This document shows positions 1 to 64,000 of a stretch of DNA of 64,000 nt, one piece after another (position 1 is the stretch's first letter; each line of letters begins with the position of its first letter). Source of the DNA: Candidatus Lindowbacteria bacterium RIFCSPLOWO2_12_FULL_62_27 (lineage in GTDB: Bacteria > Lindowbacteria > 2-12-FULL-62-27); NCBI GenBank assembly GCA_001784175.1, contig MFPR01000001.1, forward strand, positions 186,001 through 250,000, in the 5' to 3' direction. The notes beneath the pieces are model-generated. The model was not told where the DNA came from. It saw only the letters and a program-made list of their open reading frames with translations, and ran no database searches. The position numbers and the translations under genes were made by a program.

Positions 1-1136
1 CGGACCGGAGAACCGAACACCGCCATGACGGCGTCGCCGATGAACTTGTCGATCGTTCCCCCGTGATCGAAGATCGTCCGGGCGATTTGCTCGAAGAAGA
101 GATTCAAAATCCGGACCAGCTCTTCCGCCGCCAGCGTTTCGGAAAGACCCGTGTAGCCGCGGATGTCCGAGAAGAAAATCGTCACGTCCCTGGCTTCGCC
201 GCCCATTTTCAGGCCGTCCTCCGCCTTCAGCACGTGATCGACCACGTCCCGCGAGACATAGCGCTCCAGCATCGCCTTGTCCCGCTCCACTGCCCGCGCC
301 GCTTTGCGCACCGTCGCGCCCTCGATGACCGCGCCAATGATGTTGCCGATGACCATCATCCGCCGCAGGTCCGATTCGACGAATGGCAAAAGAGGCGCCT
401 CCAACTGCAATACGCCGATCACTTCGCCCCCCCGCATAATCGGCGCCGCGAGAAGCGATTCAATGCCGCCGGCGATGAGCGACCGGCCGATTTCCCGGTC
501 GGCGCCCAACGCGCTCTCGGGCACGTCGCTGAATAGAACCGCGCCGCGCTTTTCGAGGACGCTCCGGATCACTTTGCGGGAAACCGTCGGCGGAGCGCTG
601 CGCGCGCGGTGGGCCGCAAGTTCGGGCTGGGAAATATTTTTCCAGAGTATGATGCCGGCGGCGGACAGGGACGGAAAATCGCGCATGAGGATGTCGAGCA
701 GATGCCCGAAAAACGCCGGAAGATCGCGGTCGGCGGTCAGGAGCAGGGATATTTCAAAAAGAACCCGGTCGAAGGAATTCTCCTGAAACAATGGGTCATC
801 GGCGGGTTTGGTCATGAGCACGCTCATGGATTCCTTCGCCGCTTTCGCCTCCTCCGGCGCAGACGCCATCGGCCGGATCGTCGTCTCGCCGATCCGGATC
901 GCCGACCCGTTCTCGCAAATGCCGCCCTCCATCACCCGGCCGTCCAGCGACGTGCCGTTGGTGGACCCGAGATCCTCGAAATATATCCCGCCAGCGAGGG
1001 CGCGAATGCGCAGGTGCCGGCCGGATACGGCGGCGTCCTCAAGCCGGAGGTCGCAGTCCTCATGCCGGCCGACAATCATCTCGCCCGCAAGGTCAATCTC
1101 TCGCCCGCCGGTTTTGTCCTGAACGAGAATTTTCAT
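1..1136 (-). CDS. FHA-GAF-class III nucleotide cyclase (3' end outside window)
   Basis: Predicted adenylate/guanylate cyclase that couples phosphoprotein or ligand sensing to cyclic nucleotide synthesis. It reads from ATG 1136 leftwards, and the window ends after about 378 residues without a stop. Residues 1-85 form an FHA domain (GRHEDCDLRL, SGRH, GSTNGT). About 130-275 looks like a GAF domain. From about 300 the class III catalytic domain starts, with metal-binding Asp in IFFSDIRGYTG and in DKFIGDAVMAVFG. The Lys in DKFIGD favours ATP, but the second base-selecting residue is off the edge. An AGGAG at 1148-1144 lies 7 nt from the ATG, which overlaps the stop of the upstream tiny ORF as ATGA, suggesting coupled translation. 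Confidence 0.88.
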   Translation of the reverse strand, partial: MKILVQDKTGGREIDLAGEMIVGRHEDCDLRLEDAAVSGRHLRIRALAGGIYFEDLGSTNGTSLDGRVMEGGICENGSAIRIGETTIRPMASAPEEAKAAKESMSVLMTKPADDPLFQENSFDRVLFEISLLLTADRDLPAFFGHLLDILMRDFPSLSAAGIILWKNISQPELAAHRARSAPPTVSRKVIRSVLEKRGAVLFSDVPESALGADREIGRSLIAGGIESLLAAPIMRGGEVIGVLQLEAPLLPFVESDLRRMMVIGNIIGAVIEGATVRKAARAVERDKAMLERYVSRDVVDHVLKAEDGLKMGGEARDVTIFFSDIRGYTGLSETLAAEELVRILNLFFEQIARTIFDHGGTIDKFIGDAVMAVFGSPV

Positions 1137-1282
1137 TCATCTTCTCCTGCTTTGTAAAGGATCCAGTCCTTCCATGGTTGTAAAACGTCCGGGATGCCTT
1201 TGTCGTCGGAGGCGCATACGGGCATCGAGGCAAGGACAAACGCGAGCAGGATGGCGACCCTCATCGGAGCTGGAAGCCGCAT
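1133..1282 (-). CDS. Tiny secreted-type ORF (49 aa), possible remnant of a large membrane-protein N-terminus
   Basis: Unannotated-length ORF of 49 codons. It reads MRLPAPMRVAILLAFVLAS then a VCAS-like cleavage site, followed by about 27 mature residues ending in QPWKDWILYKAGEDE. The hydrophobic segment is a convincing signal peptide. The stop (1135-1133) overlaps the cyclase start (1136-1134) as ATGA. A TACATT -10 element ends 8 nt upstream of ATG 1282; a second in-frame ATG is at 1264. From memory, large proteobacterial membrane proteins begin, after their signal peptide, with a similar PLxPWxxWVL segment, so this may be a truncated relic. It could equally be a genuine small protein. Function unknown. 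Confidence 0.5.
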   Translation of the reverse strand: MRLPAPMRVAILLAFVLASMPVCASDDKGIPDVLQPWKDWILYKAGEDE

Positions 1283-1290
1283 AGAGGGGA

Positions 1291-1296
1291 AATGTA
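1291..1296 (-). promoter_or_regulatory. Putative -10 element (TACATT) for the tiny ORF
   Basis: TACATT on the minus strand lies 8 nt before ATG 1282, the same geometry as at other operon starts in this window. No good -35 is visible, so the call is weak. Confidence 0.3.
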
Positions 1297-1321
1297 GCAG
1301 AGTTTGGGCGGAAGGGCTATT

Positions 1322-1819
1322 CTAAATTATGGCGAAGAAAGAGGCGGGGCTGATGTGGAAGCGTTTGCTGAGGCGTTCGATATGTTCTCTGGAGAGTTTA
1401 CGCTTTCCGTTGAGAATATCGGAGACGACGGATTGACCTCCCAAGTCGTCGGCCAAGTCGTACTGGCTCATTCCATTTTGTTCCATCAAGAACCCAAGCA
1501 TGTTCTCCGGAGAAACCTGCTGTCTTGGATACTCCTTTTTCTCGTACTCCACGATGAATGGAACGATGGCCTCCAGATACCTTTCAATGGCGGCCCGGTG
1601 GGAACGAGTAACATCCTGTTCCAGTTCTTCCATTAAAATTCCGGCGACTTTCGCGTAGTCCTGGTGCATTTGCCGATTCCGGATGGGCATGGGCGGCAAT
1701 AGGTCGTACAGCCGTTTCAGGAACCGGTTTTGAATGGGTCCTTTATAACGCAGTATTTTCTTCTCAAGCGTCTGTATCGTCACGTCAGTCTCTCCAGTCT
1801 CCATTGTCGTATTCTGCAT
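1322..1819 (-). CDS. higA: HigA-type antitoxin (HTH, XRE-like)
   Basis: Antitoxin and probable autorepressor of the upstream HigB toxin. The 165-residue protein has an acidic N-terminal region (toxin-binding in this family) and a C-terminal helix-turn-helix around residues 118-160 (SQYDLADDLGGQSVVSDI ... LSREHIERLSKRF). It overlaps the toxin gene by 35 nt if ATG 1819 is used; ATG 1804 would give a 20-nt overlap, and neither has a clear SD. Toxin-before-antitoxin order is typical of higBA. Confidence 0.85.
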   Translation of the reverse strand: MQNTTMETGETDVTIQTLEKKILRYKGPIQNRFLKRLYDLLPPMPIRNRQMHQDYAKVAGILMEELEQDVTRSHRAAIERYLEAIVPFIVEYEKKEYPRQQVSPENMLGFLMEQNGMSQYDLADDLGGQSVVSDILNGKRKLSREHIERLSKRFHISPASFFAII

Positions 1820-2072
1820 GCGTTAAGATGCATTTAATGAAAATGGTACCCAACTTGTAATTGACCACGGAGATCAAACGGTATTTATTGCCCGATACGT
1901 CAAAAATGGTATGAGGCTTGACGTAATCGGCCATTCCGAAGGTCTTTTTCAGTTCAATCGGCGTCTTGAACATGTTGGTTTCGACGGTTTGTACCCATGC
2001 ATCCAGCGCCGAAGCCGCGTCCGAATGCTTCGTCGAAAACTCATGAACCAGCTCTTTTCGTATCAGTCTCAC
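1785..2072 (-). CDS. higB: HigB-family mRNA interferase toxin
   Basis: Type II toxin of the RelE superfamily, a ribosome-dependent mRNA cleaver in characterised members. It has 95 residues with family features: N-terminal RLIRKELVHEF, the central KTPIELKKTFG, and C-terminal blocks FDVSGNKYRLISVVNY and FIKCILTHAEYD. The start is GTG 2072 with no SD. A -10 element ends 7 nt upstream, so the transcript is probably leaderless. It is translated with higA through an overlapping reading frame. Confidence 0.88.
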   Translation of the reverse strand: MRLIRKELVHEFSTKHSDAASALDAWVQTVETNMFKTPIELKKTFGMADYVKPHTIFDVSGNKYRLISVVNYKLGTIFIKCILTHAEYDNGDWRD

Positions 2073-2079
2073 CGACTAA

Positions 2080-2107
2080 ATAATAGCAAATTGCTATCAT
2101 TTGTCAA
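2080..2107 (-). promoter_or_regulatory. higBA promoter
   Basis: On the minus strand TTGACA (2107-2102), a 16-nt spacer and TATTAT (2085-2080). The -10 ends 7 nt before GTG 2072, placing the expected +1 at or next to the start codon. Confidence 0.75.
2083..2097. promoter_or_regulatory. Palindromic operator candidate of higBA
   Basis: ATAGCAA-A-TTGCTAT is a perfect 7-bp inverted repeat with a single central base. It fills the spacer and touches the -10 of the higBA promoter. HigA proteins autorepress through such palindromes, so this is the obvious HigA operator; binding is inferred. Confidence 0.6.
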
Positions 2108-2200
2108 ATTTTAGCAGAGTTTATTCGTATCGTAACCGCCGTAAAACTGCTGGCTGGATAGGGAGCCGGGTATTTGTGTCCATGCCCGGAGTGTGAGAAA

Positions 2201-5200
2201 ATGTGGGCCGACATGGACACGCTGACGCAAGACACGCCGATCCACGCCTTTCCGGAAGCGCTCCTCGCGTATCGGTTGGCGGCTCGCCTGAAGAATCAAG
2301 ACGCAACGCGCGCCATCTGGGGGTCCACGGCCGATTCGCTTCGCCGGTTCGGGCGGCACGTGCGGTTTTTTGATCCGGAGATCACGATCGCGCGGGCAAC
2401 CGCCGCGCGACCGGCTTCTCTTTCGTCCGCACGGGAGGAGGATCACAGGGATTGGACGCGCGCGCTCCTCCTGATCTGCGACCGCCGGCCGGGACTTGCG
2501 CTCTTGCCGGCGGACCTCCTGAATGTGCCCATATTGTCCATTGAGAATTTCCGCGCCGGCATCGTGAGCCTCTCGGCCGGGGACGAGGTCGATCGGACGG
2601 ACCTGATCGAAGCGCTGGTGGCGCGCGGATACGAGCGGGTGTCGACCGTTCGATCTCCTCTGACATTCGCGGTCCGCGGGTCGCTCGTCGATCTGTTCCC
2701 TCCGCAGGACGACCGGCCGGCGCGCCTGGATTTTGACGACGTGCGCATCGCGCGACTCCGCGCCTTTGATCCGCAGACGCAGGAATCCCTGCAGGACCTG
2801 AAGCTTGTTCGCGTCCCGCCCGGACGCGCGCTTCTGGATGATCCGGCCGACCCGCCGTCCGAGGCGCGAGCCACGCTCAGGGACTGGCTGGCCGGATGCC
2901 GCGTGTATCGGTTGGCGGAGGACGACCCGCGGGACGATCTGCCGGGGACGCCGCTGTCCCTTTTTCCGGTCGAGGGATCGGGAGAGAGACTCGAGGAGCC
3001 GGCCATGCCGCCGGGCATGGACGCGCAGGTCGAGGAAATCCGGAAGCTCTGGGCCGGCGGCTGGACCGTGGCGCTGGGCATGCCAGCCGATCTCTGCCGC
3101 CGCGTCGGCGATTTTTTCAAGGACAAAAAACTCCCGTTTGAAAAACTCCCGCCCGGTTCTTTTCCCGACACCTGCCCGGTCGGGCTCTCACTCATCGAGG
3201 GCGACCTGCCGTCGGGGTTCCGGGACAACGCGCGCAAGCTCATGCTTCTTTCCGCCACCGATCTCTTCCCGCGGCGGCGCCAGATCGAAAGCGCCGGGGA
3301 GCCGCCCGCGCCCGTTCGCGGGTACGCGGCACGCGCCATCTCGGACGTGCTCGAGCTGGCGGAGGGCGATTACGTCGTTCACGAGCAGTACGGCATCGGT
3401 ATTTTCCGGGGGCTCAAGCGCATCAAGACCCGCGAGGAAGAGGGCGAGTACCTTGCGGTCGAATACCGCGACAAGGACATCCTCTACGTGCCGCTCGACA
3501 AGTTTCACATGGTCCAGAAATACATCGGCAGCGGCCGGAGACCCAAACCGCACCGGCTTGGCGAGGCGGCATGGCAGAAAATCAAACAGACGGCGCGGAA
3601 AAAAATAGAGGCCTTCGCGCGCGACCTCCTCGGCCTCTACGCGTCGCGCGAGCATCACAGCGGATTCGCGTTTTCGCAGGACAACGTCTATCAGCACGAG
3701 TTCGAAATGCGGTTCACGTTCGAGGAGACCGCCGACCAGACGCGGGCCATCACGGAGGTCAAGCGCGACATGGAGGCCCCCAAGCCGATGGACCGGCTGG
3801 TGTGCGGGGACGCGGGATTCGGAAAAACGGAGGTGGCCCTCCGCGCGGCCTTCAAGGCCACGCTGGACGGCAAACAGGTCGCGGTGGTCGTTCCGACAAC
3901 GCTTCTGGCGGAACAGCACCGGCTCGTGTTCGAGGAGCGATTTCAGGGCTTCGCGGCAAAAATCGCCGGCCTGTCTCGATTCAAGGCCCGTGCGGAACAG
4001 GCGGCCATCCTCCAGCAGCTCCGATCGGGCGAGATCGATATCTGCGTCGGCACCCACCGGCTCCTTCAGGATGACGTGTCGTTCCGGGATCTTGGGCTTA
4101 TCATCATCGACGAGGAACACCGGTTTGGCGTCCGGCAGAAGGAACGGCTCAAATTCTACCGCCAGTTCGTCGACGTCATTTCGATGAGCGCCACGCCCAT
4201 TCCCCGCACCCTCTACATGTCGCTCATCGGCAGCCGCGACATCTCGGTCATCGAAACGCCGCCGCGTCTGCGCGTGCCCATCCATACGGATATCTTCGCC
4301 TACGACCCGCGCCTGATTCGCGAGGCCACGGTAAAGGAAATGCTTCGGGGCGGGCAGGTGTTTTTTCTCTACAACCGCGTCGAGACGATCGATCGCGCCG
4401 CCGATTGGATTCGCCGGGCCGTGCCGGAGGCCCGGATCGGAATCGCGCACGGGCAGATGACCGAGGAGGAACTCGAAACGGTCATGCAGCGGTTTTATCG
4501 GCGCGAACTCGACGTGCTGGTCACCACCACCATCATCGAATCCGGCCTGGACCTGCCCAACGCCAACACCATTTTTATTTTCGACGCGGAACGGTTCGGC
4601 CTCTCCACGTTGTATCAACTGCGCGGCCGGGTCGGCCGGAGCGACCGGCAGGCCTACTGCTATCTGTTGACGCCGGAAGGGTCGAAACCGATGACGGCGA
4701 AATCCCGCCGGCGGCTGGAGGCGATCGCGGCCATTGCCGGCGTGGGCGGCGGATACCGCGTCGCGCTGGAAGACCTGACGCTGCGGGGCGCCGGGAACCT
4801 CCTCGGGCCGGAACAGCACGGGATCGTCTGGGAAATCGGGTTCGAGATGTACTGCGAAATGCTGCGGAGCGCCATCGTGGAGCTGAAGGGCGAGCAGCAG
4901 GAGCCGCCGTGGAACGTGCGGATCGACGTGAAACTTCCGCAATTCATCCCGGAGGACCTTCTGCCCGAATCGTCCGAACGGATCGCGCTCTACCGGCGGA
5001 TCGCCCGGTGCCGGAGCGCGCGGGAGCTCAAGGAAACCGAGACGCGGATGCTGGACCGGTTCGGCGACCTGCCGCCGCCGGTTCTGAACCTCCTGCGGGT
5101 GCGGCTGCTCAAATTCGTATCGAAGGAGTTTCTCATTACCGAGGTCATCGAGTGGAGCAAGAGCCTTTCCGTCTACACGGACGACGCCCGCGCCGTGATC

Positions 5201-5326
5201 CACCAGACGGCGCGCATAAAGCCAATGCAGGTGACGCCGCGGCAGATCGAGTACAACCTGCGCGGCATGACCGCCGATCTCTTCCTGCAGAAATTGCTGA
5301 ACGCTCTGTCGGCCGGACTGGCTTAG
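2201..5326 (+). CDS. mfd: Transcription-repair coupling factor Mfd
   Basis: Removes RNA polymerase stalled at DNA lesions and recruits UvrA for nucleotide excision repair. About 1041 residues. A short, divergent UvrB-like N-terminus is followed by a CarD-like RNAP-interacting domain (GDYVVHEQYGIGIFRGLKRI), a superfamily 2 helicase core with Walker A CGDAGFGKTEVALRAA and DEEHRFG, a RecG-like motor half (GQVFFLYNRVETID) and a C-terminal TRCF domain. ATG 2201 has GGAG 9 nt upstream. ATG 2213 is an alternative, since TTGTGT-17-GAAAAT ends 10 nt before it. The N-terminal module is about 100 residues shorter than in E. coli (1148 aa). gshA starts 1 nt after the stop. Confidence 0.96.
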   Translation: MWADMDTLTQDTPIHAFPEALLAYRLAARLKNQDATRAIWGSTADSLRRFGRHVRFFDPEITIARATAARPASLSSAREEDHRDWTRALLLICDRRPGLALLPADLLNVPILSIENFRAGIVSLSAGDEVDRTDLIEALVARGYERVSTVRSPLTFAVRGSLVDLFPPQDDRPARLDFDDVRIARLRAFDPQTQESLQDLKLVRVPPGRALLDDPADPPSEARATLRDWLAGCRVYRLAEDDPRDDLPGTPLSLFPVEGSGERLEEPAMPPGMDAQVEEIRKLWAGGWTVALGMPADLCRRVGDFFKDKKLPFEKLPPGSFPDTCPVGLSLIEGDLPSGFRDNARKLMLLSATDLFPRRRQIESAGEPPAPVRGYAARAISDVLELAEGDYVVHEQYGIGIFRGLKRIKTREEEGEYLAVEYRDKDILYVPLDKFHMVQKYIGSGRRPKPHRLGEAAWQKIKQTARKKIEAFARDLLGLYASREHHSGFAFSQDNVYQHEFEMRFTFEETADQTRAITEVKRDMEAPKPMDRLVCGDAGFGKTEVALRAAFKATLDGKQVAVVVPTTLLAEQHRLVFEERFQGFAAKIAGLSRFKARAEQAAILQQLRSGEIDICVGTHRLLQDDVSFRDLGLIIIDEEHRFGVRQKERLKFYRQFVDVISMSATPIPRTLYMSLIGSRDISVIETPPRLRVPIHTDIFAYDPRLIREATVKEMLRGGQVFFLYNRVETIDRAADWIRRAVPEARIGIAHGQMTEEELETVMQRFYRRELDVLVTTTIIESGLDLPNANTIFIFDAERFGLSTLYQLRGRVGRSDRQAYCYLLTPEGSKPMTAKSRRRLEAIAAIAGVGGGYRVALEDLTLRGAGNLLGPEQHGIVWEIGFEMYCEMLRSAIVELKGEQQEPPWNVRIDVKLPQFIPEDLLPESSERIALYRRIARCRSARELKETETRMLDRFGDLPPPVLNLLRVRLLKFVSKEFLITEVIEWSKSLSVYTDDARAVIHQTARIKPMQVTPRQIEYNLRGMTADLFLQKLLNALSAGLA

Positions 5327-5327
5327 A

Positions 5328-6503
5328 ATGAACTTTGACCCTGAGAAGGCCCGGCGCTGGCTCGAGTCGCGTCCGGAGTCCCAAAACGTCTTTTATGCAT
5401 CCGTCGACGTCCGCCGCGGGGCCGGCCGGATCTGCCCGATCGACGTGAATTTGTTTCCGGCCGGGTTCAACAACCTCTGTCCGGCCGACGCCGCCCGGCT
5501 GCCGGAACGTTTTCGTGAGGCGCTTGGCCGTGCCGGCGCCGGGAGCGGGTCGGCCGTCGGCGTCGTTGCGGAAAGTCACACGCGAAATCCTTTTTATGCC
5601 GAACACCTGCACGCGTTGATCGGCCTGTTGAGATGCGCCGGGTTCCGGGCGGAAGCCTCGTGCCCCGAATGCGCGGAAGATGTCAGCGTCCGGTCGGCGT
5701 CCGGGAAAACGCTCAACCTGCTTCCCATTGCGCGCAAGGGCGACACCATCGTGTTCAGCCCCGACTTCACGCCGGACATCCTCCTCCTCAACAACGACCT
5801 CGCTGCGGGAGTGCCGCTCCTGCTCAAGGATACCGCGCAACCGGTGGTCCCCCCGACATATCTGGGATGGTGCTACCGGCGAAAACACAGTTTCTTCGAG
5901 ACCTATGAAAAACTGGCTGCCGAATTTTGCGCAGAGGCCGGCTTGGACCCGCGGGCCATTTGCCCGCGCAGCCTGCGGGTGCCGGACGTCGACTTCAAAC
6001 GGAAAACCGGCCTCGACCGGATCGCAGCCGCCGTCGAAATCGTGTTGGGCGAAACTCAAAAATGGTGCGCCGAACAGGACATCCGTGAACCACCAACGGC
6101 CATCGTCAAAAGCAACCACGGCACCTACGGCATGGCCGTGATGTCGGTCACCCGCCCGGCGGACATTCTCAACATCAACCGGAAAACGGTGAACAAAATG
6201 CACGTCGGCAAGGGCAAAGTCCAAACCACCGATGTCCTCGTCCAGGAGGGCATCCCCACCGATGACACGGTCGACGGCTGTCCGGCGGAACCGGTGGTGT
6301 ACCTGGTGGGCGGCGAACCGGCCGGCGCATTTCTAAGGCATCACTGCGAACGCGAAAACAGCTACAACCTGAACGTCTCGGGAATGTCCTTCAAACCGGT
6401 CTGCATCCATGACCTGAAACCGGACGACCCCCTCCAGCCGGCCCTGATCGTCGCGCGGCTGGCCTGTCTTGCCGCGGCGCGAGAACCGGCGCCGCGCCGT
6501 TAA
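5328..6503 (+). CDS. gshA: Glutamate--cysteine ligase, PF08886 (GshA) type
   Basis: First step of glutathione synthesis: ATP-dependent joining of glutamate and cysteine. At 391 residues it matches the proteobacterial PF08886 family rather than the classical GCS1/GCS2 folds: N-terminal ESQNVFYASVDVRRG, DVNLFPAGFNNLCP, the middle AIVKSNHGTYGMAVMSV and late KMHVGKGKVQTTDVLVQEG, an ATP-grasp-like arrangement. It follows mfd with a 1-nt gap, so the two are almost certainly cotranscribed. No glutathione synthetase gene is seen in the window. The convergent xerC ends 6 nt downstream. Confidence 0.88.
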   Translation: MNFDPEKARRWLESRPESQNVFYASVDVRRGAGRICPIDVNLFPAGFNNLCPADAARLPERFREALGRAGAGSGSAVGVVAESHTRNPFYAEHLHALIGLLRCAGFRAEASCPECAEDVSVRSASGKTLNLLPIARKGDTIVFSPDFTPDILLLNNDLAAGVPLLLKDTAQPVVPPTYLGWCYRRKHSFFETYEKLAAEFCAEAGLDPRAICPRSLRVPDVDFKRKTGLDRIAAAVEIVLGETQKWCAEQDIREPPTAIVKSNHGTYGMAVMSVTRPADILNINRKTVNKMHVGKGKVQTTDVLVQEGIPTDDTVDGCPAEPVVYLVGGEPAGAFLRHHCERENSYNLNVSGMSFKPVCIHDLKPDDPLQPALIVARLACLAAAREPAPRR

Positions 6504-6509
6504 CGATCC

Positions 6510-7409
6510 TCAAGCGCGCGGGTGCGATTTTTCGTATACCGCCTTCAGGCGCTGTTTGGTCACGTGCGTGTAGCGCTGGGTGGTCGAGAGCGACTGGTGG
6601 CCGAGGAATTCCTGGACGGCGCGCAGGTCGCATCCGGCGTCGAGCATGTGCGTGGCGAAGGTGTGTCGGATCATGTGCGGGTGAACATGGCGGTTGAGGG
6701 CGATGCGGCGGACGGCGCCATCCAAAATCATGCGCACTGCCCGCGCGGTCAGCCGGCGGCCCGCCGCGTTCAGCCAGACGGCGCGCCCGTCCCGGACCGC
6801 CCCGTCTTTTCGGGCTGACAGGTAGTCCCGGAGCGCCGACGCCGCAGGATCGCCGAAGGGCACGATCCGCTCCTTGTTGCCCTTCCCAAGGACCCGGATC
6901 CACTGCGCGTCCAGATTCAGATCATCGAGGTTCAGTCCCGTCAGTTCCGAAACCCGGATGCCCGTCGCGTACAGCATTTCGAAGAGCGCGCGATTGCGAA
7001 GCGCCAGGCACTGATCCTCCGTACCGCGAGACCCGCCGGAGCGTTCAATCAGTTTTGTGATTTCCTCCAGGAACAGAAATTTCGGAAGTCGCCGGGAGGA
7101 TTGCCGGGGCGCCTGAAACCCGGCGGCGGGCGATGACGGGAGCCGGCGGCTGCGCACCAGGTACCGGAAAAAACTCTTGATCGCCGCCACCTTCCGCCGC
7201 ACCGACGCCGGCGCCAGCTTGAGGTCGGCCAGGCGGTAGAGATAGGCCCGCACGTCCGCTGGCACGGCCGATTTCCATCCGGCGCGTCCGCGGCCGTCCA
7301 GAAACACCCGAAACTGCCACAGGTCCCGCCGGTAGGCCTCCAGCGTGTGGGCCGACGCCCCGCGCTCAATCTTCAGCCACGCGGCGAACCGCTCGATCTC
7401 CTCCTCCAC
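6510..7409 (-). CDS. xerC: Tyrosine recombinase XerC/XerD
   Basis: Site-specific recombinase that resolves chromosome dimers at dif. 299 residues from GTG 7409. An N-terminal SAM-like core-binding domain occupies 1-95. The catalytic domain carries the full set: R152 (ATGIRVSEL), K176 (GKGNKER), H245/R248 (HMIRHTF), H271 (LGHQSL) and nucleophile Y280 (RYTHV). Last gene of the dprA-smg-topA-trmFO-xerC run. A palindromic octamer array lies between trmFO and this start. XerC versus XerD cannot be settled by eye; the trmFO neighbourhood favours XerC. Confidence 0.92.
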   Translation of the reverse strand: MEEEIERFAAWLKIERGASAHTLEAYRRDLWQFRVFLDGRGRAGWKSAVPADVRAYLYRLADLKLAPASVRRKVAAIKSFFRYLVRSRRLPSSPAAGFQAPRQSSRRLPKFLFLEEITKLIERSGGSRGTEDQCLALRNRALFEMLYATGIRVSELTGLNLDDLNLDAQWIRVLGKGNKERIVPFGDPAASALRDYLSARKDGAVRDGRAVWLNAAGRRLTARAVRMILDGAVRRIALNRHVHPHMIRHTFATHMLDAGCDLRAVQEFLGHQSLSTTQRYTHVTKQRLKAVYEKSHPRA

Positions 7410-7428
7410 CCCTCGCCCTCCCGGCCAC

Positions 7429-7496
7429 TGATATCATGATATCATGATATCATGATAGCTATCATGATATCATGATATCACTATATCATGATGTCA
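7429..7496. repeat. Palindromic TGATATCA octamer array, copy 1
   Basis: Three TGATATCA octamers (7429-7452), a central TGATAGCTATCA 12-mer (7453-7464), two more octamers (7465-7480), then two degenerate units ending in TGATGTCA (7489-7496). Positions 7437-7480 form a perfect 44-bp palindrome centred on AGCT, identical to 61387-61430. The array supplies the last codons and stop of trmFO and ends 19 nt before the xerC GTG. Function unknown; not a CRISPR and not a terminator (no U-tract). Confidence 0.95.
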
Positions 7497-8844
7497 CTTC
7501 GGCGGAGGCCGCGAGGGACCGGGGGTCCTGCGCGGCCAGGTATTGCGCGAGCGACCGAAGGGCGCGGGCCGACCGGGCCTCGCGCGGGGCGCGGGGGTCG
7601 CCGCCGAGGATGCCGAAGTTGATGTTCTGGGGCTGAAAGTTCAGGGCACGGGCGGGGTCGCGGACCGTGCGGCAGAGTGCGCCGATCGCCGTGTCGCAGG
7701 GAAACGGCGCCGGGGGCAGGCCCGCCGAAATCCGGGCGATCTGCACCGCGGCCGCAAAGCCTGTCGCGCAGGATTCGATGTATCCCTCGACGCCGCATAT
7801 CTGGCCGGCGAAAAAGATTCGCGGGTCGGTCATCATCTGCAGCGACGCGTTCAGACAGCTTGGCGCGTGAATGTACCGGTTCATGTGGATGCTCCCGAGT
7901 TGCGCGAACGCGGCGCGTTCGAGGGCCGGAATCATTCGCAGGACTCGCCGCTGCTCCGGGTAGGTCAGACAGGTTTGAAATCCGACCATCCCCAGAATCG
8001 TGCCCTCCCGGTTGTCCTTTCGAAGCTGAACCACCGCGTGAATTCCGCTTCCCGCGCTTCCGTTGCGATCCGCCGGGCCCGGCCGCAGGCCCACCGGTTT
8101 CATGGGACCATGCGCAAGCGTCTCCACGCCGCGGCGCGCCATTTCCTCGACCGGAAGACACCCTTCGAAAAAACGCAGTTTCGCTTCGCCCGGAAGGTGC
8201 GGCTGGACGGTTTCAGCCGTCCGCAGGGCTTCCCAAAATGCCGTGTATTCCTGCTCGCTCATCGGACAATTGAAATAATCCTCTCCCTCTCCCTTCCCAT
8301 AGCGCGACGCCCAGAACCCGCGGGAAAAATCGATCGAGTCGGACATGATCCTCGGCGCGATCGCGTCAAAGAAGAAACAGGCCTTGGAACCGATCCTCCG
8401 CTGAATCGCATCGAAGAGGCGGTCCGACGTAAGAGGCCCGGTCGCGATCAGGACCGGTCCCGCGCCCTCCTCCGGGATCGCATCTATTTCTCCTCGCCGA
8501 ACCGTGATGTTGGGATGGGACAGGATCGCGCGGGTTACGCCCTCCGAAAAATGCTCGCGGTCGACCGCAAACGCGGCGCCGGCCGCCACGCGGCATTCCT
8601 GCGCGACCCGCAGAATAAGCGAGCCGGCCGCCCGGAGTTCCGCCTTGAGAAGACCCGGCCCGGTCGACAACTCATCCGAACGGAACGAATTCGAACACAC
8701 GAGTTCCGCGCAGCGGTCCGTGCGGTGCGCCGGCGTGTTGGACACCGGACGCATTTCCCAAGCCACCACCTGCACGCCGCGCTCAGCCAGCTGCCAGGCC
8801 GCTTCGGAACCCGCAAGGCCGAGTCCAATGACCGTCACGCTCAT
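7486..8844 (-). CDS. trmFO: Folate/FAD-dependent tRNA (uracil-54-C5)-methyltransferase TrmFO
   Basis: Makes ribothymidine at tRNA position 54 using methylenetetrahydrofolate and FADH2. About 452 residues from ATG 8844 (TTG 8856 also in frame). The N-terminal dinucleotide-binding motif GLGLAGSEAAWQLAERG is followed by RTDRCAELVCSNSF; late motifs are FAGQICGVEGYIESCATG and PQNINFGILGG. It starts 15 nt after the topA stop. Its final Ser codon and TGA are embedded in the octamer array, so the repeat has probably overwritten the native 3' end. Confidence 0.95.
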   Translation of the reverse strand: MSVTVIGLGLAGSEAAWQLAERGVQVVAWEMRPVSNTPAHRTDRCAELVCSNSFRSDELSTGPGLLKAELRAAGSLILRVAQECRVAAGAAFAVDREHFSEGVTRAILSHPNITVRRGEIDAIPEEGAGPVLIATGPLTSDRLFDAIQRRIGSKACFFFDAIAPRIMSDSIDFSRGFWASRYGKGEGEDYFNCPMSEQEYTAFWEALRTAETVQPHLPGEAKLRFFEGCLPVEEMARRGVETLAHGPMKPVGLRPGPADRNGSAGSGIHAVVQLRKDNREGTILGMVGFQTCLTYPEQRRVLRMIPALERAAFAQLGSIHMNRYIHAPSCLNASLQMMTDPRIFFAGQICGVEGYIESCATGFAAAVQIARISAGLPPAPFPCDTAIGALCRTVRDPARALNFQPQNINFGILGGDPRAPREARSARALRSLAQYLAAQDPRSLAASAEVTS

Positions 8845-8859
8845 CGAACCGTTCAACCC

Positions 8860-11277
8860 TCAGGCCGGCGCGGTTACCGCAACTTCAACGGAATGCGTGC
8901 ACTCTTTGTTCGGGCATTTAATGAGGTTCTTGCCTTTGGCCTTGGATTTCACGAGGAATCCGCCGCCGCACACCGGGCATTTCTGCGCGACCGGCTCCAG
9001 CCAGCTCGTGAAATCGCACGAAGGATAGCTGGAACAGCCGTAAAAAAATCTCCCGCGCTTGGTTCTCCGTCTCACCACCTCGCCGCTGCAACCTTTGGGA
9101 CACGCGACGCCAAGCGTGATCGGCCGGGTATACTTGCACTTGGGAAATGTCATGCACGCCCAGAATCTCCCGTAGGGGCCGCGGCGCGACATGACCTGCG
9201 AGCCGCAGAGCGGGCAGGGGGTCGGGGAAATTTCAATATCGAGAACCTTGAACACGCCTCCGGACTCGTCGATGTCCCGGACGGAGTGGCACTCCGGATA
9301 GCCGGAACACGCCAGGAATTTGCCGTAGCGGGACCACCGCATCACCATGGGCCGGCCGCAGCTCTGGCAGAAGACATCAATGGGCGGTTTGGTGATCTCC
9401 TTTTTCTTGTCCTTGAGCGATTCCTGCGCGGTTTCGTAGAGCTTGCTGAACTGCTTGTAGAAATCGGCCAGCAATTTTTTCCAGTCGGCCGCACCCTCCT
9501 CCACGCCGTCCAGTTTTTCCTCAAGACCGGCGGTGAAATCGATGTCGAGCACGAGCGGGAAATGTTCGATGAGGAGCTTGTTGGTGATCTCGCCCAGCTC
9601 GGTCGGCGACAGCTCCTTCGCCTGCTTCTGGACGTATCCCCGCTCGACGATGGTCGACAGGATCGAGGCATAGGTGGAGGGCCGGCCGATGCCCCGGTGC
9701 TCCAGCTCCCGGACCAGGGTCGCTTCGGTGAACCTCGGCAGCGGCTGGGTCTGCTTCTCCTCGACCTTGTGCTCCTTCAAATCCAGCACGTCACCCTTCT
9801 TCATCTGGGGAACGTACCCCTCTTTTTTCGGAATGCCGGTCAGCTTCAGGTGGCCGTCAAACCGGAGCGACTCGCCCCGCGCGACGAACTGGAAATCGGT
9901 CCGGTCGGACACCCCCACGTAGGCGGTCCGGACGTCATAGACGGCGGACTTCATCTGGCAGGCGACGAAGACTTCCCAGATCATTCTGTACACCTGGAGC
10001 TGCTCCTCATTCACGTATTCGGAAATTCTTTCCGGCGTGAGGGCGACGTCGGTCGGCCGGATCGCCTCGTGGGCGTCCTGGGCGGCGCGTTTGTTCTTGT
10101 AAAAGTTAGGTTTCGTCGGCAGATACGCATCGCCAAAATTTTCCCGGATGAGGGCCCGCGCCGCCGAAACGGCGCTGGCGGCGAGCCGGACCGAATCGGT
10201 CCGATGGTACGTAATAAGCCCGCGGCGTCCGAATTTGCCGAGGTTCATGCCTTCATAAAGCTGCTGCGCCACGACCATGGCATGGCGGGCCGTCATCCCC
10301 AGGCGGTTGACGGCGGCCTGCTGAAAGGCGCTGGTCACCATCGGCGGCGCCGGATGATGCTCGCGCTCCGTTTCGAGAAAATCCTGCACGGTGAGCGGCC
10401 CCGCTTTGGACTTGCCCACGATCTGGTCGGCCTCCTCGCGGGTCTTGACCCGGCGGCGCTTGCCCTCGATTTTGAAAATTTCGGCGACAAAGGATTCGTC
10501 CGGCCGGCCCTGCGGCGCGAGCGTCAGGAGGATGCGGAAATAAGTTTCGGGCACGAAATTTCGGATCTTCTGCTCCCGGTCGCAGACCAGGCGGACCGCC
10601 ACGGACTGGACGCGGCCGGCGGAGAGTCCGGATCGCACGGATTTCCAGAGAAGCGGAGACAGGCGGTAGCCGACGATCCGGTCGAGAATCCGCCGCGCGA
10701 ATTGCGAGTCGACCTTCTCCTGGTTGATCTGCCGCGGGCGCTCAAGGCTCTCGCGGACGGCGCTGGCGGTGATCTCGTGGAATTCGACGCGTTTGATGTT
10801 GGCCGACTTGATTTCCTCCGCCACATGATACCCGATCGCCTCCCCCTCCCGGTCGGGGTCGGTGGCAATCAGGACTTCAGACATGTGCGCCGCGCGGTCC
10901 CTCAGCTCCTTCAGAAGTTTGGCCCGGGCCGGAATGACGCGCCAGTAGGGTTTGAAATTGCGCTTGATGTCAATGCCGAACCGGTCCTTGGGAAGGTCCC
11001 GGACATGGCCCATGGTCGATACGACCTCGTATTTGCCTTCCAGATATTTTTCGATCGTCTTGGCCTTCGCCGGCGATTCGACCACGATCAGCCGCCCTCC
11101 GCTGGGCGATCCTGCCGCGACCGCGGCCTTGCGGGACGCCGATCGCTTCCGGACCGGTGTCGCCACGGCCGAATCCGCCGCTGCCTTTTCTTTTTCTGCC
11201 GGTGCCGACTCCGGCGCCTCTTCCGCCGCCGCTTTCGGCATTTTGGCTTTCACGCTTTTGGCGGTTTTCTTGGCCAT
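8860..11277 (-). CDS. topA: DNA topoisomerase I
   Basis: Relaxes negative supercoils by single-strand passage. 805 residues. An Ala/Lys/Glu-rich, probably disordered tail (1-60) precedes the TOPRIM domain (LIVVESPAKAKTIEKYL, acidic cluster DPDREGE at 140-146). The catalytic Tyr is near 357 (GLITYHRTDSVR). Four C-terminal zinc-ribbon repeats (CQSCG...C, CPLCG...C, CPKGC...C, CPVCG...C) occupy roughly 660-800. The start at ATG 11277 has GGAGGA upstream. The N-terminal tail is an extension relative to E. coli. Confidence 0.97.
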   Translation of the reverse strand: MAKKTAKSVKAKMPKAAAEEAPESAPAEKEKAAADSAVATPVRKRSASRKAAVAAGSPSGGRLIVVESPAKAKTIEKYLEGKYEVVSTMGHVRDLPKDRFGIDIKRNFKPYWRVIPARAKLLKELRDRAAHMSEVLIATDPDREGEAIGYHVAEEIKSANIKRVEFHEITASAVRESLERPRQINQEKVDSQFARRILDRIVGYRLSPLLWKSVRSGLSAGRVQSVAVRLVCDREQKIRNFVPETYFRILLTLAPQGRPDESFVAEIFKIEGKRRRVKTREEADQIVGKSKAGPLTVQDFLETEREHHPAPPMVTSAFQQAAVNRLGMTARHAMVVAQQLYEGMNLGKFGRRGLITYHRTDSVRLAASAVSAARALIRENFGDAYLPTKPNFYKNKRAAQDAHEAIRPTDVALTPERISEYVNEEQLQVYRMIWEVFVACQMKSAVYDVRTAYVGVSDRTDFQFVARGESLRFDGHLKLTGIPKKEGYVPQMKKGDVLDLKEHKVEEKQTQPLPRFTEATLVRELEHRGIGRPSTYASILSTIVERGYVQKQAKELSPTELGEITNKLLIEHFPLVLDIDFTAGLEEKLDGVEEGAADWKKLLADFYKQFSKLYETAQESLKDKKKEITKPPIDVFCQSCGRPMVMRWSRYGKFLACSGYPECHSVRDIDESGGVFKVLDIEISPTPCPLCGSQVMSRRGPYGRFWACMTFPKCKYTRPITLGVACPKGCSGEVVRRRTKRGRFFYGCSSYPSCDFTSWLEPVAQKCPVCGGGFLVKSKAKGKNLIKCPNKECTHSVEVAVTAPA

Positions 11278-11290
11278 ATCTGTTCCTCCA

Positions 11291-11734
11291 TCAGTGGATC
11301 ACCGGGCTGTCGATGTTGCCGTCAAAGAGATAATCGGACTGACCGGCCGTCAACCCCAAGACCTCCGCGACCGTCTGCCGGGCGCGGCTATCCTGCTGGT
11401 CCGGCGGAACAAACAAAAGGTCCGTCATCACAGACTCCAGATCCTCTTTTTTGATGTACCCAAGGTAGTACAGCCGGAACAATTTGCCAACCACCTCCGG
11501 GTTTAATCCTTGGAGCTCCTCGGACGACAGGATCCGCGTGGGCGGACTCTCTTTCTTTCCAGATGCAATGTCCCCGAGGACATCCAGCAGAAAGAGGGCG
11601 TCGGCAATGAGATGGTCGGACACGCCCTTTTCGCGAAGCCTTTCCCGAACCTGCGCAGGATCCGGCCGGGTTTGCCCGCCGGCCCCCATCTGGCTCAGGA
11701 TTTCACGCAAAATCAAAATCAAATCGCTGTTCAT
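11291..11734 (-). CDS. smg: Smg/DUF494 family protein
   Basis: 147-residue protein of unknown biochemical role. It lies between dprA and topA, where smg also sits in proteobacteria. Visible features fit DUF494: a helical N-terminus (LILILREILSQMG), a middle RILSSEELQGLNPEV segment and a C-terminal VMTDLLFVPPD/EVLGL block; the similarity is modest and the synteny is the stronger argument. The start is ATG 11734, directly after a 35-bp G/C-rich repeat, whose G-run is the only SD-like sequence. Confidence 0.72.
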   Translation of the reverse strand: MNSDLILILREILSQMGAGGQTRPDPAQVRERLREKGVSDHLIADALFLLDVLGDIASGKKESPPTRILSSEELQGLNPEVVGKLFRLYYLGYIKKEDLESVMTDLLFVPPDQQDSRARQTVAEVLGLTAGQSDYLFDGNIDSPVIH

Positions 11735-11740
11735 GAAAAA

Positions 11741-11775
11741 CCCCCCACCCAGCCTCCCCCACAAGGGGGGAGGGG
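11741..11775 (-). repeat. 35-bp G/C-rich palindromic repeat, copy A
   Basis: Intergenic dprA-smg element. On the minus strand it runs CCCCTCCCCCCTTGTG through a G-rich half ending in GGGGGG and is followed by TTTTT. It matches 43301-43335 at 34 of 35 positions in reverse-complement orientation. It can fold into a CTCCCCC/GGGGGAG hairpin 6 nt before the smg ATG, so it may attenuate or provide the ribosome-binding G-run. Confidence 0.9.
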
Positions 11776-11785
11776 ATTGCCTCGT

Positions 11786-12910
11786 TCATGCCGTCCGTTT
11801 TACCGCTTCAAATGTCCCGGCCGACGTGCGGCGGATCCGGCCGACGATTTCGAGCCTCGTCAGTTCCGAGAGAACCGCCGGAACGGCCAACCGGCTTTGA
11901 TCCACCAGATCGTCCAGACCGGTCACACCGCCTTTCAGAAGTTCATATATCGCGGACGCCGGCCCGGCGACGGCGACCGGTTCGTCCGGGGTCTGCCGGC
12001 GGAGGCGACGGCCGACCATTCGCCGGACCTCCGGCTCGATCACGGAAAGGATGTCCTCCACCCGCTCGACCAGATGTGCGCCCTCCTGGATCAGCCGGTT
12101 CGCGCCGGCGCCGAAGACTGACCGGGCCGGCTGGGGCACCGCGAAAACTTCCCGGCCCTGCTCCACCGCCAGCCGCGCCGTGATCAGCGCGCCGCTGCGT
12201 TCCGGCGCCTCCACCACGATCACGCCCAGCGTCAGGCCGCTGATGACGCGATTGCGGATCGGGAAATGATACGGCACGGGCTGGGTGCCCGGAGGATATT
12301 CGCTCACGATCACGCCACGCTCGTCTTTCAGCAGCCGGTCATAAATTTTCTGATTCCGGGCCGGATAACAGACGTCCGCGCCCGTCCCCAGCACCGCCCA
12401 CGTTCGGCCGCCTTCCGCGTCCATCGCGCCCGAATGCGCCGCGGCGTCGATGCCCAAGGCAAGCCCCGACACCACGGTGATCCCGGCCGACGCCAGCTCC
12501 AGCCCGATTTCCCGGGCGAATTTCACGCCCCCCGGCGTCGCCTTTCTCGTTCCGACCACCCCCAGCGACAGCGCATCTGTGGGGAGCGCCTCTCCATATA
12601 TATATAGCGCCACCGGAGGGTCCGGGATTTCCTTCAACCGGGCCGGATATCCGTCCTCCGTAAGCGCCACCACGGTCTGCCCCAACTTGCGGGCCGCCTC
12701 CAGTTGTTGCCCGGCCAGTTCAAAGGCCGCCCGGCGGCGCGACCGGATCGTGTCCAAGTAAGCCGCGGGGATATTTGACGACTCCGAAAGATCGGCCCCG
12801 GCCTCGAAGACGGCCTTGAAACTTCCGGCCTGCTCCACCAGCCGCTTGGCATAGGTCGGCCCGATGCCGGGAATGTTCTGGAGCGCCAGTGCCGCCAGCC
12901 TTTCGGACAT
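11786..12910 (-). CDS. dprA: DNA-processing protein DprA/Smf
   Basis: Binds incoming single-stranded DNA and loads RecA during natural transformation. 374 residues. An N-terminal helix-hairpin-helix-like region (QNIPGIGPTYAKRLVEQAG) precedes the Rossmann core (VVGTRKATPGG, VSGLALGIDAAAHSGA, SEYPPGTQP, FPIRNRVISGL). A C-terminal winged-helix DML1-type domain covers about 300-374. It is the first recognisable member of the topA run; the ubiD stop lies 4 nt upstream of its start. With the pilus genes further on, it is compatible with competence. Confidence 0.95.
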   Translation of the reverse strand: MSERLAALALQNIPGIGPTYAKRLVEQAGSFKAVFEAGADLSESSNIPAAYLDTIRSRRRAAFELAGQQLEAARKLGQTVVALTEDGYPARLKEIPDPPVALYIYGEALPTDALSLGVVGTRKATPGGVKFAREIGLELASAGITVVSGLALGIDAAAHSGAMDAEGGRTWAVLGTGADVCYPARNQKIYDRLLKDERGVIVSEYPPGTQPVPYHFPIRNRVISGLTLGVIVVEAPERSGALITARLAVEQGREVFAVPQPARSVFGAGANRLIQEGAHLVERVEDILSVIEPEVRRMVGRRLRRQTPDEPVAVAGPASAIYELLKGGVTGLDDLVDQSRLAVPAVLSELTRLEIVGRIRRTSAGTFEAVKRTA

Positions 12911-12914
12911 CGCG

Positions 12915-14360
12915 CTACAATCCCAGTTTCGGCCAGAGCCGGTCCACCGTCTGCCTGACCTCGTCCGTCATTCGGATCTCGTCCGGCCAGGGGCGGGTGA
13001 ATCCCTCCTCGGGCCATTTGCGGGTGGCGTCGATGCCGACCTTCCATCCCACGTCAGGCAGGTCAGACGCGAAATTCAGTGTATCGAGCGGACCTTTGAC
13101 GAACGTGAAATCTCGTTTGGGATCGATCAGATTTCCGAGCCGCCAGACCACCTCCGCGTAATCGTGGAGGTTTACGCCTTCGTCAAACACCACCACGATT
13201 TTGGTGAACATGAGCTGTCCAAGACCCCAGAGCGCGTGCATCACTTTCTGCGCGTGGCCCGGATAGCGCTTGCGGATCGATACGAGCGCCAGATTGTGAA
13301 AGATGCCCTCGACCGGAAGGTTCATATCGACGATTTCAGGCAGGGTGAGGCGGACCAGCGGCAGAAAGAGGCGCTCGACAGCCTTGCCCATCCAGCCGTC
13401 CTCCATCGGCGGCCGGCCGACGATCGTGGAAGGATAAATCGGCGCGCGGCGCCGGCAAACGCCGGTGACATGAAAGACCGGATACTTGTCCTCAAGGCTG
13501 TAATATCCCGTGTGGTCCCCGAACGGCCCTTCGGTGGCCTGCGGTTCTTTCGGGTCGATGTAACCCTCGATGACGATTTCGGCGTTGGCCGGAACCTCCA
13601 GCGGGATCGTTTCGCAGGGCGCAAGCTCCACGGGCGCGTTTCTGAGAAACCCCGCGAACAAATATTCGTCGATGTCCGGCGGAAGCGGCGCGATCGCGGA
13701 GAATATGAGGGCCGGGTCGCCGCCCAGCACCACCGCCACCGGCATTCGCTCGCCCGCTGCGCGGTATTCCCCAAAGTGCGCCCGGCCGGCCTTCTGAGTC
13801 TGCCAGTGGAGGATGCAGGTTTTGCCGTCGAGGACCTGGATGCGGTACATGCCGACGTTGCGTTTCTTTTTGACCGGATCGCGGGTGACGACCTGTGCGA
13901 AGGTGATGTACCGGCCGCCGTCGCGCGGCCAGCATTTCATGATCGGAAATTCCAGGATGTTCACGTCGCCCTTCTGCACGATTTCCTTCACCGGCCCGGA
14001 CGACGACGCCGTCGGAATGAAATTCCCGATCTTCATGAGGAGCGGGAGCATTTTTATTTTGTCGACCAGCGACCGCGGCTCCGGAATCTGGATGAGGCTC
14101 TCAAGCTCGCGGACCTTGTCGTCGAGGCGCTCAACCCCGAGGGCCCAGGCCATCCGGCGGTCCGAGCCGAACAGGTTGATCGCAAGGGGAATTTGGGACT
14201 CGCGCACGTTCGTAAAGAGGAGCGCCGGGCCGCCGCGTTTCATGACACGGTCGGCGATTTCGGTGATCTCAAGCTCGCAGGACACGGACTCCGCTACTTC
14301 TTTGAGTTCCCCCTGCTTCTTCAAAAAGGAAATGAAATCGCCAAGCCCGCCGTATTTCAT
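12915..14360 (-). CDS. ubiD: UbiD-family decarboxylase
   Basis: Prenylated-FMN-dependent decarboxylase family, most often polyprenyl-hydroxybenzoate or menaquinone-precursor decarboxylase. 481 residues. Family blocks are visible: LGDFISFLKKQGELKEV at the N-terminus, GPALLFTNV, the ATEGPFGDHTGYYSLEDKYP core and IYPSTIVGRPPMEDGWMGKA. No UbiX partner or quinone genes are next to it, so the substrate is unassigned. ATG 14360 overlaps the gmhA stop as ATGA, and the stop falls 4 nt before dprA. Confidence 0.88.
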   Translation of the reverse strand: MKYGGLGDFISFLKKQGELKEVAESVSCELEITEIADRVMKRGGPALLFTNVRESQIPLAINLFGSDRRMAWALGVERLDDKVRELESLIQIPEPRSLVDKIKMLPLLMKIGNFIPTASSSGPVKEIVQKGDVNILEFPIMKCWPRDGGRYITFAQVVTRDPVKKKRNVGMYRIQVLDGKTCILHWQTQKAGRAHFGEYRAAGERMPVAVVLGGDPALIFSAIAPLPPDIDEYLFAGFLRNAPVELAPCETIPLEVPANAEIVIEGYIDPKEPQATEGPFGDHTGYYSLEDKYPVFHVTGVCRRRAPIYPSTIVGRPPMEDGWMGKAVERLFLPLVRLTLPEIVDMNLPVEGIFHNLALVSIRKRYPGHAQKVMHALWGLGQLMFTKIVVVFDEGVNLHDYAEVVWRLGNLIDPKRDFTFVKGPLDTLNFASDLPDVGWKVGIDATRKWPEEGFTRPWPDEIRMTDEVRQTVDRLWPKLGL

Positions 14361-14947
14361 CGGCGGCGGCGCCGCGCAAGCGACGATTCGATCAGGTCGC
14401 ACAAGATGTGCAGGGTCGCAATGTGCGCCTCCTGGGTGCGGGGGGTCGAGGCGGCCGGAACCCGCAGCTCAATGTCCACGAGGCGCGCCATCGGCCCGCC
14501 GGTTTTGCCGGTTAGACCGATCCGGTAAAGGCCCATGCGCCCGGCGAGCCGCAGCGCCCGGTTGACGTTGGCCGACCGGCCCGAGGTCGAGATCGCGAGC
14601 GCCACGTCGCCCCGCCGGCCCAGCGCCTCGATCTGCCGGTCGAAGACGCGATCGTAGCCGTAGTCGTTTCCGAGACACGTCAGGACCGAAACGTTCGTGT
14701 TGAGCGAGATCGCCGGATAGCCCGGGCGCTCACGCAGAAACCGGCCGACCAGTTCCGCCGCGAAATGCTGCGCGTCCGCAGCGCTGCCGCCGTTGCCGAA
14801 CGACAGGATTTTCTTCCCGGTCCGGACGGCCCGGACGCACCGGCGCGCCGCGGCCTCGACACGCGTGAGAAATCCCCCGTCGGCCGCGAGCCGCCGCAGA
14901 AGATCGGAGCTTTCACTGTAAGACTGCCGGATATTCACTCGATCCAT
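14357..14947 (-). CDS. gmhA: Phosphoheptose isomerase (SIS domain)
   Basis: Sedoheptulose-7-phosphate isomerase, first step of ADP-heptose for LPS core, cytoplasmic. 196 residues with a single SIS domain: GKKILSFGNGGSAADAQHFAAELVGRF, GDVALAISTSGRSANV and GLTGKTGGPMARLVD. The paralogue DiaA has the same fold, so a replication role cannot be excluded. TTGCAA-17-TAGCCT ends 6 nt before ATG 14947 and no SD is present. Divergent from nth. Confidence 0.85.
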   Translation of the reverse strand: MDRVNIRQSYSESSDLLRRLAADGGFLTRVEAAARRCVRAVRTGKKILSFGNGGSAADAQHFAAELVGRFLRERPGYPAISLNTNVSVLTCLGNDYGYDRVFDRQIEALGRRGDVALAISTSGRSANVNRALRLAGRMGLYRIGLTGKTGGPMARLVDIELRVPAASTPRTQEAHIATLHILCDLIESSLARRRRR

Positions 14948-14953
14948 GCGCGG

Positions 14954-14982
14954 AGGCTACCCAGAACGCCGAAAGATTGCAA
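14954..14982 (-). promoter_or_regulatory. gmhA promoter candidate
   Basis: TTGCAA (14982-14977), 17-nt spacer, TAGCCT (14959-14954), then 6 nt to ATG 14947. The -10 is weak (3 of 6) but the spacing matches other leaderless-type starts here. Confidence 0.4.
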
Positions 14983-14990
14983 GAGAAGGA

Positions 14991-15019
14991 TTGACGGCGA
15001 CGCCGGTCGAACGTATTTG
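14991..15019 (+). promoter_or_regulatory. nth promoter candidate
   Basis: TTGACG (14991-14996), 17-nt spacer, TATTTG (15014-15019), then 6 nt to ATG 15026. The -35 lies back-to-back with that of gmhA. Confidence 0.55.
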
Positions 15020-15025
15020 CATCGT

Positions 15026-15709
15026 ATGAAAGCTGGCGACTCAAAGAACGACACGGCGGCCCGCGCGCGGAAAATCATCGCCCGGCTTCGCAAGGCCTAC
15101 CCCGACGCGACCTGCTCGCTCACGCACGAAGATCCGCTGCAGCTTCTCGTGTCGACCATCCTGTCGGCCCAGTGCACGGACGAGCGGGTCAACCTCGTGA
15201 CGCCGGCGCTGTTCGAGAAGTACCGCACCGCCCGGGATTTTGCGGGCGCGCCGATTCCGGAAATCGAGAAATTCGTCCGCTCCACCGGCTTCTACCGCAA
15301 CAAGGCCCGAAGCATCAAGCTCTCGTGCCAGTCCATCTGCGACCGGTTCGGCGGACGCGTGCCGGACACGATGGAGGAGCTTCTTTCGCTGCACGGCGTC
15401 GCCCGAAAAACCGCGAACGTTGTCCTGGGGAACGCGTTCGGGAAAAACGAGGGGATCGTCGTCGACACGCACGTCTTTCGCATCGCCCACCGGTTGGGCC
15501 TGTCAGCCGAAAAGAAAAACCGGGACCGGATGGAGCGGGACCTCATGCCGATGGTGCCGAAAAAAGACTGGACCGACTTCAGCCACCTCCTGATCCACCA
15601 CGGCCGCGCCGTCTGCAAGGCGCCGAAACCCCGGTGTGAGGGCTGTCCGGTCGAGACGCTATGTCCCAGGGTCGGCGTTATGTCAGGCCGGGGTCGAGCG
15701 GGAGGCTGA
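15026..15709 (+). CDS. nth: Endonuclease III
   Basis: Base-excision repair glycosylase/AP lyase for oxidised pyrimidines. 227 residues. Helix-hairpin-helix LLSLHGVARKTANVVLGNAFG with the catalytic Lys, catalytic Asp in VDTHVFRIAHRLG, and a C-terminal 4Fe-4S cluster with Cys spacing C-x6-C-x2-C-x5-C (CKAPKPRCEGCPVETLC). ATG 15026 is chosen because a promoter -10 ends 6 nt upstream; no SD. Its 3' end overlaps the convergent MFS gene by 27 nt. Confidence 0.96.
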   Translation: MKAGDSKNDTAARARKIIARLRKAYPDATCSLTHEDPLQLLVSTILSAQCTDERVNLVTPALFEKYRTARDFAGAPIPEIEKFVRSTGFYRNKARSIKLSCQSICDRFGGRVPDTMEELLSLHGVARKTANVVLGNAFGKNEGIVVDTHVFRIAHRLGLSAEKKNRDRMERDLMPMVPKKDWTDFSHLLIHHGRAVCKAPKPRCEGCPVETLCPRVGVMSGRGRAGG

Positions 15710-16864
15710 GGACCGGAGGAACGGGATCGTCGAAACGAAAATCAGGACGCCGAGGACCAGGAACACCAGCCGGATGCCGACGCGGTCGTAGACGAGACCC
15801 GCCAACAGAGGGCCTGCCGCCGTGCCAAGACTCATCGCGGTATTGAACAGTCCGATGAGCGCGCCCGGCCCGTAGATCCGGCCCAGCCGCCCGCTTTCCG
15901 CGGTGGCCGCCGCAACGGCCAGGCCCGTGCCGATGCTCATGAAAAAAAGCGGAGCCCAGCTCCCCGCCCGGCTGGTCATCCATGACATGAGAACCAATCC
16001 GAAGACATGGAGGATCTGACCCGTGACAATCATCCGCCCGCGGTCGAATCGGTCGGCCATTTTGCCGAACGGTTTCTGGAGGAATCCCGAGAACAGAAGA
16101 AATCCCGAGACGATGAGTCCGATCGACGTCAGTTTCACGCCCCGCTCCACGGCCAGAATCGGCATGAACCCCATGATGGACGACACAATGACGGCGTTCG
16201 CAAACCGGAACAGGCAGACCGCACGCACCTGCGGGTCGACCAACGGAGACAGGATCGACGCCATGGGCGCGTCGGTCTGGAGGGAGACGGGACGCGGGGC
16301 GGAGGGAGGCAGAAGCCACAGGACAAAGAACATCGTCAGGACCGAGAGAACGCTGATGGTGTAAAAGGCGGCGGCCATCGAATAGACATGGGAGATCCAG
16401 CCGCCCAGGAGCGGGCCGAGGGCCATGCCGGCAAAGAGCGAAATCGAAAATGTCCCGAGCGATTCGCCCTCCACTTCCGGCGGCGTCTGCTCCACCACAT
16501 AGGCCATCGAAATCGGCGTGACGACGCAGGAGGCCAGGCCCTGGAAAAACCGGATCAGCGCCATGTCCACCGCGTCCCGCGCCAGCGGGTAGAGTGCTGA
16601 GAGAACGGAGAAAAAAAACAGGCCGGTCACGATGAATCGCTTGCGGCCCGACAGGTCCGACAGCCGGCCGAAGACGGGCGTGCCGATGCCGCGGGCCAGC
16701 GCGAACGCGCCGAAGATGAATCCGATCGCGAGGCCGGACGCGTTGAACTGCTGGGCATAAATCGACAAGAACGGCGCGACCATTCCGACACCCAGCATGG
16801 TGATCAGGTTCGAGACAAACAGAACGGCGAACACCTGCCGCCGCGTGGATTGGTCCGGAAACAT
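15683..16864 (-). CDS. MFS transporter (12 TM)
   Basis: Proton-coupled major facilitator, probably an exporter of drugs or sugars; the substrate is not evident. 393 residues, with about twelve hydrophobic segments. The MFS loop signature between TM2 and TM3 is GRLSDLSGRKRFI, and a second-half equivalent is KPFGKMADRFDRGRMI. It follows glgC by 18 nt on the same strand, so the two are likely cotranscribed. The C-terminal end overlaps nth on the opposite strand. Confidence 0.88.
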   Translation of the reverse strand: MFPDQSTRRQVFAVLFVSNLITMLGVGMVAPFLSIYAQQFNASGLAIGFIFGAFALARGIGTPVFGRLSDLSGRKRFIVTGLFFFSVLSALYPLARDAVDMALIRFFQGLASCVVTPISMAYVVEQTPPEVEGESLGTFSISLFAGMALGPLLGGWISHVYSMAAAFYTISVLSVLTMFFVLWLLPPSAPRPVSLQTDAPMASILSPLVDPQVRAVCLFRFANAVIVSSIMGFMPILAVERGVKLTSIGLIVSGFLLFSGFLQKPFGKMADRFDRGRMIVTGQILHVFGLVLMSWMTSRAGSWAPLFFMSIGTGLAVAAATAESGRLGRIYGPGALIGLFNTAMSLGTAAGPLLAGLVYDRVGIRLVFLVLGVLIFVSTIPFLRSSASRSTPA

Positions 16865-16882
16865 GTCGGAACGCCGCCCGGG

Positions 16883-18103
16883 TTAGAGTTTCGCGCCCTT
16901 GGGGATGACGATGATGCCGCTCTCGCTTACGAAAAACCGCTTGCGGTCCTCTTCGAGATTGTATCCGATCTCGATTCCCTGCGGAATGCGAACCCCCTTG
17001 TCGACGATGGCCCGGCGGACCTTCGCGTGGCGGCCCACGTCGACCTTGTCGTACAGGATCGAATCCTCGACCTGCGCGTAGGAGTGGACAAAACACCCCG
17101 GTGAAAGAATGGACCTCAAGACCATGGCGCCGGAAATGATGCAGCCCTCCGACACCAGACACTCGACCGCATGGCCCCGCCGGGTCGGACCTTCGTCCAG
17201 GGCAAATTTGGCCGGCGGATAATCGATCGGATAGGTCCGGAACGGCCAGGCGACGTTGTAGAGGTTCAGGACCGGCGAAACGCTTCGCACATCCATGTTG
17301 GCCTCATAATAGGCGTCGACGGTCCCGACGTCGCGCCAGTACCCGATTTCCTTGTCGGTCATCCCCGGCACGCGGTTGGTGGCGAAATCGTAGGCGTAAA
17401 CGCGCCGGTGCGGGATCATCGCGCGGATGATGTTTTTTCCGAAATCGTGCTCGGAATCCTCATGCGCGTCGGCGTCCAGCTCCTCAATCAGCACGTCCGA
17501 ATTGAAAATGTAATTACCCATCGACGCCAGGCACCAGCCCGGTTTGGAGGGAATCGTCTTGCCCTCGGCCGGTTTCTCCTCAAACCCCACGATCTGCCAG
17601 TCCTCGTTGACCTCGATGATGCCGAACTGGTTCGACTGGTCCTGCCGCACCGGGATGGCGGCGATCGTGAGGTCGGCGGTCTTGCTCGTGTGAAACTCCA
17701 TCATCTGGTTGATGTCCATCTTGTAGACGTGGTCCCCGCCGAATACGGCCACCCGCTCGGCGCCGGAATCGACGATCAGGTTCGAGTTCTGGTAGATGGC
17801 GTCGGCCGTGCCCCGGTACCACACTTCGCCAATCCGCATCTGGGCCGGCACCGGGTCGACGTACATGCCCATGCTCCGAGGCAGGTTGTAGGCGACCATG
17901 ATGTGCCTAATCAGCGAGTCGGCCTTGAACTGCGTCAGGACCTTGATCTTGCTCAGGCCCGAGTTGATGAAATTGTTGAGCACAAAATCGATGATCCGGT
18001 ACTTGCCCGCAAACGGCACCGCAGGCTTCGCGCGGTCCTGCACGAGCGGCCCCAGCCGCGTCCCGCGACCGCCGGCGAGGATCATCCCAAGCGTGTTTTT
18101 CAT
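16883..18103 (-). CDS. glgC: Glucose-1-phosphate adenylyltransferase
   Basis: Makes ADP-glucose for glycogen synthesis from ATP and glucose-1-phosphate. 406 residues. An N-terminal nucleotidyltransferase ([45 protein letters not shown]) is followed by a C-terminal left-handed beta-helix with hexapeptide-like repeats from about 300. TATGAT ends 8 nt before ATG 18103 with TTGTGT 17 nt further up; no SD. No other glycogen genes are in view. Confidence 0.96.
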
Positions 18104-18111
18104 GTTACTGC

Positions 18112-18140
18112 ATCATACTCCGCCGGCCCCGCAGACACAA
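18112..18140 (-). promoter_or_regulatory. glgC promoter
   Basis: TTGTGT (18140-18135), 17-nt spacer, TATGAT (18117-18112), then 8 nt to ATG 18103. Confidence 0.6.
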
Positions 18141-18147
18141 GACAGGT

Positions 18148-18384
18148 TCAAGGATGTACCCTCAAATCAAGAAAGGCGAGGATGCGCCCCTTTCGGTCGT
18201 AACGAATGATTTCTCCCGCTTCGGTCTCGACTTCGAGCGTCAAACCGTTCGACATGCCTTCAATTTCGGCCGTTCGAAGTCTCCAGATCCAATCGTCCAC
18301 CCGCTTTCGCCCCTCTTCGTCCAGCTCATACGAAAAGGCTTCACGAAAACGGCGGGAGTAAACGGCCTCGTATCGAATCCTCAC
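18148..18384 (-). CDS. Putative toxin partner of a Phd/YefM antitoxin
   Basis: 78-residue basic protein starting ATG 18384, overlapping the antitoxin stop as ATGA. N-terminal [16 protein letters not shown] resembles the first strand-helix of RelE/ParE toxins. The C-terminal [20 protein letters not shown] could be the terminal strands but lacks the usual IRxGxYR signature, so family membership is uncertain. Context (second gene of an antitoxin-first operon) is the main argument. It may be a divergent RelE-fold toxin or a new toxin type. Confidence 0.5.
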
Positions 18385-18650
18385 GCCAGGCCGAATTCCT
18401 TCCGCAGGTCATCATACTTGCGGCCTTTGCCCGCGGCAATTTCGGCCCGGGCCTCCTGAATCCGTTTCATATCGCCGGGGTTCCGGAACAACCGCTCCAT
18501 CGCCTTGTAGGATTGATATTCCTTGAACGACATGAGCACGGCCGCCGGCTCGTCCCTGTGACGAATGAAAATCCGCCGCCCCCGCTTGATCTCCTTGACC
18601 AGCTTCATAAAATCCGCGCGCGCAACGCTCGCCGCAACCTCGTATGGCAT
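18381..18650 (-). CDS. Phd/YefM-type antitoxin
   Basis: 89 residues from ATG 18650, preceded at 8 nt by AGGAGG. The N-terminal MPYEVAASVARADFMKLVKEI plus RRIFIRHRDEPAAVLMSFKEYQS is the Phd/YefM DNA-binding fold. The C-terminal part (AMERLFRNPGDMKRIQEARAEI) would wrap the toxin. A strong promoter lies upstream. The downstream gene overlaps by 4 nt. Proteins of this family repress their own operon. Confidence 0.82.
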   Translation of the reverse strand: MPYEVAASVARADFMKLVKEIKRGRRIFIRHRDEPAAVLMSFKEYQSYKAMERLFRNPGDMKRIQEARAEIAAGKGRKYDDLRKEFGLA

Positions 18651-18676
18651 GGACGCCACCTCCTGTACTGTGTATA

Positions 18677-18705
18677 AGCATATGCCGGGTTGTAGCCTTT
18701 GTCAA
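18677..18705 (-). promoter_or_regulatory. Promoter of the Phd-type toxin-antitoxin operon
   Basis: TTGACA (18705-18700), 17-nt spacer, TATGCT (18682-18677). Unlike many neighbours it leaves a leader of about 20 nt, with AGGAGG before ATG 18650. Confidence 0.7.
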
Positions 18706-18743
18706 CCGGCAGGGATGAAAAGAGGGGGGTTGACCCCTTTGCC

Positions 18744-18772
18744 TTGACTTTGGATGCGCGCCAAATTTGTAT
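18744..18772 (+). promoter_or_regulatory. Weak promoter candidate for the MotA-like/FliL fusion gene
   Basis: TTGACT (18744-18749), 17-nt spacer, TTGTAT (18767-18772), 9 nt to ATG 18782. Confidence 0.35.
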
Positions 18773-18781
18773 GGACGGCGC

Positions 18782-19783
18782 ATGAATTACATCGGCTTTC
18801 TGGTGACGGCCTTCGGTCTCTATGCGGCGATGACACTGGAGCACCTCCCACTCCATATCTTTTACGCCCCCAGCGCCATCTGTCTGATCCTCTTTATGGG
18901 CCTCGGCGGGACTCTCGTGTCTTACCGGTGGGCAGAGATCCGACGGGCCGTATCGGCGTGTTTCGACCGGGCAACCCCGCGGCCGAAAGAGGACTGGCTG
19001 ACGTACTCCCGAATTTTTTCGCTTCTGTCGAACTACACATTCGCCGCCGGGTGGATGGGCGTCATCCTCGGGACCATACACGTCCTCGGCAGCGTCGAGG
19101 AGGTGGATGGCGACATCGGGAAATTGGCCGCTGGACTTGCCCTGGCATTCCTTTGCCCTCTGATCGGAACGCTCATCTCCAAGTTTTTGTTCGATCCGAT
19201 GCGGAATTTTTCGGAACGAAAGGCGCTCGATACGGGGCCAGCAAGCGCGCCCGTGGAACAGGCGGCCGCGCCGGCCCCCACTCCCAATCTCCTCTTTAGA
19301 ATCGTTCTTTTCTCCGCATCCGCCCTTGTCTTATTGGCAATCGCCGTCATGGTTTCATGGAAGGTCGGGTCGATGCAGGCTGAGCACAGGCGCGACCGGG
19401 CTGCGACAAATCCGGACACCGCCCCCGTCATCCATAGAGACCGTACCACGATCCTCGACACCTTCCTGCTCGGCACGAAGCAGAAACCCGGCCTGGATAT
19501 CTCCATCCGCGATCAGGGGAAGATCCACCGGCTCCGATGCACCGTGTATCTCGGATATTCGCGCGACTACAACAGGAGCGGCTCCGGATTCTTCGAAGAA
19601 CTGCGGTCCCGCACGCCCATGCTGCGGGAAATCGTGATCCGCGTCCTTGGCAATAAAACCGCGGATGAACTCCAGCCGCAACATCTGGATGCGATTGAGG
19701 ACGAGCTTCTCAGCCGCATCAACGAAGTGCTGAATCACGGAACCGTCGTCGACATCATGTTCAGCGAATACGTCGTTGATTGA
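18782..19783 (+). CDS. Predicted MotA-like membrane domain fused to FliL
   Basis: 333-residue inner-membrane protein, predicted to act at the flagellar stator. TM1 (1-20) and TM2 (about 26-47) are followed by a charged cytoplasmic loop. TM3/TM4 (84-103, 113-137: GWMGVILGTIHVLGSV ... GKLAAGLALAFLCPLIGTLI) resemble the MotA/TolQ/ExbB channel core. An Ala/Pro linker leads to TM5 (170-193). The C-terminal domain (225-333) is FliL-like: LRCTVYLGYSR, LRSRTPMLREIVIRVLGNKT and DEVLNHGTV-type ending ILF-like IMFSEYVVD. FliL normally has one TM and binds MotAB, so a fusion makes functional sense. No motB is adjacent. The MotA call rests on eye-matching. Confidence 0.7.
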   Translation: MNYIGFLVTAFGLYAAMTLEHLPLHIFYAPSAICLILFMGLGGTLVSYRWAEIRRAVSACFDRATPRPKEDWLTYSRIFSLLSNYTFAAGWMGVILGTIHVLGSVEEVDGDIGKLAAGLALAFLCPLIGTLISKFLFDPMRNFSERKALDTGPASAPVEQAAAPAPTPNLLFRIVLFSASALVLLAIAVMVSWKVGSMQAEHRRDRAATNPDTAPVIHRDRTTILDTFLLGTKQKPGLDISIRDQGKIHRLRCTVYLGYSRDYNRSGSGFFEELRSRTPMLREIVIRVLGNKTADELQPQHLDAIEDELLSRINEVLNHGTVVDIMFSEYVVD

Positions 19784-19808
19784 TTTCGCCCGGGCGCGGT
19801 AGTAGTCT
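19780..19808 (+). promoter_or_regulatory. Promoter candidate of the CBS-korAB operon
   Basis: TTGATT (19780-19785) overlapping the end of the fliL-fusion gene, 17-nt spacer, TAGTCT (19803-19808), 8 nt to ATG 19817. Confidence 0.5.
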
Positions 19809-19816
19809 TTACGCGC

Positions 19817-20305
19817 ATGAAGAACACGGCTGAGTTTTCGCTCGAAAACATTCTCAAAACCGACAAGATCCGCCATCTGCGTCCCCACGTCGTGCCGATG
19901 CTGGGCCGGAAGGCCACCATTTCGGACGCGATCCGGGCGATGCAGACGACGCGGCGGAGCTGTGTCCTCATTTGCCACGGCAAAGAGGTGGTCGGGATTT
20001 TTACGGAACGCGACGTGCTCCTCAAGGCCGCGAATCGAGGGCTCGAGGCGTTCGACCAGACGCTTGACGCCGTCATGACGCCGAATCCCCGGACCATCTC
20101 CATCAACGATTCGATCCTTTCCGCCATCCGAATCATGACCGAAAAGGGGTTCCGGCACCTCGCCGTGATCGGCGAAGACGGAGAATGCATCGGGACGATT
20201 TCGATGCGCAATGTCCTCGGGTATCTTGCCGAGCATTTTCCGGAAACGGTCTACAACCTGCCGCCGGTCTCGGGGCAGGTCAACGAAGACAGGGACGGCG
20301 CCTGA
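19817..20305 (+). CDS. CBS-pair domain protein
   Basis: 162 residues, almost entirely a tandem CBS (Bateman) module: ISDAIRAMQTTRRSCVLI...GIFTERDVL and ILSAIRIMTEKGFRHLAVI...GTISMRNVLGYL. Such modules bind AMP/ATP/SAM or similar adenosyl ligands and act as regulators. The stop is 5 nt before korA, so it is the first gene of that operon. A second CBS protein closes the operon, hinting that the pair regulates KorAB activity. No SD; likely leaderless. Confidence 0.88.
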   Translation: MKNTAEFSLENILKTDKIRHLRPHVVPMLGRKATISDAIRAMQTTRRSCVLICHGKEVVGIFTERDVLLKAANRGLEAFDQTLDAVMTPNPRTISINDSILSAIRIMTEKGFRHLAVIGEDGECIGTISMRNVLGYLAEHFPETVYNLPPVSGQVNEDRDGA

Positions 20306-20310
20306 CGGCG

Positions 20311-22194
20311 ATGAGCGCCAAGGAGCGGCGGATCGAGGACATCGATCACATCGTGATCAGGTTCGCTGGCGACTCCGGCGACGGCATGCAGCTCACCGGC
20401 ACGCAGTTTACCGATACCTCCGCCATCCTCGGCAACGACATCAGTACCCTGCCGGATTTCCCCGCCGAAATCCGCGCGCCCGCCGGGTCCCTCGCCGGCG
20501 TCAGCGGCTATCAGGTCAATTTTTCCAATTTCGACATCCGCACGCCCGGCGACGCGCCGAACGTCCTCGTCGTGATGAACCCGGCCGCCCTGAAAACCAA
20601 CGTGGGCGACCTCGAGCCCGGCGGCATCCTCATTTCCAATTCGGACGCCTTCGTCGCCGACAACCTCCGGCAGGCCGGCTACACGCAAAATCCCCTGGAG
20701 GACGGCACGCTCAGAAATTTCCGGCTTTATAAAGTCCCCATCACCAAATTGGTCGACAACGCCCTCAAGGAAAATCCGCTGTCATTTAGGCAGAAGGAAC
20801 GCTGCAAGAATTTTTTCGCGCTGGGGCTGGTCTACTGGATGTTCAACCGGCCGATGGAATCGACGCTGAAATGGATTCAGGACAAGTTCAAGAAAAACCC
20901 GGACGTCCTGGACGCCAACACCCGCGCGCTCAACGCCGGGTTTTATTATGGAGAGACCACCGAGGCCTTCGAAACTCGATACCAGGTCCGCAAGGCCATG
21001 ATCGCGCCGGGCACCTACCGCAAAATCACCGGCAACGAGGCGCTCGCGCTCGGCCTCATGTGCGCCGCCGAACGCGCCGGCAAGCATCTCTTCATGGCCG
21101 GATATCCGATCACGCCCGCGAGCGACATCCTGCACGAGCTGTCGAAACACCGGCGGTTCGGCGTGAAAACGTTTCAGGCCGAGGACGAGATCTCGGCGAT
21201 CGGCGCCGCCATCGGCGCGGCCTTCGGCGGGGCCATGGCCGTCACGGCGTCCAGCGGGCCAGGCATCGCGCTCAAGACGGAGGCCATGGGTCTGGCCATC
21301 ATGCTGGAGCTGCCGCTTGTCATCTGCAACATCCAGCGCGGCGGGCCGTCGACCGGACTGCCGACCAAGACCGAGCAGGCGGACCTTCTGCAGGCAATGT
21401 TCGGCCGGAACAGCGAGTCGCCGCTGGCGGTCATTGCGCCGGCGACGCCCGGCGAATGTTTCACGATGGCCTTTGAGGCGTTCCGGATCGCGGTCAAATA
21501 CATGACGCCGGTGATGGTCCTGTCCGACGGGTATCTCGCCAACGGGGCCGAGCCGTGGGCGATTCCGAAAATCGAGAGCCTGCCGGTCATCCCGGTCCAC
21601 CATCCGACGTCGAAGACCGACGGCGCGTTCCTTCCGTATCAGCGCGATCCCGGGACGCTGGCCCGGCCGTGGGCCGTGCCGGGCACGGCCGGATTTGAGC
21701 ATCGGATCGGCGGGATTGAAAAGGCGGACGTGACCGGAAACGTGAGTTACGATCCGGACAACCATGAGCACATGGTCAGGACCCGCAAGGCGAAAATCGA
21801 CGGCATCGCCAATGACATCCCCCACGCGGATATTTTCGGAAGTCCCGAGGGCGATCTGCTCGTCGTGGGATGGGGCAGCACCTACGGCGCGATCGTTTCG
21901 GCGGTCGAAAAGGCGCGCGCGGAGGGACTGGACGTGTCCGCCCTGCATCTGAGATATCTCAACCCGTTCCCGAAAAATCTCGGAGACGCCCTGAAACGAT
22001 TCCGGCGCGTGCTGGTGCCGGAAATGAATCTGGGACAGCTCCGGATGCTCCTGCGCGCCGAGTTTCTTGTCGACGCCATCGGGCTGAACAAGGTTAAAGG
22101 CCAGCCGTTCAAGATTGCGGAGATAGGCCGGAAAATCCACGACCTGAATCCCAAACAGATGCCCTCGGCTCGCCGGGCCGCGGCGGTCGCCTGA
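20311..22194 (+). CDS. korA: 2-oxoacid:ferredoxin oxidoreductase, fused gamma-alpha subunit (KorA-like)
   Basis: Catalyses CoA-dependent oxidation of a 2-oxoacid (2-oxoglutarate is likeliest) with ferredoxin as acceptor; reversible in reductive TCA organisms. 627 residues. The N-terminal gamma domain (about 15-195: VIRFAGDSGDGMQLTGTQFT) is fused to the alpha domain (from about 225: ALGLMCAAERAGKHLFMAGYPITPASDIL, GGPSTGLPTKTEQADLLQA). This is the two-subunit KorAB layout. The beta subunit follows after 1 nt. Confidence 0.93.
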   Translation: MSAKERRIEDIDHIVIRFAGDSGDGMQLTGTQFTDTSAILGNDISTLPDFPAEIRAPAGSLAGVSGYQVNFSNFDIRTPGDAPNVLVVMNPAALKTNVGDLEPGGILISNSDAFVADNLRQAGYTQNPLEDGTLRNFRLYKVPITKLVDNALKENPLSFRQKERCKNFFALGLVYWMFNRPMESTLKWIQDKFKKNPDVLDANTRALNAGFYYGETTEAFETRYQVRKAMIAPGTYRKITGNEALALGLMCAAERAGKHLFMAGYPITPASDILHELSKHRRFGVKTFQAEDEISAIGAAIGAAFGGAMAVTASSGPGIALKTEAMGLAIMLELPLVICNIQRGGPSTGLPTKTEQADLLQAMFGRNSESPLAVIAPATPGECFTMAFEAFRIAVKYMTPVMVLSDGYLANGAEPWAIPKIESLPVIPVHHPTSKTDGAFLPYQRDPGTLARPWAVPGTAGFEHRIGGIEKADVTGNVSYDPDNHEHMVRTRKAKIDGIANDIPHADIFGSPEGDLLVVGWGSTYGAIVSAVEKARAEGLDVSALHLRYLNPFPKNLGDALKRFRRVLVPEMNLGQLRMLLRAEFLVDAIGLNKVKGQPFKIAEIGRKIHDLNPKQMPSARRAAAVA

Positions 22195-22195
22195 C

Positions 22196-23266
22196 ATGGA
22201 ACCCGGAAACGGCGGGAGCGCGGCGACGACGACGGCGGCGACGGCCGCGCCTGCGGCGCTCACCAAAAAGGATTTCGTTTCCAATCAGGACATCCGCTGG
22301 TGCCCGGGCTGCGGCGATTACGCGATCCTGTCGTCGGCGCAAAATGTGTTTCCCAAACTGGGGATCCCGCGCGAGAATTTCGTGGTGATCTCCGGCATCG
22401 GCTGTTCCAGCCGGTTTCCCTATTACGTCAACACCTACGGCTTTCACAGCATTCACGGCCGCGCGCCGACGTTCGCCACCGGCCTGAAACTCGCGCGGCC
22501 CGACCTGTCGATCTGGATCGTCACGGGCGACGGCGACGGCCTTTCCATCGGCGGTAACCACCTCGTCCACATCATGCGCCGCAACGTCGACTGCACCATC
22601 CTCCTCTTCAACAACCGCATCTACGGACTCACCAAGGGCCAGACGTCGCCGACCTCCGAATTCAACAAGAAAACCAAGTCGACCCCGCTCGGGTCCATCG
22701 ACTATCCGATCAACCCCATCTCGCTCGCGCTCGCCTCCGAGGCGACCTTCATCGCGCGCACGCTCGATACGGACCCCAAACACATGGCCCGGATTTTCCA
22801 GCAGGCCGCCGAGCACAAGGGGACATCGTTCGTCGAGATTTATCAGAACTGCATTATCTTCAACGACGGCGCCTTCGAGCCGATCAGCGACAAGACCACG
22901 CGGGCCGACAACGCGCTCTTCCTCGATCACGGCCGGCCACTCGTGTACGGCAAGGACAGCCACCAGGCGATCCGGCTGAACGGCTGGCAACCGGAAGTCC
23001 TGACGTTCGACGGGACGCCGCCCGCTAATGTTGCGGTACATGACGAAACCGCCGTCGACCCCAGTTGGGCCTATCTGCTCAGCCGGATGGACCCGCAGGC
23101 CGGATTTCCAGTCCCGTTGGGCGTGTTCCGGCGCGTCACGCGCGACACTTATGAAAACCTGATGACCCGCCAGATCGAGGAGTCGCGGAAAAAATCCGGA
23201 CCCGGCTCCGCGAGCGAACTTCAGGCGCTCCTTACGGGCGAAGACACATGGACGGTGCCGGCATGA
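22196..23266 (+). CDS. korB: 2-oxoacid:ferredoxin oxidoreductase, beta subunit (KorB-like)
   Basis: Thiamine diphosphate-binding catalytic subunit that pairs with KorA. 356 residues with an Ala/Thr-rich N-terminus. WCPGCGDYAIL carries the Cys pair, followed by GIGCSSRFPYYV, HGRAPTFATGLK and the TPP/Mg motif GDGDGLSIGGNHL ... LFNNRIYGLTKGQTSPTS. The stop overlaps the next gene as ATGA. Substrate specificity (2-oxoglutarate versus pyruvate) is inferred from the alpha-gamma fusion order. Confidence 0.93.
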   Translation: MEPGNGGSAATTTAATAAPAALTKKDFVSNQDIRWCPGCGDYAILSSAQNVFPKLGIPRENFVVISGIGCSSRFPYYVNTYGFHSIHGRAPTFATGLKLARPDLSIWIVTGDGDGLSIGGNHLVHIMRRNVDCTILLFNNRIYGLTKGQTSPTSEFNKKTKSTPLGSIDYPINPISLALASEATFIARTLDTDPKHMARIFQQAAEHKGTSFVEIYQNCIIFNDGAFEPISDKTTRADNALFLDHGRPLVYGKDSHQAIRLNGWQPEVLTFDGTPPANVAVHDETAVDPSWAYLLSRMDPQAGFPVPLGVFRRVTRDTYENLMTRQIEESRKKSGPGSASELQALLTGEDTWTVPA

Positions 23267-23778
23267 TTTGTCCGGATTGTGGATACGACAACTACCAGGG
23301 CGAGGAGGTCTGCGAGCGATGCCTCCATGATCTCACGCAGGTCGACACCGCGCCGCGCCCGAAAAATGAGATGCACCGCCACATCATCGAGGATCCCGTG
23401 TCACGGCTCAATCCCGCCGCACACCTCCTGTCGTGCAAGCCGGGCGATAAAGTATCGGATGTCATCGAGTCCATGAAAAAGCAGAGGCTCGGCTGCGTGG
23501 TGATCGAGGACAACCGGCGGCTGATCGGAGTATTCACCGAGCGCGATGTGGTCATGAAACTGACGGGAAAACCCGTCGATCCCCGCGTCACACCCGTCCG
23601 GGCCCTCATGACGTCGCCGGCCGAATCCGTCAAATCGACCGATTCGATCGCCTATGTGTTAAACAAGATGTCGATCGGGGGGTTTCGGCACGTTCCGATC
23701 GCCGACGAGTCCGGCCGCGCCACCGGCGTCGTCTCCGTCCGAAACATCCTCGAGTATCTCGCCGCGCAGATTCACTGA
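23263..23778 (+). CDS. Zinc-ribbon plus CBS-pair protein
   Basis: 171 residues from ATG 23263, overlapping the korB stop (ATGA). An N-terminal Cys4 zinc ribbon (CPDCGYDN ... CERCLHDL, residues 3-25) is joined to two CBS motifs (VSDVIESMKKQRLGCVVI...GVFTERDV and YVLNKMSIGGFRHVPI...GVVSVRNILEYL). Probably an adenine-nucleotide sensor for KorAB; the ribbon could dock it on a partner. The 3' end overlaps convergent tgt by 7 nt. Confidence 0.88.
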   Translation: MICPDCGYDNYQGEEVCERCLHDLTQVDTAPRPKNEMHRHIIEDPVSRLNPAAHLLSCKPGDKVSDVIESMKKQRLGCVVIEDNRRLIGVFTERDVVMKLTGKPVDPRVTPVRALMTSPAESVKSTDSIAYVLNKMSIGGFRHVPIADESGRATGVVSVRNILEYLAAQIH

Positions 23779-24854
23779 GCGGCGCCGGCGGACCCGCCGG
23801 ACCGGATCCCGTTCCTGACGGATTCCATCACCGACTGCACATAAAACAGGTTGTGATACGTCGCCAGTTTCAGACCTAGAATTTCGTCGCACTGGAACAG
23901 GTGGCGCAAGTACGCCCGGCTGTATTTCCGGCATACGCGGCACGCGCAGGCCGGGTCCGGCGGTGATTCGGAACGCTCGTGCTCGCTGTTCCGGATGTTG
24001 ACGGGCCCCTGCGAGGTGAGAAGCTGTCCCCGGCGCGCGTTGCGCGTGGGCAGGACGCAGTCGAAAAGATCGACGCCGAGCCGCGCGCAGGTTTCGAGAT
24101 CCGCCGGCGCGCCGACGCCCATGAGATACCGTGGGCGGTCCGCCGGATAATCGGGCAATATCCGGTCGAGCGTTTCGTACATCACCTCGTTCGGCTCACC
24201 AACGGCCAGACCGCCCACGGCATAACCGGAAAATTTCAGCGACTGGAGCGCGTCCAGGCACTGTCGACGAAGGTCGAGGTCGGTACTGCCCTGCGTGATC
24301 GCAAACACGCAGCCGCCCAACGGATTTTCGCCGAGCCACCGCGCCGAACGCCGGGCCCAGTCGATCGTCCGCTCGACGGCCTTTCGCAGCGCCTCGGCCT
24401 CGCACGGAAACGGCGGACACTCGTCGAGGACCATCGCGATGTCGGCGCCGAGGTCGCGCTGGATTTCGAGCGCGCGTTCCGGCGTCAGGCGGTGGACATC
24501 CCCGCCGTCCTCGGGGGCGCTGAACGTGACGCCGTCGTCGTCGAGTTTGCGGATCTTGGAAAGCGAAAAAATCTGAAAGCCGCCGCTGTCCGTCAGGAGC
24601 GCGCCCGGCCAGCCCATGAACCGCTTGAGGCCGCCGAACCGCGAGATCACCTCCAGCCCCGGCCGAAGCCACAGATGATAGGTGTTGCCGAGAATCAGGC
24701 GGTAGCCGAGTTCCAGCACTTCTTCCGCTTCCAGTGTGCGAACCGTTCCGAGCGTTCCGACGGGCATGAAGGCCGGCGTTTCGATCACCTGGCCGGCGAT
24801 TTCCAGCCGCCCGAGCCGGGCACGGCCGGATGTCTGCAGAACCTGAAACTTCAG
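23772..24854 (-). CDS. tgt: Queuine tRNA-ribosyltransferase (CTG start proposed)
   Basis: Exchanges guanine-34 for preQ1 in GUN anticodons. 360 residues. FMPVGTLGTVRTL, GNTYHLWLRPG, LTDSGGFQIFSL (catalytic Asp region), GLAVGEPNEVMYETL and CVLPTRNARRGQ are present. The zinc site is CACRVCRKYSRAYLRHLF with a later His. The first ATG/GTG/TTG codon (GTG 24788) would remove the conserved N-terminus. CTG 24854 opens LKFQVLQTSGRARLGRL, aligning residue for residue with the E. coli MKFELDTTDGRARRGRL. It sits 9 nt after the upstream TAG and has no SD. Confidence 0.93.
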   Translation of the reverse strand: MKFQVLQTSGRARLGRLEIAGQVIETPAFMPVGTLGTVRTLEAEEVLELGYRLILGNTYHLWLRPGLEVISRFGGLKRFMGWPGALLTDSGGFQIFSLSKIRKLDDDGVTFSAPEDGGDVHRLTPERALEIQRDLGADIAMVLDECPPFPCEAEALRKAVERTIDWARRSARWLGENPLGGCVFAITQGSTDLDLRRQCLDALQSLKFSGYAVGGLAVGEPNEVMYETLDRILPDYPADRPRYLMGVGAPADLETCARLGVDLFDCVLPTRNARRGQLLTSQGPVNIRNSEHERSESPPDPACACRVCRKYSRAYLRHLFQCDEILGLKLATYHNLFYVQSVMESVRNGIRSGGSAGAAQ

Positions 24855-24863
24855 GGACGGGAA

Positions 24864-25649
24864 CTAGGCGCCCTTGCCGGACGCCTCTTCCAACGCGCGC
24901 TGCCGGTCGAGAATGTCCTTGGCGGTTTGAATCGTCAGCGACGCGTAGGAAAGCAATAGTTCGAGCAAGCCGACCTGCTCCAGCGTGATTTCCGGGGTGG
25001 GATGCGCGGGGAGGTTCGAAACCGACATGATGCCCATCACCTGTTTGCGGGACCGCGTCGGCAGCGGAAAAATCGCGATGCATTTCGCCGGCGCCAGGTC
25101 CGGCGCCGTCTCCCGCGCGACCAAGTCCCGGTACTGCGGATCGCCCGACCGGTCATTGACGATGATCCGCTCGCCGGTGCGGGCCACATGGCGGATCATG
25201 CCGTAGCCGGAGGCGTCCTCCTCCTGATCCGACTCGATGGAAATGTCAAAATTCTCGATGTAGCGTTTGGGCAGCCCGATGAGCCCAATTCCGCGGATCC
25301 GGTTGCTTCTTTGATCCACGAGATACGCGCCGACTCGGTCGAACCCGTACAGGTCGTGCACCATTTTGATGAGATCGTAAAGAATGGTCGGCAGATCGGG
25401 CGTTGTGAACAGGCCCAGCATCCGGACCTGCTGCCAGAGCGTCCGGCTGAGCTGCCGCCGCAGCGCGGGCGGCTCGATCGCGTTGAAGGCCGGCCGGCAC
25501 GCATCGCACAAAATCCGGGCCACGCGCACATCCCGGCCGCACAGCACACACGTCTTGAAATTCCAAAACTCGCGGATCTCCGGCACCGCCGGGTCATCCT
25601 TCGAGTACGCAAACATCTGCTCGCGGTCGTCCTCGGTCAACTCGATCAT
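24864..25649 (-). CDS. Zinc-binding GAF-domain protein
   Basis: 261 residues. The N-terminal part has a CxxC...CxxC pair (CVLCGRDVRVARILCDAC, near 35-52), probably zinc. About 75-240 is a GAF-like sensor domain (LYGFDRVGAYLVD, ARTGERIIVNDRSGDP, IAIFPLPTRSRKQVMGIMSVSN). No output domain is visible, so it may act on a partner. It lies between queA and tgt, with a 35-nt gap from queA and 9 nt to tgt, but no link to queuosine is evident from the sequence. Confidence 0.7.
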   Translation of the reverse strand: MIELTEDDREQMFAYSKDDPAVPEIREFWNFKTCVLCGRDVRVARILCDACRPAFNAIEPPALRRQLSRTLWQQVRMLGLFTTPDLPTILYDLIKMVHDLYGFDRVGAYLVDQRSNRIRGIGLIGLPKRYIENFDISIESDQEEDASGYGMIRHVARTGERIIVNDRSGDPQYRDLVARETAPDLAPAKCIAIFPLPTRSRKQVMGIMSVSNLPAHPTPEITLEQVGLLELLLSYASLTIQTAKDILDRQRALEEASGKGA

Positions 25650-25684
25650 GCGTGCATCCTAGCTCCGCGCGGCGACAAACGCAA

Positions 25685-26737
25685 TCAGAGCACCAGCATC
25701 GCGTCGCCGAAACTGTAGAACCGGTAATCGCCGCCGATCGCCGCCTCGTACGCCTCGCGCACGAGGGACCGGCCGGCCAGGGCGCACACCAGCATGAGCA
25801 GGGACGTGCGCGGGAGGTGGAAATTCGTGAGGAGCGCGTCGACGGCGCGGAACGAAAATCCTTCGCGGATGAACAGGTCCGTCGCGCCGGCGTCCGCACG
25901 GACCTCTCCGAACTTCGCCGCAATGTGCTCCAATGTCCGGCAGACGGTCGTTCCGACCGCGACGACCCTTCGGCCCGCAGCCCGCGCGCAGGTGACAGAG
26001 GCCGCCGCCTCCGAAGGCAGCCGGTAAACCTCCGGATGGAGCCGGCCCGCGTCCAGCTCCCGGCGCGTGACCGGCCGGAATGTTCCGGGCCCGACGTGGA
26101 GCGTCAAGAACGCCGTTCCGATTCCCGCGCGCGACAGGCGGGCGAAAAGCTCCGGCGTGAAATGCAGCCCCGCCGTCGGCGCGGCCACGCTGCCCGCTTC
26201 CCGCGCAAAACACGTTTGATAGCGCTCGGATGGAATTGAAGAATTGTGGATGTACGGAGGCAGCGGAACTTCCGCCATTGTCTCGATCACCTCGTCCAGC
26301 GGCCCGGCGCCTTCCGCGGCGCTCACCCGCAACCTCCGGCCGATCTCCGTCGTGGCCAGCACGTCCACCACAAGCGCCGCCGCGTCCGGCGCGCCGCCGA
26401 TCCGCACTTGCGAGCCGGGCCGGAACCGCCGGCCGGGACACACCATGGCGTCCATTTCCCACACATCCGGCGTCCGGCACAGAGTGGTCACCGCCATAAA
26501 TTCTGCCGCGCGGCTGACCGGCGTAACGCCGGACACGCGGCACCGCGCGACTTTCGTGTCGTTCATCACCAGACAATCTCCGGGATTCAACCATTCCGGG
26601 AGGCGATCGATGCTTGAATGCAGAATAACGCCGTCCGAGCGGCGAAGCACCAACAGGCGCGCCATGTCCCGCCGCTCGATGGGCGTCTGCGCGATCCGCC
26701 CGGGGGGCAGATCGTAGTGGTAAAGCTCCTCTGTCAG
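25685..26737 (-). CDS. queA: tRNA preQ1(34) ribosyltransferase-isomerase QueA (CTG start proposed)
   Basis: Converts preQ1-tRNA to epoxyqueuosine-tRNA using the ribosyl part of SAM. 350 residues. NPGDCLVMNDTKVARCRV, PPYIHNSS, RYQTCFAREAGSVAAPTAGLHFT and VGPGTFRPV are family blocks. The first ATG (26665) starts at MARLLVL and would drop the conserved opening. CTG 26737 gives LTEELYHYDLPPGRIAQTP, aligning with E. coli MRVTDFSFELPESLIAHYP. It overlaps the HU stop as CTGA; no SD. Reinitiation from HU translation would explain it. Confidence 0.93.
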   Translation of the reverse strand: MTEELYHYDLPPGRIAQTPIERRDMARLLVLRRSDGVILHSSIDRLPEWLNPGDCLVMNDTKVARCRVSGVTPVSRAAEFMAVTTLCRTPDVWEMDAMVCPGRRFRPGSQVRIGGAPDAAALVVDVLATTEIGRRLRVSAAEGAGPLDEVIETMAEVPLPPYIHNSSIPSERYQTCFAREAGSVAAPTAGLHFTPELFARLSRAGIGTAFLTLHVGPGTFRPVTRRELDAGRLHPEVYRLPSEAAASVTCARAAGRRVVAVGTTVCRTLEHIAAKFGEVRADAGATDLFIREGFSFRAVDALLTNFHLPRTSLLMLVCALAGRSLVREAYEAAIGGDYRFYSFGDAMLVL

Positions 26738-27015
26738 CGGACTTTTTGCTTCATGATCCGGCCGGCCATGAACTTCACGGCCTTCCGCGGCGGGATCGGC
26801 ACCACCTCGCCGGTCTTGGGGTTGCGCCCCTTCTTCGCCTTGCGCTGTACCACCTCGAAGACGCCGAAATTCCTAAGCTCTATCCGGCGGCCCCCCTCCA
26901 GCGCTTCGATCACCCGGTCCAGAAACTGGTCCAGCACGTCCCGGACCACCAATTGTTTCACGCCGAGCTTGTAGGAAATCTGCACCACAAAGTCCCTCTT
27001 TGTCACCGCTGCCAT
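26734..27015 (-). CDS. HU/IHF-family DNA-bending protein
   Basis: 93-residue nucleoid protein. The N-terminal dimerisation helices (TKRDFVVQISYKLGVKQLVVRD) are followed by ELRNFGVFEV and the DNA-minor-groove arm GRNPKTGEVVPIPPRKAVKF. HU versus IHF is not resolvable by eye. The start at ATG 27015 has AGGAGG about 8 nt upstream. It is translationally coupled to queA through the CTGA overlap. Confidence 0.93.
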   Translation of the reverse strand: MAAVTKRDFVVQISYKLGVKQLVVRDVLDQFLDRVIEALEGGRRIELRNFGVFEVVQRKAKKGRNPKTGEVVPIPPRKAVKFMAGRIMKQKVR

Positions 27016-27036
27016 CTTCTGTGTCCTCCTTGCGCC

Positions 27037-28254
27037 CTATTTCGGATTATGTTCCACGCCGGTCAACAACCAGCGATTGCCCTTTTCCGCAAACCACAGC
27101 TTTTCCTTCACGGTCCGCTGGACCTCGTCGTTCTTGGCGCGGTCCAGATATTTTTCGATGTAGGTGTGATTCACCACCGCGGTCCGGCTGTCCTTGAAAC
27201 GGATCTCCTTCTTCTTCGTATCCACCCGGATCTTGTCCGAATGGGTGAAGAAAAACCGCAGGTCCTTTTCGAGATCGTAATAGCCCTCCTTGCCGTGCGC
27301 GTAGTCCCGGCTGACATGCGCCATGATCTTGTCGACGTCCTCGGCCTGATAGGCCGTGTAGATCAGCGTGAAGACCTTGTCGATCTGCGCCTCCTCCTCC
27401 TTGAACGAATGGCCGGACATGACGGCCGCCATGTCCTCCCCTCCGATCGCCGACTTCGCGCGCATCCCGCCTTCGGCCGCCTGCCAGAGTTTGAGGTTCT
27501 CGATCGCCTGCCGCGTGTTCTCGACGCGCTTCGACGTCGGCGGGTGATCCCACACCAGCTCCTGCACGCTCGAGGGCTGGCCGATCCCCGCATCTTCCTG
27601 CTCGTGCCGCAACACGTCGAAAAATCCCAGCATCTCGCGCGGGTCGTATCCCGCGGCATAGGCGTATTTGACGCCCAGCGCGTCGGCGCGATACTCGGCT
27701 TCGCGGTCGTACCCGAGAAAAATCAGCGCCGCCATGTCCCCGGCCGCTCCGGAACTCGCGATGTCCCTCGCCGTCCCGCCCTTCACGGCGCCCGCGATCT
27801 GCGCCAAAAGCGTCACGGCCTGCGCCTGCAGGCGCTTCATCGCGTGCCGCTCGACCACATGCGCGATCTCGTGCCCCAGAATCCCCGCAAGCTGCGCTTC
27901 GTTTTCAACCACCGATAAAAGACCGCGTGTCACAAACACGTATCCGCCCGGCGCCGCAAACGCGTTCACCACCGGATGGTCGAGCACCGTGAAATGATAC
28001 GGGATGTTGGACCGGTCCGAAATCCGCGCGACCGCCTGGCCCACGCGGTTCACGTAGGCGTTGACCTCCGGGTCATCGTAGGCCGAGTACTCCCGCAGAA
28101 CTTCCTGCACAACCGACCGGCCCATCTCGATCTCCCGGCTCTCGCTGATGATCGCCCCGCCCGTCTCCGCCTTCGGGCTGCTCCGGTCGGCCGTGGCGCA
28201 GCTTGAGAGCATCGCGGGCAGCGCCAGAAATCCCCACACCCAGATGCGGCTCAT
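27037..28254 (-). CDS. M48-family zinc metalloprotease, lipoprotein
   Basis: 405-residue predicted periplasmic lipoprotein, BepA/LoiP-like, likely in outer-membrane protein quality control. Lipobox LSSC with Cys19. The peptidase domain has the HEIAHVVERH zinc motif and a downstream YRADALG Glu ligand. The C-terminal 110 residues resemble an NTF2/SnoaL-like domain (VFTLIYTAYQAEDVDKIMAHV). ATG 28254 overlaps the DUF3108 gene stop (ATGA), linking it to the envelope genes upstream. Confidence 0.9.
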   Translation of the reverse strand: MSRIWVWGFLALPAMLSSCATADRSSPKAETGGAIISESREIEMGRSVVQEVLREYSAYDDPEVNAYVNRVGQAVARISDRSNIPYHFTVLDHPVVNAFAAPGGYVFVTRGLLSVVENEAQLAGILGHEIAHVVERHAMKRLQAQAVTLLAQIAGAVKGGTARDIASSGAAGDMAALIFLGYDREAEYRADALGVKYAYAAGYDPREMLGFFDVLRHEQEDAGIGQPSSVQELVWDHPPTSKRVENTRQAIENLKLWQAAEGGMRAKSAIGGEDMAAVMSGHSFKEEEAQIDKVFTLIYTAYQAEDVDKIMAHVSRDYAHGKEGYYDLEKDLRFFFTHSDKIRVDTKKKEIRFKDSRTAVVNHTYIEKYLDRAKNDEVQRTVKEKLWFAEKGNRWLLTGVEHNPK

Positions 28255-29177
28255 CGGGCCTGCCTCTCGTTCGCCGCGAGCGGCTTTCGGCCGGGATCGT
28301 AGTCGACCAGCTTGGCGTAGAGATTGCCGAGCTTGATGTTGCACTTGATCAACATCGGAATCCGCCGGAGGTCGTCCGTGAACCAGATTCCCACGCTTCC
28401 GATGATCCGGTACTTCCCGTCCAGCTCGATGTGCGGCCGGCCCATGCGCGCGGGCAGGCGCTTGGACAAAAACGCCATCGGCTGGGCCTTGCCGAGTTCG
28501 AACGACATCTGATAATTGCGCTTCCAATCGTTCAGAGGCGCGTAGATCGTGTCGGCCTCCGGCTGCCATTCGATGCCGCGCAGGTAGTAAATGGCGGAGA
28601 TGAAATCCTGCGTGAACGGCAGGATCTCGCCGCGCATCTCGCCGTTCTTGCTCCAGAGTCTTCTGCCCTGATCGTATTCGTAAATCTCAAGCGTGTCCTG
28701 CCGGGGCTCCTTGAATTTCTTTTCGTGAATCTCCTTCACCATCCTCCACGTGAACAGCCCCTCCGCGTCGACGTAGCTCGTGAGCGTGTCCGATATTTCG
28801 TAAATCAGAGAAAAGGCCTTGTTCGTGTAGAGATGCGCGCTCGTCACGTACACCGGCCGGCCGCGGTACGTGGAGAGTTCCGAAACGCTCAGCACCACTT
28901 CCCCGCAGGGAATTCCCATGTACCGGACCGACAGCGTGATTTTCTCTCCGACGTTGAACGCCTGATGAGGGATCTGGCGAAACACAACCGCCGTGTCGCC
29001 GGAAGAAATTCCGGAGGTGTCAGCCCACGCGGCCGCCGACGCAAAGAGCGAGGCGGCCAGCCATCCGCTAAGGAGAAGGCCGGGGCGCAGGAGGCACGCC
29101 GGGCGAATCCTTCGGCGCGAATCTGGCGGTGTCGGATGAAGTTGTTCCGAAAAAACCGGGAACCAATTCACTGACAC
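28251..29177 (-). CDS. DUF3108 family periplasmic protein
   Basis: Up to 308 residues, exported. DUF3108 features: FNVGEKITLSVRYMGIPCG at the start of the mature part, then beta-rich repeats and KYRIIGSVGIWFTDDLRRIP. Function unknown; the family is often near envelope genes. The start is unsettled: GTG 29177 overlaps the upstream gene by 110 nt and places 28 residues before the hydrophobic segment, whereas CTG 29090 would give a compact signal peptide (LRPGLLLSGWLAASLF) and a 23-nt overlap. CTG starts appear elsewhere in this window. Confidence 0.8.
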   Translation of the reverse strand: MSVNWFPVFSEQLHPTPPDSRRRIRPACLLRPGLLLSGWLAASLFASAAAWADTSGISSGDTAVVFRQIPHQAFNVGEKITLSVRYMGIPCGEVVLSVSELSTYRGRPVYVTSAHLYTNKAFSLIYEISDTLTSYVDAEGLFTWRMVKEIHEKKFKEPRQDTLEIYEYDQGRRLWSKNGEMRGEILPFTQDFISAIYYLRGIEWQPEADTIYAPLNDWKRNYQMSFELGKAQPMAFLSKRLPARMGRPHIELDGKYRIIGSVGIWFTDDLRRIPMLIKCNIKLGNLYAKLVDYDPGRKPLAANERQAR

Positions 29178-32022
29178 GCCCCCGAATCACGGACACAAAC
29201 GGTTCTTCGGTCCATAAGAGGTTAGAATTATTATAGTTACCAACAAGGTCAAAGTCAAGTTTTATCCCTTCGCGCATTCCGCCGAAAAGATCGAGGATTT
29301 TGCTCTCGTGAAGAATCCTTGTGAAGATATTTTCCTTCGGATACATCGTGACGTGAAAGGCGCGGTCCGAGTCGGTGAGCGGCGCGTAGGACGCATCCAA
29401 CCCCAGCCTTCCGCGAATGACCCAGCGGCCGACATTGGAGGATTGATCCAGATCGAGCTTCAACATCCCGCGCTCGATGTCGGATTTGAGTTGAAACGGC
29501 TGGAACACGGCGGCCTCCGTGAACGACAGGCGCATAAGATCCAGCACCTTCAACATGGGCGGCGCTTTCTTGAACGTGAGCCGGTCCAGGAAGAGATCCA
29601 TGTCTCCCGAAATCGTACGGGAGTCGGCGAAGCTCCCCGCGCGGAGCGACACGGTTCCGGCAATGTCGCCGGCCAGCGCGGCCTGGGGAACAAAAAGTTT
29701 CCGGATTGGATAGGAATCACGGACGGCAAACATCAGCTCCTGGTCCCCGCCGCCCTCTTCCGTGCGCGGCCCGCGCCGATACTCGCTGACGATCGGATCG
29801 TCGACATGCACGGTGAACCCGTCCGGCGCGATCCTGAATCTTCCCCGGACATCGGGGATGTCGAAGGCCTGGAACAGGAGATGGTCCGCCGAAACGTCCG
29901 CCACAATTTCGAACGGCTTGGGCGACGCGCCCGGGCGTGTCGGCCGCACCCGCCGCAGGAGATCTGCCAGGCGAAGCTCCGGCGTCTGAAAGGTCAGCGT
30001 CCAGCTTCGCGGGTCTCCGGGAACGCTCCGGCCCTCCACCCGAAGCGGCGTGCCGGCAAGGTCGCCGGTGACCTGCGTGAGACGCATCGACTGTGTTTCA
30101 AAAACCAGAACCCCGGAAACAGAATCGACCGGCGCGGAAAACGGCGGAAGGAAGAGCCGGCCGCCGCGAATGTCGGCCGAGCCGTCCATCCGCCAGGCCG
30201 GCGCCTCCACTTTGAGCGTTACCTCGCCCCGGCCCGCAAGCGGCACAAACGAAATCGAATCCGGGTTCGCCCATGCCCTCGACAGGCGGTCCCACGAAAT
30301 GTTCGGATCCTTGAATAGCGCGCCGTACTCGACATCGGGCGTGAAGAGTTGCCGGACGTAGGGACTGACCCGGGTTTCATAGCTGCCGAGCCGCACAAGC
30401 ATCGCGCCGTCGGCTGTCGATCCCGAAAACGTCATCCGGCCGTACGCGCGCGCGGGCGACGCCAGAAACCTGAGCGGGGCCGACATGCGTCTGAAATCGA
30501 TCGATCCATCGAGGCCCCACGCAGGACCGAATCGCGTCAGAACCAGGTCGACGTCCGCCTGACCCGCCGGCGGCGGCGAACCGCCGTCCTCCGGCGCGTC
30601 GGACCGGAGGCTCGACGGAATATAATATTGAATCATGGGCCCGATCTGGAGACCCCGGCCCTTGAGCGTGAGCCGTGCCGTGCGCGTCGCGTAATCAACC
30701 GCCGTGCCGGTCATGACGAGGTTCGAGGCGCCGAAGGGAATCAGGATTTCGGGAACCTGGACCCCGTGTTCGTTGAACTCGATGGCGCCCAGGAATGAAT
30801 ACTGTCCGAGGAACGGTTCATACGCAAACGTGTCCTGTCGGATGTCGACCAGCCCCTCATACCGCCAATCGACGGGGCGGGCCAGCGGTCCCCGCAAATG
30901 CATCTTGGCTTGAAGGTCGGACGGGCTTTCGATGGTTTTTAGAAACGCGTGAAGGAACCGCAGCGCGTGAAAATGCCGGCTCACGCGTTCCAGCGCGGGC
31001 TCGTCGAAACTCGACGCATAAAATTCCAGGTCCGCGTCCAGCCGCCGCGACCGCGTGACCCGGCCGCTCGTTCGAATCCGGACCCCGGCCACTTCGAGAT
31101 CGCCGTCCACCACCCGCAGTTCCGGATCGTCCCATCGACCGGACCACGTGAATTGGATGTCGAGGGGCGGGTCGATGAACGGGATGATCTCGGGCGCAAC
31201 AGGCTCTGTATCCGCCGGCTCTGTATCCGGAGCGGCCGGCGCCTCTTTCGGTCCGGACCACTTCAGACCCTCCACGCGGATCTCTCCGGAGGTCTGGCCG
31301 TCATCGCGGAAAACCTGCGCGGAAATCTGGCCCTGCAATTTTTGGGGCAGGCCCAGAATGTCCGTCAATACGGAAAGGCTGAAGGCCCGAACGTCCAGAT
31401 GAAGCCAGTGGTCTTCCCGGTACGTGAGTTCAATATCACCGAGCTCCCGGCTGTCCAGTCGCACCACCGCCGACATCGTTCCGGGTCCGGACCGACCGAT
31501 TTCCGCGTCCAGCGGTTCAATCACAAGCGACGGGCCGCCGGGCCCGCCCTCCCGCATCAGATGAATCTTCGCCCGGCGAATCGCCAGATCAAACGTCGGC
31601 GGCCACCGAAGTCCCCCGGGCGGCGGCCCGTCGCTTCGGACCGGCAACGCCGCGGGGAAGTCCTGCGACGCGGGGAGGCGCAGGGTGAACGTCGGATGCA
31701 GAACTTTGAGGCGCTCAAAAACCGGCCGGCCGCGCGAGAGACTCTTGAGCGGGCTCCATCCGAGCGTCAGCTCATGGATCTCCAGAGTCGCCTGCCGCGC
31801 CGGCCACACGGAGGTCACGCCGGTCACAATCAATCCCCGGATGCTCACCCGCACCGACCCGACGTCGACGTGCAGCCCGTACCGGTCCCGCAGGTGGCCC
31901 TGAACGGCCGGCCGGAGAAACCCGATGGGCACGCCGTAGTAGGCAAGCGCGGCCAGCAAGAGTCCGGCGAAGATCAGCGTCCGTTTCCGAAATCGGCGGT
32001 TCCCCGCTGGTGCTTCACTCAT
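29068..32022 (-). CDS. AsmA-like/TamB-type envelope protein
   Basis: 984 residues with one N-terminal TM (about 13-33) and a long beta-rich periplasmic region. The N-terminus LRPAVQGHLRDRYGLHVDVGSVRVSIRGLIVTG matches the AsmA opening. The C-terminal third (GTVSLRAGSFADSRTISGDMDLFLDRLTFKK) is AsmA_2-like. Members are thought to form hydrophobic grooves for phospholipid transport between membranes. The Pro/Ala-rich tail overlaps the DUF3108 gene. A promoter (TTGACA) lies inside the groEL terminator region. Confidence 0.82.
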   Translation of the reverse strand: MSEAPAGNRRFRKRTLIFAGLLLAALAYYGVPIGFLRPAVQGHLRDRYGLHVDVGSVRVSIRGLIVTGVTSVWPARQATLEIHELTLGWSPLKSLSRGRPVFERLKVLHPTFTLRLPASQDFPAALPVRSDGPPPGGLRWPPTFDLAIRRAKIHLMREGGPGGPSLVIEPLDAEIGRSGPGTMSAVVRLDSRELGDIELTYREDHWLHLDVRAFSLSVLTDILGLPQKLQGQISAQVFRDDGQTSGEIRVEGLKWSGPKEAPAAPDTEPADTEPVAPEIIPFIDPPLDIQFTWSGRWDDPELRVVDGDLEVAGVRIRTSGRVTRSRRLDADLEFYASSFDEPALERVSRHFHALRFLHAFLKTIESPSDLQAKMHLRGPLARPVDWRYEGLVDIRQDTFAYEPFLGQYSFLGAIEFNEHGVQVPEILIPFGASNLVMTGTAVDYATRTARLTLKGRGLQIGPMIQYYIPSSLRSDAPEDGGSPPPAGQADVDLVLTRFGPAWGLDGSIDFRRMSAPLRFLASPARAYGRMTFSGSTADGAMLVRLGSYETRVSPYVRQLFTPDVEYGALFKDPNISWDRLSRAWANPDSISFVPLAGRGEVTLKVEAPAWRMDGSADIRGGRLFLPPFSAPVDSVSGVLVFETQSMRLTQVTGDLAGTPLRVEGRSVPGDPRSWTLTFQTPELRLADLLRRVRPTRPGASPKPFEIVADVSADHLLFQAFDIPDVRGRFRIAPDGFTVHVDDPIVSEYRRGPRTEEGGGDQELMFAVRDSYPIRKLFVPQAALAGDIAGTVSLRAGSFADSRTISGDMDLFLDRLTFKKAPPMLKVLDLMRLSFTEAAVFQPFQLKSDIERGMLKLDLDQSSNVGRWVIRGRLGLDASYAPLTDSDRAFHVTMYPKENIFTRILHESKILDLFGGMREGIKLDFDLVGNYNNSNLLWTEEPFVSVIRGRVSELVPGFFGTTSSDTARFAPKDSPGVPPAPRPSP

Positions 32023-32030
32023 GCCGATGA

Positions 32031-32059
32031 ACTCTCCTTCACGCCGGCGGGTGTGTCAA
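32031..32059 (-). promoter_or_regulatory. Promoter candidate of the AsmA-like operon
   Basis: TTGACA (32059-32054), 17-nt spacer, GAGAGT (32036-32031), 8 nt to ATG 32022. The -35 is perfect, the -10 weak. Confidence 0.4.
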
Positions 32060-32107
32060 TAAATAAAAAAATCCCCGGCGTCCGCCGCTGGGGCGGGCTG
32101 CCGGGGA
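32056..32107 (-). terminator. Rho-independent terminator of groESL
   Basis: On the minus strand an 8-bp stem (TCCCCGGC/GCCGGGGA, arms 32107-32100 and 32079-32072) is followed by ATTTTTTTATTTATT. It lies 31 nt after the groEL stop. Confidence 0.85.
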
Positions 32108-32137
32108 ATCGAAAGGCGCAAATGGCCGCTCGGAGAA

Positions 32138-34092
<1,955 letters not shown>

Positions 34093-34125
34093 GCTTGAGA
34101 TCACCCCCCATGGCAAGTTGAATTG

Positions 34126-34152
34126 TTAGCACTCGCCTTAGGTGAGTGCTAA
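34126..34152. promoter_or_regulatory. CIRCE element (HrcA operator)
   Basis: Perfect TTAGCACTC-N9-GAGTGCTAA (34126-34134 and 34144-34152) immediately downstream of the groES -10, the classical HrcA repressor site. Confidence 0.98.
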
Positions 34153-34156
34153 CGGC

Positions 34157-34186
34157 AGTATAGGACGGGGGCGCGGGCTTTGTCAA
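34157..34186 (-). promoter_or_regulatory. groESL promoter
   Basis: TTGACA (34186-34181), 18-nt spacer, TATACT (34162-34157). The +1 would lie inside CIRCE, giving a leader of roughly 55-60 nt. Confidence 0.85.
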
Positions 34187-34215
34187 GCTCGCGGCGGAAA
34201 AATTTCTTTCGGAAG

Positions 34216-34623
34216 TTACGCGCTGCGGTCGAAGTCGCCGTGCCGGGCTTGGCGGCGGCGGGATTTGAGGTGAGAGAGTTTGCGGCCCAGGTCCCGCCGA
34301 AGATCCTGCAACCGGGACTTGGCCGACATGAGCGTGGCAGTGGCGGACGTAAGACGCGCGCGCAGGTCGTCGCGGGCCTGCGACACCGGCGATGGCGGAG
34401 AAAGGGTCAGCGACTCCCGCATCTCACGCTCGCCGAACTTCTCCGCGTACCGCGCGTCCACCCCGTTCAGTTCCTCCACCAGCCGCTCGGCGGCCGGAAG
34501 ATTCTTGAGGACACGCCCCGGCGCGGACCGGGCGATCTCGCGCCACTTCTCCTCCAGTTGGAGCACGATCGAGATTTTCTCCCGGTAATACGCCCGGAGA
34601 TCCTTTTCGGTAAGCGTTGTCAC
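34216..34623 (-). CDS. Small coiled-coil protein downstream of fliS (FliT/FlgN-like position)
   Basis: 135 residues, almost wholly helical and charged (TEKDLRAYYREKISIVLQLEEKW ... SATATLMSAKSRLQDLRRDLG), basic at the C-terminus. There is no decisive family signature. Flagellar chaperones of the FliT/FlgN type are small, helical and usually follow fliS, which is the basis for the suggestion. GTG 34623 lies 4 nt after the fliS stop. Confidence 0.55.
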   Translation of the reverse strand: MTTLTEKDLRAYYREKISIVLQLEEKWREIARSAPGRVLKNLPAAERLVEELNGVDARYAEKFGEREMRESLTLSPPSPVSQARDDLRARLTSATATLMSAKSRLQDLRRDLGRKLSHLKSRRRQARHGDFDRSA

Positions 34624-34627
34624 GGCC

Positions 34628-35077
34628 TCACCCCGAGACGCTGAAACCGCCCGCGTCGGTCGGCCCCGGCGGTTGGGCCTGTCCAGGCTCGGCGCTCACG
34701 TCCCGCGCCGGGCCGAGCTTCTTGAACATCTCCTCCCAGGTCTGGTGAAGCGTGCTCAGCATTTTTTCGATCTCGTCGAGAATCTGCGGATTTTTTTTCA
34801 TGTTGGCCTCGATCAGCCGGCGGTTGACGTAATCGTAGATCCGGTACAGGTTCTGGGCGATGGGACCGGCCTCCATTTTGAGGGAAACCATCAGTTCCGT
34901 CACAATGTCCTGGGCCTTGATGATGTGGTTGGACACCACATCATATTTCTTGCCGGGCATGGCCTCCCGCGCGGTCTGGATCGATTTGATCGCGTGCGCA
35001 TACATCATCAGGATGAGTTGTTCCTGCGAGGCCGTCTGGATCTGGACTTCGCGGTATTCGCGGATCGGATTTTTCAT
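34628..35077 (-). CDS. fliS: Flagellar export chaperone FliS
   Basis: Binds flagellin in the cytoplasm before export. 149 residues. YREVQIQTASQEQLILMMYAHAIKSI is the signature N-terminus, then ISKAQDIV-like HIIKAQDIVTELMVSL and NLYRIYDYVNRRLIEAN. A Pro/Gly-rich tail follows about residue 130. It follows maf by 48 nt. Evidence, with Maf and the FliL-like fusion, that the organism is flagellated. Confidence 0.95.
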   Translation of the reverse strand: MKNPIREYREVQIQTASQEQLILMMYAHAIKSIQTAREAMPGKKYDVVSNHIIKAQDIVTELMVSLKMEAGPIAQNLYRIYDYVNRRLIEANMKKNPQILDEIEKMLSTLHQTWEEMFKKLGPARDVSAEPGQAQPPGPTDAGGFSVSG

Positions 35078-35125
35078 TCGGTCTCGAGTGCCTCGGTGAT
35101 GTCCCGGCGGCGCCCGGCCTGTGGT

Positions 35126-36712
35126 CTAGGCCCCAAGCGCCCGCCTCAATTCGTCGGCGACCTCACGGGCCGTTTCCGACAGTATGTCTTTGGGGGCTTG
35201 CCGCGTTCTTCTCATCCGGTTGAACACGGCGGATTCCACGGCGATCCGGAAAAGCGGATCGGCCTCGACCCCCGACGACAGCCGCCCCAGAAGCTCGCGG
35301 CGGACGGCCTCGTATCCCGCCGGCGTCGACCATGCGCTGGCCGTCGCCGACGTCTCTTCCATATTATATATCGGCACCCCCGCAAGGCTGCTCAAATCCT
35401 CGACGCCTTCGACGCCCCCAAGTCCAAGGGCCGGACAGAGCTGCCGGCAACGGCCACGGTATCCGGCCACCAGGCGTTCCAGTTGCCGCCGGTACGCCAG
35501 GAGATTCTCGCCGGTCCGGAGCCTGCGTCCGCCGGCGATCTCCAGCCGCGGCGCCCTTTTCTCCGCCTCGTCGTAAGTCCAGTTTTCGACCGTATCAAAC
35601 CGGCCAGCCGACAACAACGCCCTTCGCACTTTGGCGCTTTGCCGGCTGTGCGAAACACGGCCGGGTCCCAGAGAAAAGTCGGCGCCCGCAAGGATGATCT
35701 CCGACGCGCCGGCGCGGCAGGCCAGATCAAACGCCGGCAGAATCACCGATCCGCCCCCGGCGAGAGTTCCCGGATCGCCCCACGTGTCACACAGCCACCG
35801 CTCCAGCGGATGGTCGCCGGCAAACACGCACAAGCGATCCGCCGGAAGTCTCCGCAGAACCTGTGGATGGACGGCGGCTGAAACGGCCCATCGACCCGGC
35901 GACCGCGACGACTTGCCGAGCCCCGCAAGATGCTCTGCGGTGTCCGGCCGCGGATCCAAGCACACCCCGACGTCCACCCGGACGCCATACTCGAGCAGCG
36001 GCAACACCGCGCTGTCGACGGCGATCACCCGCAGACGGTCATGCCGGCGCGCAATTTCCGGAGCGGACCGGTCCAGACTCGGCCCGGACCCCGCCACGCA
36101 GACAGCCTCGCCGGCCCACGCCGAAAAGAGCGTCCGCACCGGTCGCATCGCCGACAGCGCCGAAAGATTCGCGATGAGGTTGCCGGCCACGAGCCGGCCG
36201 ATTTCCGACAGCGTCATCACGGCGGCGATCCGCTCCTCAAACGCCGCACGCGCCGCGCCAGACAGCGCGTCCAGATATTTATCCAGGGGCCGCTTCAACG
36301 ATGGATGCGGAATGAAACGGTATTGGATCATGTCTTCAACGCCGACTTCGCGAAGGAACGCCATTAGGTCGGGCGCGTGCGTGAAACACCGCGCCCGGCC
36401 ATCGGCCGGAGGCGGCTGCAACGCCAGCTCAGAGAAAGGCTCGAAGTACGCGAGCAGAATGGCGCGGCCGGTGTTCAGGATCGACTGCGCCGCGCGCGCG
36501 CCGCCGCCCACCAGAACCACAAGGTCCCCGTCCTTCACGTCCAGCCCCGCCACCCATCGTTCGGATTCCCGCGATGGGTCATATCGGCTGGCCATGTAAA
36601 ATCGCTCGCCGCCCACTTCAAGGACCGGCGCCGGCTCGCCATTCTGCGCCTTTTCCATCCGCAAACGGTAAGGGGGAAGCTCCGGGCATCCGGAGTCGCT
36701 GGCATCAGGCAT
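35126..36712 (-). CDS. Motility-associated Maf/DUF115 glycosyltransferase-like protein
   Basis: Maf proteins transfer nonulosonic acid sugars to flagellin. 528 residues with the DUF115 core (AVCVAGSGPSLDRSAPEI, DSAVLPLLEYGVRVDVGVCLDPRP, EIILAGADFSLGPGRVSHS). First gene of maf-fliS-fliT-like, consistent with flagellin modification. ATG 36712 is 6 nt from CAAAAT, with TTGACA 16 nt further up; no SD. It is divergent from a dTDP-sugar dehydratase gene whose promoter overlaps. Confidence 0.88.
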   Translation of the reverse strand: MPDASDSGCPELPPYRLRMEKAQNGEPAPVLEVGGERFYMASRYDPSRESERWVAGLDVKDGDLVVLVGGGARAAQSILNTGRAILLAYFEPFSELALQPPPADGRARCFTHAPDLMAFLREVGVEDMIQYRFIPHPSLKRPLDKYLDALSGAARAAFEERIAAVMTLSEIGRLVAGNLIANLSALSAMRPVRTLFSAWAGEAVCVAGSGPSLDRSAPEIARRHDRLRVIAVDSAVLPLLEYGVRVDVGVCLDPRPDTAEHLAGLGKSSRSPGRWAVSAAVHPQVLRRLPADRLCVFAGDHPLERWLCDTWGDPGTLAGGGSVILPAFDLACRAGASEIILAGADFSLGPGRVSHSRQSAKVRRALLSAGRFDTVENWTYDEAEKRAPRLEIAGGRRLRTGENLLAYRRQLERLVAGYRGRCRQLCPALGLGGVEGVEDLSSLAGVPIYNMEETSATASAWSTPAGYEAVRRELLGRLSSGVEADPLFRIAVESAVFNRMRRTRQAPKDILSETAREVADELRRALGA

Positions 36713-36718
36713 GGCTGC

Positions 36719-36746
36719 ATTTTGGCATTGAATCGACCGATGTCAA
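36719..36746 (-). promoter_or_regulatory. maf operon promoter
   Basis: TTGACA (36746-36741), 16-nt spacer, CAAAAT (36724-36719), 6 nt to ATG 36712. It overlaps the divergent rfbB promoter. Confidence 0.5.
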
Positions 36747-36757
36747 TAAGATTAGAT
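36728..36757 (+). promoter_or_regulatory. rfbB promoter candidate
   Basis: TTGAAT (36728-36733), 18-nt spacer, TTAGAT (36752-36757), 6 nt to ATG 36764. It interleaves with the maf promoter on the other strand. Confidence 0.45.
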
Positions 36758-36763
36758 GCGGTC

Positions 36764-37786
36764 ATGAAGGTTCTTGTCACGGGGGGATGCGGTTTTATTG
36801 GAAGCTACGTGGTGAAGCTCCTGCTCGCGGAAGGCGTCCGCGTGGTCAATCTGGACAAGCTGACCTACGCGGGCAATTTGGCCAACCTGCGGGAGGTGGA
36901 ACGCCACCCGAAGTATCGGTTCATTCGCGGGGACGTCTGCGATCCGGGAGCGGTGGCAAAAGCCGCCCGGGGCGTCGACGGGATCGTGCACCTTGCGGCC
37001 GAAACGCACGTCGATCGATCGATCCTCAGTCCCGGCGCGTTTGTCCGGACCGACATGCTCGGAACGTATGTGCTCCTGGAGGAGGCGCGCAAACAGCGGC
37101 TGAAATTTTTCGCGTACGTCAGCACCGACGAAGTCTACGGATCGATCGCGCGCGGGAAATTCCGGGAGACCGATCCCACGCGGCCCACCAACCCGTACGC
37201 CGCGTCCAAGCTCGGCGCGGACCGGCTGGCCCACAGCTATTTCGCGACGTACGGGCTCAAGGTCGTGATCACGCGCGGGAGCAACACGTACGGGCCGCGC
37301 CAGTTTCCGGAGAAGCTCATCCCGCTGACCATCATCCGCGCGCTTCAGCGGCAACCGATCCCGGTGTACGGCGACGGCCGGCAGCGCCGCGACTGGCTGC
37401 ATGCCGAGGACCACGCGCGAGCCATCTGGCGTGCCGCCACACGCGGTCGCGCCGGAGAGACCTACAACGTGTCGGGACACGGCGAGCGCGAAAACATCTG
37501 GATGGTGCGGAAAATCCTCGCAGAATTGCACGCGCCGGACTCGCTCATCCGCTTCGTCCGCGACCGCGAGGGCCATGACCGGCGGTACGCGCTGGAGGAC
37601 GGCAAACTCCGCCGCGACCTCGGATTCCGCCTGAGCCGGCCGGACATCGGCCGGGAGCTTCGCCGGACCGTCCGCTGGTATGTCGACAACAGACGATGGT
37701 GGGAGCCGGTGATCCGGCGGAACGCGGCGTTCAAGGAATACTTCAAAAAACAATACGGTGACCGACTGCGGCGTTCCAGGAGTTGA
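36764..37786 (+). CDS. rfbB: dTDP-glucose 4,6-dehydratase-like SDR
   Basis: Extended SDR making 4-keto-6-deoxy sugar nucleotides for surface glycans or flagellin glycosylation. 340 residues. NAD motif VTGGCGFIGSYVVKLL, HLAAETHVDRSI, STDEVYGSI and YxxxK (NPYAASKLGAD), then NTYGPRQFPEKLIPLTI and GDGRQRRDWLHAEDHARAI, all typical of RmlB. ATG 36764 fits the promoter spacing; in-frame ATG 36740 is less likely. No rmlA/C/D genes are adjacent. Confidence 0.9.
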   Translation: MKVLVTGGCGFIGSYVVKLLLAEGVRVVNLDKLTYAGNLANLREVERHPKYRFIRGDVCDPGAVAKAARGVDGIVHLAAETHVDRSILSPGAFVRTDMLGTYVLLEEARKQRLKFFAYVSTDEVYGSIARGKFRETDPTRPTNPYAASKLGADRLAHSYFATYGLKVVITRGSNTYGPRQFPEKLIPLTIIRALQRQPIPVYGDGRQRRDWLHAEDHARAIWRAATRGRAGETYNVSGHGERENIWMVRKILAELHAPDSLIRFVRDREGHDRRYALEDGKLRRDLGFRLSRPDIGRELRRTVRWYVDNRRWWEPVIRRNAAFKEYFKKQYGDRLRRSRS

Positions 37787-37811
37787 CCCGGCCGATAATC
37801 TTCGACATACT

Positions 37812-37817
37812 TATAAC
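37812..37817 (+). promoter_or_regulatory. -10 element of the TPR-protein gene
   Basis: TATAAC ends 7 nt before ATG 37825. No matching -35 at standard spacing; TTGACC at 37783-37788 is 23 nt away. Confidence 0.35.
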
Positions 37818-37824
37818 CGATAAG

Positions 37825-39111
37825 ATGAGAATGGAGCGGTTTGAGGGGAATACAGGATCAGCCGCCCGGCGGTGGGGATGGGTCGGGATCTGTGTGGGGG
37901 TGATGGCGCTGCCGGCACTCGGTGTCGAGCAGACCAAGTCGACCACCATCGACAAACCCAACGTCGCCGCCGCCCGCACGTCCTATGACATCAATCGGAA
38001 CGTCGGGCAGACTACGTATCTGGATCGCCAGATCTCCGGGCTGTCCTTTGCGCCGAATGGATTTTCCTCCACGAAAGCCCAGCGAGGCATGACCCTCGAC
38101 ATGTACTACACGCTCGTGACCGGGTCCCTCTTGGGGAGCCGCCGTGGCATCGGGAGCGAGTTTGCGGACCCGATCCTTTCCCAGATCGCGTCGATCCAGG
38201 GGAAATGGACGCTGCTGCGCGAAGGCCCCTTGTGGCCGGCCATGGCCGGCGGCGTCGATCTCAACCTCGATTTCAACTGGCGCGGCGGGTTCCCGTTTTC
38301 CAAGTACCGCGTGCTGACCTATCCGAGTTTCATCGCGTTTTCCAAAACGATCTATCCGCGCACCGGGACGTTTCTCACGGTCGGCCGCTATTCGTCTCTC
38401 CAGATGGAACACCTGGCGTATCTGACGAGATTCCTGGATCCCAAGGCGACGAGCGTGCCCTTCGCCGGAATGGACTTCAAGGTGAAGGACCCCTCGAAGG
38501 GATTCCGGATGGAAATCTTCGCGCCGGCCGCGCACATCGACGGCGCCAAGGTCATGAATATTTACATCAAGGCCCTCGCGGCGATGCCGATGACGCTGAT
38601 CAGCTACGCGCGAAGCGACGCCGGCCGCGCGGTGGTGCTGTCCTTCTCTTTCCGGTACGCCTTCTTTCCGTCCCTCACCCGCGAGGAGCGCTACAAGAAA
38701 CGCTGGTGGAACCCCCTCTCGTGGTATCAGGATGACAACAAAAACATGGCGGCCCGGCTCGCGCAGCAGGCCGACACGTTTCTGGCGCGCAAGGAATACG
38801 AGAAGGCAAGAAAGAAATATCAGGAAAGCCTCTTTCTGAACGCCAATGTTCCCGAAGTCCACTACAACATGGCGACGACCGCCCTCCAGATCGGCGGCCC
38901 CGAGGAGGTGGCGCGCGCGATCTTCCATTACAACCGCGCCATTGAACTCGGCGGCGCCGACGCCGCGAAACTCTACGCGCTCGGCCTCGCGTATTTCAAA
39001 GTCGGCGAAAAAGACCACGCGCAGAAAGTCTTCTCCGACGCGCTCATCTTCGACCCCGAATACAAACCGGCCAAGTACGCGCTCGACCGCCTCAACGGCG
39101 GCAAGAGCTGA
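37825..39111 (+). CDS. Exported TPR-containing protein
   Basis: 428 residues from ATG 37825 (ATG 37831 also possible). An N-terminal signal peptide (WGWVGICVGVMALPALG) precedes an unrecognised beta-rich middle domain (about 60-300; repeated aromatic strands such as FPFSKYRVLTYPSFIAFSK). The C-terminal 100 residues contain tetratricopeptide repeats (ADTFLARKEYEKARKKYQES, HYNMATTALQIGG, KLYALGLAYFKVGEKDHA). Likely periplasmic or outer-membrane associated; specific role unknown. Convergent with the membrane protein gene. Confidence 0.75.
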   Translation: MRMERFEGNTGSAARRWGWVGICVGVMALPALGVEQTKSTTIDKPNVAAARTSYDINRNVGQTTYLDRQISGLSFAPNGFSSTKAQRGMTLDMYYTLVTGSLLGSRRGIGSEFADPILSQIASIQGKWTLLREGPLWPAMAGGVDLNLDFNWRGGFPFSKYRVLTYPSFIAFSKTIYPRTGTFLTVGRYSSLQMEHLAYLTRFLDPKATSVPFAGMDFKVKDPSKGFRMEIFAPAAHIDGAKVMNIYIKALAAMPMTLISYARSDAGRAVVLSFSFRYAFFPSLTREERYKKRWWNPLSWYQDDNKNMAARLAQQADTFLARKEYEKARKKYQESLFLNANVPEVHYNMATTALQIGGPEEVARAIFHYNRAIELGGADAAKLYALGLAYFKVGEKDHAQKVFSDALIFDPEYKPAKYALDRLNGGKS

Positions 39112-39115
39112 TTTT

Positions 39116-39850
39116 CTATTTGATCTTCAACACCACCAGAAGCATCCCGACCCCCACGCTGAGCCAGAGGGTCGAGTGCCAGAATCGCAGGGAGGCGTTG
39201 CGGATGTAGACGGCCGCGAGACCCCACGCGAGCGGCAGGGAGACCGGCATGCCGGTCGAGGGGAAGGCCGGCTGGGTGTAATGCCAGAGGCCGTTCTGGA
39301 TCGCGAGGTACTCGCCGAGCGTGCCGCCAAGGCCCGCGACGACCAGCGTCATGACATCGATCGGCGTGCGCCAGATCGACAATCCAACCGCCAAAAACAG
39401 GACGTAATAGCAGGCGATCCCGACGTGAATGCGAAGGAAAACTTCGCGGAGAAAAAGAAAGAACAGGACGCCAAACACGATGGAGAGAATCGTTCTCAGC
39501 CGCTCGCCGAACTTCCGCCAGAGTTCCTCCAACGGCTCCGCCATCAGGACGAAGAGCGCGTAGAGATAACCCCACACAAGGCCGATCCAGACCGGCAGGC
39601 CATCCCGGAATGTCGGGAAATGATATTGCCACAGATTGAATTTCCGGACGCAAACCCACTCGCCGATCGTTCCCAGCGCGGCCGCCACCAGCATCAGTTT
39701 CAGGATCTGCATCCGGCGCGCTCCCGACCACACGAAAAGCCACGCCCACCCGGCCGACAGCGCCAGCGCGCATACCCACGGCCACCGCGAAACGTACAGC
39801 ACGACGCCGATCACGTACAAGCTCGCCAGTGCCAGAAACGCTCCTCGCAT
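39116..39850 (-). CDS. Polytopic membrane protein with an internal duplication
   Basis: 244 residues, about eight hydrophobic segments. Two halves repeat the same motif: GTIGEWVCVRKFNLWQYHFP ... PVWIGLVWGYLY and GTLGEYLAIQNGLWHYTQPA ... PVSLPLAWGLAAVY, i.e. G-T-x-G-E-(10)-LW-x-Y then P-V-(6)-WG. No family recognised. ATG 39850 overlaps the trmI stop as TGATG and has an AAGGAAA upstream, so it is coexpressed with the ligA-trmI run. Confidence 0.7.
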   Translation of the reverse strand: MRGAFLALASLYVIGVVLYVSRWPWVCALALSAGWAWLFVWSGARRMQILKLMLVAAALGTIGEWVCVRKFNLWQYHFPTFRDGLPVWIGLVWGYLYALFVLMAEPLEELWRKFGERLRTILSIVFGVLFFLFLREVFLRIHVGIACYYVLFLAVGLSIWRTPIDVMTLVVAGLGGTLGEYLAIQNGLWHYTQPAFPSTGMPVSLPLAWGLAAVYIRNASLRFWHSTLWLSVGVGMLLVVLKIK

Positions 39851-40629
39851 CAATATTTCCTTCCGAAGAGGAGATATCCCGTAAACCCGATCATGCGTTC
39901 CGACGGCCGCACGCCCTCTTTCTGCCGCACCAGCATGCGGCGTTCGAGAATTTCGAGGGCGGTCAGGTCCTGAAAGCCGGCCGATTCGGCGGCGCCCTGC
40001 GCCGCCTTGAGCTGCTCCGCGTTCGGAATGATCAGCCCGAGCGCGCCGCCCAGCCGGAGCGACTCGTGGGCCGGCCGGATCGCAAGCCACGGTTCCGGCA
40101 TGTCCAGCACGACGGCGTCGACGTCCGACTGGCCGAAGGGCTGGCCCGCTTCCAGAACAAAGAATTCCACAAACGCCGCCAGACCCGCTTTGCTCACGTT
40201 CTCTTTCGCCACCTCCTGGAACTCCGCGTTCCGGTCGTACGAATAGATCCTGCCGTCGGGCCGGACCAGCGTCGCCATGAGGAGCGTGAGTGCGCCGCTG
40301 CCGCCGCCCATCTCGATCACGCGGGCGCCGGGCGCAATCGAAAGTTCGAGTGCGATCCGGGCCGCGTCCTTCGGATAAATGATCTGCGTCCGGCGTTTCA
40401 CTTTCATCATCTTCTGCACCAGCGTCGGCCGGACCGCCACGAAGGGCATCTGCATGTGCGAGAGAATGGCGGATCCCTCCGGCCGGCCGATGACGTCGTC
40501 ATGTTTGATGACCCCGTCATGCGTGTGAAGCGTCCGGCCCGGCGTCAGCTCCACGAGAAACGTTTTCCGGCCGGACCGGGCCTGCAGCAAAATCCGCTCG
40601 CCGGCCTGCAGGGTCGTGGGCGCCGTCAC
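39850..40629 (-). CDS. trmI: tRNA (adenine-N1)-methyltransferase, TrmI family
   Basis: SAM-dependent methylation of A58 in the tRNA T-loop in bacterial homologues. 259 residues. N-terminal beta domain (GRTLHTHDGVIKHDDVIG), hallmark RRTQIIYPKDAARIALEL, SAM loop GARVIEMGGGSGALTLLMA and catalytic VVLDMPEPW. GTG 40629 overlaps the ligA stop (GTGA). Confidence 0.92.
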   Translation of the reverse strand: MTAPTTLQAGERILLQARSGRKTFLVELTPGRTLHTHDGVIKHDDVIGRPEGSAILSHMQMPFVAVRPTLVQKMMKVKRRTQIIYPKDAARIALELSIAPGARVIEMGGGSGALTLLMATLVRPDGRIYSYDRNAEFQEVAKENVSKAGLAAFVEFFVLEAGQPFGQSDVDAVVLDMPEPWLAIRPAHESLRLGGALGLIIPNAEQLKAAQGAAESAGFQDLTALEILERRMLVRQKEGVRPSERMIGFTGYLLFGRKY

Positions 40630-42626
40630 GATCCGGCCACCAGTTTCTCGAACGCCTCGCCCGTCATCGTCGCCACGCCCAGCGCGCGGGCCTTGTCGAG
40701 TTTGGACCCCGCGTCCTCGCCCACGATCAGAAAGTCCGTGGCTTTTGTGACCGAACTTCCGGCGACCCCGCCGAGGCGGCGCACCGCGTTTTCCGCGGCG
40801 CTGCGCGTCAGCGCCGGCAGAGCCCCCGTGATCACCACCCGTTTGCCTTTCAGCGGATTGTCCCGGGCTTCTATTTTTCTGGGGGCGGCGGGACGCAGCC
40901 CGACGCGTTTGAGATCGTTCAGAAGTTTTCGGTTTCGCTTGAAAAAGGAAACCAGGCTGTCCGCCATTTTCGGGCCGATGCCGTCGATCGCAATGAAGTC
41001 GGCCGCGACCGCCTTCTGCAGCTTGTCCAGCCCTCCGAACTGAAGCGCCAGGTCCCGCGCCGCCACCTCACCCACGTTTGGAATGCCCAGCGCGCAGATG
41101 ACCCGCTCCAAGGGCGCGGATTTGGTCCGATCGATGGCCGACAGGAGATTTTCGACGCGCTTTTCCGCGAATCCCTCAAGCTCCAGCATCCCGGCGCGAC
41201 GGCGGTCGAGCCGGTAGAGGTCGGCGATCGAGCGGATCCACCTCTGCCGGACAAACAGCTCAACCACCTTCTCGCCCATCCCCTCGATGTCGACGCCGGC
41301 TTTCGAGGCGAAATATTCTATCCCTCGCTCCAGTTGCGCCGGACACGACAGGTTCGCGCATCGTACCGCGACTTCCCCCTCCACCCGCGTGAGCGGTCCG
41401 CGGCAGCTCGGACAGGTCCGGCCTTTGTAGGTGAACGGCGCGCTGCCGCGAGGCCGTTTCCGCCGGACGACCTCGACGACCTGCGGGATGATCTCGCCGG
41501 CCTTTTCGACGATCACCGTGTCCCGGATCCGGATGCCTTTGCGCTCGATCTCGTCGAAATTGTGGAGGCTCGCCCGCGACACGGTGGTCCGCGACAGGTA
41601 CACGGGCTTTTCGAAAACCGCGGTGGGCGTCACGGTTCCGGTGCGGCCGACGGAGAGTTCGATGTCCTGGATTTTTGTCTCCTTCCGTTCGGCCGCATAT
41701 TTGTAGGCGATCGCCCATCGCGGGGCCTTGGCGGTCTCTCCCAGCCGCCGGCGGTCCGTGAGGCGGTCGATCTTCATCACCGCACCGTCGACGTCGAACG
41801 CGAGATTTGATTTTTCGAGATATATCCGCTCGATCTCTTTGAACAGAGGGTCCAATCCGACGGCGATGGCCACGCCGGGCGGGATCAAAAATCCGGCCGA
41901 ATCGAAAAATTTCAGGGCTTCGGAGTAGGTTTCGAAGAGACTGCTGTCGGCATGACCCAACGAATGCGCAATGAACGCCAGCTTGCGGCGCGCGACCTCG
42001 TCCGGGTCCAGGAGTTTCAGGGAACCGGCCGCGGCGTTGCGCGGGTTGACGAAGGGCGCCTCATCGGCGAGGGCCCGCGCGCGGTTCAGATCCTCGAAGG
42101 CCCGGTTGTTCATGAAGACCTCGCCGCGGACTTCGAGGGTGACCGGCTTCGGCAGGGTCAGCGGGACGGTGGAAAGCCGTTTCAGATTCTCGGTGATGTC
42201 GTCTCCCGTCTCGCCATCCCCGCGCGTCAGGCCGCAGGCCAGGCGGCCCTTCTCAAACTGAAGGTTCACCGCCACACCGTCGATCTTCGGCTCGACCGCG
42301 AAGGCCACATCGGTCCGCTCAAGCCCCCGATGCACGCGCTCCACAAATTCCGCAAGCCCCTCCCGCGAATAGACGTTGTCCAGCGACAGCATCGGCAAGC
42401 GGTGCGGACGGCTCACGAATCCTTCGAGCTTGCCGCCCCCCACCCGCCGCGTCGGAGACGACACGTCCGCCAGCTCCGGATGCCTGTCCTCAAGCGCCAG
42501 AAGTTCGCGGTAGAGCCGGTCGTAGTCCGCATCCGAAATTTCCGGCCGGGCGTCCACGTAGTATTTCCGGTTGTGTCGATCGAGTTCCTCCCGAAGCTCC
42601 AGGAGACGGTCCTTTTCGCTTTTCAT
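40626..42626 (-). CDS. ligA: NAD-dependent DNA ligase
   Basis: Seals nicks during replication and repair using NAD. 666 residues from ATG 42626, which overlaps the preceding gene's stop (ATGA). Nucleotidyltransferase with adenylated Lys114 in EPKIDG, the OB fold (SVGRTGTVTPTAVF), a Cys4 zinc finger (CPSCRGPL ... RCANLSC), helix-hairpin-helix repeats (ALGIPNVGEVAARDLA, IDGIGPKMADSL) and a C-terminal BRCT domain (about 590-666). Confidence 0.97.
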   Translation of the reverse strand: MKSEKDRLLELREELDRHNRKYYVDARPEISDADYDRLYRELLALEDRHPELADVSSPTRRVGGGKLEGFVSRPHRLPMLSLDNVYSREGLAEFVERVHRGLERTDVAFAVEPKIDGVAVNLQFEKGRLACGLTRGDGETGDDITENLKRLSTVPLTLPKPVTLEVRGEVFMNNRAFEDLNRARALADEAPFVNPRNAAAGSLKLLDPDEVARRKLAFIAHSLGHADSSLFETYSEALKFFDSAGFLIPPGVAIAVGLDPLFKEIERIYLEKSNLAFDVDGAVMKIDRLTDRRRLGETAKAPRWAIAYKYAAERKETKIQDIELSVGRTGTVTPTAVFEKPVYLSRTTVSRASLHNFDEIERKGIRIRDTVIVEKAGEIIPQVVEVVRRKRPRGSAPFTYKGRTCPSCRGPLTRVEGEVAVRCANLSCPAQLERGIEYFASKAGVDIEGMGEKVVELFVRQRWIRSIADLYRLDRRRAGMLELEGFAEKRVENLLSAIDRTKSAPLERVICALGIPNVGEVAARDLALQFGGLDKLQKAVAADFIAIDGIGPKMADSLVSFFKRNRKLLNDLKRVGLRPAAPRKIEARDNPLKGKRVVITGALPALTRSAAENAVRRLGGVAGSSVTKATDFLIVGEDAGSKLDKARALGVATMTGEAFEKLVAGS

Positions 42627-44317
42627 CGTACCCTGAATGTCCATTCCTTTCGGCTCACATTTCCGATCCGGTCCGCCACCGTCACGGCCAGCCGGTGCGG
42701 CCCACGCCCGACGCGCGTCAGAATCACCCGCACCCAACCGCGGTCTGCATCATAATACCACTCCTCATGCGCCCTGCCATCCACCTCCACACCTCCGGTG
42801 TCGGCCATACCGGAGCCGCGGTCGCTCACGACCACATGAATCTCGTCGTCACGGGACCACCGCCCGGCCGCCGGAAAGGAAACCCGCGGCGCAACCGAGT
42901 CGTCGGAGAGAATGTAAAAGGCCGTTCGATCGATTTTTGCGGACACGGCGCCGGCGGCCGTGTCCGCAAGAGCGCCGACGAATGACCATTTTTCGGGCTG
43001 CCCGTTCAAGGACGCCCGTCGATAAACAGCTAATTTCCCCGTTGGAATCTGCATCGTGACTGGCACGCGGAAGCGGAGAACGGCCGGCGAAGCCAGCGGA
43101 ACACCTGTCGGCTCGAGCAAACACGCGGAGACAACGGGCAGAACGGATTCGTGAGGCGGCGTGAAATCGTTCCCGGAAGATCCGGCCCACACGCTCACGG
43201 CTTCCGAGGAATAGAACATCGAGGGCGCAAGCAGACATTCGACGGCGCCGTCCGGAGACGCCAGTTGACGCGTTTCCCCTTCGGAGGGCCGGAACATTAA
43301 CCCCTCCCCCCTTGTGGGGGAGGCCGGGTGGGGGGTACCTATTCCTATCTCTGTCTCTGTTGCATTCCCGCTGTTGTCCTCCGCCCGGATCCACAGAACG
43401 TGCGTGTCCCCGCGCACGCGCGAAACATCGAGCGCCGGAGACTCGGCCGCCGATGGCGCGCGCGGCCGCGGCAATCCCGTGAACAGCCGGAATCGGTAAC
43501 GGCCGCCGGCGCCGGAGGAACGCAAATCGTAAATCAAACCGACCCGCTTGTTCTCCTGCGACGCGTAACTCAAACGATCAAACAGAATTGTTTTCGTGTC
43601 CTTGTGATCAAGCGCGTAAATGATTTTCCTCGGACTCAGGTGATAGGCCGGAGCATATTCCGACGTGTCGGTCGCCACAAGATCGATCCAATACCTGCCG
43701 GGAAGATCTTCGGCGCCTTCAAAGACGCGGGTAAGAATAACGGACGACACGATCGGCGCCGTCCTGTCCGTGGGCGCCGGCAAAAATTCAAACGGATGGA
43801 TCGGCGTCTCTTCGTCCCGGCGCAACTCAAAATGCAGGTGCGGCAGGCCCGCGCCGCTTTCGCCGCTGTATCCGATCAGTTCGCCCTTCCTCACCGGCGC
43901 AAGTTCCCCCGGCGCTACGGCGGCGTCGAGCTTGTCGCGAAATTTCATTCCGCGACGCCGGTGCGCCACCCACGTCTGGATCGCGCCCGCGAACCGGTCC
44001 AGATGCGCGTAGACCGACCGGCGGCCCTCCGGATGCCTGAGATAAATCGCCTTGCCGAATCCCGTCAGGCTGTCCGCCACGCGGTAGACTTCTCCGTCGG
44101 CCACCGCATACACCGGCCGGCCGACTTCGCCGTTCGTCGAAAAATCGATCCCTGTGTGAAAATGCCCCTCGCGGTATTCGCCGAACGTCCCGGTCACAGG
44201 CGCCTCTTTGCCCAACGGCCACGCGTAATCGCCCCGGACACCGGAGCAGAAGACACCGGAGCAGAAGACAGAATACAGAAGACAGAATACAGAAGAACCC
44301 AGCAGACGCAGACGCAG
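42623..44317 (-). CDS. M23-family peptidoglycan peptidase-like protein (CTG start proposed)
   Basis: Predicted periplasmic LytM-like endopeptidase, 564 residues. The conserved opening YAWPLGKEAPVTGTFGEYR lies upstream of TTG 44215, so translation must begin earlier. There is no ATG/GTG/TTG in frame up to the pilR-like stop, and CTG 44317, 2 nt after that TAA, gives a signal peptide (LRLRLLGSSVFCLLYSVF). Zinc ligands: HFHTGIDFS and HLHFELR. The C-terminal half has Ig-like beta domains. A tandem repeat encodes the signal peptide and a 35-bp repeat sits in frame near residue 310-330. Confidence 0.85.
   Translation of the reverse strand: MRLRLLGSSVFCLLYSVFCSGVFCSGVRGDYAWPLGKEAPVTGTFGEYREGHFHTGIDFSTNGEVGRPVYAVADGEVYRVADSLTGFGKAIYLRHPEGRRSVYAHLDRFAGAIQTWVAHRRRGMKFRDKLDAAVAPGELAPVRKGELIGYSGESGAGLPHLHFELRRDEETPIHPFEFLPAPTDRTAPIVSSVILTRVFEGAEDLPGRYWIDLVATDTSEYAPAYHLSPRKIIYALDHKDTKTILFDRLSYASQENKRVGLIYDLRSSGAGGRYRFRLFTGLPRPRAPSAAESPALDVSRVRGDTHVLWIRAEDNSGNATETEIGIGTPHPASPTRGEGLMFRPSEGETRQLASPDGAVECLLAPSMFYSSEAVSVWAGSSGNDFTPPHESVLPVVSACLLEPTGVPLASPAVLRFRVPVTMQIPTGKLAVYRRASLNGQPEKWSFVGALADTAAGAVSAKIDRTAFYILSDDSVAPRVSFPAAGRWSRDDEIHVVVSDRGSGMADTGGVEVDGRAHEEWYYDADRGWVRVILTRVGRGPHRLAVTVADRIGNVSRKEWTFRVR
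43301..43335 (+). repeat. 35-bp G/C-rich palindromic repeat, copy B (inside M23 gene)
   Basis: CCCCTCCCCCCTTGTG start and GGGGGG end; 34 of 35 bases match the reverse complement of 11741-11775. Inside the M23 coding sequence, read in frame as TPHPASPTRGEG, it forms a Pro-rich linker between domains, so the insertion is tolerated. Confidence 0.9.
44238..44295. repeat. Tandem 15-bp and 14-bp direct repeats encoding a signal peptide
   Basis: Two perfect copies of ACACCGGAGCAGAAG (44238-44252, 44253-44267) followed by two perfect copies of ACAGAATACAGAAG (44268-44281, 44282-44295). On the minus strand they encode the hydrophobic core of the M23 signal peptide, including a repeated SVFCSG-like unit. 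Confidence 0.95.
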
Positions 44318-44319
44318 AT

Positions 44320-45660
44320 TTACGAGTCCATCCCGAATTTTTTCAGCTTCATCAGGAGCGTCGTTCGCTTCAGGCCCAACAGCGCGGCCGCCTCCGTCTG
44401 GTTGCCGCCGCTTCGGCGGAGCGCCTCGGTCAGAAGCGTTTTCTCGTACGTGTCGACCAGCGTGTCAAAATCGGCGAGACCCACGTGCGCCGGCGCGTAC
44501 ACGCTGTCCGGCGCGAACGCCGCCGCTTCGCCGTGCTCGACCGACTGGAGCACGCCCGCTTGCGCCAGCGCGACCGCGCGCTGGATGGCGTTTTCAAGCT
44601 CCCGGACGTTGCCCGGCCACGCATACATGAGAAGGGAGGCCTTGGCCGGTTCGGCGAGGACGATGTCGGGCTTGCCGTACCGGGGGCCGTATTCTTTGAC
44701 AAAATATTCGGCCAGAATGGGAATATCGCCGGGCCGTTCGCGTAGCGGCGGGATTTGAATGGGGATCACGTTGAGCCGGTAAAAAAGATCCTCCCGGAAA
44801 AGATTCTGTTTCACCAGCTCCGTAAGATTCTTGTTCGTGGCGGCCACCACCCGGATGTCCGCGCGGAGGGTTCCCTGGCCGCCCACGCGCCGAAATTCGC
44901 CGCCTTCCAGAACCCTCAAAAGCTTCGGCTGAATCTGCACCGGCAGTTCCGCCACCTCATCCAGAAACAGCGTCCCGCCGCCGGCCACCTCCACCAGGCC
45001 CAGCTTGCGCCGCTCCGCGCCCGTGAACGCGCCCTTTTCATAGCCGAACAGTTCCGCCTCCAGCAGGTTTTCCGGGATCGCCGAACAGTTGACGGCGACA
45101 AACGGACAGTCGCGGCGGCGGCTCAGGTGATGAAGGCCTCGCGCGATCAGCTCCTTGCCTGTCCCGCTTTCGCCCATGACGAGAACGCTCGCGTCGGTCG
45201 GCGCCACCCGCGCAACCAGATCCAGCAGGTCCTTCATCTTGGCGTCCTGCGTCACAAACGCGTCGGCCATGCCCGCGCCCTCCGCCGTCTCCCGGCGCGC
45301 CGGCTGATCGAGCCGCTGGAGCACGCGGTCGACGTCCGTCACGGAAAAGGGTTTCATCAGGAAATCGTCCGCGCCGAGCTTCATCGCAGAAACCGCCGTG
45401 TCGACGGTGCCGTAAGCGGTGATCACGCAGATGTGGCACCGCGGATGCCGGGCGCGCAGGTCCCCGAGGATGCTGAGACCATCGCCGTCCGGCAGCCGGA
45501 TGTCGAGGAAGGCGGCGTCGTACGGCGCCGCGCCGATCTTCTCGCGCGCCGTCCGGATGCTGTCCGCGTGCGTGACGACAAACCCGATGCGCTCGCCGGC
45601 CTCGCACAGAAAATCCCCCATGATCGGCTCGTCGTCGACCACGAGGAGATGCCGGGCCAT
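44320..45660 (-). CDS. pilR: NtrC-family sigma54 response regulator (PilR-like)
   Basis: 446 residues: receiver domain (phospho-Asp in FLDIRLPDGDG), AAA+ domain with Walker A GESGTGKE, the sigma54-contact loop YEKGAFTGA and arginine-finger region, and a C-terminal Fis-type helix-turn-helix (NQTEAAALLGLKRTTLLMKL). Located 2 nt after the sensor kinase gene and downstream of pilus genes, so it most likely activates pilin transcription. The gene name is by context. Confidence 0.9.
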   Translation of the reverse strand: MARHLLVVDDEPIMGDFLCEAGERIGFVVTHADSIRTAREKIGAAPYDAAFLDIRLPDGDGLSILGDLRARHPRCHICVITAYGTVDTAVSAMKLGADDFLMKPFSVTDVDRVLQRLDQPARRETAEGAGMADAFVTQDAKMKDLLDLVARVAPTDASVLVMGESGTGKELIARGLHHLSRRRDCPFVAVNCSAIPENLLEAELFGYEKGAFTGAERRKLGLVEVAGGGTLFLDEVAELPVQIQPKLLRVLEGGEFRRVGGQGTLRADIRVVAATNKNLTELVKQNLFREDLFYRLNVIPIQIPPLRERPGDIPILAEYFVKEYGPRYGKPDIVLAEPAKASLLMYAWPGNVRELENAIQRAVALAQAGVLQSVEHGEAAAFAPDSVYAPAHVGLADFDTLVDTYEKTLLTEALRRSGGNQTEAAALLGLKRTTLLMKLKKFGMDS

Positions 45661-45662
45661 GA

Positions 45663-47621
45663 TCAGGCGCGCGGAACCACGATCCGGACGGTGGCGCCGC
45701 CGCCCGGCGGACTTTCAATCTGAAGCGTTCCGGAAAATTCCTCTTCCACGATTTTTTGAACGATCGGGAGGCCCAGGCCCAGGCCCTTGTCCTTGGTGGT
45801 GTAAAAGGGATCGAAAATCCGGGACGGCTCCTCGTGGATCCCGACCCCGTTGTCCGACACCTGCACCTCGACCTTCCCGTTTTTCTCCTCCGCCGTCAGA
45901 CGCACGCGGCCGTCGCCCATCCGGCACGCCTCGACGGCGTTTTTCAGAACATTCACCAGCGCGCGCTTGAAATGGTCCGGCGAGCCGACCATCGGGATGT
46001 CCGGCGCGGAAACCCGCACGGACACGCCGCGGCTCTCGGCCAGAAACGAAATCTCCGCCGCCGCCTTCTCCGCCACCTCCCGCATCTCGAACCGGCGCTC
46101 CTGCTGCGGCTGCCGCTCCAGCGACAGCTCCAGAAACTGGTTGATGGTGCTCGAGATGCTGGCCACGCCCTCGATGACCCGCTCGGCATGCCGGGCCAGC
46201 TTGGGATCGCGCTCCAGTTCCTTTTTGAGCAGCGACGCGAATCCCTCGATGCCGCCGAGGGGGTTTTTTATTTCGTGCGCGAACTCGGCCATGAGTCGCC
46301 GGTAAATGCCCAGATGCTCCTTCCGCGCGATTTCCGCGCGCAGACGCTGGAGTTCCGCGATGTCGAGCGCGGTGAACAGCACCCAGGTGGTGCCGTCGCC
46401 ATGGACGAATCGCGTGGTGGCGTACTGGATCGGCACCTGCGTGTGATCGCCGCGGAGGAGGTTCCCCTCCGCGATCCGCACCTCCTCGGAAAGATGCAGG
46501 CACCGGAGAATGGGATCCGCCTCCTTGCTCGGAAAAAGATACACGTCCTCGCACAGGCGCTTGTCGATCAGCGCCTCCAGCGAAACCTGGCCGGTCAGAA
46601 TCAGCGCGTTTCGGTTGACCAGCCGGATCCGGCCGCCCGAATCGACGGCGATGACGGCCGCCTGGCTCGCTGCCAGGACACGGTCGAGAAAATCGCGGGT
46701 CTGGCGCATGTCGTCGTGGATCAGACGGTTTTCCATGAGCAGCAGCGAATAGTCGCGCATCGCCCGGGCAATCTCAAGGTCCTCGTCTTTGAACCAGATG
46801 TCGTTTTGCCGGTCGGCCAGCACGAAACAGGCCGTGATGTCCCGGATCCGGAACGGCACGACCATCACCGAATGCGTGTGCGGCGGAATGTCGCGGCCGC
46901 GCTTGAGAACCCGAACGTCGCCCTCGAGGTCCGCGCTTTTCAGCCACTCCTCCAACTCGGGATTCGCCGGCGCGTTGATCGAGTGGTCGATCGTCCGGTC
47001 CCGCCCGCGAAACCGGACCATCGCGGAGGAAACCGGGCGCAAAACTTCGACGAGTTGCCGGAAATTCTCGCCCAGAAACAAATCGGGATCCATCCGGCCC
47101 TCGATGTTCGACACGTTCCGCAGCCGGCGCAGGGTCGTGACCTGCGCGATCTTTTGAAATGTCTCGCGTTCCTGCCGGACCTTCTGCTCGACCTGAAAGC
47201 CGAGAATGATCGCGACGGTGTAGAGCGGAATCAGGAGCGTCAACGTCCCCGGGGAGAACAGCTCAAAACCGGGATCGCCGGAGGCCGACGAGAGATAATA
47301 CAGGATCGTGTTGAAAAACGCCGCGCCCACGCTCCCCACAAGACCAAACGACAGCCCGCCCGAAAACACCGGCAGAAGGTACAGCCAGAACATGACCTTC
47401 TGGTACTCGTGGCTGGCCATCCAGGCGGCGTGGGAAAAGAAAATGTAGAGGAGCAGGATGGTCAGGTTGGCCTCGGTGTACGGAAACCGCTTTCGAATCG
47501 ACGGCTCGATGATGAAAAACAGCACGAAGGCCGCGATGATGACGACGTTGACCTTGTTCGGAAGCTCCTGAAAATAGCTGAAGGCGATGACCAGAAAGAG
47601 CGCAAGCCCGAGGAGGCTCAA
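45663..47621 (-). CDS. pilS: Membrane sensor histidine kinase (PilS-like)
   Basis: At least 652 residues. About six TM segments (1-160), a GAF-like region, a PAS domain (about 330-400), HisKA with phospho-His in FAHEIKNPLGGIEGF, and HATPase (DNGVGIHE, GLGLGLPIVQKI). The start is unresolved: TTG 47621 cuts into the first TM, but the frame stays open to the pilC stop with a plausible lead-in (FKQLYRYLRTETRRETWGWF). No ATG/GTG/TTG exists there; CTG 47666 or ATA overlapping the pilC TAG are options. Confidence 0.88.
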   Translation of the reverse strand: MSLLGLALFLVIAFSYFQELPNKVNVVIIAAFVLFFIIEPSIRKRFPYTEANLTILLLYIFFSHAAWMASHEYQKVMFWLYLLPVFSGGLSFGLVGSVGAAFFNTILYYLSSASGDPGFELFSPGTLTLLIPLYTVAIILGFQVEQKVRQERETFQKIAQVTTLRRLRNVSNIEGRMDPDLFLGENFRQLVEVLRPVSSAMVRFRGRDRTIDHSINAPANPELEEWLKSADLEGDVRVLKRGRDIPPHTHSVMVVPFRIRDITACFVLADRQNDIWFKDEDLEIARAMRDYSLLLMENRLIHDDMRQTRDFLDRVLAASQAAVIAVDSGGRIRLVNRNALILTGQVSLEALIDKRLCEDVYLFPSKEADPILRCLHLSEEVRIAEGNLLRGDHTQVPIQYATTRFVHGDGTTWVLFTALDIAELQRLRAEIARKEHLGIYRRLMAEFAHEIKNPLGGIEGFASLLKKELERDPKLARHAERVIEGVASISSTINQFLELSLERQPQQERRFEMREVAEKAAAEISFLAESRGVSVRVSAPDIPMVGSPDHFKRALVNVLKNAVEACRMGDGRVRLTAEEKNGKVEVQVSDNGVGIHEEPSRIFDPFYTTKDKGLGLGLPIVQKIVEEEFSGTLQIESPPGGGATVRIVVPRA

Positions 47622-47701
47622 AAACAGAAACCAGCCCCACGTCTCCCGCCGCGTCTCCGTTCGCAGGTAGCGGTATAACTGTTTGAAAGCTTCGATCGCG
47701 G

Positions 47702-48910
47702 CTATTTCACCAGGTTGATCATTTCGAACATCGGGAAAAACATGGCCATGACGATGATGCCGATCGCGCCGCCCATCGCGACGACCATGAGAGGCTCGAT
47801 CAGGGACGAGAGGGCGTTGACGGTCTCATCCACGATGAGGTCGTAGTTGTCCGCGATCTTGGTCAGCATCGAGTCCAGCGATCCCGTTTCTTCGCCAACC
47901 GCGATCATGTGCGTGACCATCAGCGGAAAGACCTTGGACTTGTGGAGGGGCTTGGAGATCGTCTCGCCCTGGCTGATCGAGGCCGAAACGTCATCCATCA
48001 CGGCGGCCAATACTTCGTTGCCGATCGTGTCCTTCACGATCTTGATCGCCTGCAAAATCGGCACGCCGCTGGCCACGAGCGTGCCCAAGGTCCGCGTGAA
48101 CCGCGAGATCGCGACTTTCTTGATGAGGTCCCCGAATACCGGAAGTTTCAGGCGGACCTTGTCGCACTGCAGGCGGCCCCGGCCGGGCTGGTCGTACCAG
48201 TTCAACGCAATGATGGCGCCGATAATGCCGAGGATGCACATCCACCAGTAGCCGACCAGAAAATTGCTGATGGTCATCACGACCCGGGTCGGCAGCGGCA
48301 ACGCCACGCCCATCTGCAGAAACATGGTCGCGAAGGTCGGAATGATCTTGATCATCAGGAACGTCACCACGGTCGTCGCGACCAGCGCCATCACGGCGGG
48401 ATACGTCATCGCGCCCTTCACTTTCGTCCTCAGCTCCTGCTCCTTCTCGGCAAATTCGGCCAGCCGGTTCAGGACCTTCTCCAGCACACCGCCGATCTCT
48501 CCGGCCTTCACCATGTTGTAATACAGGGGCTGAAAGACCCGCTTGTGCTTGGACAGCGCATCGGAAAAAGAACTGCCGCTCTGAATGTCCGAGCTCAGCG
48601 TCGTGATCAGCTCCTTCAGCTTCGGATTTTCGGCCTGGTCCTGCAGGATGGTCAGGGCCCTGAGCAGCGGCAGGCCCGCGTCGAGGAGCGTGGCCATCTG
48701 GCGGGTGAACATCGTGGTTTCCTCCGTCTTGACGCCCCGCTGAAGAAACGGAATGGAAAACCCGGCCGCTTCCTTCTTCTCCTTCACCTGGTACGGCCGC
48801 AGGCCCATCTCGCGCAGCCGAGCCGACGCCAGCTTCTCGCTGGCCGCCTCGATCAGGCCGTTCATGTCCTTGCCGGCCGCGTCCATCGCCTTGTATTCGA
48901 AGACCGGCAT
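47702..48910 (-). CDS. pilC: Type IV pilus inner-membrane platform protein PilC
   Basis: GspF/PilC family, 402 residues, begins MPVFEYKAMDAAGKDMNGLIEA as in most homologues. Two repeated GspF domains each have cytoplasmic helices and TM segments (first around 70-200, second 270-400). It bridges the assembly and retraction ATPases to the pilus. In pilB-pilT-pilC order with 24 nt from pilT. Confidence 0.95.
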   Translation of the reverse strand: MPVFEYKAMDAAGKDMNGLIEAASEKLASARLREMGLRPYQVKEKKEAAGFSIPFLQRGVKTEETTMFTRQMATLLDAGLPLLRALTILQDQAENPKLKELITTLSSDIQSGSSFSDALSKHKRVFQPLYYNMVKAGEIGGVLEKVLNRLAEFAEKEQELRTKVKGAMTYPAVMALVATTVVTFLMIKIIPTFATMFLQMGVALPLPTRVVMTISNFLVGYWWMCILGIIGAIIALNWYDQPGRGRLQCDKVRLKLPVFGDLIKKVAISRFTRTLGTLVASGVPILQAIKIVKDTIGNEVLAAVMDDVSASISQGETISKPLHKSKVFPLMVTHMIAVGEETGSLDSMLTKIADNYDLIVDETVNALSSLIEPLMVVAMGGAIGIIVMAMFFPMFEMINLVK

Positions 48911-48933
48911 CCCTCAATCCCTCCCTGCGGCGT

Positions 48934-49983
48934 TCATATTTGTTTCTGAATCTCCTCGCGGTCCTGCGCCTTCAGCAGGACCTCCTGATGGGTGATCAGG
49001 CCGCGCTGATAGAGATAGATCAGATGCTGATCCATCGTCTGCATGCCGAGTTGCCCTCCGGTCTGGATCGCCGACACAATGTTGTGGGTTTTCATTTCGC
49101 GGATCAGGTTCCGGACCCCGGGCGTCACAAACATGATCTCGAACGCCGCCACCCGGCCGGCGCCCTGGGACTTCGGACACAGCGTCTGCGAAATCACTCC
49201 CTCCAGCGCCACCGAAAGCTGCGTCCGGATCTGCTCCTGCTGGTCCGTCGGAAACACGTCGATGATCCGGTCGACCGTCGCGGACGCGCTGTTGGTGTGG
49301 AGGGTGCCGAACACCAGGTGCCCGGTTTCGGCCGCCGTGATCGCCGCTTCGATCGTCTCCAAGTCCCGGAGTTCGCCGACCATGATGACGTCCGGGTCCT
49401 GCCGCAGGGCCCGCTTCAGCGCCTCCTTGAAGGACGGCACGTCCACGCCCAGCTCCCGGTGGGTCACCACGCTCTGCTTGTGTTGGTGGATGAATTCGAT
49501 CGGATCCTCGACTGTGATGATGTGCGTCGACCGCTCGGTGTTGATCCAGTCGATCATCGCGGCCAGGGTCGTCGTCTTGCCGGAACCGGTCGGGCCGGTC
49601 ACCAGGACCAAGCCCCTGGGTTTGGTCAGAAGGGTGAGGATGTGTTTCGGGAGGCCCAACTGTTCCACGGAATAGATTTTGTTCGGAATCAGCCGGCACA
49701 CCATGCCGTGGTAGCCGCGCTCCTTGAAAATCGACACGCGGAACCGGCATTTGCTCTCGTAAGAGTATCCGTAGTCGGACCCGCCGTGCTGTTCGAGCCG
49801 GGTGATATGCTCGTCCGGCGTGATGGACTTGACGATGATCTGGGTGTCGTCCGGCGTGAGGACCGCCGTTTCGATGTTCACCAGTTCCCCGTCGATCCGA
49901 AGCACCGGCGGGCGGCCCACCCGGAAGTGGATGTCCGACGCCCCCCGCTCGATGGCCAGCTCCATCACATCGTGAATGTACAT
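48934..49983 (-). CDS. pilT: Twitching motility retraction ATPase PilT
   Basis: 349 residues. Walker A GPTGSGKTTTLAAMID, Asp box HIITVEDPIEFIHQHKQS, Walker B VGELRDLETIEAAITAAETG, His box VFGTLHTNSA and the PilT-specific C-terminal RNLIRE motif (TPGVRNLIREMK). Drives pilus depolymerisation for twitching and DNA uptake. Confidence 0.96.
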   Translation of the reverse strand: MYIHDVMELAIERGASDIHFRVGRPPVLRIDGELVNIETAVLTPDDTQIIVKSITPDEHITRLEQHGGSDYGYSYESKCRFRVSIFKERGYHGMVCRLIPNKIYSVEQLGLPKHILTLLTKPRGLVLVTGPTGSGKTTTLAAMIDWINTERSTHIITVEDPIEFIHQHKQSVVTHRELGVDVPSFKEALKRALRQDPDVIMVGELRDLETIEAAITAAETGHLVFGTLHTNSASATVDRIIDVFPTDQQEQIRTQLSVALEGVISQTLCPKSQGAGRVAAFEIMFVTPGVRNLIREMKTHNIVSAIQTGGQLGMQTMDQHLIYLYQRGLITHQEVLLKAQDREEIQKQI

Positions 49984-50006
49984 AGGTCAGCACATTAACT
50001 CGATCC

Positions 50007-51686
50007 TCAAGTGTTGGCAATAACCTCCTCGATCGTCGTCATGCCCAACGACACCTTCCGGAACCCGTCCTCGCGCAGACTCCGCATCCCGTTGCGCTTC
50101 GCGGCGTCGGCGATCACATAAGAGGGCTTCACCTGAAGAATCAGCTCCTTGATCTCCTCGTTGAGAACCATCATCTCGAAAATACCGCTCCGGCCCTTGT
50201 AGCCGGTGTTGTTGCAGACTTCGCAGCCGGCCCCCTTCTGAAATTTGGTCGCCGCCGCCATCTCGGGCGGAAACTTGACTTCCTTCAAAATCTTCTCCGA
50301 CGGCGTGTAGGCATGCTTGCAGTTCTTGCAGATCGTCCGCACGAGCCGCTGGGCCATCGCGGCCTGGAGCGAGGAGGCGATCATGAAGGGGCTGACGCCC
50401 ATGTCGATGAGCCGCGTCACCGAACTGGGGGCGTCGTTGGTGTGAAGGGTCGAGAAAACGAGGTGGCCGGTGAGGGCGGCGCGGATGCCGACCGACGCGG
50501 TCTCGAGGTCGCGCATCTCGCCGACCAGGATCACGTCCGGCGACTGGCGAAGAATCGACCGGAGGCCGGCGGCGAAGGTGAGGCCGATTCCGGAGTTGAC
50601 CTGCATCTGGTTGATGCCGTCGAGCTGATACTCGACCGGGTCCTCCACCGTGATGATCTTGCGGTCGGGCGTGTTGATCTCGTTCAGGGCCGAATAGAGC
50701 GTCGTCGTCTTGCCGGAACCGGTCGGCCCGGTCACGAGGATGATGCCGTTGGGCTTGCGGATGAGATCGTTGAAGATCCGCAGGTTGTCCTCGATGAAGC
50801 CGACCTGCTGAAGGCCCAGGGACACCGAGGCCTTGTCCAGAAGCCGGAGCACCACGCTCTCGCCGTAGATGGCGGGTAGGGCGGAAACGCGGAAATCGAT
50901 TTCGCGGCCCATCATCTTGATCTTGATCCGGCCGTCCTGCGGCGACCGCTTTTCGGAGATGTCCATGCCCGACATGATCTTGATCCGCGCCAGGACGGCG
51001 CCCTGGAATTTTTTCGGAATCTTCGGCTGATGCTGCAGAATGCCGTCCAGCCGGAACCGGACGTCGAACATTTTTTCATTGGGCTCGAAATGAATGTCGC
51101 TGGCCTTGTTCTTGAGCGACTGCATGAGCAGCATGTTCACGAGCCGGATCACCGGCGCCTGCTCGGCGGCGGCGGCCTCGTCGGCCAGCGACATGTCCTC
51201 CTTCTCCTCATCGACCATCTGCAGCTCGCCGAGAACGTCGTTCAGGTTCTCCTCGGCGACGGCGTAAAAGGAGTCGATTAGCGCGGAGAGCTTGCGCGGG
51301 TTCACCATCACAAAATCCAGGTTCGACTCCAGAACGTGCCGCAGGTCCTCCTGGGTCCGCAGGTCAATGAACTCGGCGCAGGCCATTTTCAGGAAACCGT
51401 TCTCCGCGGCGACCGGGAAAATCTGGTACTGCTGGGCGCTGATGGTGTCCAGGCGCTTGATCAGGTCCTGGTCCGGCGTGTAGGCGTCGATGTCCTCGTA
51501 GGGAAGGCCGATGTGCTGGGCGTAGGCCTCGTAGACCTGCTCCTCGTTCATGATGCCCATGTCCTGCAGGGCGAAGATGGCCGACTTCTCCTCGGCCTGC
51601 ATCGTCGCCTCGACGGCCTCGATCTGGCCGTCCGCCAAAAGGCCCTGCTTGGCGAGAATCTTCAACAGCTCCGCGGACTCAACCAT
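50007..51686 (-). CDS. pilB: Type IV pilus assembly ATPase PilB
   Basis: 559 residues. The N-terminal MshEN-like region has lost the RLG motifs (KILAKQGLLADGQIEAVEAT). Central GspE core: Walker A GPTGSGKTTTLYSALNE, ITVEDPVEYQLDGINQMQV, VGEMRDLETASVGIRAAL. A tetracysteine zinc element (CKNCKHAYTP ... GCEVCNNTGYKGR) is typical of PilB. It immediately follows a second, related ATPase gene. Confidence 0.93.
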   Translation of the reverse strand: MVESAELLKILAKQGLLADGQIEAVEATMQAEEKSAIFALQDMGIMNEEQVYEAYAQHIGLPYEDIDAYTPDQDLIKRLDTISAQQYQIFPVAAENGFLKMACAEFIDLRTQEDLRHVLESNLDFVMVNPRKLSALIDSFYAVAEENLNDVLGELQMVDEEKEDMSLADEAAAAEQAPVIRLVNMLLMQSLKNKASDIHFEPNEKMFDVRFRLDGILQHQPKIPKKFQGAVLARIKIMSGMDISEKRSPQDGRIKIKMMGREIDFRVSALPAIYGESVVLRLLDKASVSLGLQQVGFIEDNLRIFNDLIRKPNGIILVTGPTGSGKTTTLYSALNEINTPDRKIITVEDPVEYQLDGINQMQVNSGIGLTFAAGLRSILRQSPDVILVGEMRDLETASVGIRAALTGHLVFSTLHTNDAPSSVTRLIDMGVSPFMIASSLQAAMAQRLVRTICKNCKHAYTPSEKILKEVKFPPEMAAATKFQKGAGCEVCNNTGYKGRSGIFEMMVLNEEIKELILQVKPSYVIADAAKRNGMRSLREDGFRKVSLGMTTIEEVIANT

Positions 51687-51692
51687 GGATCA

Positions 51693-53417
51693 TCAATCCT
51701 TGATCGCGACGCCGGTCTCGATCGGCGCCACCCGCAGGACTTCCTCGAGGGCGGTCTGGCCCTGCAGCACTTTCAGCCAGCCGTCCTCCCGCATGGGCCG
51801 CATGCCCATCTCCATCGCCTTCCGGTGGATCACGTTCGCCGGCTGCCGCTCCACGATCAGGTCGCTGATCTCGTTGTTCAGCTCGAGCACTTCATACAGG
51901 CCGATCCGGCCCTTGAACCCGGTCATGGCGCATTCGGAACACCCGCGCCCCCGGAAAAATTCCTGGCCCTCGTAGTCGGAGGAACGCTTGCCTATTTTTT
52001 TGAAATCATCGGAGTTCGGCGTGTATTTCTCCCGGCACGCCGGACAGATCTTGCGCACCAGCCGCTGGCCGATGATGGCCCGGATGCTGGACGTGAGCAG
52101 AAAGGGCTCGCAGCCCATGTCGATGAGACGGGTGACGGCGCCGGCCGCCTCGTTCGTGTGGGCCGTCGCCAGCACCAGGTGGCCGGTCAGGGCGGACTGG
52201 ATGGCGATCGAGGCCGTTTCGGCATCGCGGATTTCGCCGATCAGGATGATGTCCGGGTCCTGGCGGAGGATGGACCGGAGGGCGGCGGCGAAGGTCATGC
52301 CGACCTTTTCGTTCACCTGGCACTGGACGAGTCCCCGGATCTCGTACTCGACCGGATCCTCCACCGTGATCAGCTTGATGTCCGGCGTGTTCACTTCCTG
52401 CACGCCCGCGTAGAGCGTGGTGGTCTTGCCCGAGCCGGTGGGGCCTGTGACGAGAATGATCCCGTTGGACGCCCCCAGGTTCTTTTTGAATTTCTCCGCG
52501 TCGTCCGGCTGGAAGCCGAGCTGGGCAATGTTGAGGACGGTCGCGCTGCGGTCCAGAAGACGCATCACGACGCTCTCGCCGAACATCGTCGGCAGGCACG
52601 ACACGCGGATGTCGATCTCCTTGCCGGCCAGCTTCACCCGGATCCGGCCGTCCTGCGGCAGGCGCGTCTCGGCGATGTTCAGGTCCGCCATGACCTTCAC
52701 GCGAGACACGATCCCCGACTGCAGCGCGCGGGGCGGCGACGGAAGGTCCTTCAGCACGCCGTCGATGCGCTCCCGCACCTGGAACCGGTGCTCAAAGGGC
52801 TCGATGTGAATGTCGCTGGCGCGGTCCCGCAGCGATTGAAGAATGACCATGTTGACGAGCCGGATGATCGGCGTTTCGCTCCCGACCTGCTCGGCCCCGC
52901 CGCCCAACACGCCGTCGACGTCCTGGATGATCTGCACGTCGTCCTCCGTCAGCTCCTGCAGGACGCTTTCGACCGAAATCTGCTCGCCGTAGAGATGCTC
53001 GATGGAACGCATGACGTCCGACTCGGCGGCGATGACCGGCTCGATGTCCAAGCCCAGCATGAGCTGCAAATCGTCCAGGGCCGTGATGTCGAGCGGGTCG
53101 GCCACCGCGACGATCAGCTTGCCGCTCACTTCCTCGATCGGCAGGAGCTTGTGCTGGCGGGCGACACGCTCGGGAATTTTTTGGATGAGTTCCGCCGTGA
53201 TCGAGTAATCGGAGAGGCGCACGTAGGGGATGCCGAGCTGGGCCGAAAGCGCGGCGGCAATCTGTTCCGGCGTCACCAGGCCAAGCTCCACCAGGGTCTG
53301 GCCCAGCCGGTGGCCCGTCTCTTTCTGGCGCGCGATCGCCTGCGCCACGGCCTCCTCCGACACCAGCCCCGCCTCCATCAGAATGTCGCCGAGCCGGCGC
53401 CGCTCCGGGATCGCCAT
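51693..53417 (-). CDS. PilB/GspE-family ATPase with intact MshEN motifs
   Basis: 574 residues from ATG 53417 (AAAGG upstream). Two MshEN-type repeats at 8-31 (RLGDILMEAGLVSEEAVAQA) and 37-60 (RLGQTLVELGLVTPEQIAAA), the motif that binds c-di-GMP in MshE. GspE core with GPTGSGKTTTLYAGVQ, VEDPVEYEIRGLVQ and IGEIRDAETASIAIQSAL; zinc element CPACREKYTP ... GCSECAMTGFKGR. A PilB paralogue or type II secretion-like ATPase. The HD-GYP gene directly precedes it. Confidence 0.92.
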   Translation of the reverse strand: MAIPERRRLGDILMEAGLVSEEAVAQAIARQKETGHRLGQTLVELGLVTPEQIAAALSAQLGIPYVRLSDYSITAELIQKIPERVARQHKLLPIEEVSGKLIVAVADPLDITALDDLQLMLGLDIEPVIAAESDVMRSIEHLYGEQISVESVLQELTEDDVQIIQDVDGVLGGGAEQVGSETPIIRLVNMVILQSLRDRASDIHIEPFEHRFQVRERIDGVLKDLPSPPRALQSGIVSRVKVMADLNIAETRLPQDGRIRVKLAGKEIDIRVSCLPTMFGESVVMRLLDRSATVLNIAQLGFQPDDAEKFKKNLGASNGIILVTGPTGSGKTTTLYAGVQEVNTPDIKLITVEDPVEYEIRGLVQCQVNEKVGMTFAAALRSILRQDPDIILIGEIRDAETASIAIQSALTGHLVLATAHTNEAAGAVTRLIDMGCEPFLLTSSIRAIIGQRLVRKICPACREKYTPNSDDFKKIGKRSSDYEGQEFFRGRGCSECAMTGFKGRIGLYEVLELNNEISDLIVERQPANVIHRKAMEMGMRPMREDGWLKVLQGQTALEEVLRVAPIETGVAIKD

Positions 53418-53422
53418 GATCG

Positions 53423-55003
53423 CTACCTTTCCGAATTTCCGACGCCGGCCGGCGGAAGTTCGTCGCCGTCGGGGGCGACACACGCTTCCAGGAAAAGGGT
53501 GACGAGGTCCGCGTTCAGATGACCCGCCGCGGCCGTGTCCCGCAAAATCTTCTGCGCCTCCGGCTCAGGGATCCGCTTCTTGTACGGCCGGTCGGCCGCG
53601 GTCAGCGCGTCGTAGATGTCGGCGACCGCCAGAATCTGGCCTTCCAGCGGAATCTCGTCGCCTTTCAACCCCTGCGGGTAGCCGGTGCCGTTCGGCCGCT
53701 CGTGGTGCGTGGCGGCCCAGACGGGAATCTCCTTCAGATCCTTCGGCCAGTGGATCTTGGCAAGAATGTCCCACGTTTTTCGTACGTGGTCCTTCATCAC
53801 TTTGAACTCCTCATCGGAAAGGTTTCCCTTGGCCAGAACCAGGTGTTGATATTCGGTCTCGGTAAGCTGCGGCGTCGGATCGTCGGCGATCCGGTACACC
53901 GACCGCCGCATCCGCTCGAACGCGCCCTTGTCCTCCGCGCTGACGGCGCCTGGCGTGATGTTCCGGCGGATCCGATCCAGGTCCGAGTCCAGCCCCGCGC
54001 AAAAAGACCGGTAGGACTCCGGATTCAGGCCGCCGTTTTCCAGAGCGCGGATCTTCTCCGCCAGCTTGATCTGCCCGAACCTCAGCCGGATCGCTTCGAT
54101 CTCGTGCGGCTCCAGCTTGTCACGCTTGTTCAGGATCGCCTCCGGCACCGTGATCTTGCCGATGTCGTGCAAAAGCGCGGCGAACCGAAGCTTCCGCAGC
54201 GACTCCTCCGAGTAATGAATGCGCTTGAACGGCGCCCGGCCGCTCGCGCTGATCGCGCGCGCGATCCGGTCGGAATAGAGCGCCACCCGCACGGTGTGGC
54301 CGTAGGTGATCCGGTCGCGTTCGCCGAGGGCGTGGATGGAGGACTCGATGAAGGACTCGAAGAGATTGATCTGGCTTTCGATGAGCAGGGAATTCTCCAG
54401 CGCGACGGAGGCGATGGAGGCGATCGACATCAGCATCTTTTCGTCCTGCGGCCGGAATGCTCCGGACTTTTTGTTGAGGACCTGCATGACGCCCGTCACG
54501 CCGCCGCCGTGCGACCGCATGGGCGCGGCCAGAATGTTCCGCGTGTGATAGCCGGTCTGCTTGTCCACGTCGGGGTTGAAGTCCGGATGGCGATGGACGT
54601 CCGGGACGTTCACCAGCTTGCCCTTCCGGAGCGCCAGACCCGCGATCCCGCGGTCCGACGGCACCCGCAGCATCTTCCGGCCCGTGCCCTCCGCAACCTT
54701 CGACCAAAGCTCCTCCCGGGACTCGTCGTAAATGAAAATGCTGGTCCGCTCGGCGCCGAGCAGCACCGACGTCTCCATTGCAAGAAATTTCAGAAGCTGA
54801 TCGACCCCGCGGGTCGACGAAAGAAGGGTCGACAGCTCAAGGAGCGTGTAGAGCCGGTCGTTTTCCTCCGCAAGCGCCTGCCGCGCGGGCGCACGACGCC
54901 CGCCGCCGCCTTTCATGCTGACACCTTCTCCCTTGGCGCTCTGGGACCGCAGAGCGCGCTTGGCCCGCACGGAACCCGGCCCCGGATGGGTATTCCTTGC
55001 CAT
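53423..55003 (-). CDS. GAF-HD-GYP phosphodiesterase
   Basis: Predicted c-di-GMP hydrolase, 526 residues. GAF domain about 70-205 (AERTSIFIYDESREELWSKV), HD motif LLHDIGKITVPEAILNKRDKL near 285-305, GYP motif HHERPNGTGYPQGLKG near 440 and VADIYDALTAADRPYKK. About 90 extra residues lie between the HD and GYP halves. A near-consensus promoter puts +1 next to ATG 55003. First gene of the pilus operon, ending 5 nt before the MshEN ATPase start. Confidence 0.92.
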   Translation of the reverse strand: MARNTHPGPGSVRAKRALRSQSAKGEGVSMKGGGGRRAPARQALAEENDRLYTLLELSTLLSSTRGVDQLLKFLAMETSVLLGAERTSIFIYDESREELWSKVAEGTGRKMLRVPSDRGIAGLALRKGKLVNVPDVHRHPDFNPDVDKQTGYHTRNILAAPMRSHGGGVTGVMQVLNKKSGAFRPQDEKMLMSIASIASVALENSLLIESQINLFESFIESSIHALGERDRITYGHTVRVALYSDRIARAISASGRAPFKRIHYSEESLRKLRFAALLHDIGKITVPEAILNKRDKLEPHEIEAIRLRFGQIKLAEKIRALENGGLNPESYRSFCAGLDSDLDRIRRNITPGAVSAEDKGAFERMRRSVYRIADDPTPQLTETEYQHLVLAKGNLSDEEFKVMKDHVRKTWDILAKIHWPKDLKEIPVWAATHHERPNGTGYPQGLKGDEIPLEGQILAVADIYDALTAADRPYKKRIPEPEAQKILRDTAAAGHLNADLVTLFLEACVAPDGDELPPAGVGNSER

Positions 55004-55011
55004 ATTCCAAA

Positions 55012-55041
55012 ATTATATGGGTGAGGAGTGCGACTTGTCAA
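55012..55041 (-). promoter_or_regulatory. Promoter of the HD-GYP/pilus operon
   Basis: Consensus TTGACA (55041-55036), 18-nt spacer, consensus TATAAT (55017-55012), 8 nt to ATG 55003, no SD. Confidence 0.8.
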
Positions 55042-55048
55042 TAAATGC

Positions 55049-56041
55049 TCATTCGGTGGGAATCAACCGCCCGAAATAGACGACCTTTTCGGTTGCCGTG
55101 TCGCCTGAGTCCATCTGCGAGAGGCGCTGCCCGAGCTTTTGTTTGAACGTCACCCGCCGCACCGCCTGGCCCGTGCCCGGGCCTTCGATCAGATATTCGC
55201 CGCCCGCGAAGATCATCACGTGAACAACGCGGTCCGGTTTCTTCGCGTTCGCGAGAAACACGAGATCGCCGCGCCTCAAGTCCCGGCGGCGGATCGCCCG
55301 CGACACCATCCATTGCTCGTGCGAGTCCCTCGGAATCGAAAGCCCGGCCGCGCGATAGGCCACATGCGCGAGGCCGGAGCAGTCAACACCTGTCACCGCG
55401 CGGCGATAGTCCGGCCCGTACGGACTGAGACCGCCCCAGTAATATGGAGTACGGATGAAGCCCTGCGCGTTTTTCAGAATCTCCAGCCGGGTCCGCCATT
55501 CGGAAGACTTCGGCCCATCGACAAGCCGGACGTCCTTTTTTCGCATCCAGCCTGTCAGACCCCCATGATAGGAGACTTCCATCCATCCGCCGCGCCGGCC
55601 CAGAACCGAGAGCCGGCTCCCGAAGGGAATCGTCAGCAACGGATCGCTCTTCTCTCCGAAAAGCCCCGCCGGCGCCGGGAAAATGTCCGACCACCCGCGC
55701 CGCGCCACGCCCGACGCCCCACCCGGCGCCGCCGGCACGGCACTCAGCGCCGACCGCCGAACCCAGCCCGGATATCCCTCCCACTGCTTCTTGTGCGTGT
55801 ACTCCGCCTGCCCCGGAACCTCAACCAGCGCCCAGTCGTCCCGCCATTCGCGGATGACGACCGTTTCGCCAAACAGAAGCTGCGTTTCCTGCAAAGGATC
55901 GTGAACGTAACTGTCGATCGCGTCCTTCGGCTCCGACCGCACGTCGGCCACGGGAACAATCACGCGCATGATCTCATCCGACGCGCCCGCCATCGACGCG
56001 CAGAGGACAACGCAGACGAGGGCGGATAAAAAATACCTCAT
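55049..56041 (-). CDS. NlpC/P60 cell-wall peptidase with SH3 domains
   Basis: 330 residues with a signal peptide (LSALVCVVLCASMAGA). Two SH3-like segments (about 25-100, 120-180: IPFGSRLSVLGRRGGWMEVS) precede the C-terminal NlpC/P60 domain: TPYYWGGLSPYGPD, catalytic Cys in GVDCSGLAHVAYRAAGL and His in VVHVMIFAGG. Likely cleaves peptide stems (gamma-D-Glu-DAP type). ATG 56041 overlaps the dsbD stop (ATGA). Confidence 0.92.
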   Translation of the reverse strand: MRYFLSALVCVVLCASMAGASDEIMRVIVPVADVRSEPKDAIDSYVHDPLQETQLLFGETVVIREWRDDWALVEVPGQAEYTHKKQWEGYPGWVRRSALSAVPAAPGGASGVARRGWSDIFPAPAGLFGEKSDPLLTIPFGSRLSVLGRRGGWMEVSYHGGLTGWMRKKDVRLVDGPKSSEWRTRLEILKNAQGFIRTPYYWGGLSPYGPDYRRAVTGVDCSGLAHVAYRAAGLSIPRDSHEQWMVSRAIRRRDLRRGDLVFLANAKKPDRVVHVMIFAGGEYLIEGPGTGQAVRRVTFKQKLGQRLSQMDSGDTATEKVVYFGRLIPTE

Positions 56042-57825
56042 GAGCCGTGCCCGCCCAGCTCCGACAACAACGCTTCTGCCGAAAACTCGCCGACCCAACG
56101 GATCCGCTCCACGCCGGCGGTGTCGAAGTAGATCAGCGTCGGCACGCCGGAAATGCCGAATCTCTCCCGCGCCTCCTGCGCCTCCGGCGCGTCGTACAGG
56201 GTGAGGTCCACCTTGAGCCGGACGGCCTGCTCCAGCGCCGCGCGCACGCGCGGGTCCGCGTACGTTGTCCGGTCCATCAGCTTGCAGGGCAGACACCACT
56301 CGGCGGAAAAATCGAGGGCGACGGGCCGGCCGGCGGCGCGGGCCGCGTCGAAACTCGCAGCATCGTACGGAAGCCAGAATTCCCCGGCGGCGTCCTCGCG
56401 CGGCGCGGTCAGAAAAAAGCTCGCGCCGACAACCGCCAAGCCGATGGCGGAAAGACCGGCCCACAGGCGCGGCCACCGGCGCGCGCGTTTCACACAAACC
56501 CACGCCGCCGTCCCGCACGCCGCCAGTAATGTAAGGCCGAACAACGCCCGCTCGGCCGCGTCCGGAATCAGGGGCGCGCAGAAATAGACGGCCAGCCCCA
56601 GAAGCACAAATCCGAAACACCATTTCACCACATCCATCCACGCGCCCAGTTTCGGGAGCGCTGGAATACGCTCCGAAAAAAGGCCCAGGAGCAAATACGG
56701 CAAGCCCAGTCCCGCCGACAGCACCGAAAACAGCAGAAACCCCAGCGCCGGAGACTGGCGCGAACCGACATACGCCAGAAGCGCCACCACGAAGGGCCCG
56801 ATGCATGGCGCGGCCACCACGCCCATCGTCGCGCCCATCCCGAACGCTCCCAGCGGCGCGCTCCCGCCGCTCACGCGCTGCGCCCACGAGGCCGGCAGGC
56901 CAAAGCCGACCCAGCCGAACATGCCGGCCGACAGATACAGCATGAGAAGCGACAGCGCGATCAGGACCGGCGGATTCTGAAGCGCCGCGCCGAAGAATCC
57001 GCCCGTGAGGCCCGCCACGGTCCCGAGCGCGCTGAAGACGAGGACGAGACCGAGAAAATAGGCCACCGCGTCGGTCACCGGGCGGCGGCTCGGCCCGCGG
57101 CCGCCGAAAAAGGCGACGGTGATCGGAATCATCGGATACACGCACGGCGTGAGGTTCAGGGCCACGCCGCCCCAGAAAATCAACAGGAGCGCAAGAAACA
57201 CGCCCTTCTCTTGCATGAGATGTGCGATCGCGTTCCCGCCGACCGATTCCTCCGGCGGGTTCGGGATGCGCAGGCCGCGCGCCAGACCATAATCCAACTG
57301 GGGACTCGGGTGAGCTTGGGGAAGCGGCGCGACCGTGAGCGGAATGTCAAGCCGCGCCTCGGCCGGCGGCAGGCACTTCTCGTCATCGCAGGCCTGATAC
57401 CGGAGCGCCGCCGTCATGCGATGAACGCCTGCGCCAACGTCCGCGATGTGTACTTTCCATTTGAAAACGGTCCGCCCTTCATACAAATCCAGCGGTGACT
57501 CGTCAAAGGACAAAACCTTGCGGACGCCCGCCGGATAGGCGACCTCCGAAACCGTGAACCCCTCCGGCGCCGTCACCCGCACGTCGGTCGGAATCAGATA
57601 CTCCATGGCAGGCCGATGAGAATTGATGTGCCAGCCGCCCGCAACATCCGCGGTCAGCCAGACCTCCACCGTTTGCATGGCCGTGACCGTTTCGGCGCGC
57701 ACGTCCGCCGAAAGCCGCACCGGCTGCTCCGCATCCGCGGGCCCGGCCGCGAAGGCCGGACACACCCCGATTAGAAACACAGACAAGAGGAAAAACGTCG
57801 ATCGACGGACAGCGCCCAACCGCAT
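56038..57825 (-). CDS. dsbD: Thiol:disulfide interchange protein DsbD
   Basis: Carries electrons from cytoplasmic thioredoxin to the periplasm. 595 residues: signal peptide, N-terminal DsbD-alpha-like domain (about 30-165), eight-TM domain with redox Cys in NLTPCVYPMIPI and VAAPCIGPFV, and a C-terminal thioredoxin domain with WCLPCK. ATG 57825 is chosen by promoter spacing (TATCTC 7 nt upstream) and signal peptide; ATG 57846 is an alternative. Confidence 0.94.
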   Translation of the reverse strand: MRLGAVRRSTFFLLSVFLIGVCPAFAAGPADAEQPVRLSADVRAETVTAMQTVEVWLTADVAGGWHINSHRPAMEYLIPTDVRVTAPEGFTVSEVAYPAGVRKVLSFDESPLDLYEGRTVFKWKVHIADVGAGVHRMTAALRYQACDDEKCLPPAEARLDIPLTVAPLPQAHPSPQLDYGLARGLRIPNPPEESVGGNAIAHLMQEKGVFLALLLIFWGGVALNLTPCVYPMIPITVAFFGGRGPSRRPVTDAVAYFLGLVLVFSALGTVAGLTGGFFGAALQNPPVLIALSLLMLYLSAGMFGWVGFGLPASWAQRVSGGSAPLGAFGMGATMGVVAAPCIGPFVVALLAYVGSRQSPALGFLLFSVLSAGLGLPYLLLGLFSERIPALPKLGAWMDVVKWCFGFVLLGLAVYFCAPLIPDAAERALFGLTLLAACGTAAWVCVKRARRWPRLWAGLSAIGLAVVGASFFLTAPREDAAGEFWLPYDAASFDAARAAGRPVALDFSAEWCLPCKLMDRTTYADPRVRAALEQAVRLKVDLTLYDAPEAQEARERFGISGVPTLIYFDTAGVERIRWVGEFSAEALLSELGGHGS

Positions 57826-57832
57826 GCTATGT

Positions 57833-57861
57833 GAGATACCGGACATCCCCGCAAATGTCAA
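57833..57861 (-). promoter_or_regulatory. dsbD promoter
   Basis: TTGACA (57861-57856), 17-nt spacer, TATCTC (57838-57833), 7 nt to ATG 57825. Confidence 0.65.
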
Positions 57862-57931
57862 TTCCCAGCGACGACCCCGTCCCTTTTATTTTCAGGATTT
57901 TTCTTGTATTGAGATAGATGGACGTTCAAAT

Positions 57932-58002
57932 TGGGGCGTCGTCTAACGGTAGGACTGCAGGCTCTGGACCTGCCTGTCCAGGTTCGAATCCTGGCGCCCC
58001 AG
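57932..58002 (+). tRNA. tRNA-Gln (anticodon CTG)
   Basis: 71-nt cloverleaf without encoded CCA. Acceptor stem TGGGGCG/CGCCCCA plus discriminator G, anticodon stem GCAGG/CCTGC enclosing loop CTCTGGA (anticodon CTG, reads CAG), T-arm CCAGG-TTCGAAT-CCTGG. The D-arm contains GTCTAACGGTAGGAC. Confidence 0.95.
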
Positions 58003-58040
58003 TATCACAGTCTCTGACAGCCATCCACGGCTCCCTCCGC

Positions 58041-58070
58041 TTGCGTGTCCGCCGTGTCGCATCCTATGCT
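58041..58070 (+). promoter_or_regulatory. Promoter candidate of the SDR gene
   Basis: TTGCGT (58041-58046), 18-nt spacer, TATGCT (58065-58070), 6 nt to ATG 58077, no SD. Confidence 0.5.
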
Positions 58071-58076
58071 CCGAGC

Positions 58077-58847
58077 ATGCGCATCGTGATCACCGGCTTG
58101 AACGGTACGGTCGGGCCCAAGGTCGCGCGGGTGTTTCGGGGGCAGGGGGCCGACGTCGTCGGGTGGGACAGGAGCGAGGTTCCTCCGGACGACAGGAACG
58201 CCGTGGCGAAGTACATCGAGCGGACGCGGCCGGACGCGATCTGCCATCTGGCCATGGGGAGCGAGGCATGGGCGGGAGTTCTGGCCAGGTATGCGGCGGC
58301 GAATGACATCCCGTTCCTGTTTGCCAGCACGGCGATGGTCTTTGACGCAAGCCCCGACGGCCCGCACCGCCCGGGCGACCGGCGGACGGCGAAAGACGAC
58401 TATGGACGATACAAGATACGCTGTGAAGACGCCGTGCTGGAGAATCATCCCGGCGCCATCGTCGCGCGATTTGGATGGCAGATCGATTCTGATGCAGTCG
58501 GAAACAACATGCTCGCGCATCTGGATCAACAACAGTCGCGGGACGGAAACGTACAGGCCAGTCGCCGGTGGATTCCGGCGTGTTCGTTCATGGACGACAC
58601 GGCAGTGTCGCTTTGGGCGCTGATCGCCGGGCGCGAGCGCGGCGTGTTTCACCTCGACAGCAACGCCCGGGACGCTTGGACGTTTGACCGCATCGCCCTC
58701 GCCGTCCGGCGCCGGTTCGGCCGGGAGAGGTGGGCCATCGAAGTCACCGAATCCTACACGCACGATCAGCGACTGGGCGGCCACGAAAACCGCATCACAA
58801 GCCTCTCCGACCGCCTGCCTTTACAAGGGCTGGGGGATAGGTCATGA
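58077..58847 (+). CDS. NAD(P)-dependent epimerase/sugar-nucleotide reductase-like SDR (RmlD-like)
   Basis: 256 residues. N-terminal nucleotide-binding IVITGLNGTVGPKVARVF, the ICHLAMGSEAW segment, FLFASTAMVFDASPDGP and YxxxK as DDYGRYKIRCE. The fold resembles RmlD-type dTDP-4-keto-sugar reductases but is short. Substrate unknown; the rfbB-like gene 20 kb away could supply a precursor. It lies 74 nt after tRNA-Gln with its own promoter. Confidence 0.78.
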   Translation: MRIVITGLNGTVGPKVARVFRGQGADVVGWDRSEVPPDDRNAVAKYIERTRPDAICHLAMGSEAWAGVLARYAAANDIPFLFASTAMVFDASPDGPHRPGDRRTAKDDYGRYKIRCEDAVLENHPGAIVARFGWQIDSDAVGNNMLAHLDQQQSRDGNVQASRRWIPACSFMDDTAVSLWALIAGRERGVFHLDSNARDAWTFDRIALAVRRRFGRERWAIEVTESYTHDQRLGGHENRITSLSDRLPLQGLGDRS

Positions 58848-58900
58848 TGCCGGGCCTAGGATGCGGGCTACAAATTATGGAGTCGCGAAAGGAGTTTCAC

Positions 58901-59101
58901 ATGGGAGAAATCAGTTTTGACGAGTACAAGGGGCGCGCCATGATGGTCATCTCGAACGGTCCGAACGACCGGTTTCCGTTCAAGTTCGGGCTCAAGAAGG
59001 CGAAGATGGTGGTGGAACACATCGAGGACATCAAAAAATGGGTGGCCGAGCAGGAGGCCATGCAGGCGAGCTTGAAGGCCGACGGCGAGCCGGAGGAATA
59101 G
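58901..59101 (+). CDS. Small conserved-looking protein, 66 aa
   Basis: MGEISFDEYKGRAMMVISNG then FPFKFGLKKAKMVVEHIEDI and an acidic tail. ATG 58901 is preceded by AGGAG at 7 nt. The IxFxEYKG...FPFxFGxxKAKxxxxxIxDI pattern looks like a small family I have seen as an uncharacterised protein in related proteobacteria (memory, not checked). The HNH gene begins on the base after its stop, so the two form a unit. Confidence 0.7.
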   Translation: MGEISFDEYKGRAMMVISNGPNDRFPFKFGLKKAKMVVEHIEDIKKWVAEQEAMQASLKADGEPEE

Positions 59102-59377
59102 GTGGCGCCCGGCGGCGCCTGCGATCTGTGTGATCGCCAAGTCGGGGAGGAAAATCTTCACGAACACCACCTCATCCCGAAACTTCAGTTGCGCCGCATG
59201 AAACGCAGAGGGAAAAAAGTCGCGTCCGCCACGGTCCGGTTTTGCAAGCCCTGCCACAACGAAGTCCACGGGCTCTTTGAGCCCCCCGTTCTGGCGCGGG
59301 AATATTCGACGCTCGAACTCCTGCGCTCCGCCGGGGCGATTCAGCCGTACCTGGAGTGGATCAGGAAGAAGAAATAG
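59102..59377 (+). CDS. Small HNH-type zinc protein
   Basis: 91 residues from GTG 59102, with GGAGGA ending 4 nt upstream inside the preceding gene. CDLCDRQV, LHEHHLIPKLQLRR and RFCKPCHNEVHGLFE reproduce the Cys-HH-Cys-HN pattern of HNH nucleases (first H/N of the motif in HHLIP, last in CHNEVH). Basic linker MKRRGKK. It could be a nuclease or a non-catalytic zinc protein; no phage or restriction genes are around. Confidence 0.72.
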   Translation: MAPGGACDLCDRQVGEENLHEHHLIPKLQLRRMKRRGKKVASATVRFCKPCHNEVHGLFEPPVLAREYSTLELLRSAGAIQPYLEWIRKKK

Positions 59378-59389
59378 GCGCCGGACGCG

Positions 59390-61360
59390 TCATTCGTACC
59401 GCAGCGCGTCGATCGGCTTGAGGGACGCCGCTTTTCTCGCGGGCCACAGGCCGAAGAGGACGCCGACGGCGACGGAGAATCCGAAGGCGAGGGCCACGGC
59501 CGACGGGGCAACGGCGGCGGTCCAGCCGGCCCAGTGGGATAGGCCGAGCGTGATGAGCCAGCCAAGCACAATACCGGAACAGCCGCCGACGATGCTGACC
59601 GCGACCGCTTCGATGAGGAATTGCCACAAAATATCTTTCGGGCGCGCGCCGATGGCCTTCCGGAGGCCGATTTCGCGCGTTCGTTCCGTGACCGAGACCA
59701 GCATGATGTTCATGATGCCGATGCCGCCGACGAGGAGCGAGATGGCGGCGATGGAGGCGAGGAGCGCGGACAACGTGCGGCTGGTTTCGGTAAGCGTTTC
59801 CTGGAACTGGACCAGATTGCGTATCTGGAAACTGTCGTACCGGGCGGGCGGCAGGCGGTGGCGGCGGATGACGGTTTGCCGCACCGATTCCTCCACGCCC
59901 GCCATGTGCTCCGGCCCCTCGACTTCAATGTCGATCTGGTCGACATATTCTTTTCCGAAGAGCCGCTTCATCGCGGTGCCGAGCGGCACCACGACCAGGT
60001 CGTCCTCATCGCGCCAGGTCGTGGCGCCTTTTTCGGGCAGGATCCCGATCACCTGAAAATTCACGCGGTTGATTTTGATCATCTCCCCGATCGGATTGAC
60101 CGGGCCGAAAATTTCCCGGACGATCGTCATGCCGACGACGGCGACCCTCATCCGTGACTGTTCCTCGGCCGACGTGAAGAACCGGCCGACAACCGGCCGG
60201 GACGCGCGCATGTCGGCGTAGTCGGGGAGCGTTCCCGACACCGTCGTATTCCAGTTCGCGGCGCCGTACACAAGCTGGCCCCGGCCGGACGCGGTCGGCG
60301 ACACCCGGCGGACGCGCGCAAGTGTGCGGACGGCCTCCGCGTCCTCCAGCGTGAAACGGGTCACCGTGCCGGCCTCGAGCATCACGCCATGCGTGCGGAG
60401 CGACCCGGGCCGAAGGACGAGGAGGTTCGACCCCATCGAGGCCAGACGCTCTTCGATCGATTTCTTCGCGCCGTGCCCCAGCGCCAGCATGGCGATCACC
60501 GCCGCGACGCCAATCAGAATGCCCAGAACCGAAAGACCCGTTCGGACCTTGTTGGCCGACAGCGCGCGCACGGCCTGCCGCAGGTACTCGCGGGCGTCGC
60601 GCCAAAAAAGTTTCCATCGACTGCCGGCCACCGCCGGCGGCTCGGCCGCCTCGGCCGGGATGGGCGCAACGGATGCCCGGGCGCCGGGATGCGCCGCGTC
60701 GTCCACGATCCGGCCGTCGCGCATGCGGATGATCCGCCGGGCCTGTTTCGCCACGTCCTCTTCGTGCGTTACCAGAACCACTGTGATGCCGCGGTCATTC
60801 AATTTCCGGAAGATGTCCAAGATTTCGACCTGGCTCCGGGAATCCAGGTTGCCAGTCGGCTCATCCGCGAGAATCATGCGCGGGCGGTTCATCAACGCCC
60901 GCGCGATCGCCACCCGCTGCTGCTGCCCGCCGGACATCTGGTTGGGCATGTGACCCGACCGCTCGGCAAGCCCGACATCGGCGAGCAATTCGCGCGGGCG
61001 GGAGGCAGGATCGACGCCGTTGGCGCAATAGATCAGCGGGAGAGCCGCGTTTTCGAGGGCGCTCATTCTCGGCAGGAGATTGAATTGCTGAAACACGAAT
61101 CCAAGCCAGCGCGACCGCAGCGTGGCCAGGTCCTGCTCCGCGAGCCGCGAAACCCGGCGGCCCATGAGTTCATACACGCCGTCGTCCGGCGTATCGAGAA
61201 GCCCCAGCACATGCAGAAGCGTTGACTTGCCGGACCCCGACGGCCCCATGATGGCCACCCACTCGCCCGGCTCGATCGCCAGGCTGACCCCGTCCAGCGC
61301 GCGGACGACCGTGTCGCCCATGACATAGGATTTGCGGAGATCAACGCAGCGGACGATCAT
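59390..61360 (-). CDS. macB: MacB-type ABC exporter (ATPase-permease fusion)
   Basis: 656 residues from ATG 61360. The N-terminal ATPase (1-230) has Walker A GPSGSGKST, signature MSGGQQQRVAIARAL and DEPTGNLD. After a linker come TM1 (about 275), a periplasmic MacB_PCD domain (300-520) and three TMs with TERTREIGLRKAIGARPKDI. It works with MacA and a TolC-type channel to expel lipophilic drugs, siderophores or lipopeptides. A palindromic array separates it from macA. Confidence 0.94.
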   Translation of the reverse strand: MIVRCVDLRKSYVMGDTVVRALDGVSLAIEPGEWVAIMGPSGSGKSTLLHVLGLLDTPDDGVYELMGRRVSRLAEQDLATLRSRWLGFVFQQFNLLPRMSALENAALPLIYCANGVDPASRPRELLADVGLAERSGHMPNQMSGGQQQRVAIARALMNRPRMILADEPTGNLDSRSQVEILDIFRKLNDRGITVVLVTHEEDVAKQARRIIRMRDGRIVDDAAHPGARASVAPIPAEAAEPPAVAGSRWKLFWRDAREYLRQAVRALSANKVRTGLSVLGILIGVAAVIAMLALGHGAKKSIEERLASMGSNLLVLRPGSLRTHGVMLEAGTVTRFTLEDAEAVRTLARVRRVSPTASGRGQLVYGAANWNTTVSGTLPDYADMRASRPVVGRFFTSAEEQSRMRVAVVGMTIVREIFGPVNPIGEMIKINRVNFQVIGILPEKGATTWRDEDDLVVVPLGTAMKRLFGKEYVDQIDIEVEGPEHMAGVEESVRQTVIRRHRLPPARYDSFQIRNLVQFQETLTETSRTLSALLASIAAISLLVGGIGIMNIMLVSVTERTREIGLRKAIGARPKDILWQFLIEAVAVSIVGGCSGIVLGWLITLGLSHWAGWTAAVAPSAVALAFGFSVAVGVLFGLWPARKAASLKPIDALRYE

Positions 61361-61382
61361 TCTGCTTCGCGGTCCCAAAGCC

Positions 61383-61434
61383 AAAGTGATATCATGATAT
61401 CATGATAGCTATCATGATATCATGATATCACTTT
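61383..61434. repeat. Palindromic TGATATCA octamer array, copy 2 (52-bp perfect palindrome)
   Basis: Two TGATATCA units (61387-61402), the 12-mer TGATAGCTATCA (61403-61414) and two further TGATATCA units (61415-61430), flanked by AAAG/CTTT. All 52 bases are perfectly self-complementary about 61408/61409. It touches the macA stop and lies 22 nt before the macB ATG. Confidence 0.97.
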
Positions 61435-62401
61435 ACTCCCGGCGGGAACTGCGGCGCTGGCCGAAGGGCGAGAACGGATTGGTCGGCGCCTGCGATGCGC
61501 GGTCCGGCAGGCGGGACCGTGCGACCAGGATTTCCTGGCCCTCCGCCAGACCCGAAACGATCTCGGTGCGCTTGCCGTCCGTCAATCCCGTGCTCACCGG
61601 CCGGCGGTCCGGGTCTCGGCCGCCCGGGGCCGGCAAAAGCACCCAGCGGTCGCCGTCGCGGTCGCGCACCGATTCGGCCGGCACGAGGAGGACGCCCGAT
61701 TTTGCCGCGACCTTGAACGTGACGTTGGCCGTCATGCCGCTGCGCATGAAGGGCGGGACGTCGCCGGGCAGGACGTCGACGGCGTAGACGGTGACGTTGT
61801 TGACCGTTTGGGCCTCGTACGCGATGTGATCGACCACGGCGGCGATGGAATGTTGGGGATAGGCGTCGAGGACGACCGATGCGGCCTGCCCGACCTGAAC
61901 GGCGCCGATGTCCGTTTCATCCACCTGCGCCTTGACGATCAGCCGGTCCGATAGAACCACGACGGGATCGGCCGACGTGACCGACTGGCCGGGTTCGACG
62001 CTGCGCGCGATGACGGCGCCGTCGATGGGCGAAACCAGCGGCGCCGGCTTGTACAGCTCGCTCCAGCGCGCGACCTCCTCCGGGCCCTTCATGCGGGCCG
62101 CGTCGAGCAGGGCGGCGCGCTCGGTCGAACTCATCCACGCGACGATCTGGCCCCTTCGGACGGACGCGCCCTCGCGCACGAGGATGTCCTCGATCCGGCC
62201 GCCGATCGGCGGTTTGACCTCCACCCGGTTCTGCGGCTCCACCCCGCCCGTCGTCAGCACGACCGTTTCGATGTCCCCGCGCCGCACGCGCACCGTGTCC
62301 CATTCGATTCCATCGGCCCGACGCCCGCCGCCGCGCCACCAGCCCCAGGCGCCGATGGCCAGCGCCACCACGACCAGCGCGATCATCCATTTGACCCTCA
62401 C
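61433..62401 (-). CDS. macA: MacA-like periplasmic adaptor (HlyD family)
   Basis: 322 residues from GTG 62401 (GTGA overlap with tolC). N-terminal TM anchor (MIALVVVALAIGAWGWW). A lipoyl/barrel-sandwich domain is split into GGVEPQNRVEVKPPIGGRIE and APLVSPIDGAVIARSVEPGQ with a short hairpin between. The beta-barrel TDIGAVQVGQAASVVLDAYP and the membrane-proximal domain follow. Docks MacB to the outer-membrane channel. The hairpin is short for the family. Confidence 0.92.
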   Translation of the reverse strand: MRVKWMIALVVVALAIGAWGWWRGGGRRADGIEWDTVRVRRGDIETVVLTTGGVEPQNRVEVKPPIGGRIEDILVREGASVRRGQIVAWMSSTERAALLDAARMKGPEEVARWSELYKPAPLVSPIDGAVIARSVEPGQSVTSADPVVVLSDRLIVKAQVDETDIGAVQVGQAASVVLDAYPQHSIAAVVDHIAYEAQTVNNVTVYAVDVLPGDVPPFMRSGMTANVTFKVAAKSGVLLVPAESVRDRDGDRWVLLPAPGGRDPDRRPVSTGLTDGKRTEIVSGLAEGQEILVARSRLPDRASQAPTNPFSPFGQRRSSRRE

Positions 62402-63648
62402 GGCTCCAGCTCCTTTCCTGTCGCGTTCAGCCACTCGGCCTCGGCTAGGACGGCGTCCCGGCGGGCCGCGAGCGCGGCCCGTTCCTGTGAAATGAGATCA
62501 TTTTCGATGATATCCCAATCCTGATACGTGAGCAAACCGCTCGCATACTGCGCCTGCGCGATTTCGGCCCGGACCCGCGCGGCTTCCAGAAACTCCTCGC
62601 GAACGGCGACGAACTCCGCCGCGTCGACGAAGCCGGCGTGCCGGTCCCGCAGATCCAGCGACGCGAAGTTCCGCGCCGACTCCTCCACAAACGCGAGCCG
62701 CTCCGCATCCGCGCGCGCCGACTCGACGTCGCGCCATTCCTTGCCGCCGGAAAAGAGCGGGAGCGACAGCGCCAGGCCGCCGGACCAGTCACCCGTGGTT
62801 CGTCGCGGCGGCCAGCGGCCGTCCGAGCGTTTGGCGGACCCGGACAGCGACAGGGTCGGATAGAAATTCCGGCGCTCGATGGTGACGCCCAGTTCCCCGG
62901 CCCGCCGGTCCGCAACTGATTTTCGCACGGCGGGCGTACGATCGGCGAGCGCCGCAAAGTCCGGTTCCTCCGGCGGCACGCCGGCTTCAAGCCCGCCCAC
63001 CGCGCGAACCTCGCCGTCGTCCCGCCCGCCCAGCGCGCGGCGCAGTTCCTGCTGCGCGACCCGCACGGCGCGCCGCGCCTGCCGGACATCGAAATCGGCC
63101 TCGTGGGCCTGAGCCTTTGCGCGCAAAAATGACCCCTTATGCTCGCGGCCGGCGTCAAACCTCGCGCGGACCAGATCGACGTTCTGCTTGCGGCGGTCCG
63201 CGATTTTTTCCGCCAGCGTCAAAAATTCCTGCGCGTGCAAAAGGCGGGCGAAGGCCGACCGAAGATCGATCTGCACATCGGCCGACGTTGACGCGAGGTC
63301 CGCCCGCGCCGCGTCGAGCGCGGCCTTCGCCTTCGCTACTTCCGGCTGGTCGGTCAGGCCGGGGAACAGGCGCTGGCTGGCGGAAAGGCTGTAGGCATAC
63401 TGATCGCCGGAGGCGGACGAATGAGACCGCGAGTAATCGACGCCTCCATCCAGATCCGGCCAGTACTCGGCCCGCCCGGACCCGACCGCCGCCGCGGCCG
63501 ATCGAACCGACGCTTCGGCCGCCCGAAGGTCCGGATGCCGCGCGCGGGCTTCGCGCGCGCATTGCTCCCAACTCACATCGCCGGCCCAAGCCACCATCGC
63601 CCCGAATGCGACGGCAGCGCCGACCGCAAACGTCCTTGCGATCTTCAT
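62398..63648 (-). CDS. tolC: TolC-family outer-membrane efflux protein
   Basis: 416 residues from ATG 63648: signal peptide (FAVGAAVAFGAMVAWA) and two OEP repeats of long helices. The first half has HPDLRAAEASVRSAAAAVGSGRAEYWP and the second has NFYPTLSLSGSAKRSDG and YASGLLTYQDWDIIENDLI. First gene of the tolC-macA-macB operon, completing a tripartite exporter. GTG 63666 is an alternative start. Confidence 0.92.
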   Translation of the reverse strand: MKIARTFAVGAAVAFGAMVAWAGDVSWEQCAREARARHPDLRAAEASVRSAAAAVGSGRAEYWPDLDGGVDYSRSHSSASGDQYAYSLSASQRLFPGLTDQPEVAKAKAALDAARADLASTSADVQIDLRSAFARLLHAQEFLTLAEKIADRRKQNVDLVRARFDAGREHKGSFLRAKAQAHEADFDVRQARRAVRVAQQELRRALGGRDDGEVRAVGGLEAGVPPEEPDFAALADRTPAVRKSVADRRAGELGVTIERRNFYPTLSLSGSAKRSDGRWPPRRTTGDWSGGLALSLPLFSGGKEWRDVESARADAERLAFVEESARNFASLDLRDRHAGFVDAAEFVAVREEFLEAARVRAEIAQAQYASGLLTYQDWDIIENDLISQERAALAARRDAVLAEAEWLNATGKELEP

Positions 63649-63716
63649 CGACAATGGTAATATCACAAACTTTCAAATCTGGCGATTCAAAACCGCCCAA
63701 AGGGGAGACGCATCCT

Positions 63717-64000
63717 ATGAATACCATCTTGCTCTTGGTTTTCTCAAATGTGTTCATGACCATCGCATGGTACGGGCACCTGAAATACAAATCGCACGCG
63801 CTCGGGGCCGTGATCCTGATCAGTTGGCTGATCGCGCTGCCTGAGTACATGCTCCAGGTGCCCGCGAACCGGTTCGGCCACGGGGCGTTCACGGCGCCTC
63901 AGTTGAAGATCATCCAGGAGATCATCTCGATTTCGGTGTTTGTTCTCTTCTGCATGACGTACCTCAGGGAACCGATCCGGTGGAACTACGTGGTCTCGTT
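63717..64000 (+). CDS. DUF486 small membrane protein (3' end outside window)
   Basis: 94 residues visible from ATG 63717 (AGGGGAG upstream). NTILLLVFSNVFMTIAWYGH, LISWLIALPEYMLQVPANR and FTAPQLKIIQEIISISVFV are the DUF486/DMT-superfamily signature, normally about 110 residues with four TMs. Function unknown. Divergent from tolC. Confidence 0.9.
   Translation, partial: MNTILLLVFSNVFMTIAWYGHLKYKSHALGAVILISWLIALPEYMLQVPANRFGHGAFTAPQLKIIQEIISISVFVLFCMTYLREPIRWNYVVS

Follow-up and report, generated by a model that had tools for sequence, protein, structure and literature searches.

Does a promoter that ends within a few bases of a start codon mark an mRNA that begins at that codon, and how common is the arrangement in the genome that carries it? 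The question is raised by a 64,000-nucleotide stretch of DNA (hereafter the window; genome G000, C1:186001-250000), in which a sequence-only reading had named ten genes with a sigma70-like −10 element ending 6–9 nt before the start codon and had taken them as a sign of widespread leaderless mRNAs. In bacterial promoters, the −10 element ends about 6–7 nt before the transcription start, so a 6–9 nt spacer would put that start on, or beside, the A of the AUG.

The host is an uncultured bacterium; its genome is 4.39 Mb in size, 94% complete and assembled in 44 contigs, with a GC content of 61–63% in the part analysed. It had been described as proteobacterium-like; kinship data instead place it outside the proteobacteria. 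Among the genomes compared, its phylum consists of G000 and two relatives (G001 and G002), all from one family, and the closest glgC matches are only about 60% identical. The lineage is deep, poorly sampled and composed of a single family.

Promoters abutting start codons in the window

All ten promoters are present letter for letter, with the spacings originally given, and each opens an open reading frame. Two stand back to back: that of gmhA (SIS, by Pfam; TTGCAA-17-TAGCCT-6-ATG, 14945..14982, minus strand) opens the coding sequence 14947..14357, and that of nth (HhH-GPD, by Pfam; TTGACG-17-TATTTG-6-ATG, 14991..15028, plus strand) opens 15026-15709. Also on the minus strand are the promoters of higB (TTGACA-16-TATTAT-7-GTG, 2070..2107; coding sequence 2072..1785), glgC (TTGTGT-17-TATGAT-8-ATG, 18101..18140; coding sequence 18103..16883, with homologues) and dsbD (TTGACA-17-TATCTC-7-ATG, 57823..57861; coding sequence 57825..56038). 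On the plus strand, the promoter TTGATT-17-TAGTCT-8-ATG (19780..19819) opens a gene at 19817-20305, for which we keep the earlier name of CBS-domain gene, and TTGCGT-18-TATGCT-6-ATG (58041..58079) opens an SDR/RmlD-like gene (58077-58847; Pfam). For this last gene, read-through from a tRNA promoter may also occur, because a tRNA-Gln(CTG) gene detected by ARAGORN (57931-58003) ends 73 nt before its start codon.

The three remaining promoters belong to a maf-type gene (TTGACA-16-CAAAAT-6-ATG, 36710..36746, minus strand; coding sequence 36712..35126), rfbB (TTGAAT-18-TTAGAT-6-ATG, 36728..36766, plus strand; coding sequence 36764-37786) and an HD-GYP gene (TTGACA-18-TATAAT-8-ATG, 55001..55041, minus strand; coding sequence 55003..53423). 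The divergent maf-type and rfbB promoters overlap (36710-36766), and since the proposed start codons are only 51 nt apart, the entire intergenic region is promoter. For the HD-GYP and maf-type genes the promoters match exactly, but the start codons at 55003 and 36712 lie upstream of those preferred by coding score (54970 and 36658, respectively), and thus these two starts were inferred partly from the promoters themselves. The HD-GYP promoter has the top score of the ten (13.3). Single cases can be weak (5.8 for nth and 5.6 for rfbB), as would be expected if matching cases had simply been picked from among many hexamers.

A positional peak at operon heads

Gene-start statistics were drawn from 850 kb of the genome, comprising 650 called genes. 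The gene caller used coding statistics and start-codon type alone and never the upstream sequence, and therefore starts could not be pulled toward promoters. Genes were deemed operon-leading if they had a divergent neighbour or a co-directional gap of at least 80 nt (30 nt in later tests), and within-operon if the gap was less than 30 nt; the first test included 265 leading genes, and the later sets 356 leading and 288 within-operon genes. Pairs of sigma70-type −35 and −10 elements were ranked by a bipartite score with fixed promoter weights, used in place of an unconstrained expectation-maximization motif search, which had drifted to purine-rich motifs.

Alignment of the sequences upstream of leading genes reveals the positional TANNNT peak that the sequence-only reading had proposed as a check. 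The hexamer ends 6, 7, 8 and 9 nt before the start codon in 16, 12, 8 and 5 of the 265 leading genes, compared with about two genes per position elsewhere, and TTGAC peaks 30–33 nt before the start, which is the matching −35 position. In the larger set of 356 leading genes, TANNNT at 6–9 nt was observed 60 times versus 12.2 expected, whereas in the 288 within-operon genes it was observed 7 times versus 3.8 expected, corresponding to an excess of 13.4% and 1.1%, respectively. Within-operon genes have no clear −10 peak, though their Shine–Dalgarno (SD) peak is present.

Scoring of complete promoters gave a similar picture. Pairs with a bipartite score of at least 6 ending 6–9 nt before the start codon occur at 56 of the 356 leading genes versus 9.1 expected, an excess of about six-fold (Poisson p < 1e-21), and in the window at a score of at least 5 they precede 9 of the 26 operon-leading genes, whereas 0.9 would be expected from other distances. 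This genome-wide excess, together with positive and negative controls that behaved as they should (see below), leaves picking by chance with next to no probability as an account of the pattern as a whole, although chance must account for some single examples, roughly 9 among the 56 at the score used. The background-corrected share of leading genes is 13–17% across score thresholds from 0 to 6, rises to 25–31% in divergently transcribed leading genes (n = 126), and comes to about 19% net when alternative starts are allowed (98 genes with a match; 107 matches versus about 39 expected). "Widespread" therefore holds in the sense of a genome-wide excess, which concerns roughly one in six operon-leading genes and not most of them.

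A TANNNT at −15 to −7 could instead act in translation, as an enhancer of the unstructured, A/T-rich kind put forward for genes without SD sites; in some phyla, a bias toward A/T around −20 to −10 has been interpreted as a potential site for ribosomal protein bS1 (PMC5397173). Here, however, TANNNT is accompanied by a TTGAC box 16–18 nt upstream and is most frequent 6 nt from the codon, and it is nearly absent within operons, where genes would need an enhancer equally. We consider an enhancer highly improbable.

Start codons and Shine–Dalgarno sites

When every plausible in-frame start was considered, promoters 6–9 nt upstream were found before 88 ATG codons versus 17.9 expected, with no enrichment before GTG (15 versus 12.0), TTG (4 versus 9.0) or non-start codons. 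Likewise, the start codon is ATG in 58 of 61 candidate leaderless genes compared with 209 of the 295 other leading genes (p 9e-6), and a pyrimidine occupies position −1 in 48 of the 61 (p 2e-4). Neither of these features, nor SD content, played any part in candidate selection. As the excess is confined to ATG, the GTG-started higB, whose promoter is exact but whose start codon lacks this genome-wide backing, is the weakest leaderless case among the named examples.

SD sites are depleted in the candidates (p 3e-4), with complementarity at or below background. At a threshold of dG ≤ −5, they are present in 11% of candidates, compared with 16% at the control position of these same genes; the share is 34% in other leading genes and 41% in within-operon genes. 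Part of the depletion is mechanical, since the −10 element sits where an SD site would be. Within operons, SD sites are enriched. The anti-SD tail of the host is canonical (GGATCACCTCCTTTC), which, together with SD use inside operons, suggests that the cell runs both modes of initiation.

These data also bear on whether the promoters are real but the start codons misannotated, the true starts lying downstream behind short leaders with SD sites. The caller does not set starts with certainty, and alternatives to the start used are plausible for two of the ten named genes. However, the enrichment is tied to ATG at 6–9 nt and is seen neither at other distances nor at other in-frame starts nor at non-start codons, and the starts were called blind to the upstream sequence.

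Orthologues and control genomes

Orthologues of the host genes in two other genera (family-level distance; median protein identity 48%) provide a further line of evidence. A promoter 6–9 nt before the start is kept in 8 of 14 pairs when the host gene has one, versus 6 of 39 otherwise (p 0.005; the numbers, 14 and 39 pairs, are small). Clear conserved examples, with gene names read from sequence, include an NfeD-like gene (TTGATT-17-TATGAT-7/6-ATG) and a radical-SAM-like gene (TTGTTT-17-TATAAT-6 / TATACT-8-ATG). The similar promoter-to-ATG distance in some orthologues of other genera argues against misannotation once more, and on balance we regard misannotated starts as very unlikely to explain the pattern. 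Another clear case is an lgt-like gene, also named from its sequence (C26:25424; orthologues in L138 and L111), where an upstream block, CAACTTGCAACTT...TGGGA-AGT...ATG, is common to the three genera; it exceeds the needs of a plain promoter and is a possible regulator site.

The same pipeline applied to 250 kb of Escherichia coli returned an excess of 0.0% (TANNNT 11 versus 11.1 expected). The Thermus thermophilus megaplasmid pTT27 served as the positive control, leaderless genes being known to abound in its group; there the excess was 16.3%, compared with 13.4% in the host. The two family relatives have an excess of 9.6% and 4.5% by TANNNT, and the peak is also present with the bipartite score. 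Finally, the whole-genome pattern TTGAC-N16-18-TANNNT-N6-8-ATG has 69 matches in the host, compared with 14 for the N12-14 version, and its reversed form has 3. Of 60 genomes, the host has the highest ratio of N6-8 to N12-14 matches, the median of unrelated genomes being 1.4; several unrelated genomes have ratios of 2–3, so the feature is not unique to the host.

Leaderless transcripts as the best explanation

The promoter architecture and its position, the confinement to ATG and to the first genes of operons, the SD depletion and the conservation in some orthologues are, with high probability, best explained by promoters placed for leaderless transcripts. Transcription from an ordinary sigma70-type promoter would begin on, or a few bases from, the A of the start codon, giving an mRNA with neither a 5′ untranslated region nor an SD site, and the ribosome would load directly onto the 5′-terminal AUG; it is these two steps, the transcription start itself and the loading at the 5′ AUG, that we infer. 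The remaining genes would be leadered, partly with SD sites read by the normal anti-SD. By this estimate, about 13–20% of operon-leading genes, roughly a tenth of all genes, are probably leaderless.

The phenomenon is already known, as signal, position and GC dependence match those of the TA-led genes described by Zheng et al. in 2011 (PMC3160421); what is newly documented is the lineage. Those genes, reported in Actinobacteria, Deinococcus-Thermus, Acidobacteria, Deltaproteobacteria and others, likewise have TAnnnT about 10 bp upstream in high-GC genomes, with a signal informative at T1, A2 and T6 only (PMC3160421). The groups concerned are other than the lineage described here, which is poorly sampled. 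Predicted shares average 15.8% for those deltaproteobacterial genomes that contain leaderless genes and 13.3% for Acidobacteria (PMC3160421), and 9.6% of Caulobacter coding sequences are experimentally leaderless (PMC4117421). The host frequency is near that of the Acidobacteria, below the 39% of Deinococcus-Thermus (PMC3160421) and inside the range spanned by Acidobacteria, Deltaproteobacteria and Caulobacter; the leaderless reading is supported, but the claim that its density would be notable for a proteobacterium-like genome is not.

A close parallel in start-codon use is Caulobacter crescentus, which also has AUG-dominated leaderless starts, a similar gene share and low SD use (PMC4117421, PMC9031893), although its leaderless starts were mapped experimentally (PMC4117421), whereas those proposed here are predicted from sequence. 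Mycobacteria and Streptomyces have abundant mRNAs with the start codon at the 5′ end, as proposed for the host, but also use GUG efficiently, whereas the host has no GTG excess; its restriction to ATG fits the AUG preference of E. coli and Caulobacter and not the GUG tolerance of Actinobacteria (PMC9031893). Leaderless initiation would thereby extend to a deep lineage for which hardly any reference genomes exist, and start codons there may be misplaced by gene finders that depend on SD sites.

An eroded ribosomal protein bS1

Leaderless mRNAs load directly on 70S ribosomes and do not need bS1 (review PMC9031893). The sole bS1 (rpsA) homologue of the lineage in all three genomes (L223:1165-3033 on C26 of the host, L224 and L225) is strongly divergent: it scores 197, 178 and 163 bits against TIGR00717, compared with 270–690 in most of 145 genomes, and Pfam S1 matches one stretch (44.8 bits) versus six (348.5 bits) in a typical protein. 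An S1-domain search had suggested that there was no bS1 at all, which the finding of this divergent, full-length protein rules out. Homology to bS1 in the PDB covers domains 2–6 (E 3e-34), and rpsA directly follows cmk (in the host a cmk/acyltransferase frame by Pfam, in G001 a frame clearly similar to it), the same order as in E. coli. By homology over domains 2–6 and by its place after cmk, the lineage protein is bS1.

In S1 domains, the RNA-binding face is made up of the GxF and GLxHxS/T motifs. In domains 3–5, these motifs are absent from all three lineage proteins and present in all seven comparison proteins, a loss that questions the RNA binding of the lineage bS1, not its descent. A functional link to leaderless starts is attractive, since bS1 aids leadered mRNAs whereas leaderless ones can do without it. 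Initiation might have been rewired across the lineage, the bS1 scaffold being kept and its central RNA-binding face lost, with leaderless AUG starts expanding because such mRNAs load without bS1; we consider this scenario rather unlikely. Among 15 other genomes with low-scoring bS1, there was no excess of the leaderless arrangement (233 N6-8 versus 210 N12-14 matches in total), although several of these low scores coincide with an incomplete match or a frame of reduced length. If the erosion were functionally linked, the lineage would offer a natural test of initiation with an mRNA-binding-deficient bS1.

A palindromic repeat

The window also contains two copies, at about 7430-7485 and at 61386-61435, of a perfect palindrome of 46–50 bp, (AA)GTGATATCATGATATCATGATAG|CTATCATGATATCATGATATCAC(TT). 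Further copies in the host genome are located at C1:18831, C1:176291, C26:29207, C26:50824, C26:132805 and C28:372864. The core was not found in G002 or in eight unrelated genomes; it occurs 15 times in the host (14 copies identical) and 16 times in G001, where the centre is consistently TATA instead of AGCT. In all eight copies examined, the palindrome sits in a short gap between co-directional genes.

Follow-up and report, generated by a model that had tools for sequence, protein, structure and literature searches.

What is the array of palindromic octamers that lies between trmFO and xerC in this genome? The sequence-only reading had offered three explanations, namely, an intercistronic RNA hairpin, a site bound cooperatively by a dimeric protein, and a REP-like mobile palindrome. 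The window, i.e., the whole stretch of 64,000 nt that was analysed, corresponds to G000:C1:186001-250000 of a draft genome of 4.39 Mb in 44 unordered contigs. It contains nine exact TGATATCA octamers, five at 7429-7480 and four at 61387-61430, far above the count in shuffled sequences (mean 0.26, maximum 2). The octamers are self-complementary and stand in tandem around one TGATAGCTATCA per copy, and both TGATAGCTATCA copies were confirmed in the window. The first element (7429-7480; neither element is assigned a strand) consists of three octamers, the centre and two octamers, and the second of two octamers on either side of the centre. The centre of the first copy (7453-7464), TGAT-AGCT-ATCA, represents an octamer with a 4-bp insertion. 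The 44-bp palindrome at 7437-7480 is identical to that at 61387-61430, and the second copy, together with its AAAG and CTTT edges, forms a 52-bp perfect palindrome (61383-61434).

At the first copy, a degenerate octamer pair, CTATATCA TGATGTCA (7481-7496, no strand assigned), carries the array into the upstream cistron trmFO (7486-8856, minus strand; NCBIfam TrmFO above cut-off), the TGA stop of which (7488-7486, minus strand) lies in the first octamer of the pair. The ORF of the downstream cistron xerC (6510-7409, minus strand; NCBIfam XerC, 335.9 bits with a cut-off of 335.15) starts at 7409, 19 nt off the array. These observations are in agreement with the sequence-only reading, which had described octamers flanking a single TGATAGCTATCA, a 44-bp palindrome with an identical distant copy, a stop codon provided to trmFO, and an end 19 nt before xerC. 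The second copy is preceded by a gene for an RND-type periplasmic adaptor (61433-62434, minus strand; NCBIfam RND_mfp above cut-off) with its TAA stop in the element edge, and is followed by a MacB-like ABC transporter gene (59390-61384, minus strand; best NCBIfam match MacB, 522 bits, below the cut-off of 966), which is given as the longest ORF with an uncertain start codon. The window also contains short head-to-tail repeats at 44237-44318, GACACCGGAGCAGAA followed by CAGAAGACAGAATA units, that are unrelated to the octamers.

A pattern search of the whole genome with the 28-bp core revealed 15 copies (14 exact and one with one mismatch), whereas the reversed control pattern gave no match; hence, the element is not confined to the two copies in the window. 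The copies follow the order (TGATATCA)2-3, TGAT-AGCT-ATCA, (TGATATCA)2-3 and have AAAG- and CTTT-like edges, and exact octamers are in register in all 15 as tandem 8-bp palindromic boxes. The outer octamers, which lie outside the 28-bp search pattern, showed no mismatch at 240 positions, whereas 22 of 120 edge positions deviated from AAAG/CTTT (Fisher P ~8e-12). This difference suggests that the octamers may be under constraint; recent spread of copies or conversion between them could also contribute to it. With one mismatch allowed, the core was found in none of the 40 comparison genomes. A member of the same family (G001, Candidatus Lindowbacteria, JAHFCY01) nevertheless harbors at least 26 arrays, in which the octamers and the AAAG/CTTT edges are the same and the centre is another one. 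By hand count, most centres in G001 are TGAT-ATAT-ATCA or a near variant, CCAC separates the octamers in two copies, and four copies are without insertion; within each carrying genome, the centre is largely uniform. An assembly artefact was rejected as unlikely because the copies have unique flanks and this separately assembled genome also contains numerous such arrays, and the suspicion that only two copies exist and that relatives lack them did not hold. Among the matches listed from a literature search on the octamer string, none was related.

All 15 copies of the own genome are placed between co-directional genes as judged from ORF calls and inspection, the gene upstream of the glyA copy being inferred from relatives. 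With a co-directional background of 73% in the window, such placement is expected by chance in ~0.9% of cases, the background being drawn from the window and the fetched loci. The upstream gene ends in the array TGA at nine junctions (frames read by eye), and the element carries stops in all three frames. The neighbours above NCBIfam cut-offs include gltX, glpK, moaC, sixA, lpxB, pdxA, rsmA, rseP, proS, trmFO, xerC, and the L28 gene, while bioF and macB are best matches below cut-off; no common function was evident from these assignments. The co-directional placement would suit a hairpin transcribed between cistrons, with an effect on mRNA stability or read-through that needs no DNA-binding protein, and the RNA form does fold perfectly (-33.1 kcal/mol vs -9.3 for shuffles). 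However, such folding is expected of any palindrome, the arms are unequal in 9 of the 15 copies, and the primary sequence is octameric in two genera rather than varying by paired changes. Moreover, the linkage of the array to a ribbon-helix-helix (RHH) gene, described below, recurs in other bacteria. Any transcript of the element would thus fold as the sequence-only reading had supposed, but the octameric primary sequence and the link to the RHH gene are left unexplained, and a function as an RNA hairpin is very unlikely.

The gene in question lies directly downstream of one copy outside the window (G000:C30) and encodes a 65-aa RHH protein. Its counterpart in G001 is 65% identical and is likewise immediately preceded by an array, and the genes beyond it differ; the two orphan proteins are 64-65 aa long and have different residues at position 7 (Q in one, G in the other). 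Hence, a gene for a predicted DNA-binding protein, as the sequence-only reading had proposed to look for, was found immediately behind an array in two genera, the arrangement expected of an antitoxin gene and its operator. The Pfam FitA-like RHH model matched the G001 protein at 28.9 bits, above the cut-off of 27, and the own protein at 22.6 bits, below it. By this profile comparison, the linked protein is a predicted relative of FitA/VapB antitoxins. An AlphaFold2 model of the RHH protein built from two sequences had a mean pLDDT of 61.6. The own RHH gene is flanked by a 320-aa ORF and a convergent spermidine-synthase-like ORF, and no toxin gene was recognised among the neighbouring ORFs in the own genome or in G001. 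A second FitA-like RHH gene of G001 (L268, G001:C59) carries TGCTATCA-TAAA-TGCTATCA just upstream of its start.

It is likely that the element is the operator array of this small orphan FitA/VapB-type RHH protein, dispersed to intercistronic sites. The array would thereby probably be the predicted binding site of the linked protein, spread round the chromosome. Among the three original explanations, cooperative binding by a dimeric protein has the best support, as the linked RHH gene has been found and the binding is predicted from it. From the sequences, we infer DNA binding, cooperativity, autoregulation, and effects at the dispersed sites. RHH dimers may line up on adjacent 8-bp palindromes and bind cooperatively, like MetJ on met boxes, and the copy in front of the RHH gene (G000:C30) presumably autoregulates that gene. 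The array would have spread to 14 further intercistronic sites, where the bound protein could change promoter activity or the read-through that reaches the cistron downstream. By consensus match, promoter-like pairs, ATGATA-N18-TATCAT, are present in the array on both strands (six matches in the region vs 0.1 in shuffles), and it is the central 4-bp insertion that brings their spacing to 18 bp.

The operator reading is supported by the RHH gene, which immediately follows an array in each of the two carrying genera, and by the third family member (G002, 81% complete), in which neither the core nor this linked RHH was found. Against it stand the score of the own RHH protein under the Pfam cut-off and the lack of a Pfam match for an RHH-like protein of Clostridia discussed below. 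A classical repressor regulon would often bind at divergent promoters, whereas most of the dispersed sites are not at such promoters, and their neighbours are without evident common function. The uniformity of the centre within a genome also counts against it, as recent spread or conversion could mimic constraint.

Comparison of orthologous junctions within the family showed that gltX-glpK, rseP-proS, pdxA-rsmA, oxidoreductase-lpxB, and adaptor-macB are filled in the own genome and element-free in G001 and/or G002. Four places, moaC-bioF, after the L28 gene, after a cyclase gene, and before glyA, carry the element in the own genome as well as in G001. In G002, the orthologous junctions contain no element. 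As orthologous junctions are occupied in one genome and empty in another, copies have been gained or lost. An origin from phages or plasmids was rejected, since no exact 28-mer was found in viral contigs and no relative of the RHH protein in viral contigs or plasmids.

Presence and absence of an extragenic palindrome at the same junction in different genera is also what a non-autonomous REP-like palindrome would show if a RAYT-type (Y1) transposase moved it in trans. Its stops in all frames would make such a palindrome tolerable at gene ends, and the RHH link would be secondary. Y1 transposases are indeed encoded by all three family genomes, with eight Y1/RAYT-type matches in the own genome (e.g., C41:78434 and C1:98904) and six and ten in the two other members, and action of a RAYT protein in trans on the element is possible. 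However, the coordinates place none of the 15 copies close to any of the eight Y1 loci of the own genome, and the flanks read at two of these eight (L261 and L264) contained no octamers; within this scope, the linked RAYT-type transposase that the sequence-only reading had envisaged was not found, and a diverged copy may lie beside one of the other six loci. The octamer was likewise absent from the one Y1 flank read from each of G002 (L262) and G001 (L263). Furthermore, the element lacks a GTAG or CGTC end tag and has AAAG/CTTT-like ends in its 15 copies, the copy number is just 15, and G002 has ten Y1 matches yet no core copy. The extragenic and variable occurrence of a REP-like palindrome is therefore matched, but its tags are absent, no linked transposase was found by coordinates or at the two own loci read, and the RHH link would be left unexplained; this origin is considered unlikely.

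The distribution of similar arrays was evaluated by a DNA pattern scan of GTDB genomes, which returned at least 105 stretches in at least ~54 genomes (hand count). Among the matches listed, an RHH or RHH-like gene starts within 130 nt downstream of the array in ~15 of the 54 genomes. A profile search of array-linked genes gave Pfam matches above cut-off at five loci (L059, L063, L096, L139, and L117), RHH model matches below cut-off at four (L070, L103, L116, and L141), a weak HicB match alone at L079, and no match at L055. Some of the array-linked RHH genes are followed by ORFs that resemble PIN toxins by eye. Among ten FitA-like genes, six carried TG[AC]TA[GT]CA within 130 nt upstream, with ~0.3 expected; the model P of 1.7e-8 is optimistic because the pattern was chosen after examples had been seen. 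A search with RHH_1 (PF01402) in nine array genomes yielded no fetched match with an octamer array directly upstream, and one Blackburnbacteria match had an array ~540 nt downstream.

Several rumen Clostridia harbor dispersed arrays and one RHH-like gene with an array in front of it. A search with this RHH-like protein recovered a single copy from six of the seven genomes that have dispersed arrays, with octamers just upstream in all six, and none from six other genomes searched. The protein has no Pfam match, and the arrays of these Clostridia are intergenic but without orientation bias. Magasanikbacteria and Blackburnbacteria MAGs (L068, L071, L080, L119, and L146; L056, L084, L128, and L137) contain several palindromes at dispersed positions that share the half-site and are centred on TTTAAA or TTCGAA, and no RHH gene was found directly behind them. 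At three further loci (L073, L081, and L133), similar ATATCATGATATCATGATAT palindromes lie directly upstream of ORFs for ArsR-type or other winged-helix regulators; therefore, not every such palindrome is an RHH site.

One rumen Clostridia MAG (L295:1834-2430) has its RHH-like gene followed by ~8 TTTGATATCATGATATCAAA-type boxes, several of them 63-69 bp apart, a cluster resembling a centromere-like array. Such a cluster would fit a MatP-like role, in which the RHH protein marks the chromosome via limited dispersed sites and effects on transcription are incidental. The 15 dispersed sites with one orphan RHH gene point in the same direction, as does a weak NCBIfam match of the own RHH protein to the segregation protein PrgO (20.5 bits, with a cut-off of 100). 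However, none of the genes next to the own RHH gene was recognised as ParA-like, and the draft of 44 unordered contigs gives no chromosome map for judging the clustering of sites. A primary role in chromosome organisation appears improbable as compared with the operator reading, in which the same dispersed sites would act on neighbouring cistrons.

The operators of RHH antitoxins are normally local to their own operon. We tentatively suggest, with some doubt, that orphan antitoxin-type RHH proteins of two or more unrelated lineages (the Lindowbacteria and the rumen Clostridia) may each have become the centre of a chromosome-wide system through a dispersed array of their own operator, acting as a regulatory network or as a chromosome organiser. 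If true, a dispersed operator with an orphan protein, found with different proteins in separate lineages, would illustrate how a selfish module's repressor can become a genome-wide regulator or organiser. The 65-aa protein and the 44-bp site form a compact, testable pair.

Four known systems resemble the array and its protein in part. Upstream of fitAB, heterodimers of FitA and FitB assemble on a stretch of 36 bp (PMC3920265). As in FitAB/VapBC, a FitA-related RHH protein is present here with TGATATCA-like octamers upstream of its own gene, and FitA-like genes elsewhere have TG[AC]TA[GT]CA upstream; unlike in these modules, no toxin partner was recognised, the C-terminus is basic, and the putative operator is dispersed at 14 further sites. 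MetJ is an RHH protein that acts on tandem 8-bp self-complementary met boxes. Tandem 8-bp self-complementary boxes and an RHH protein are found here as well, but the sequence is different, there is no MetJ match, and the sites lie between cistrons and not at biosynthetic promoters. REP palindromes carry a GTAG or CGTC tag (PMC3733652) and reach copy numbers above 100 (PMC2817692). The element shares with REP/BIME and RAYT systems extragenic palindromes at many places and RAYT-type genes in the genome, whereas it has no tag, 15 copies, and no linked transposase found, with an RHH gene linked instead. MatP has an RHH-type fold and a modest number of dispersed palindromic matS sites. It is the organiser of Ter (PMC12756933). 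Here, too, dispersed palindromic sites in modest number accompany an RHH-type protein, but the motif is different, the octamers are in tandem, and the sites are tightly placed between cistrons.
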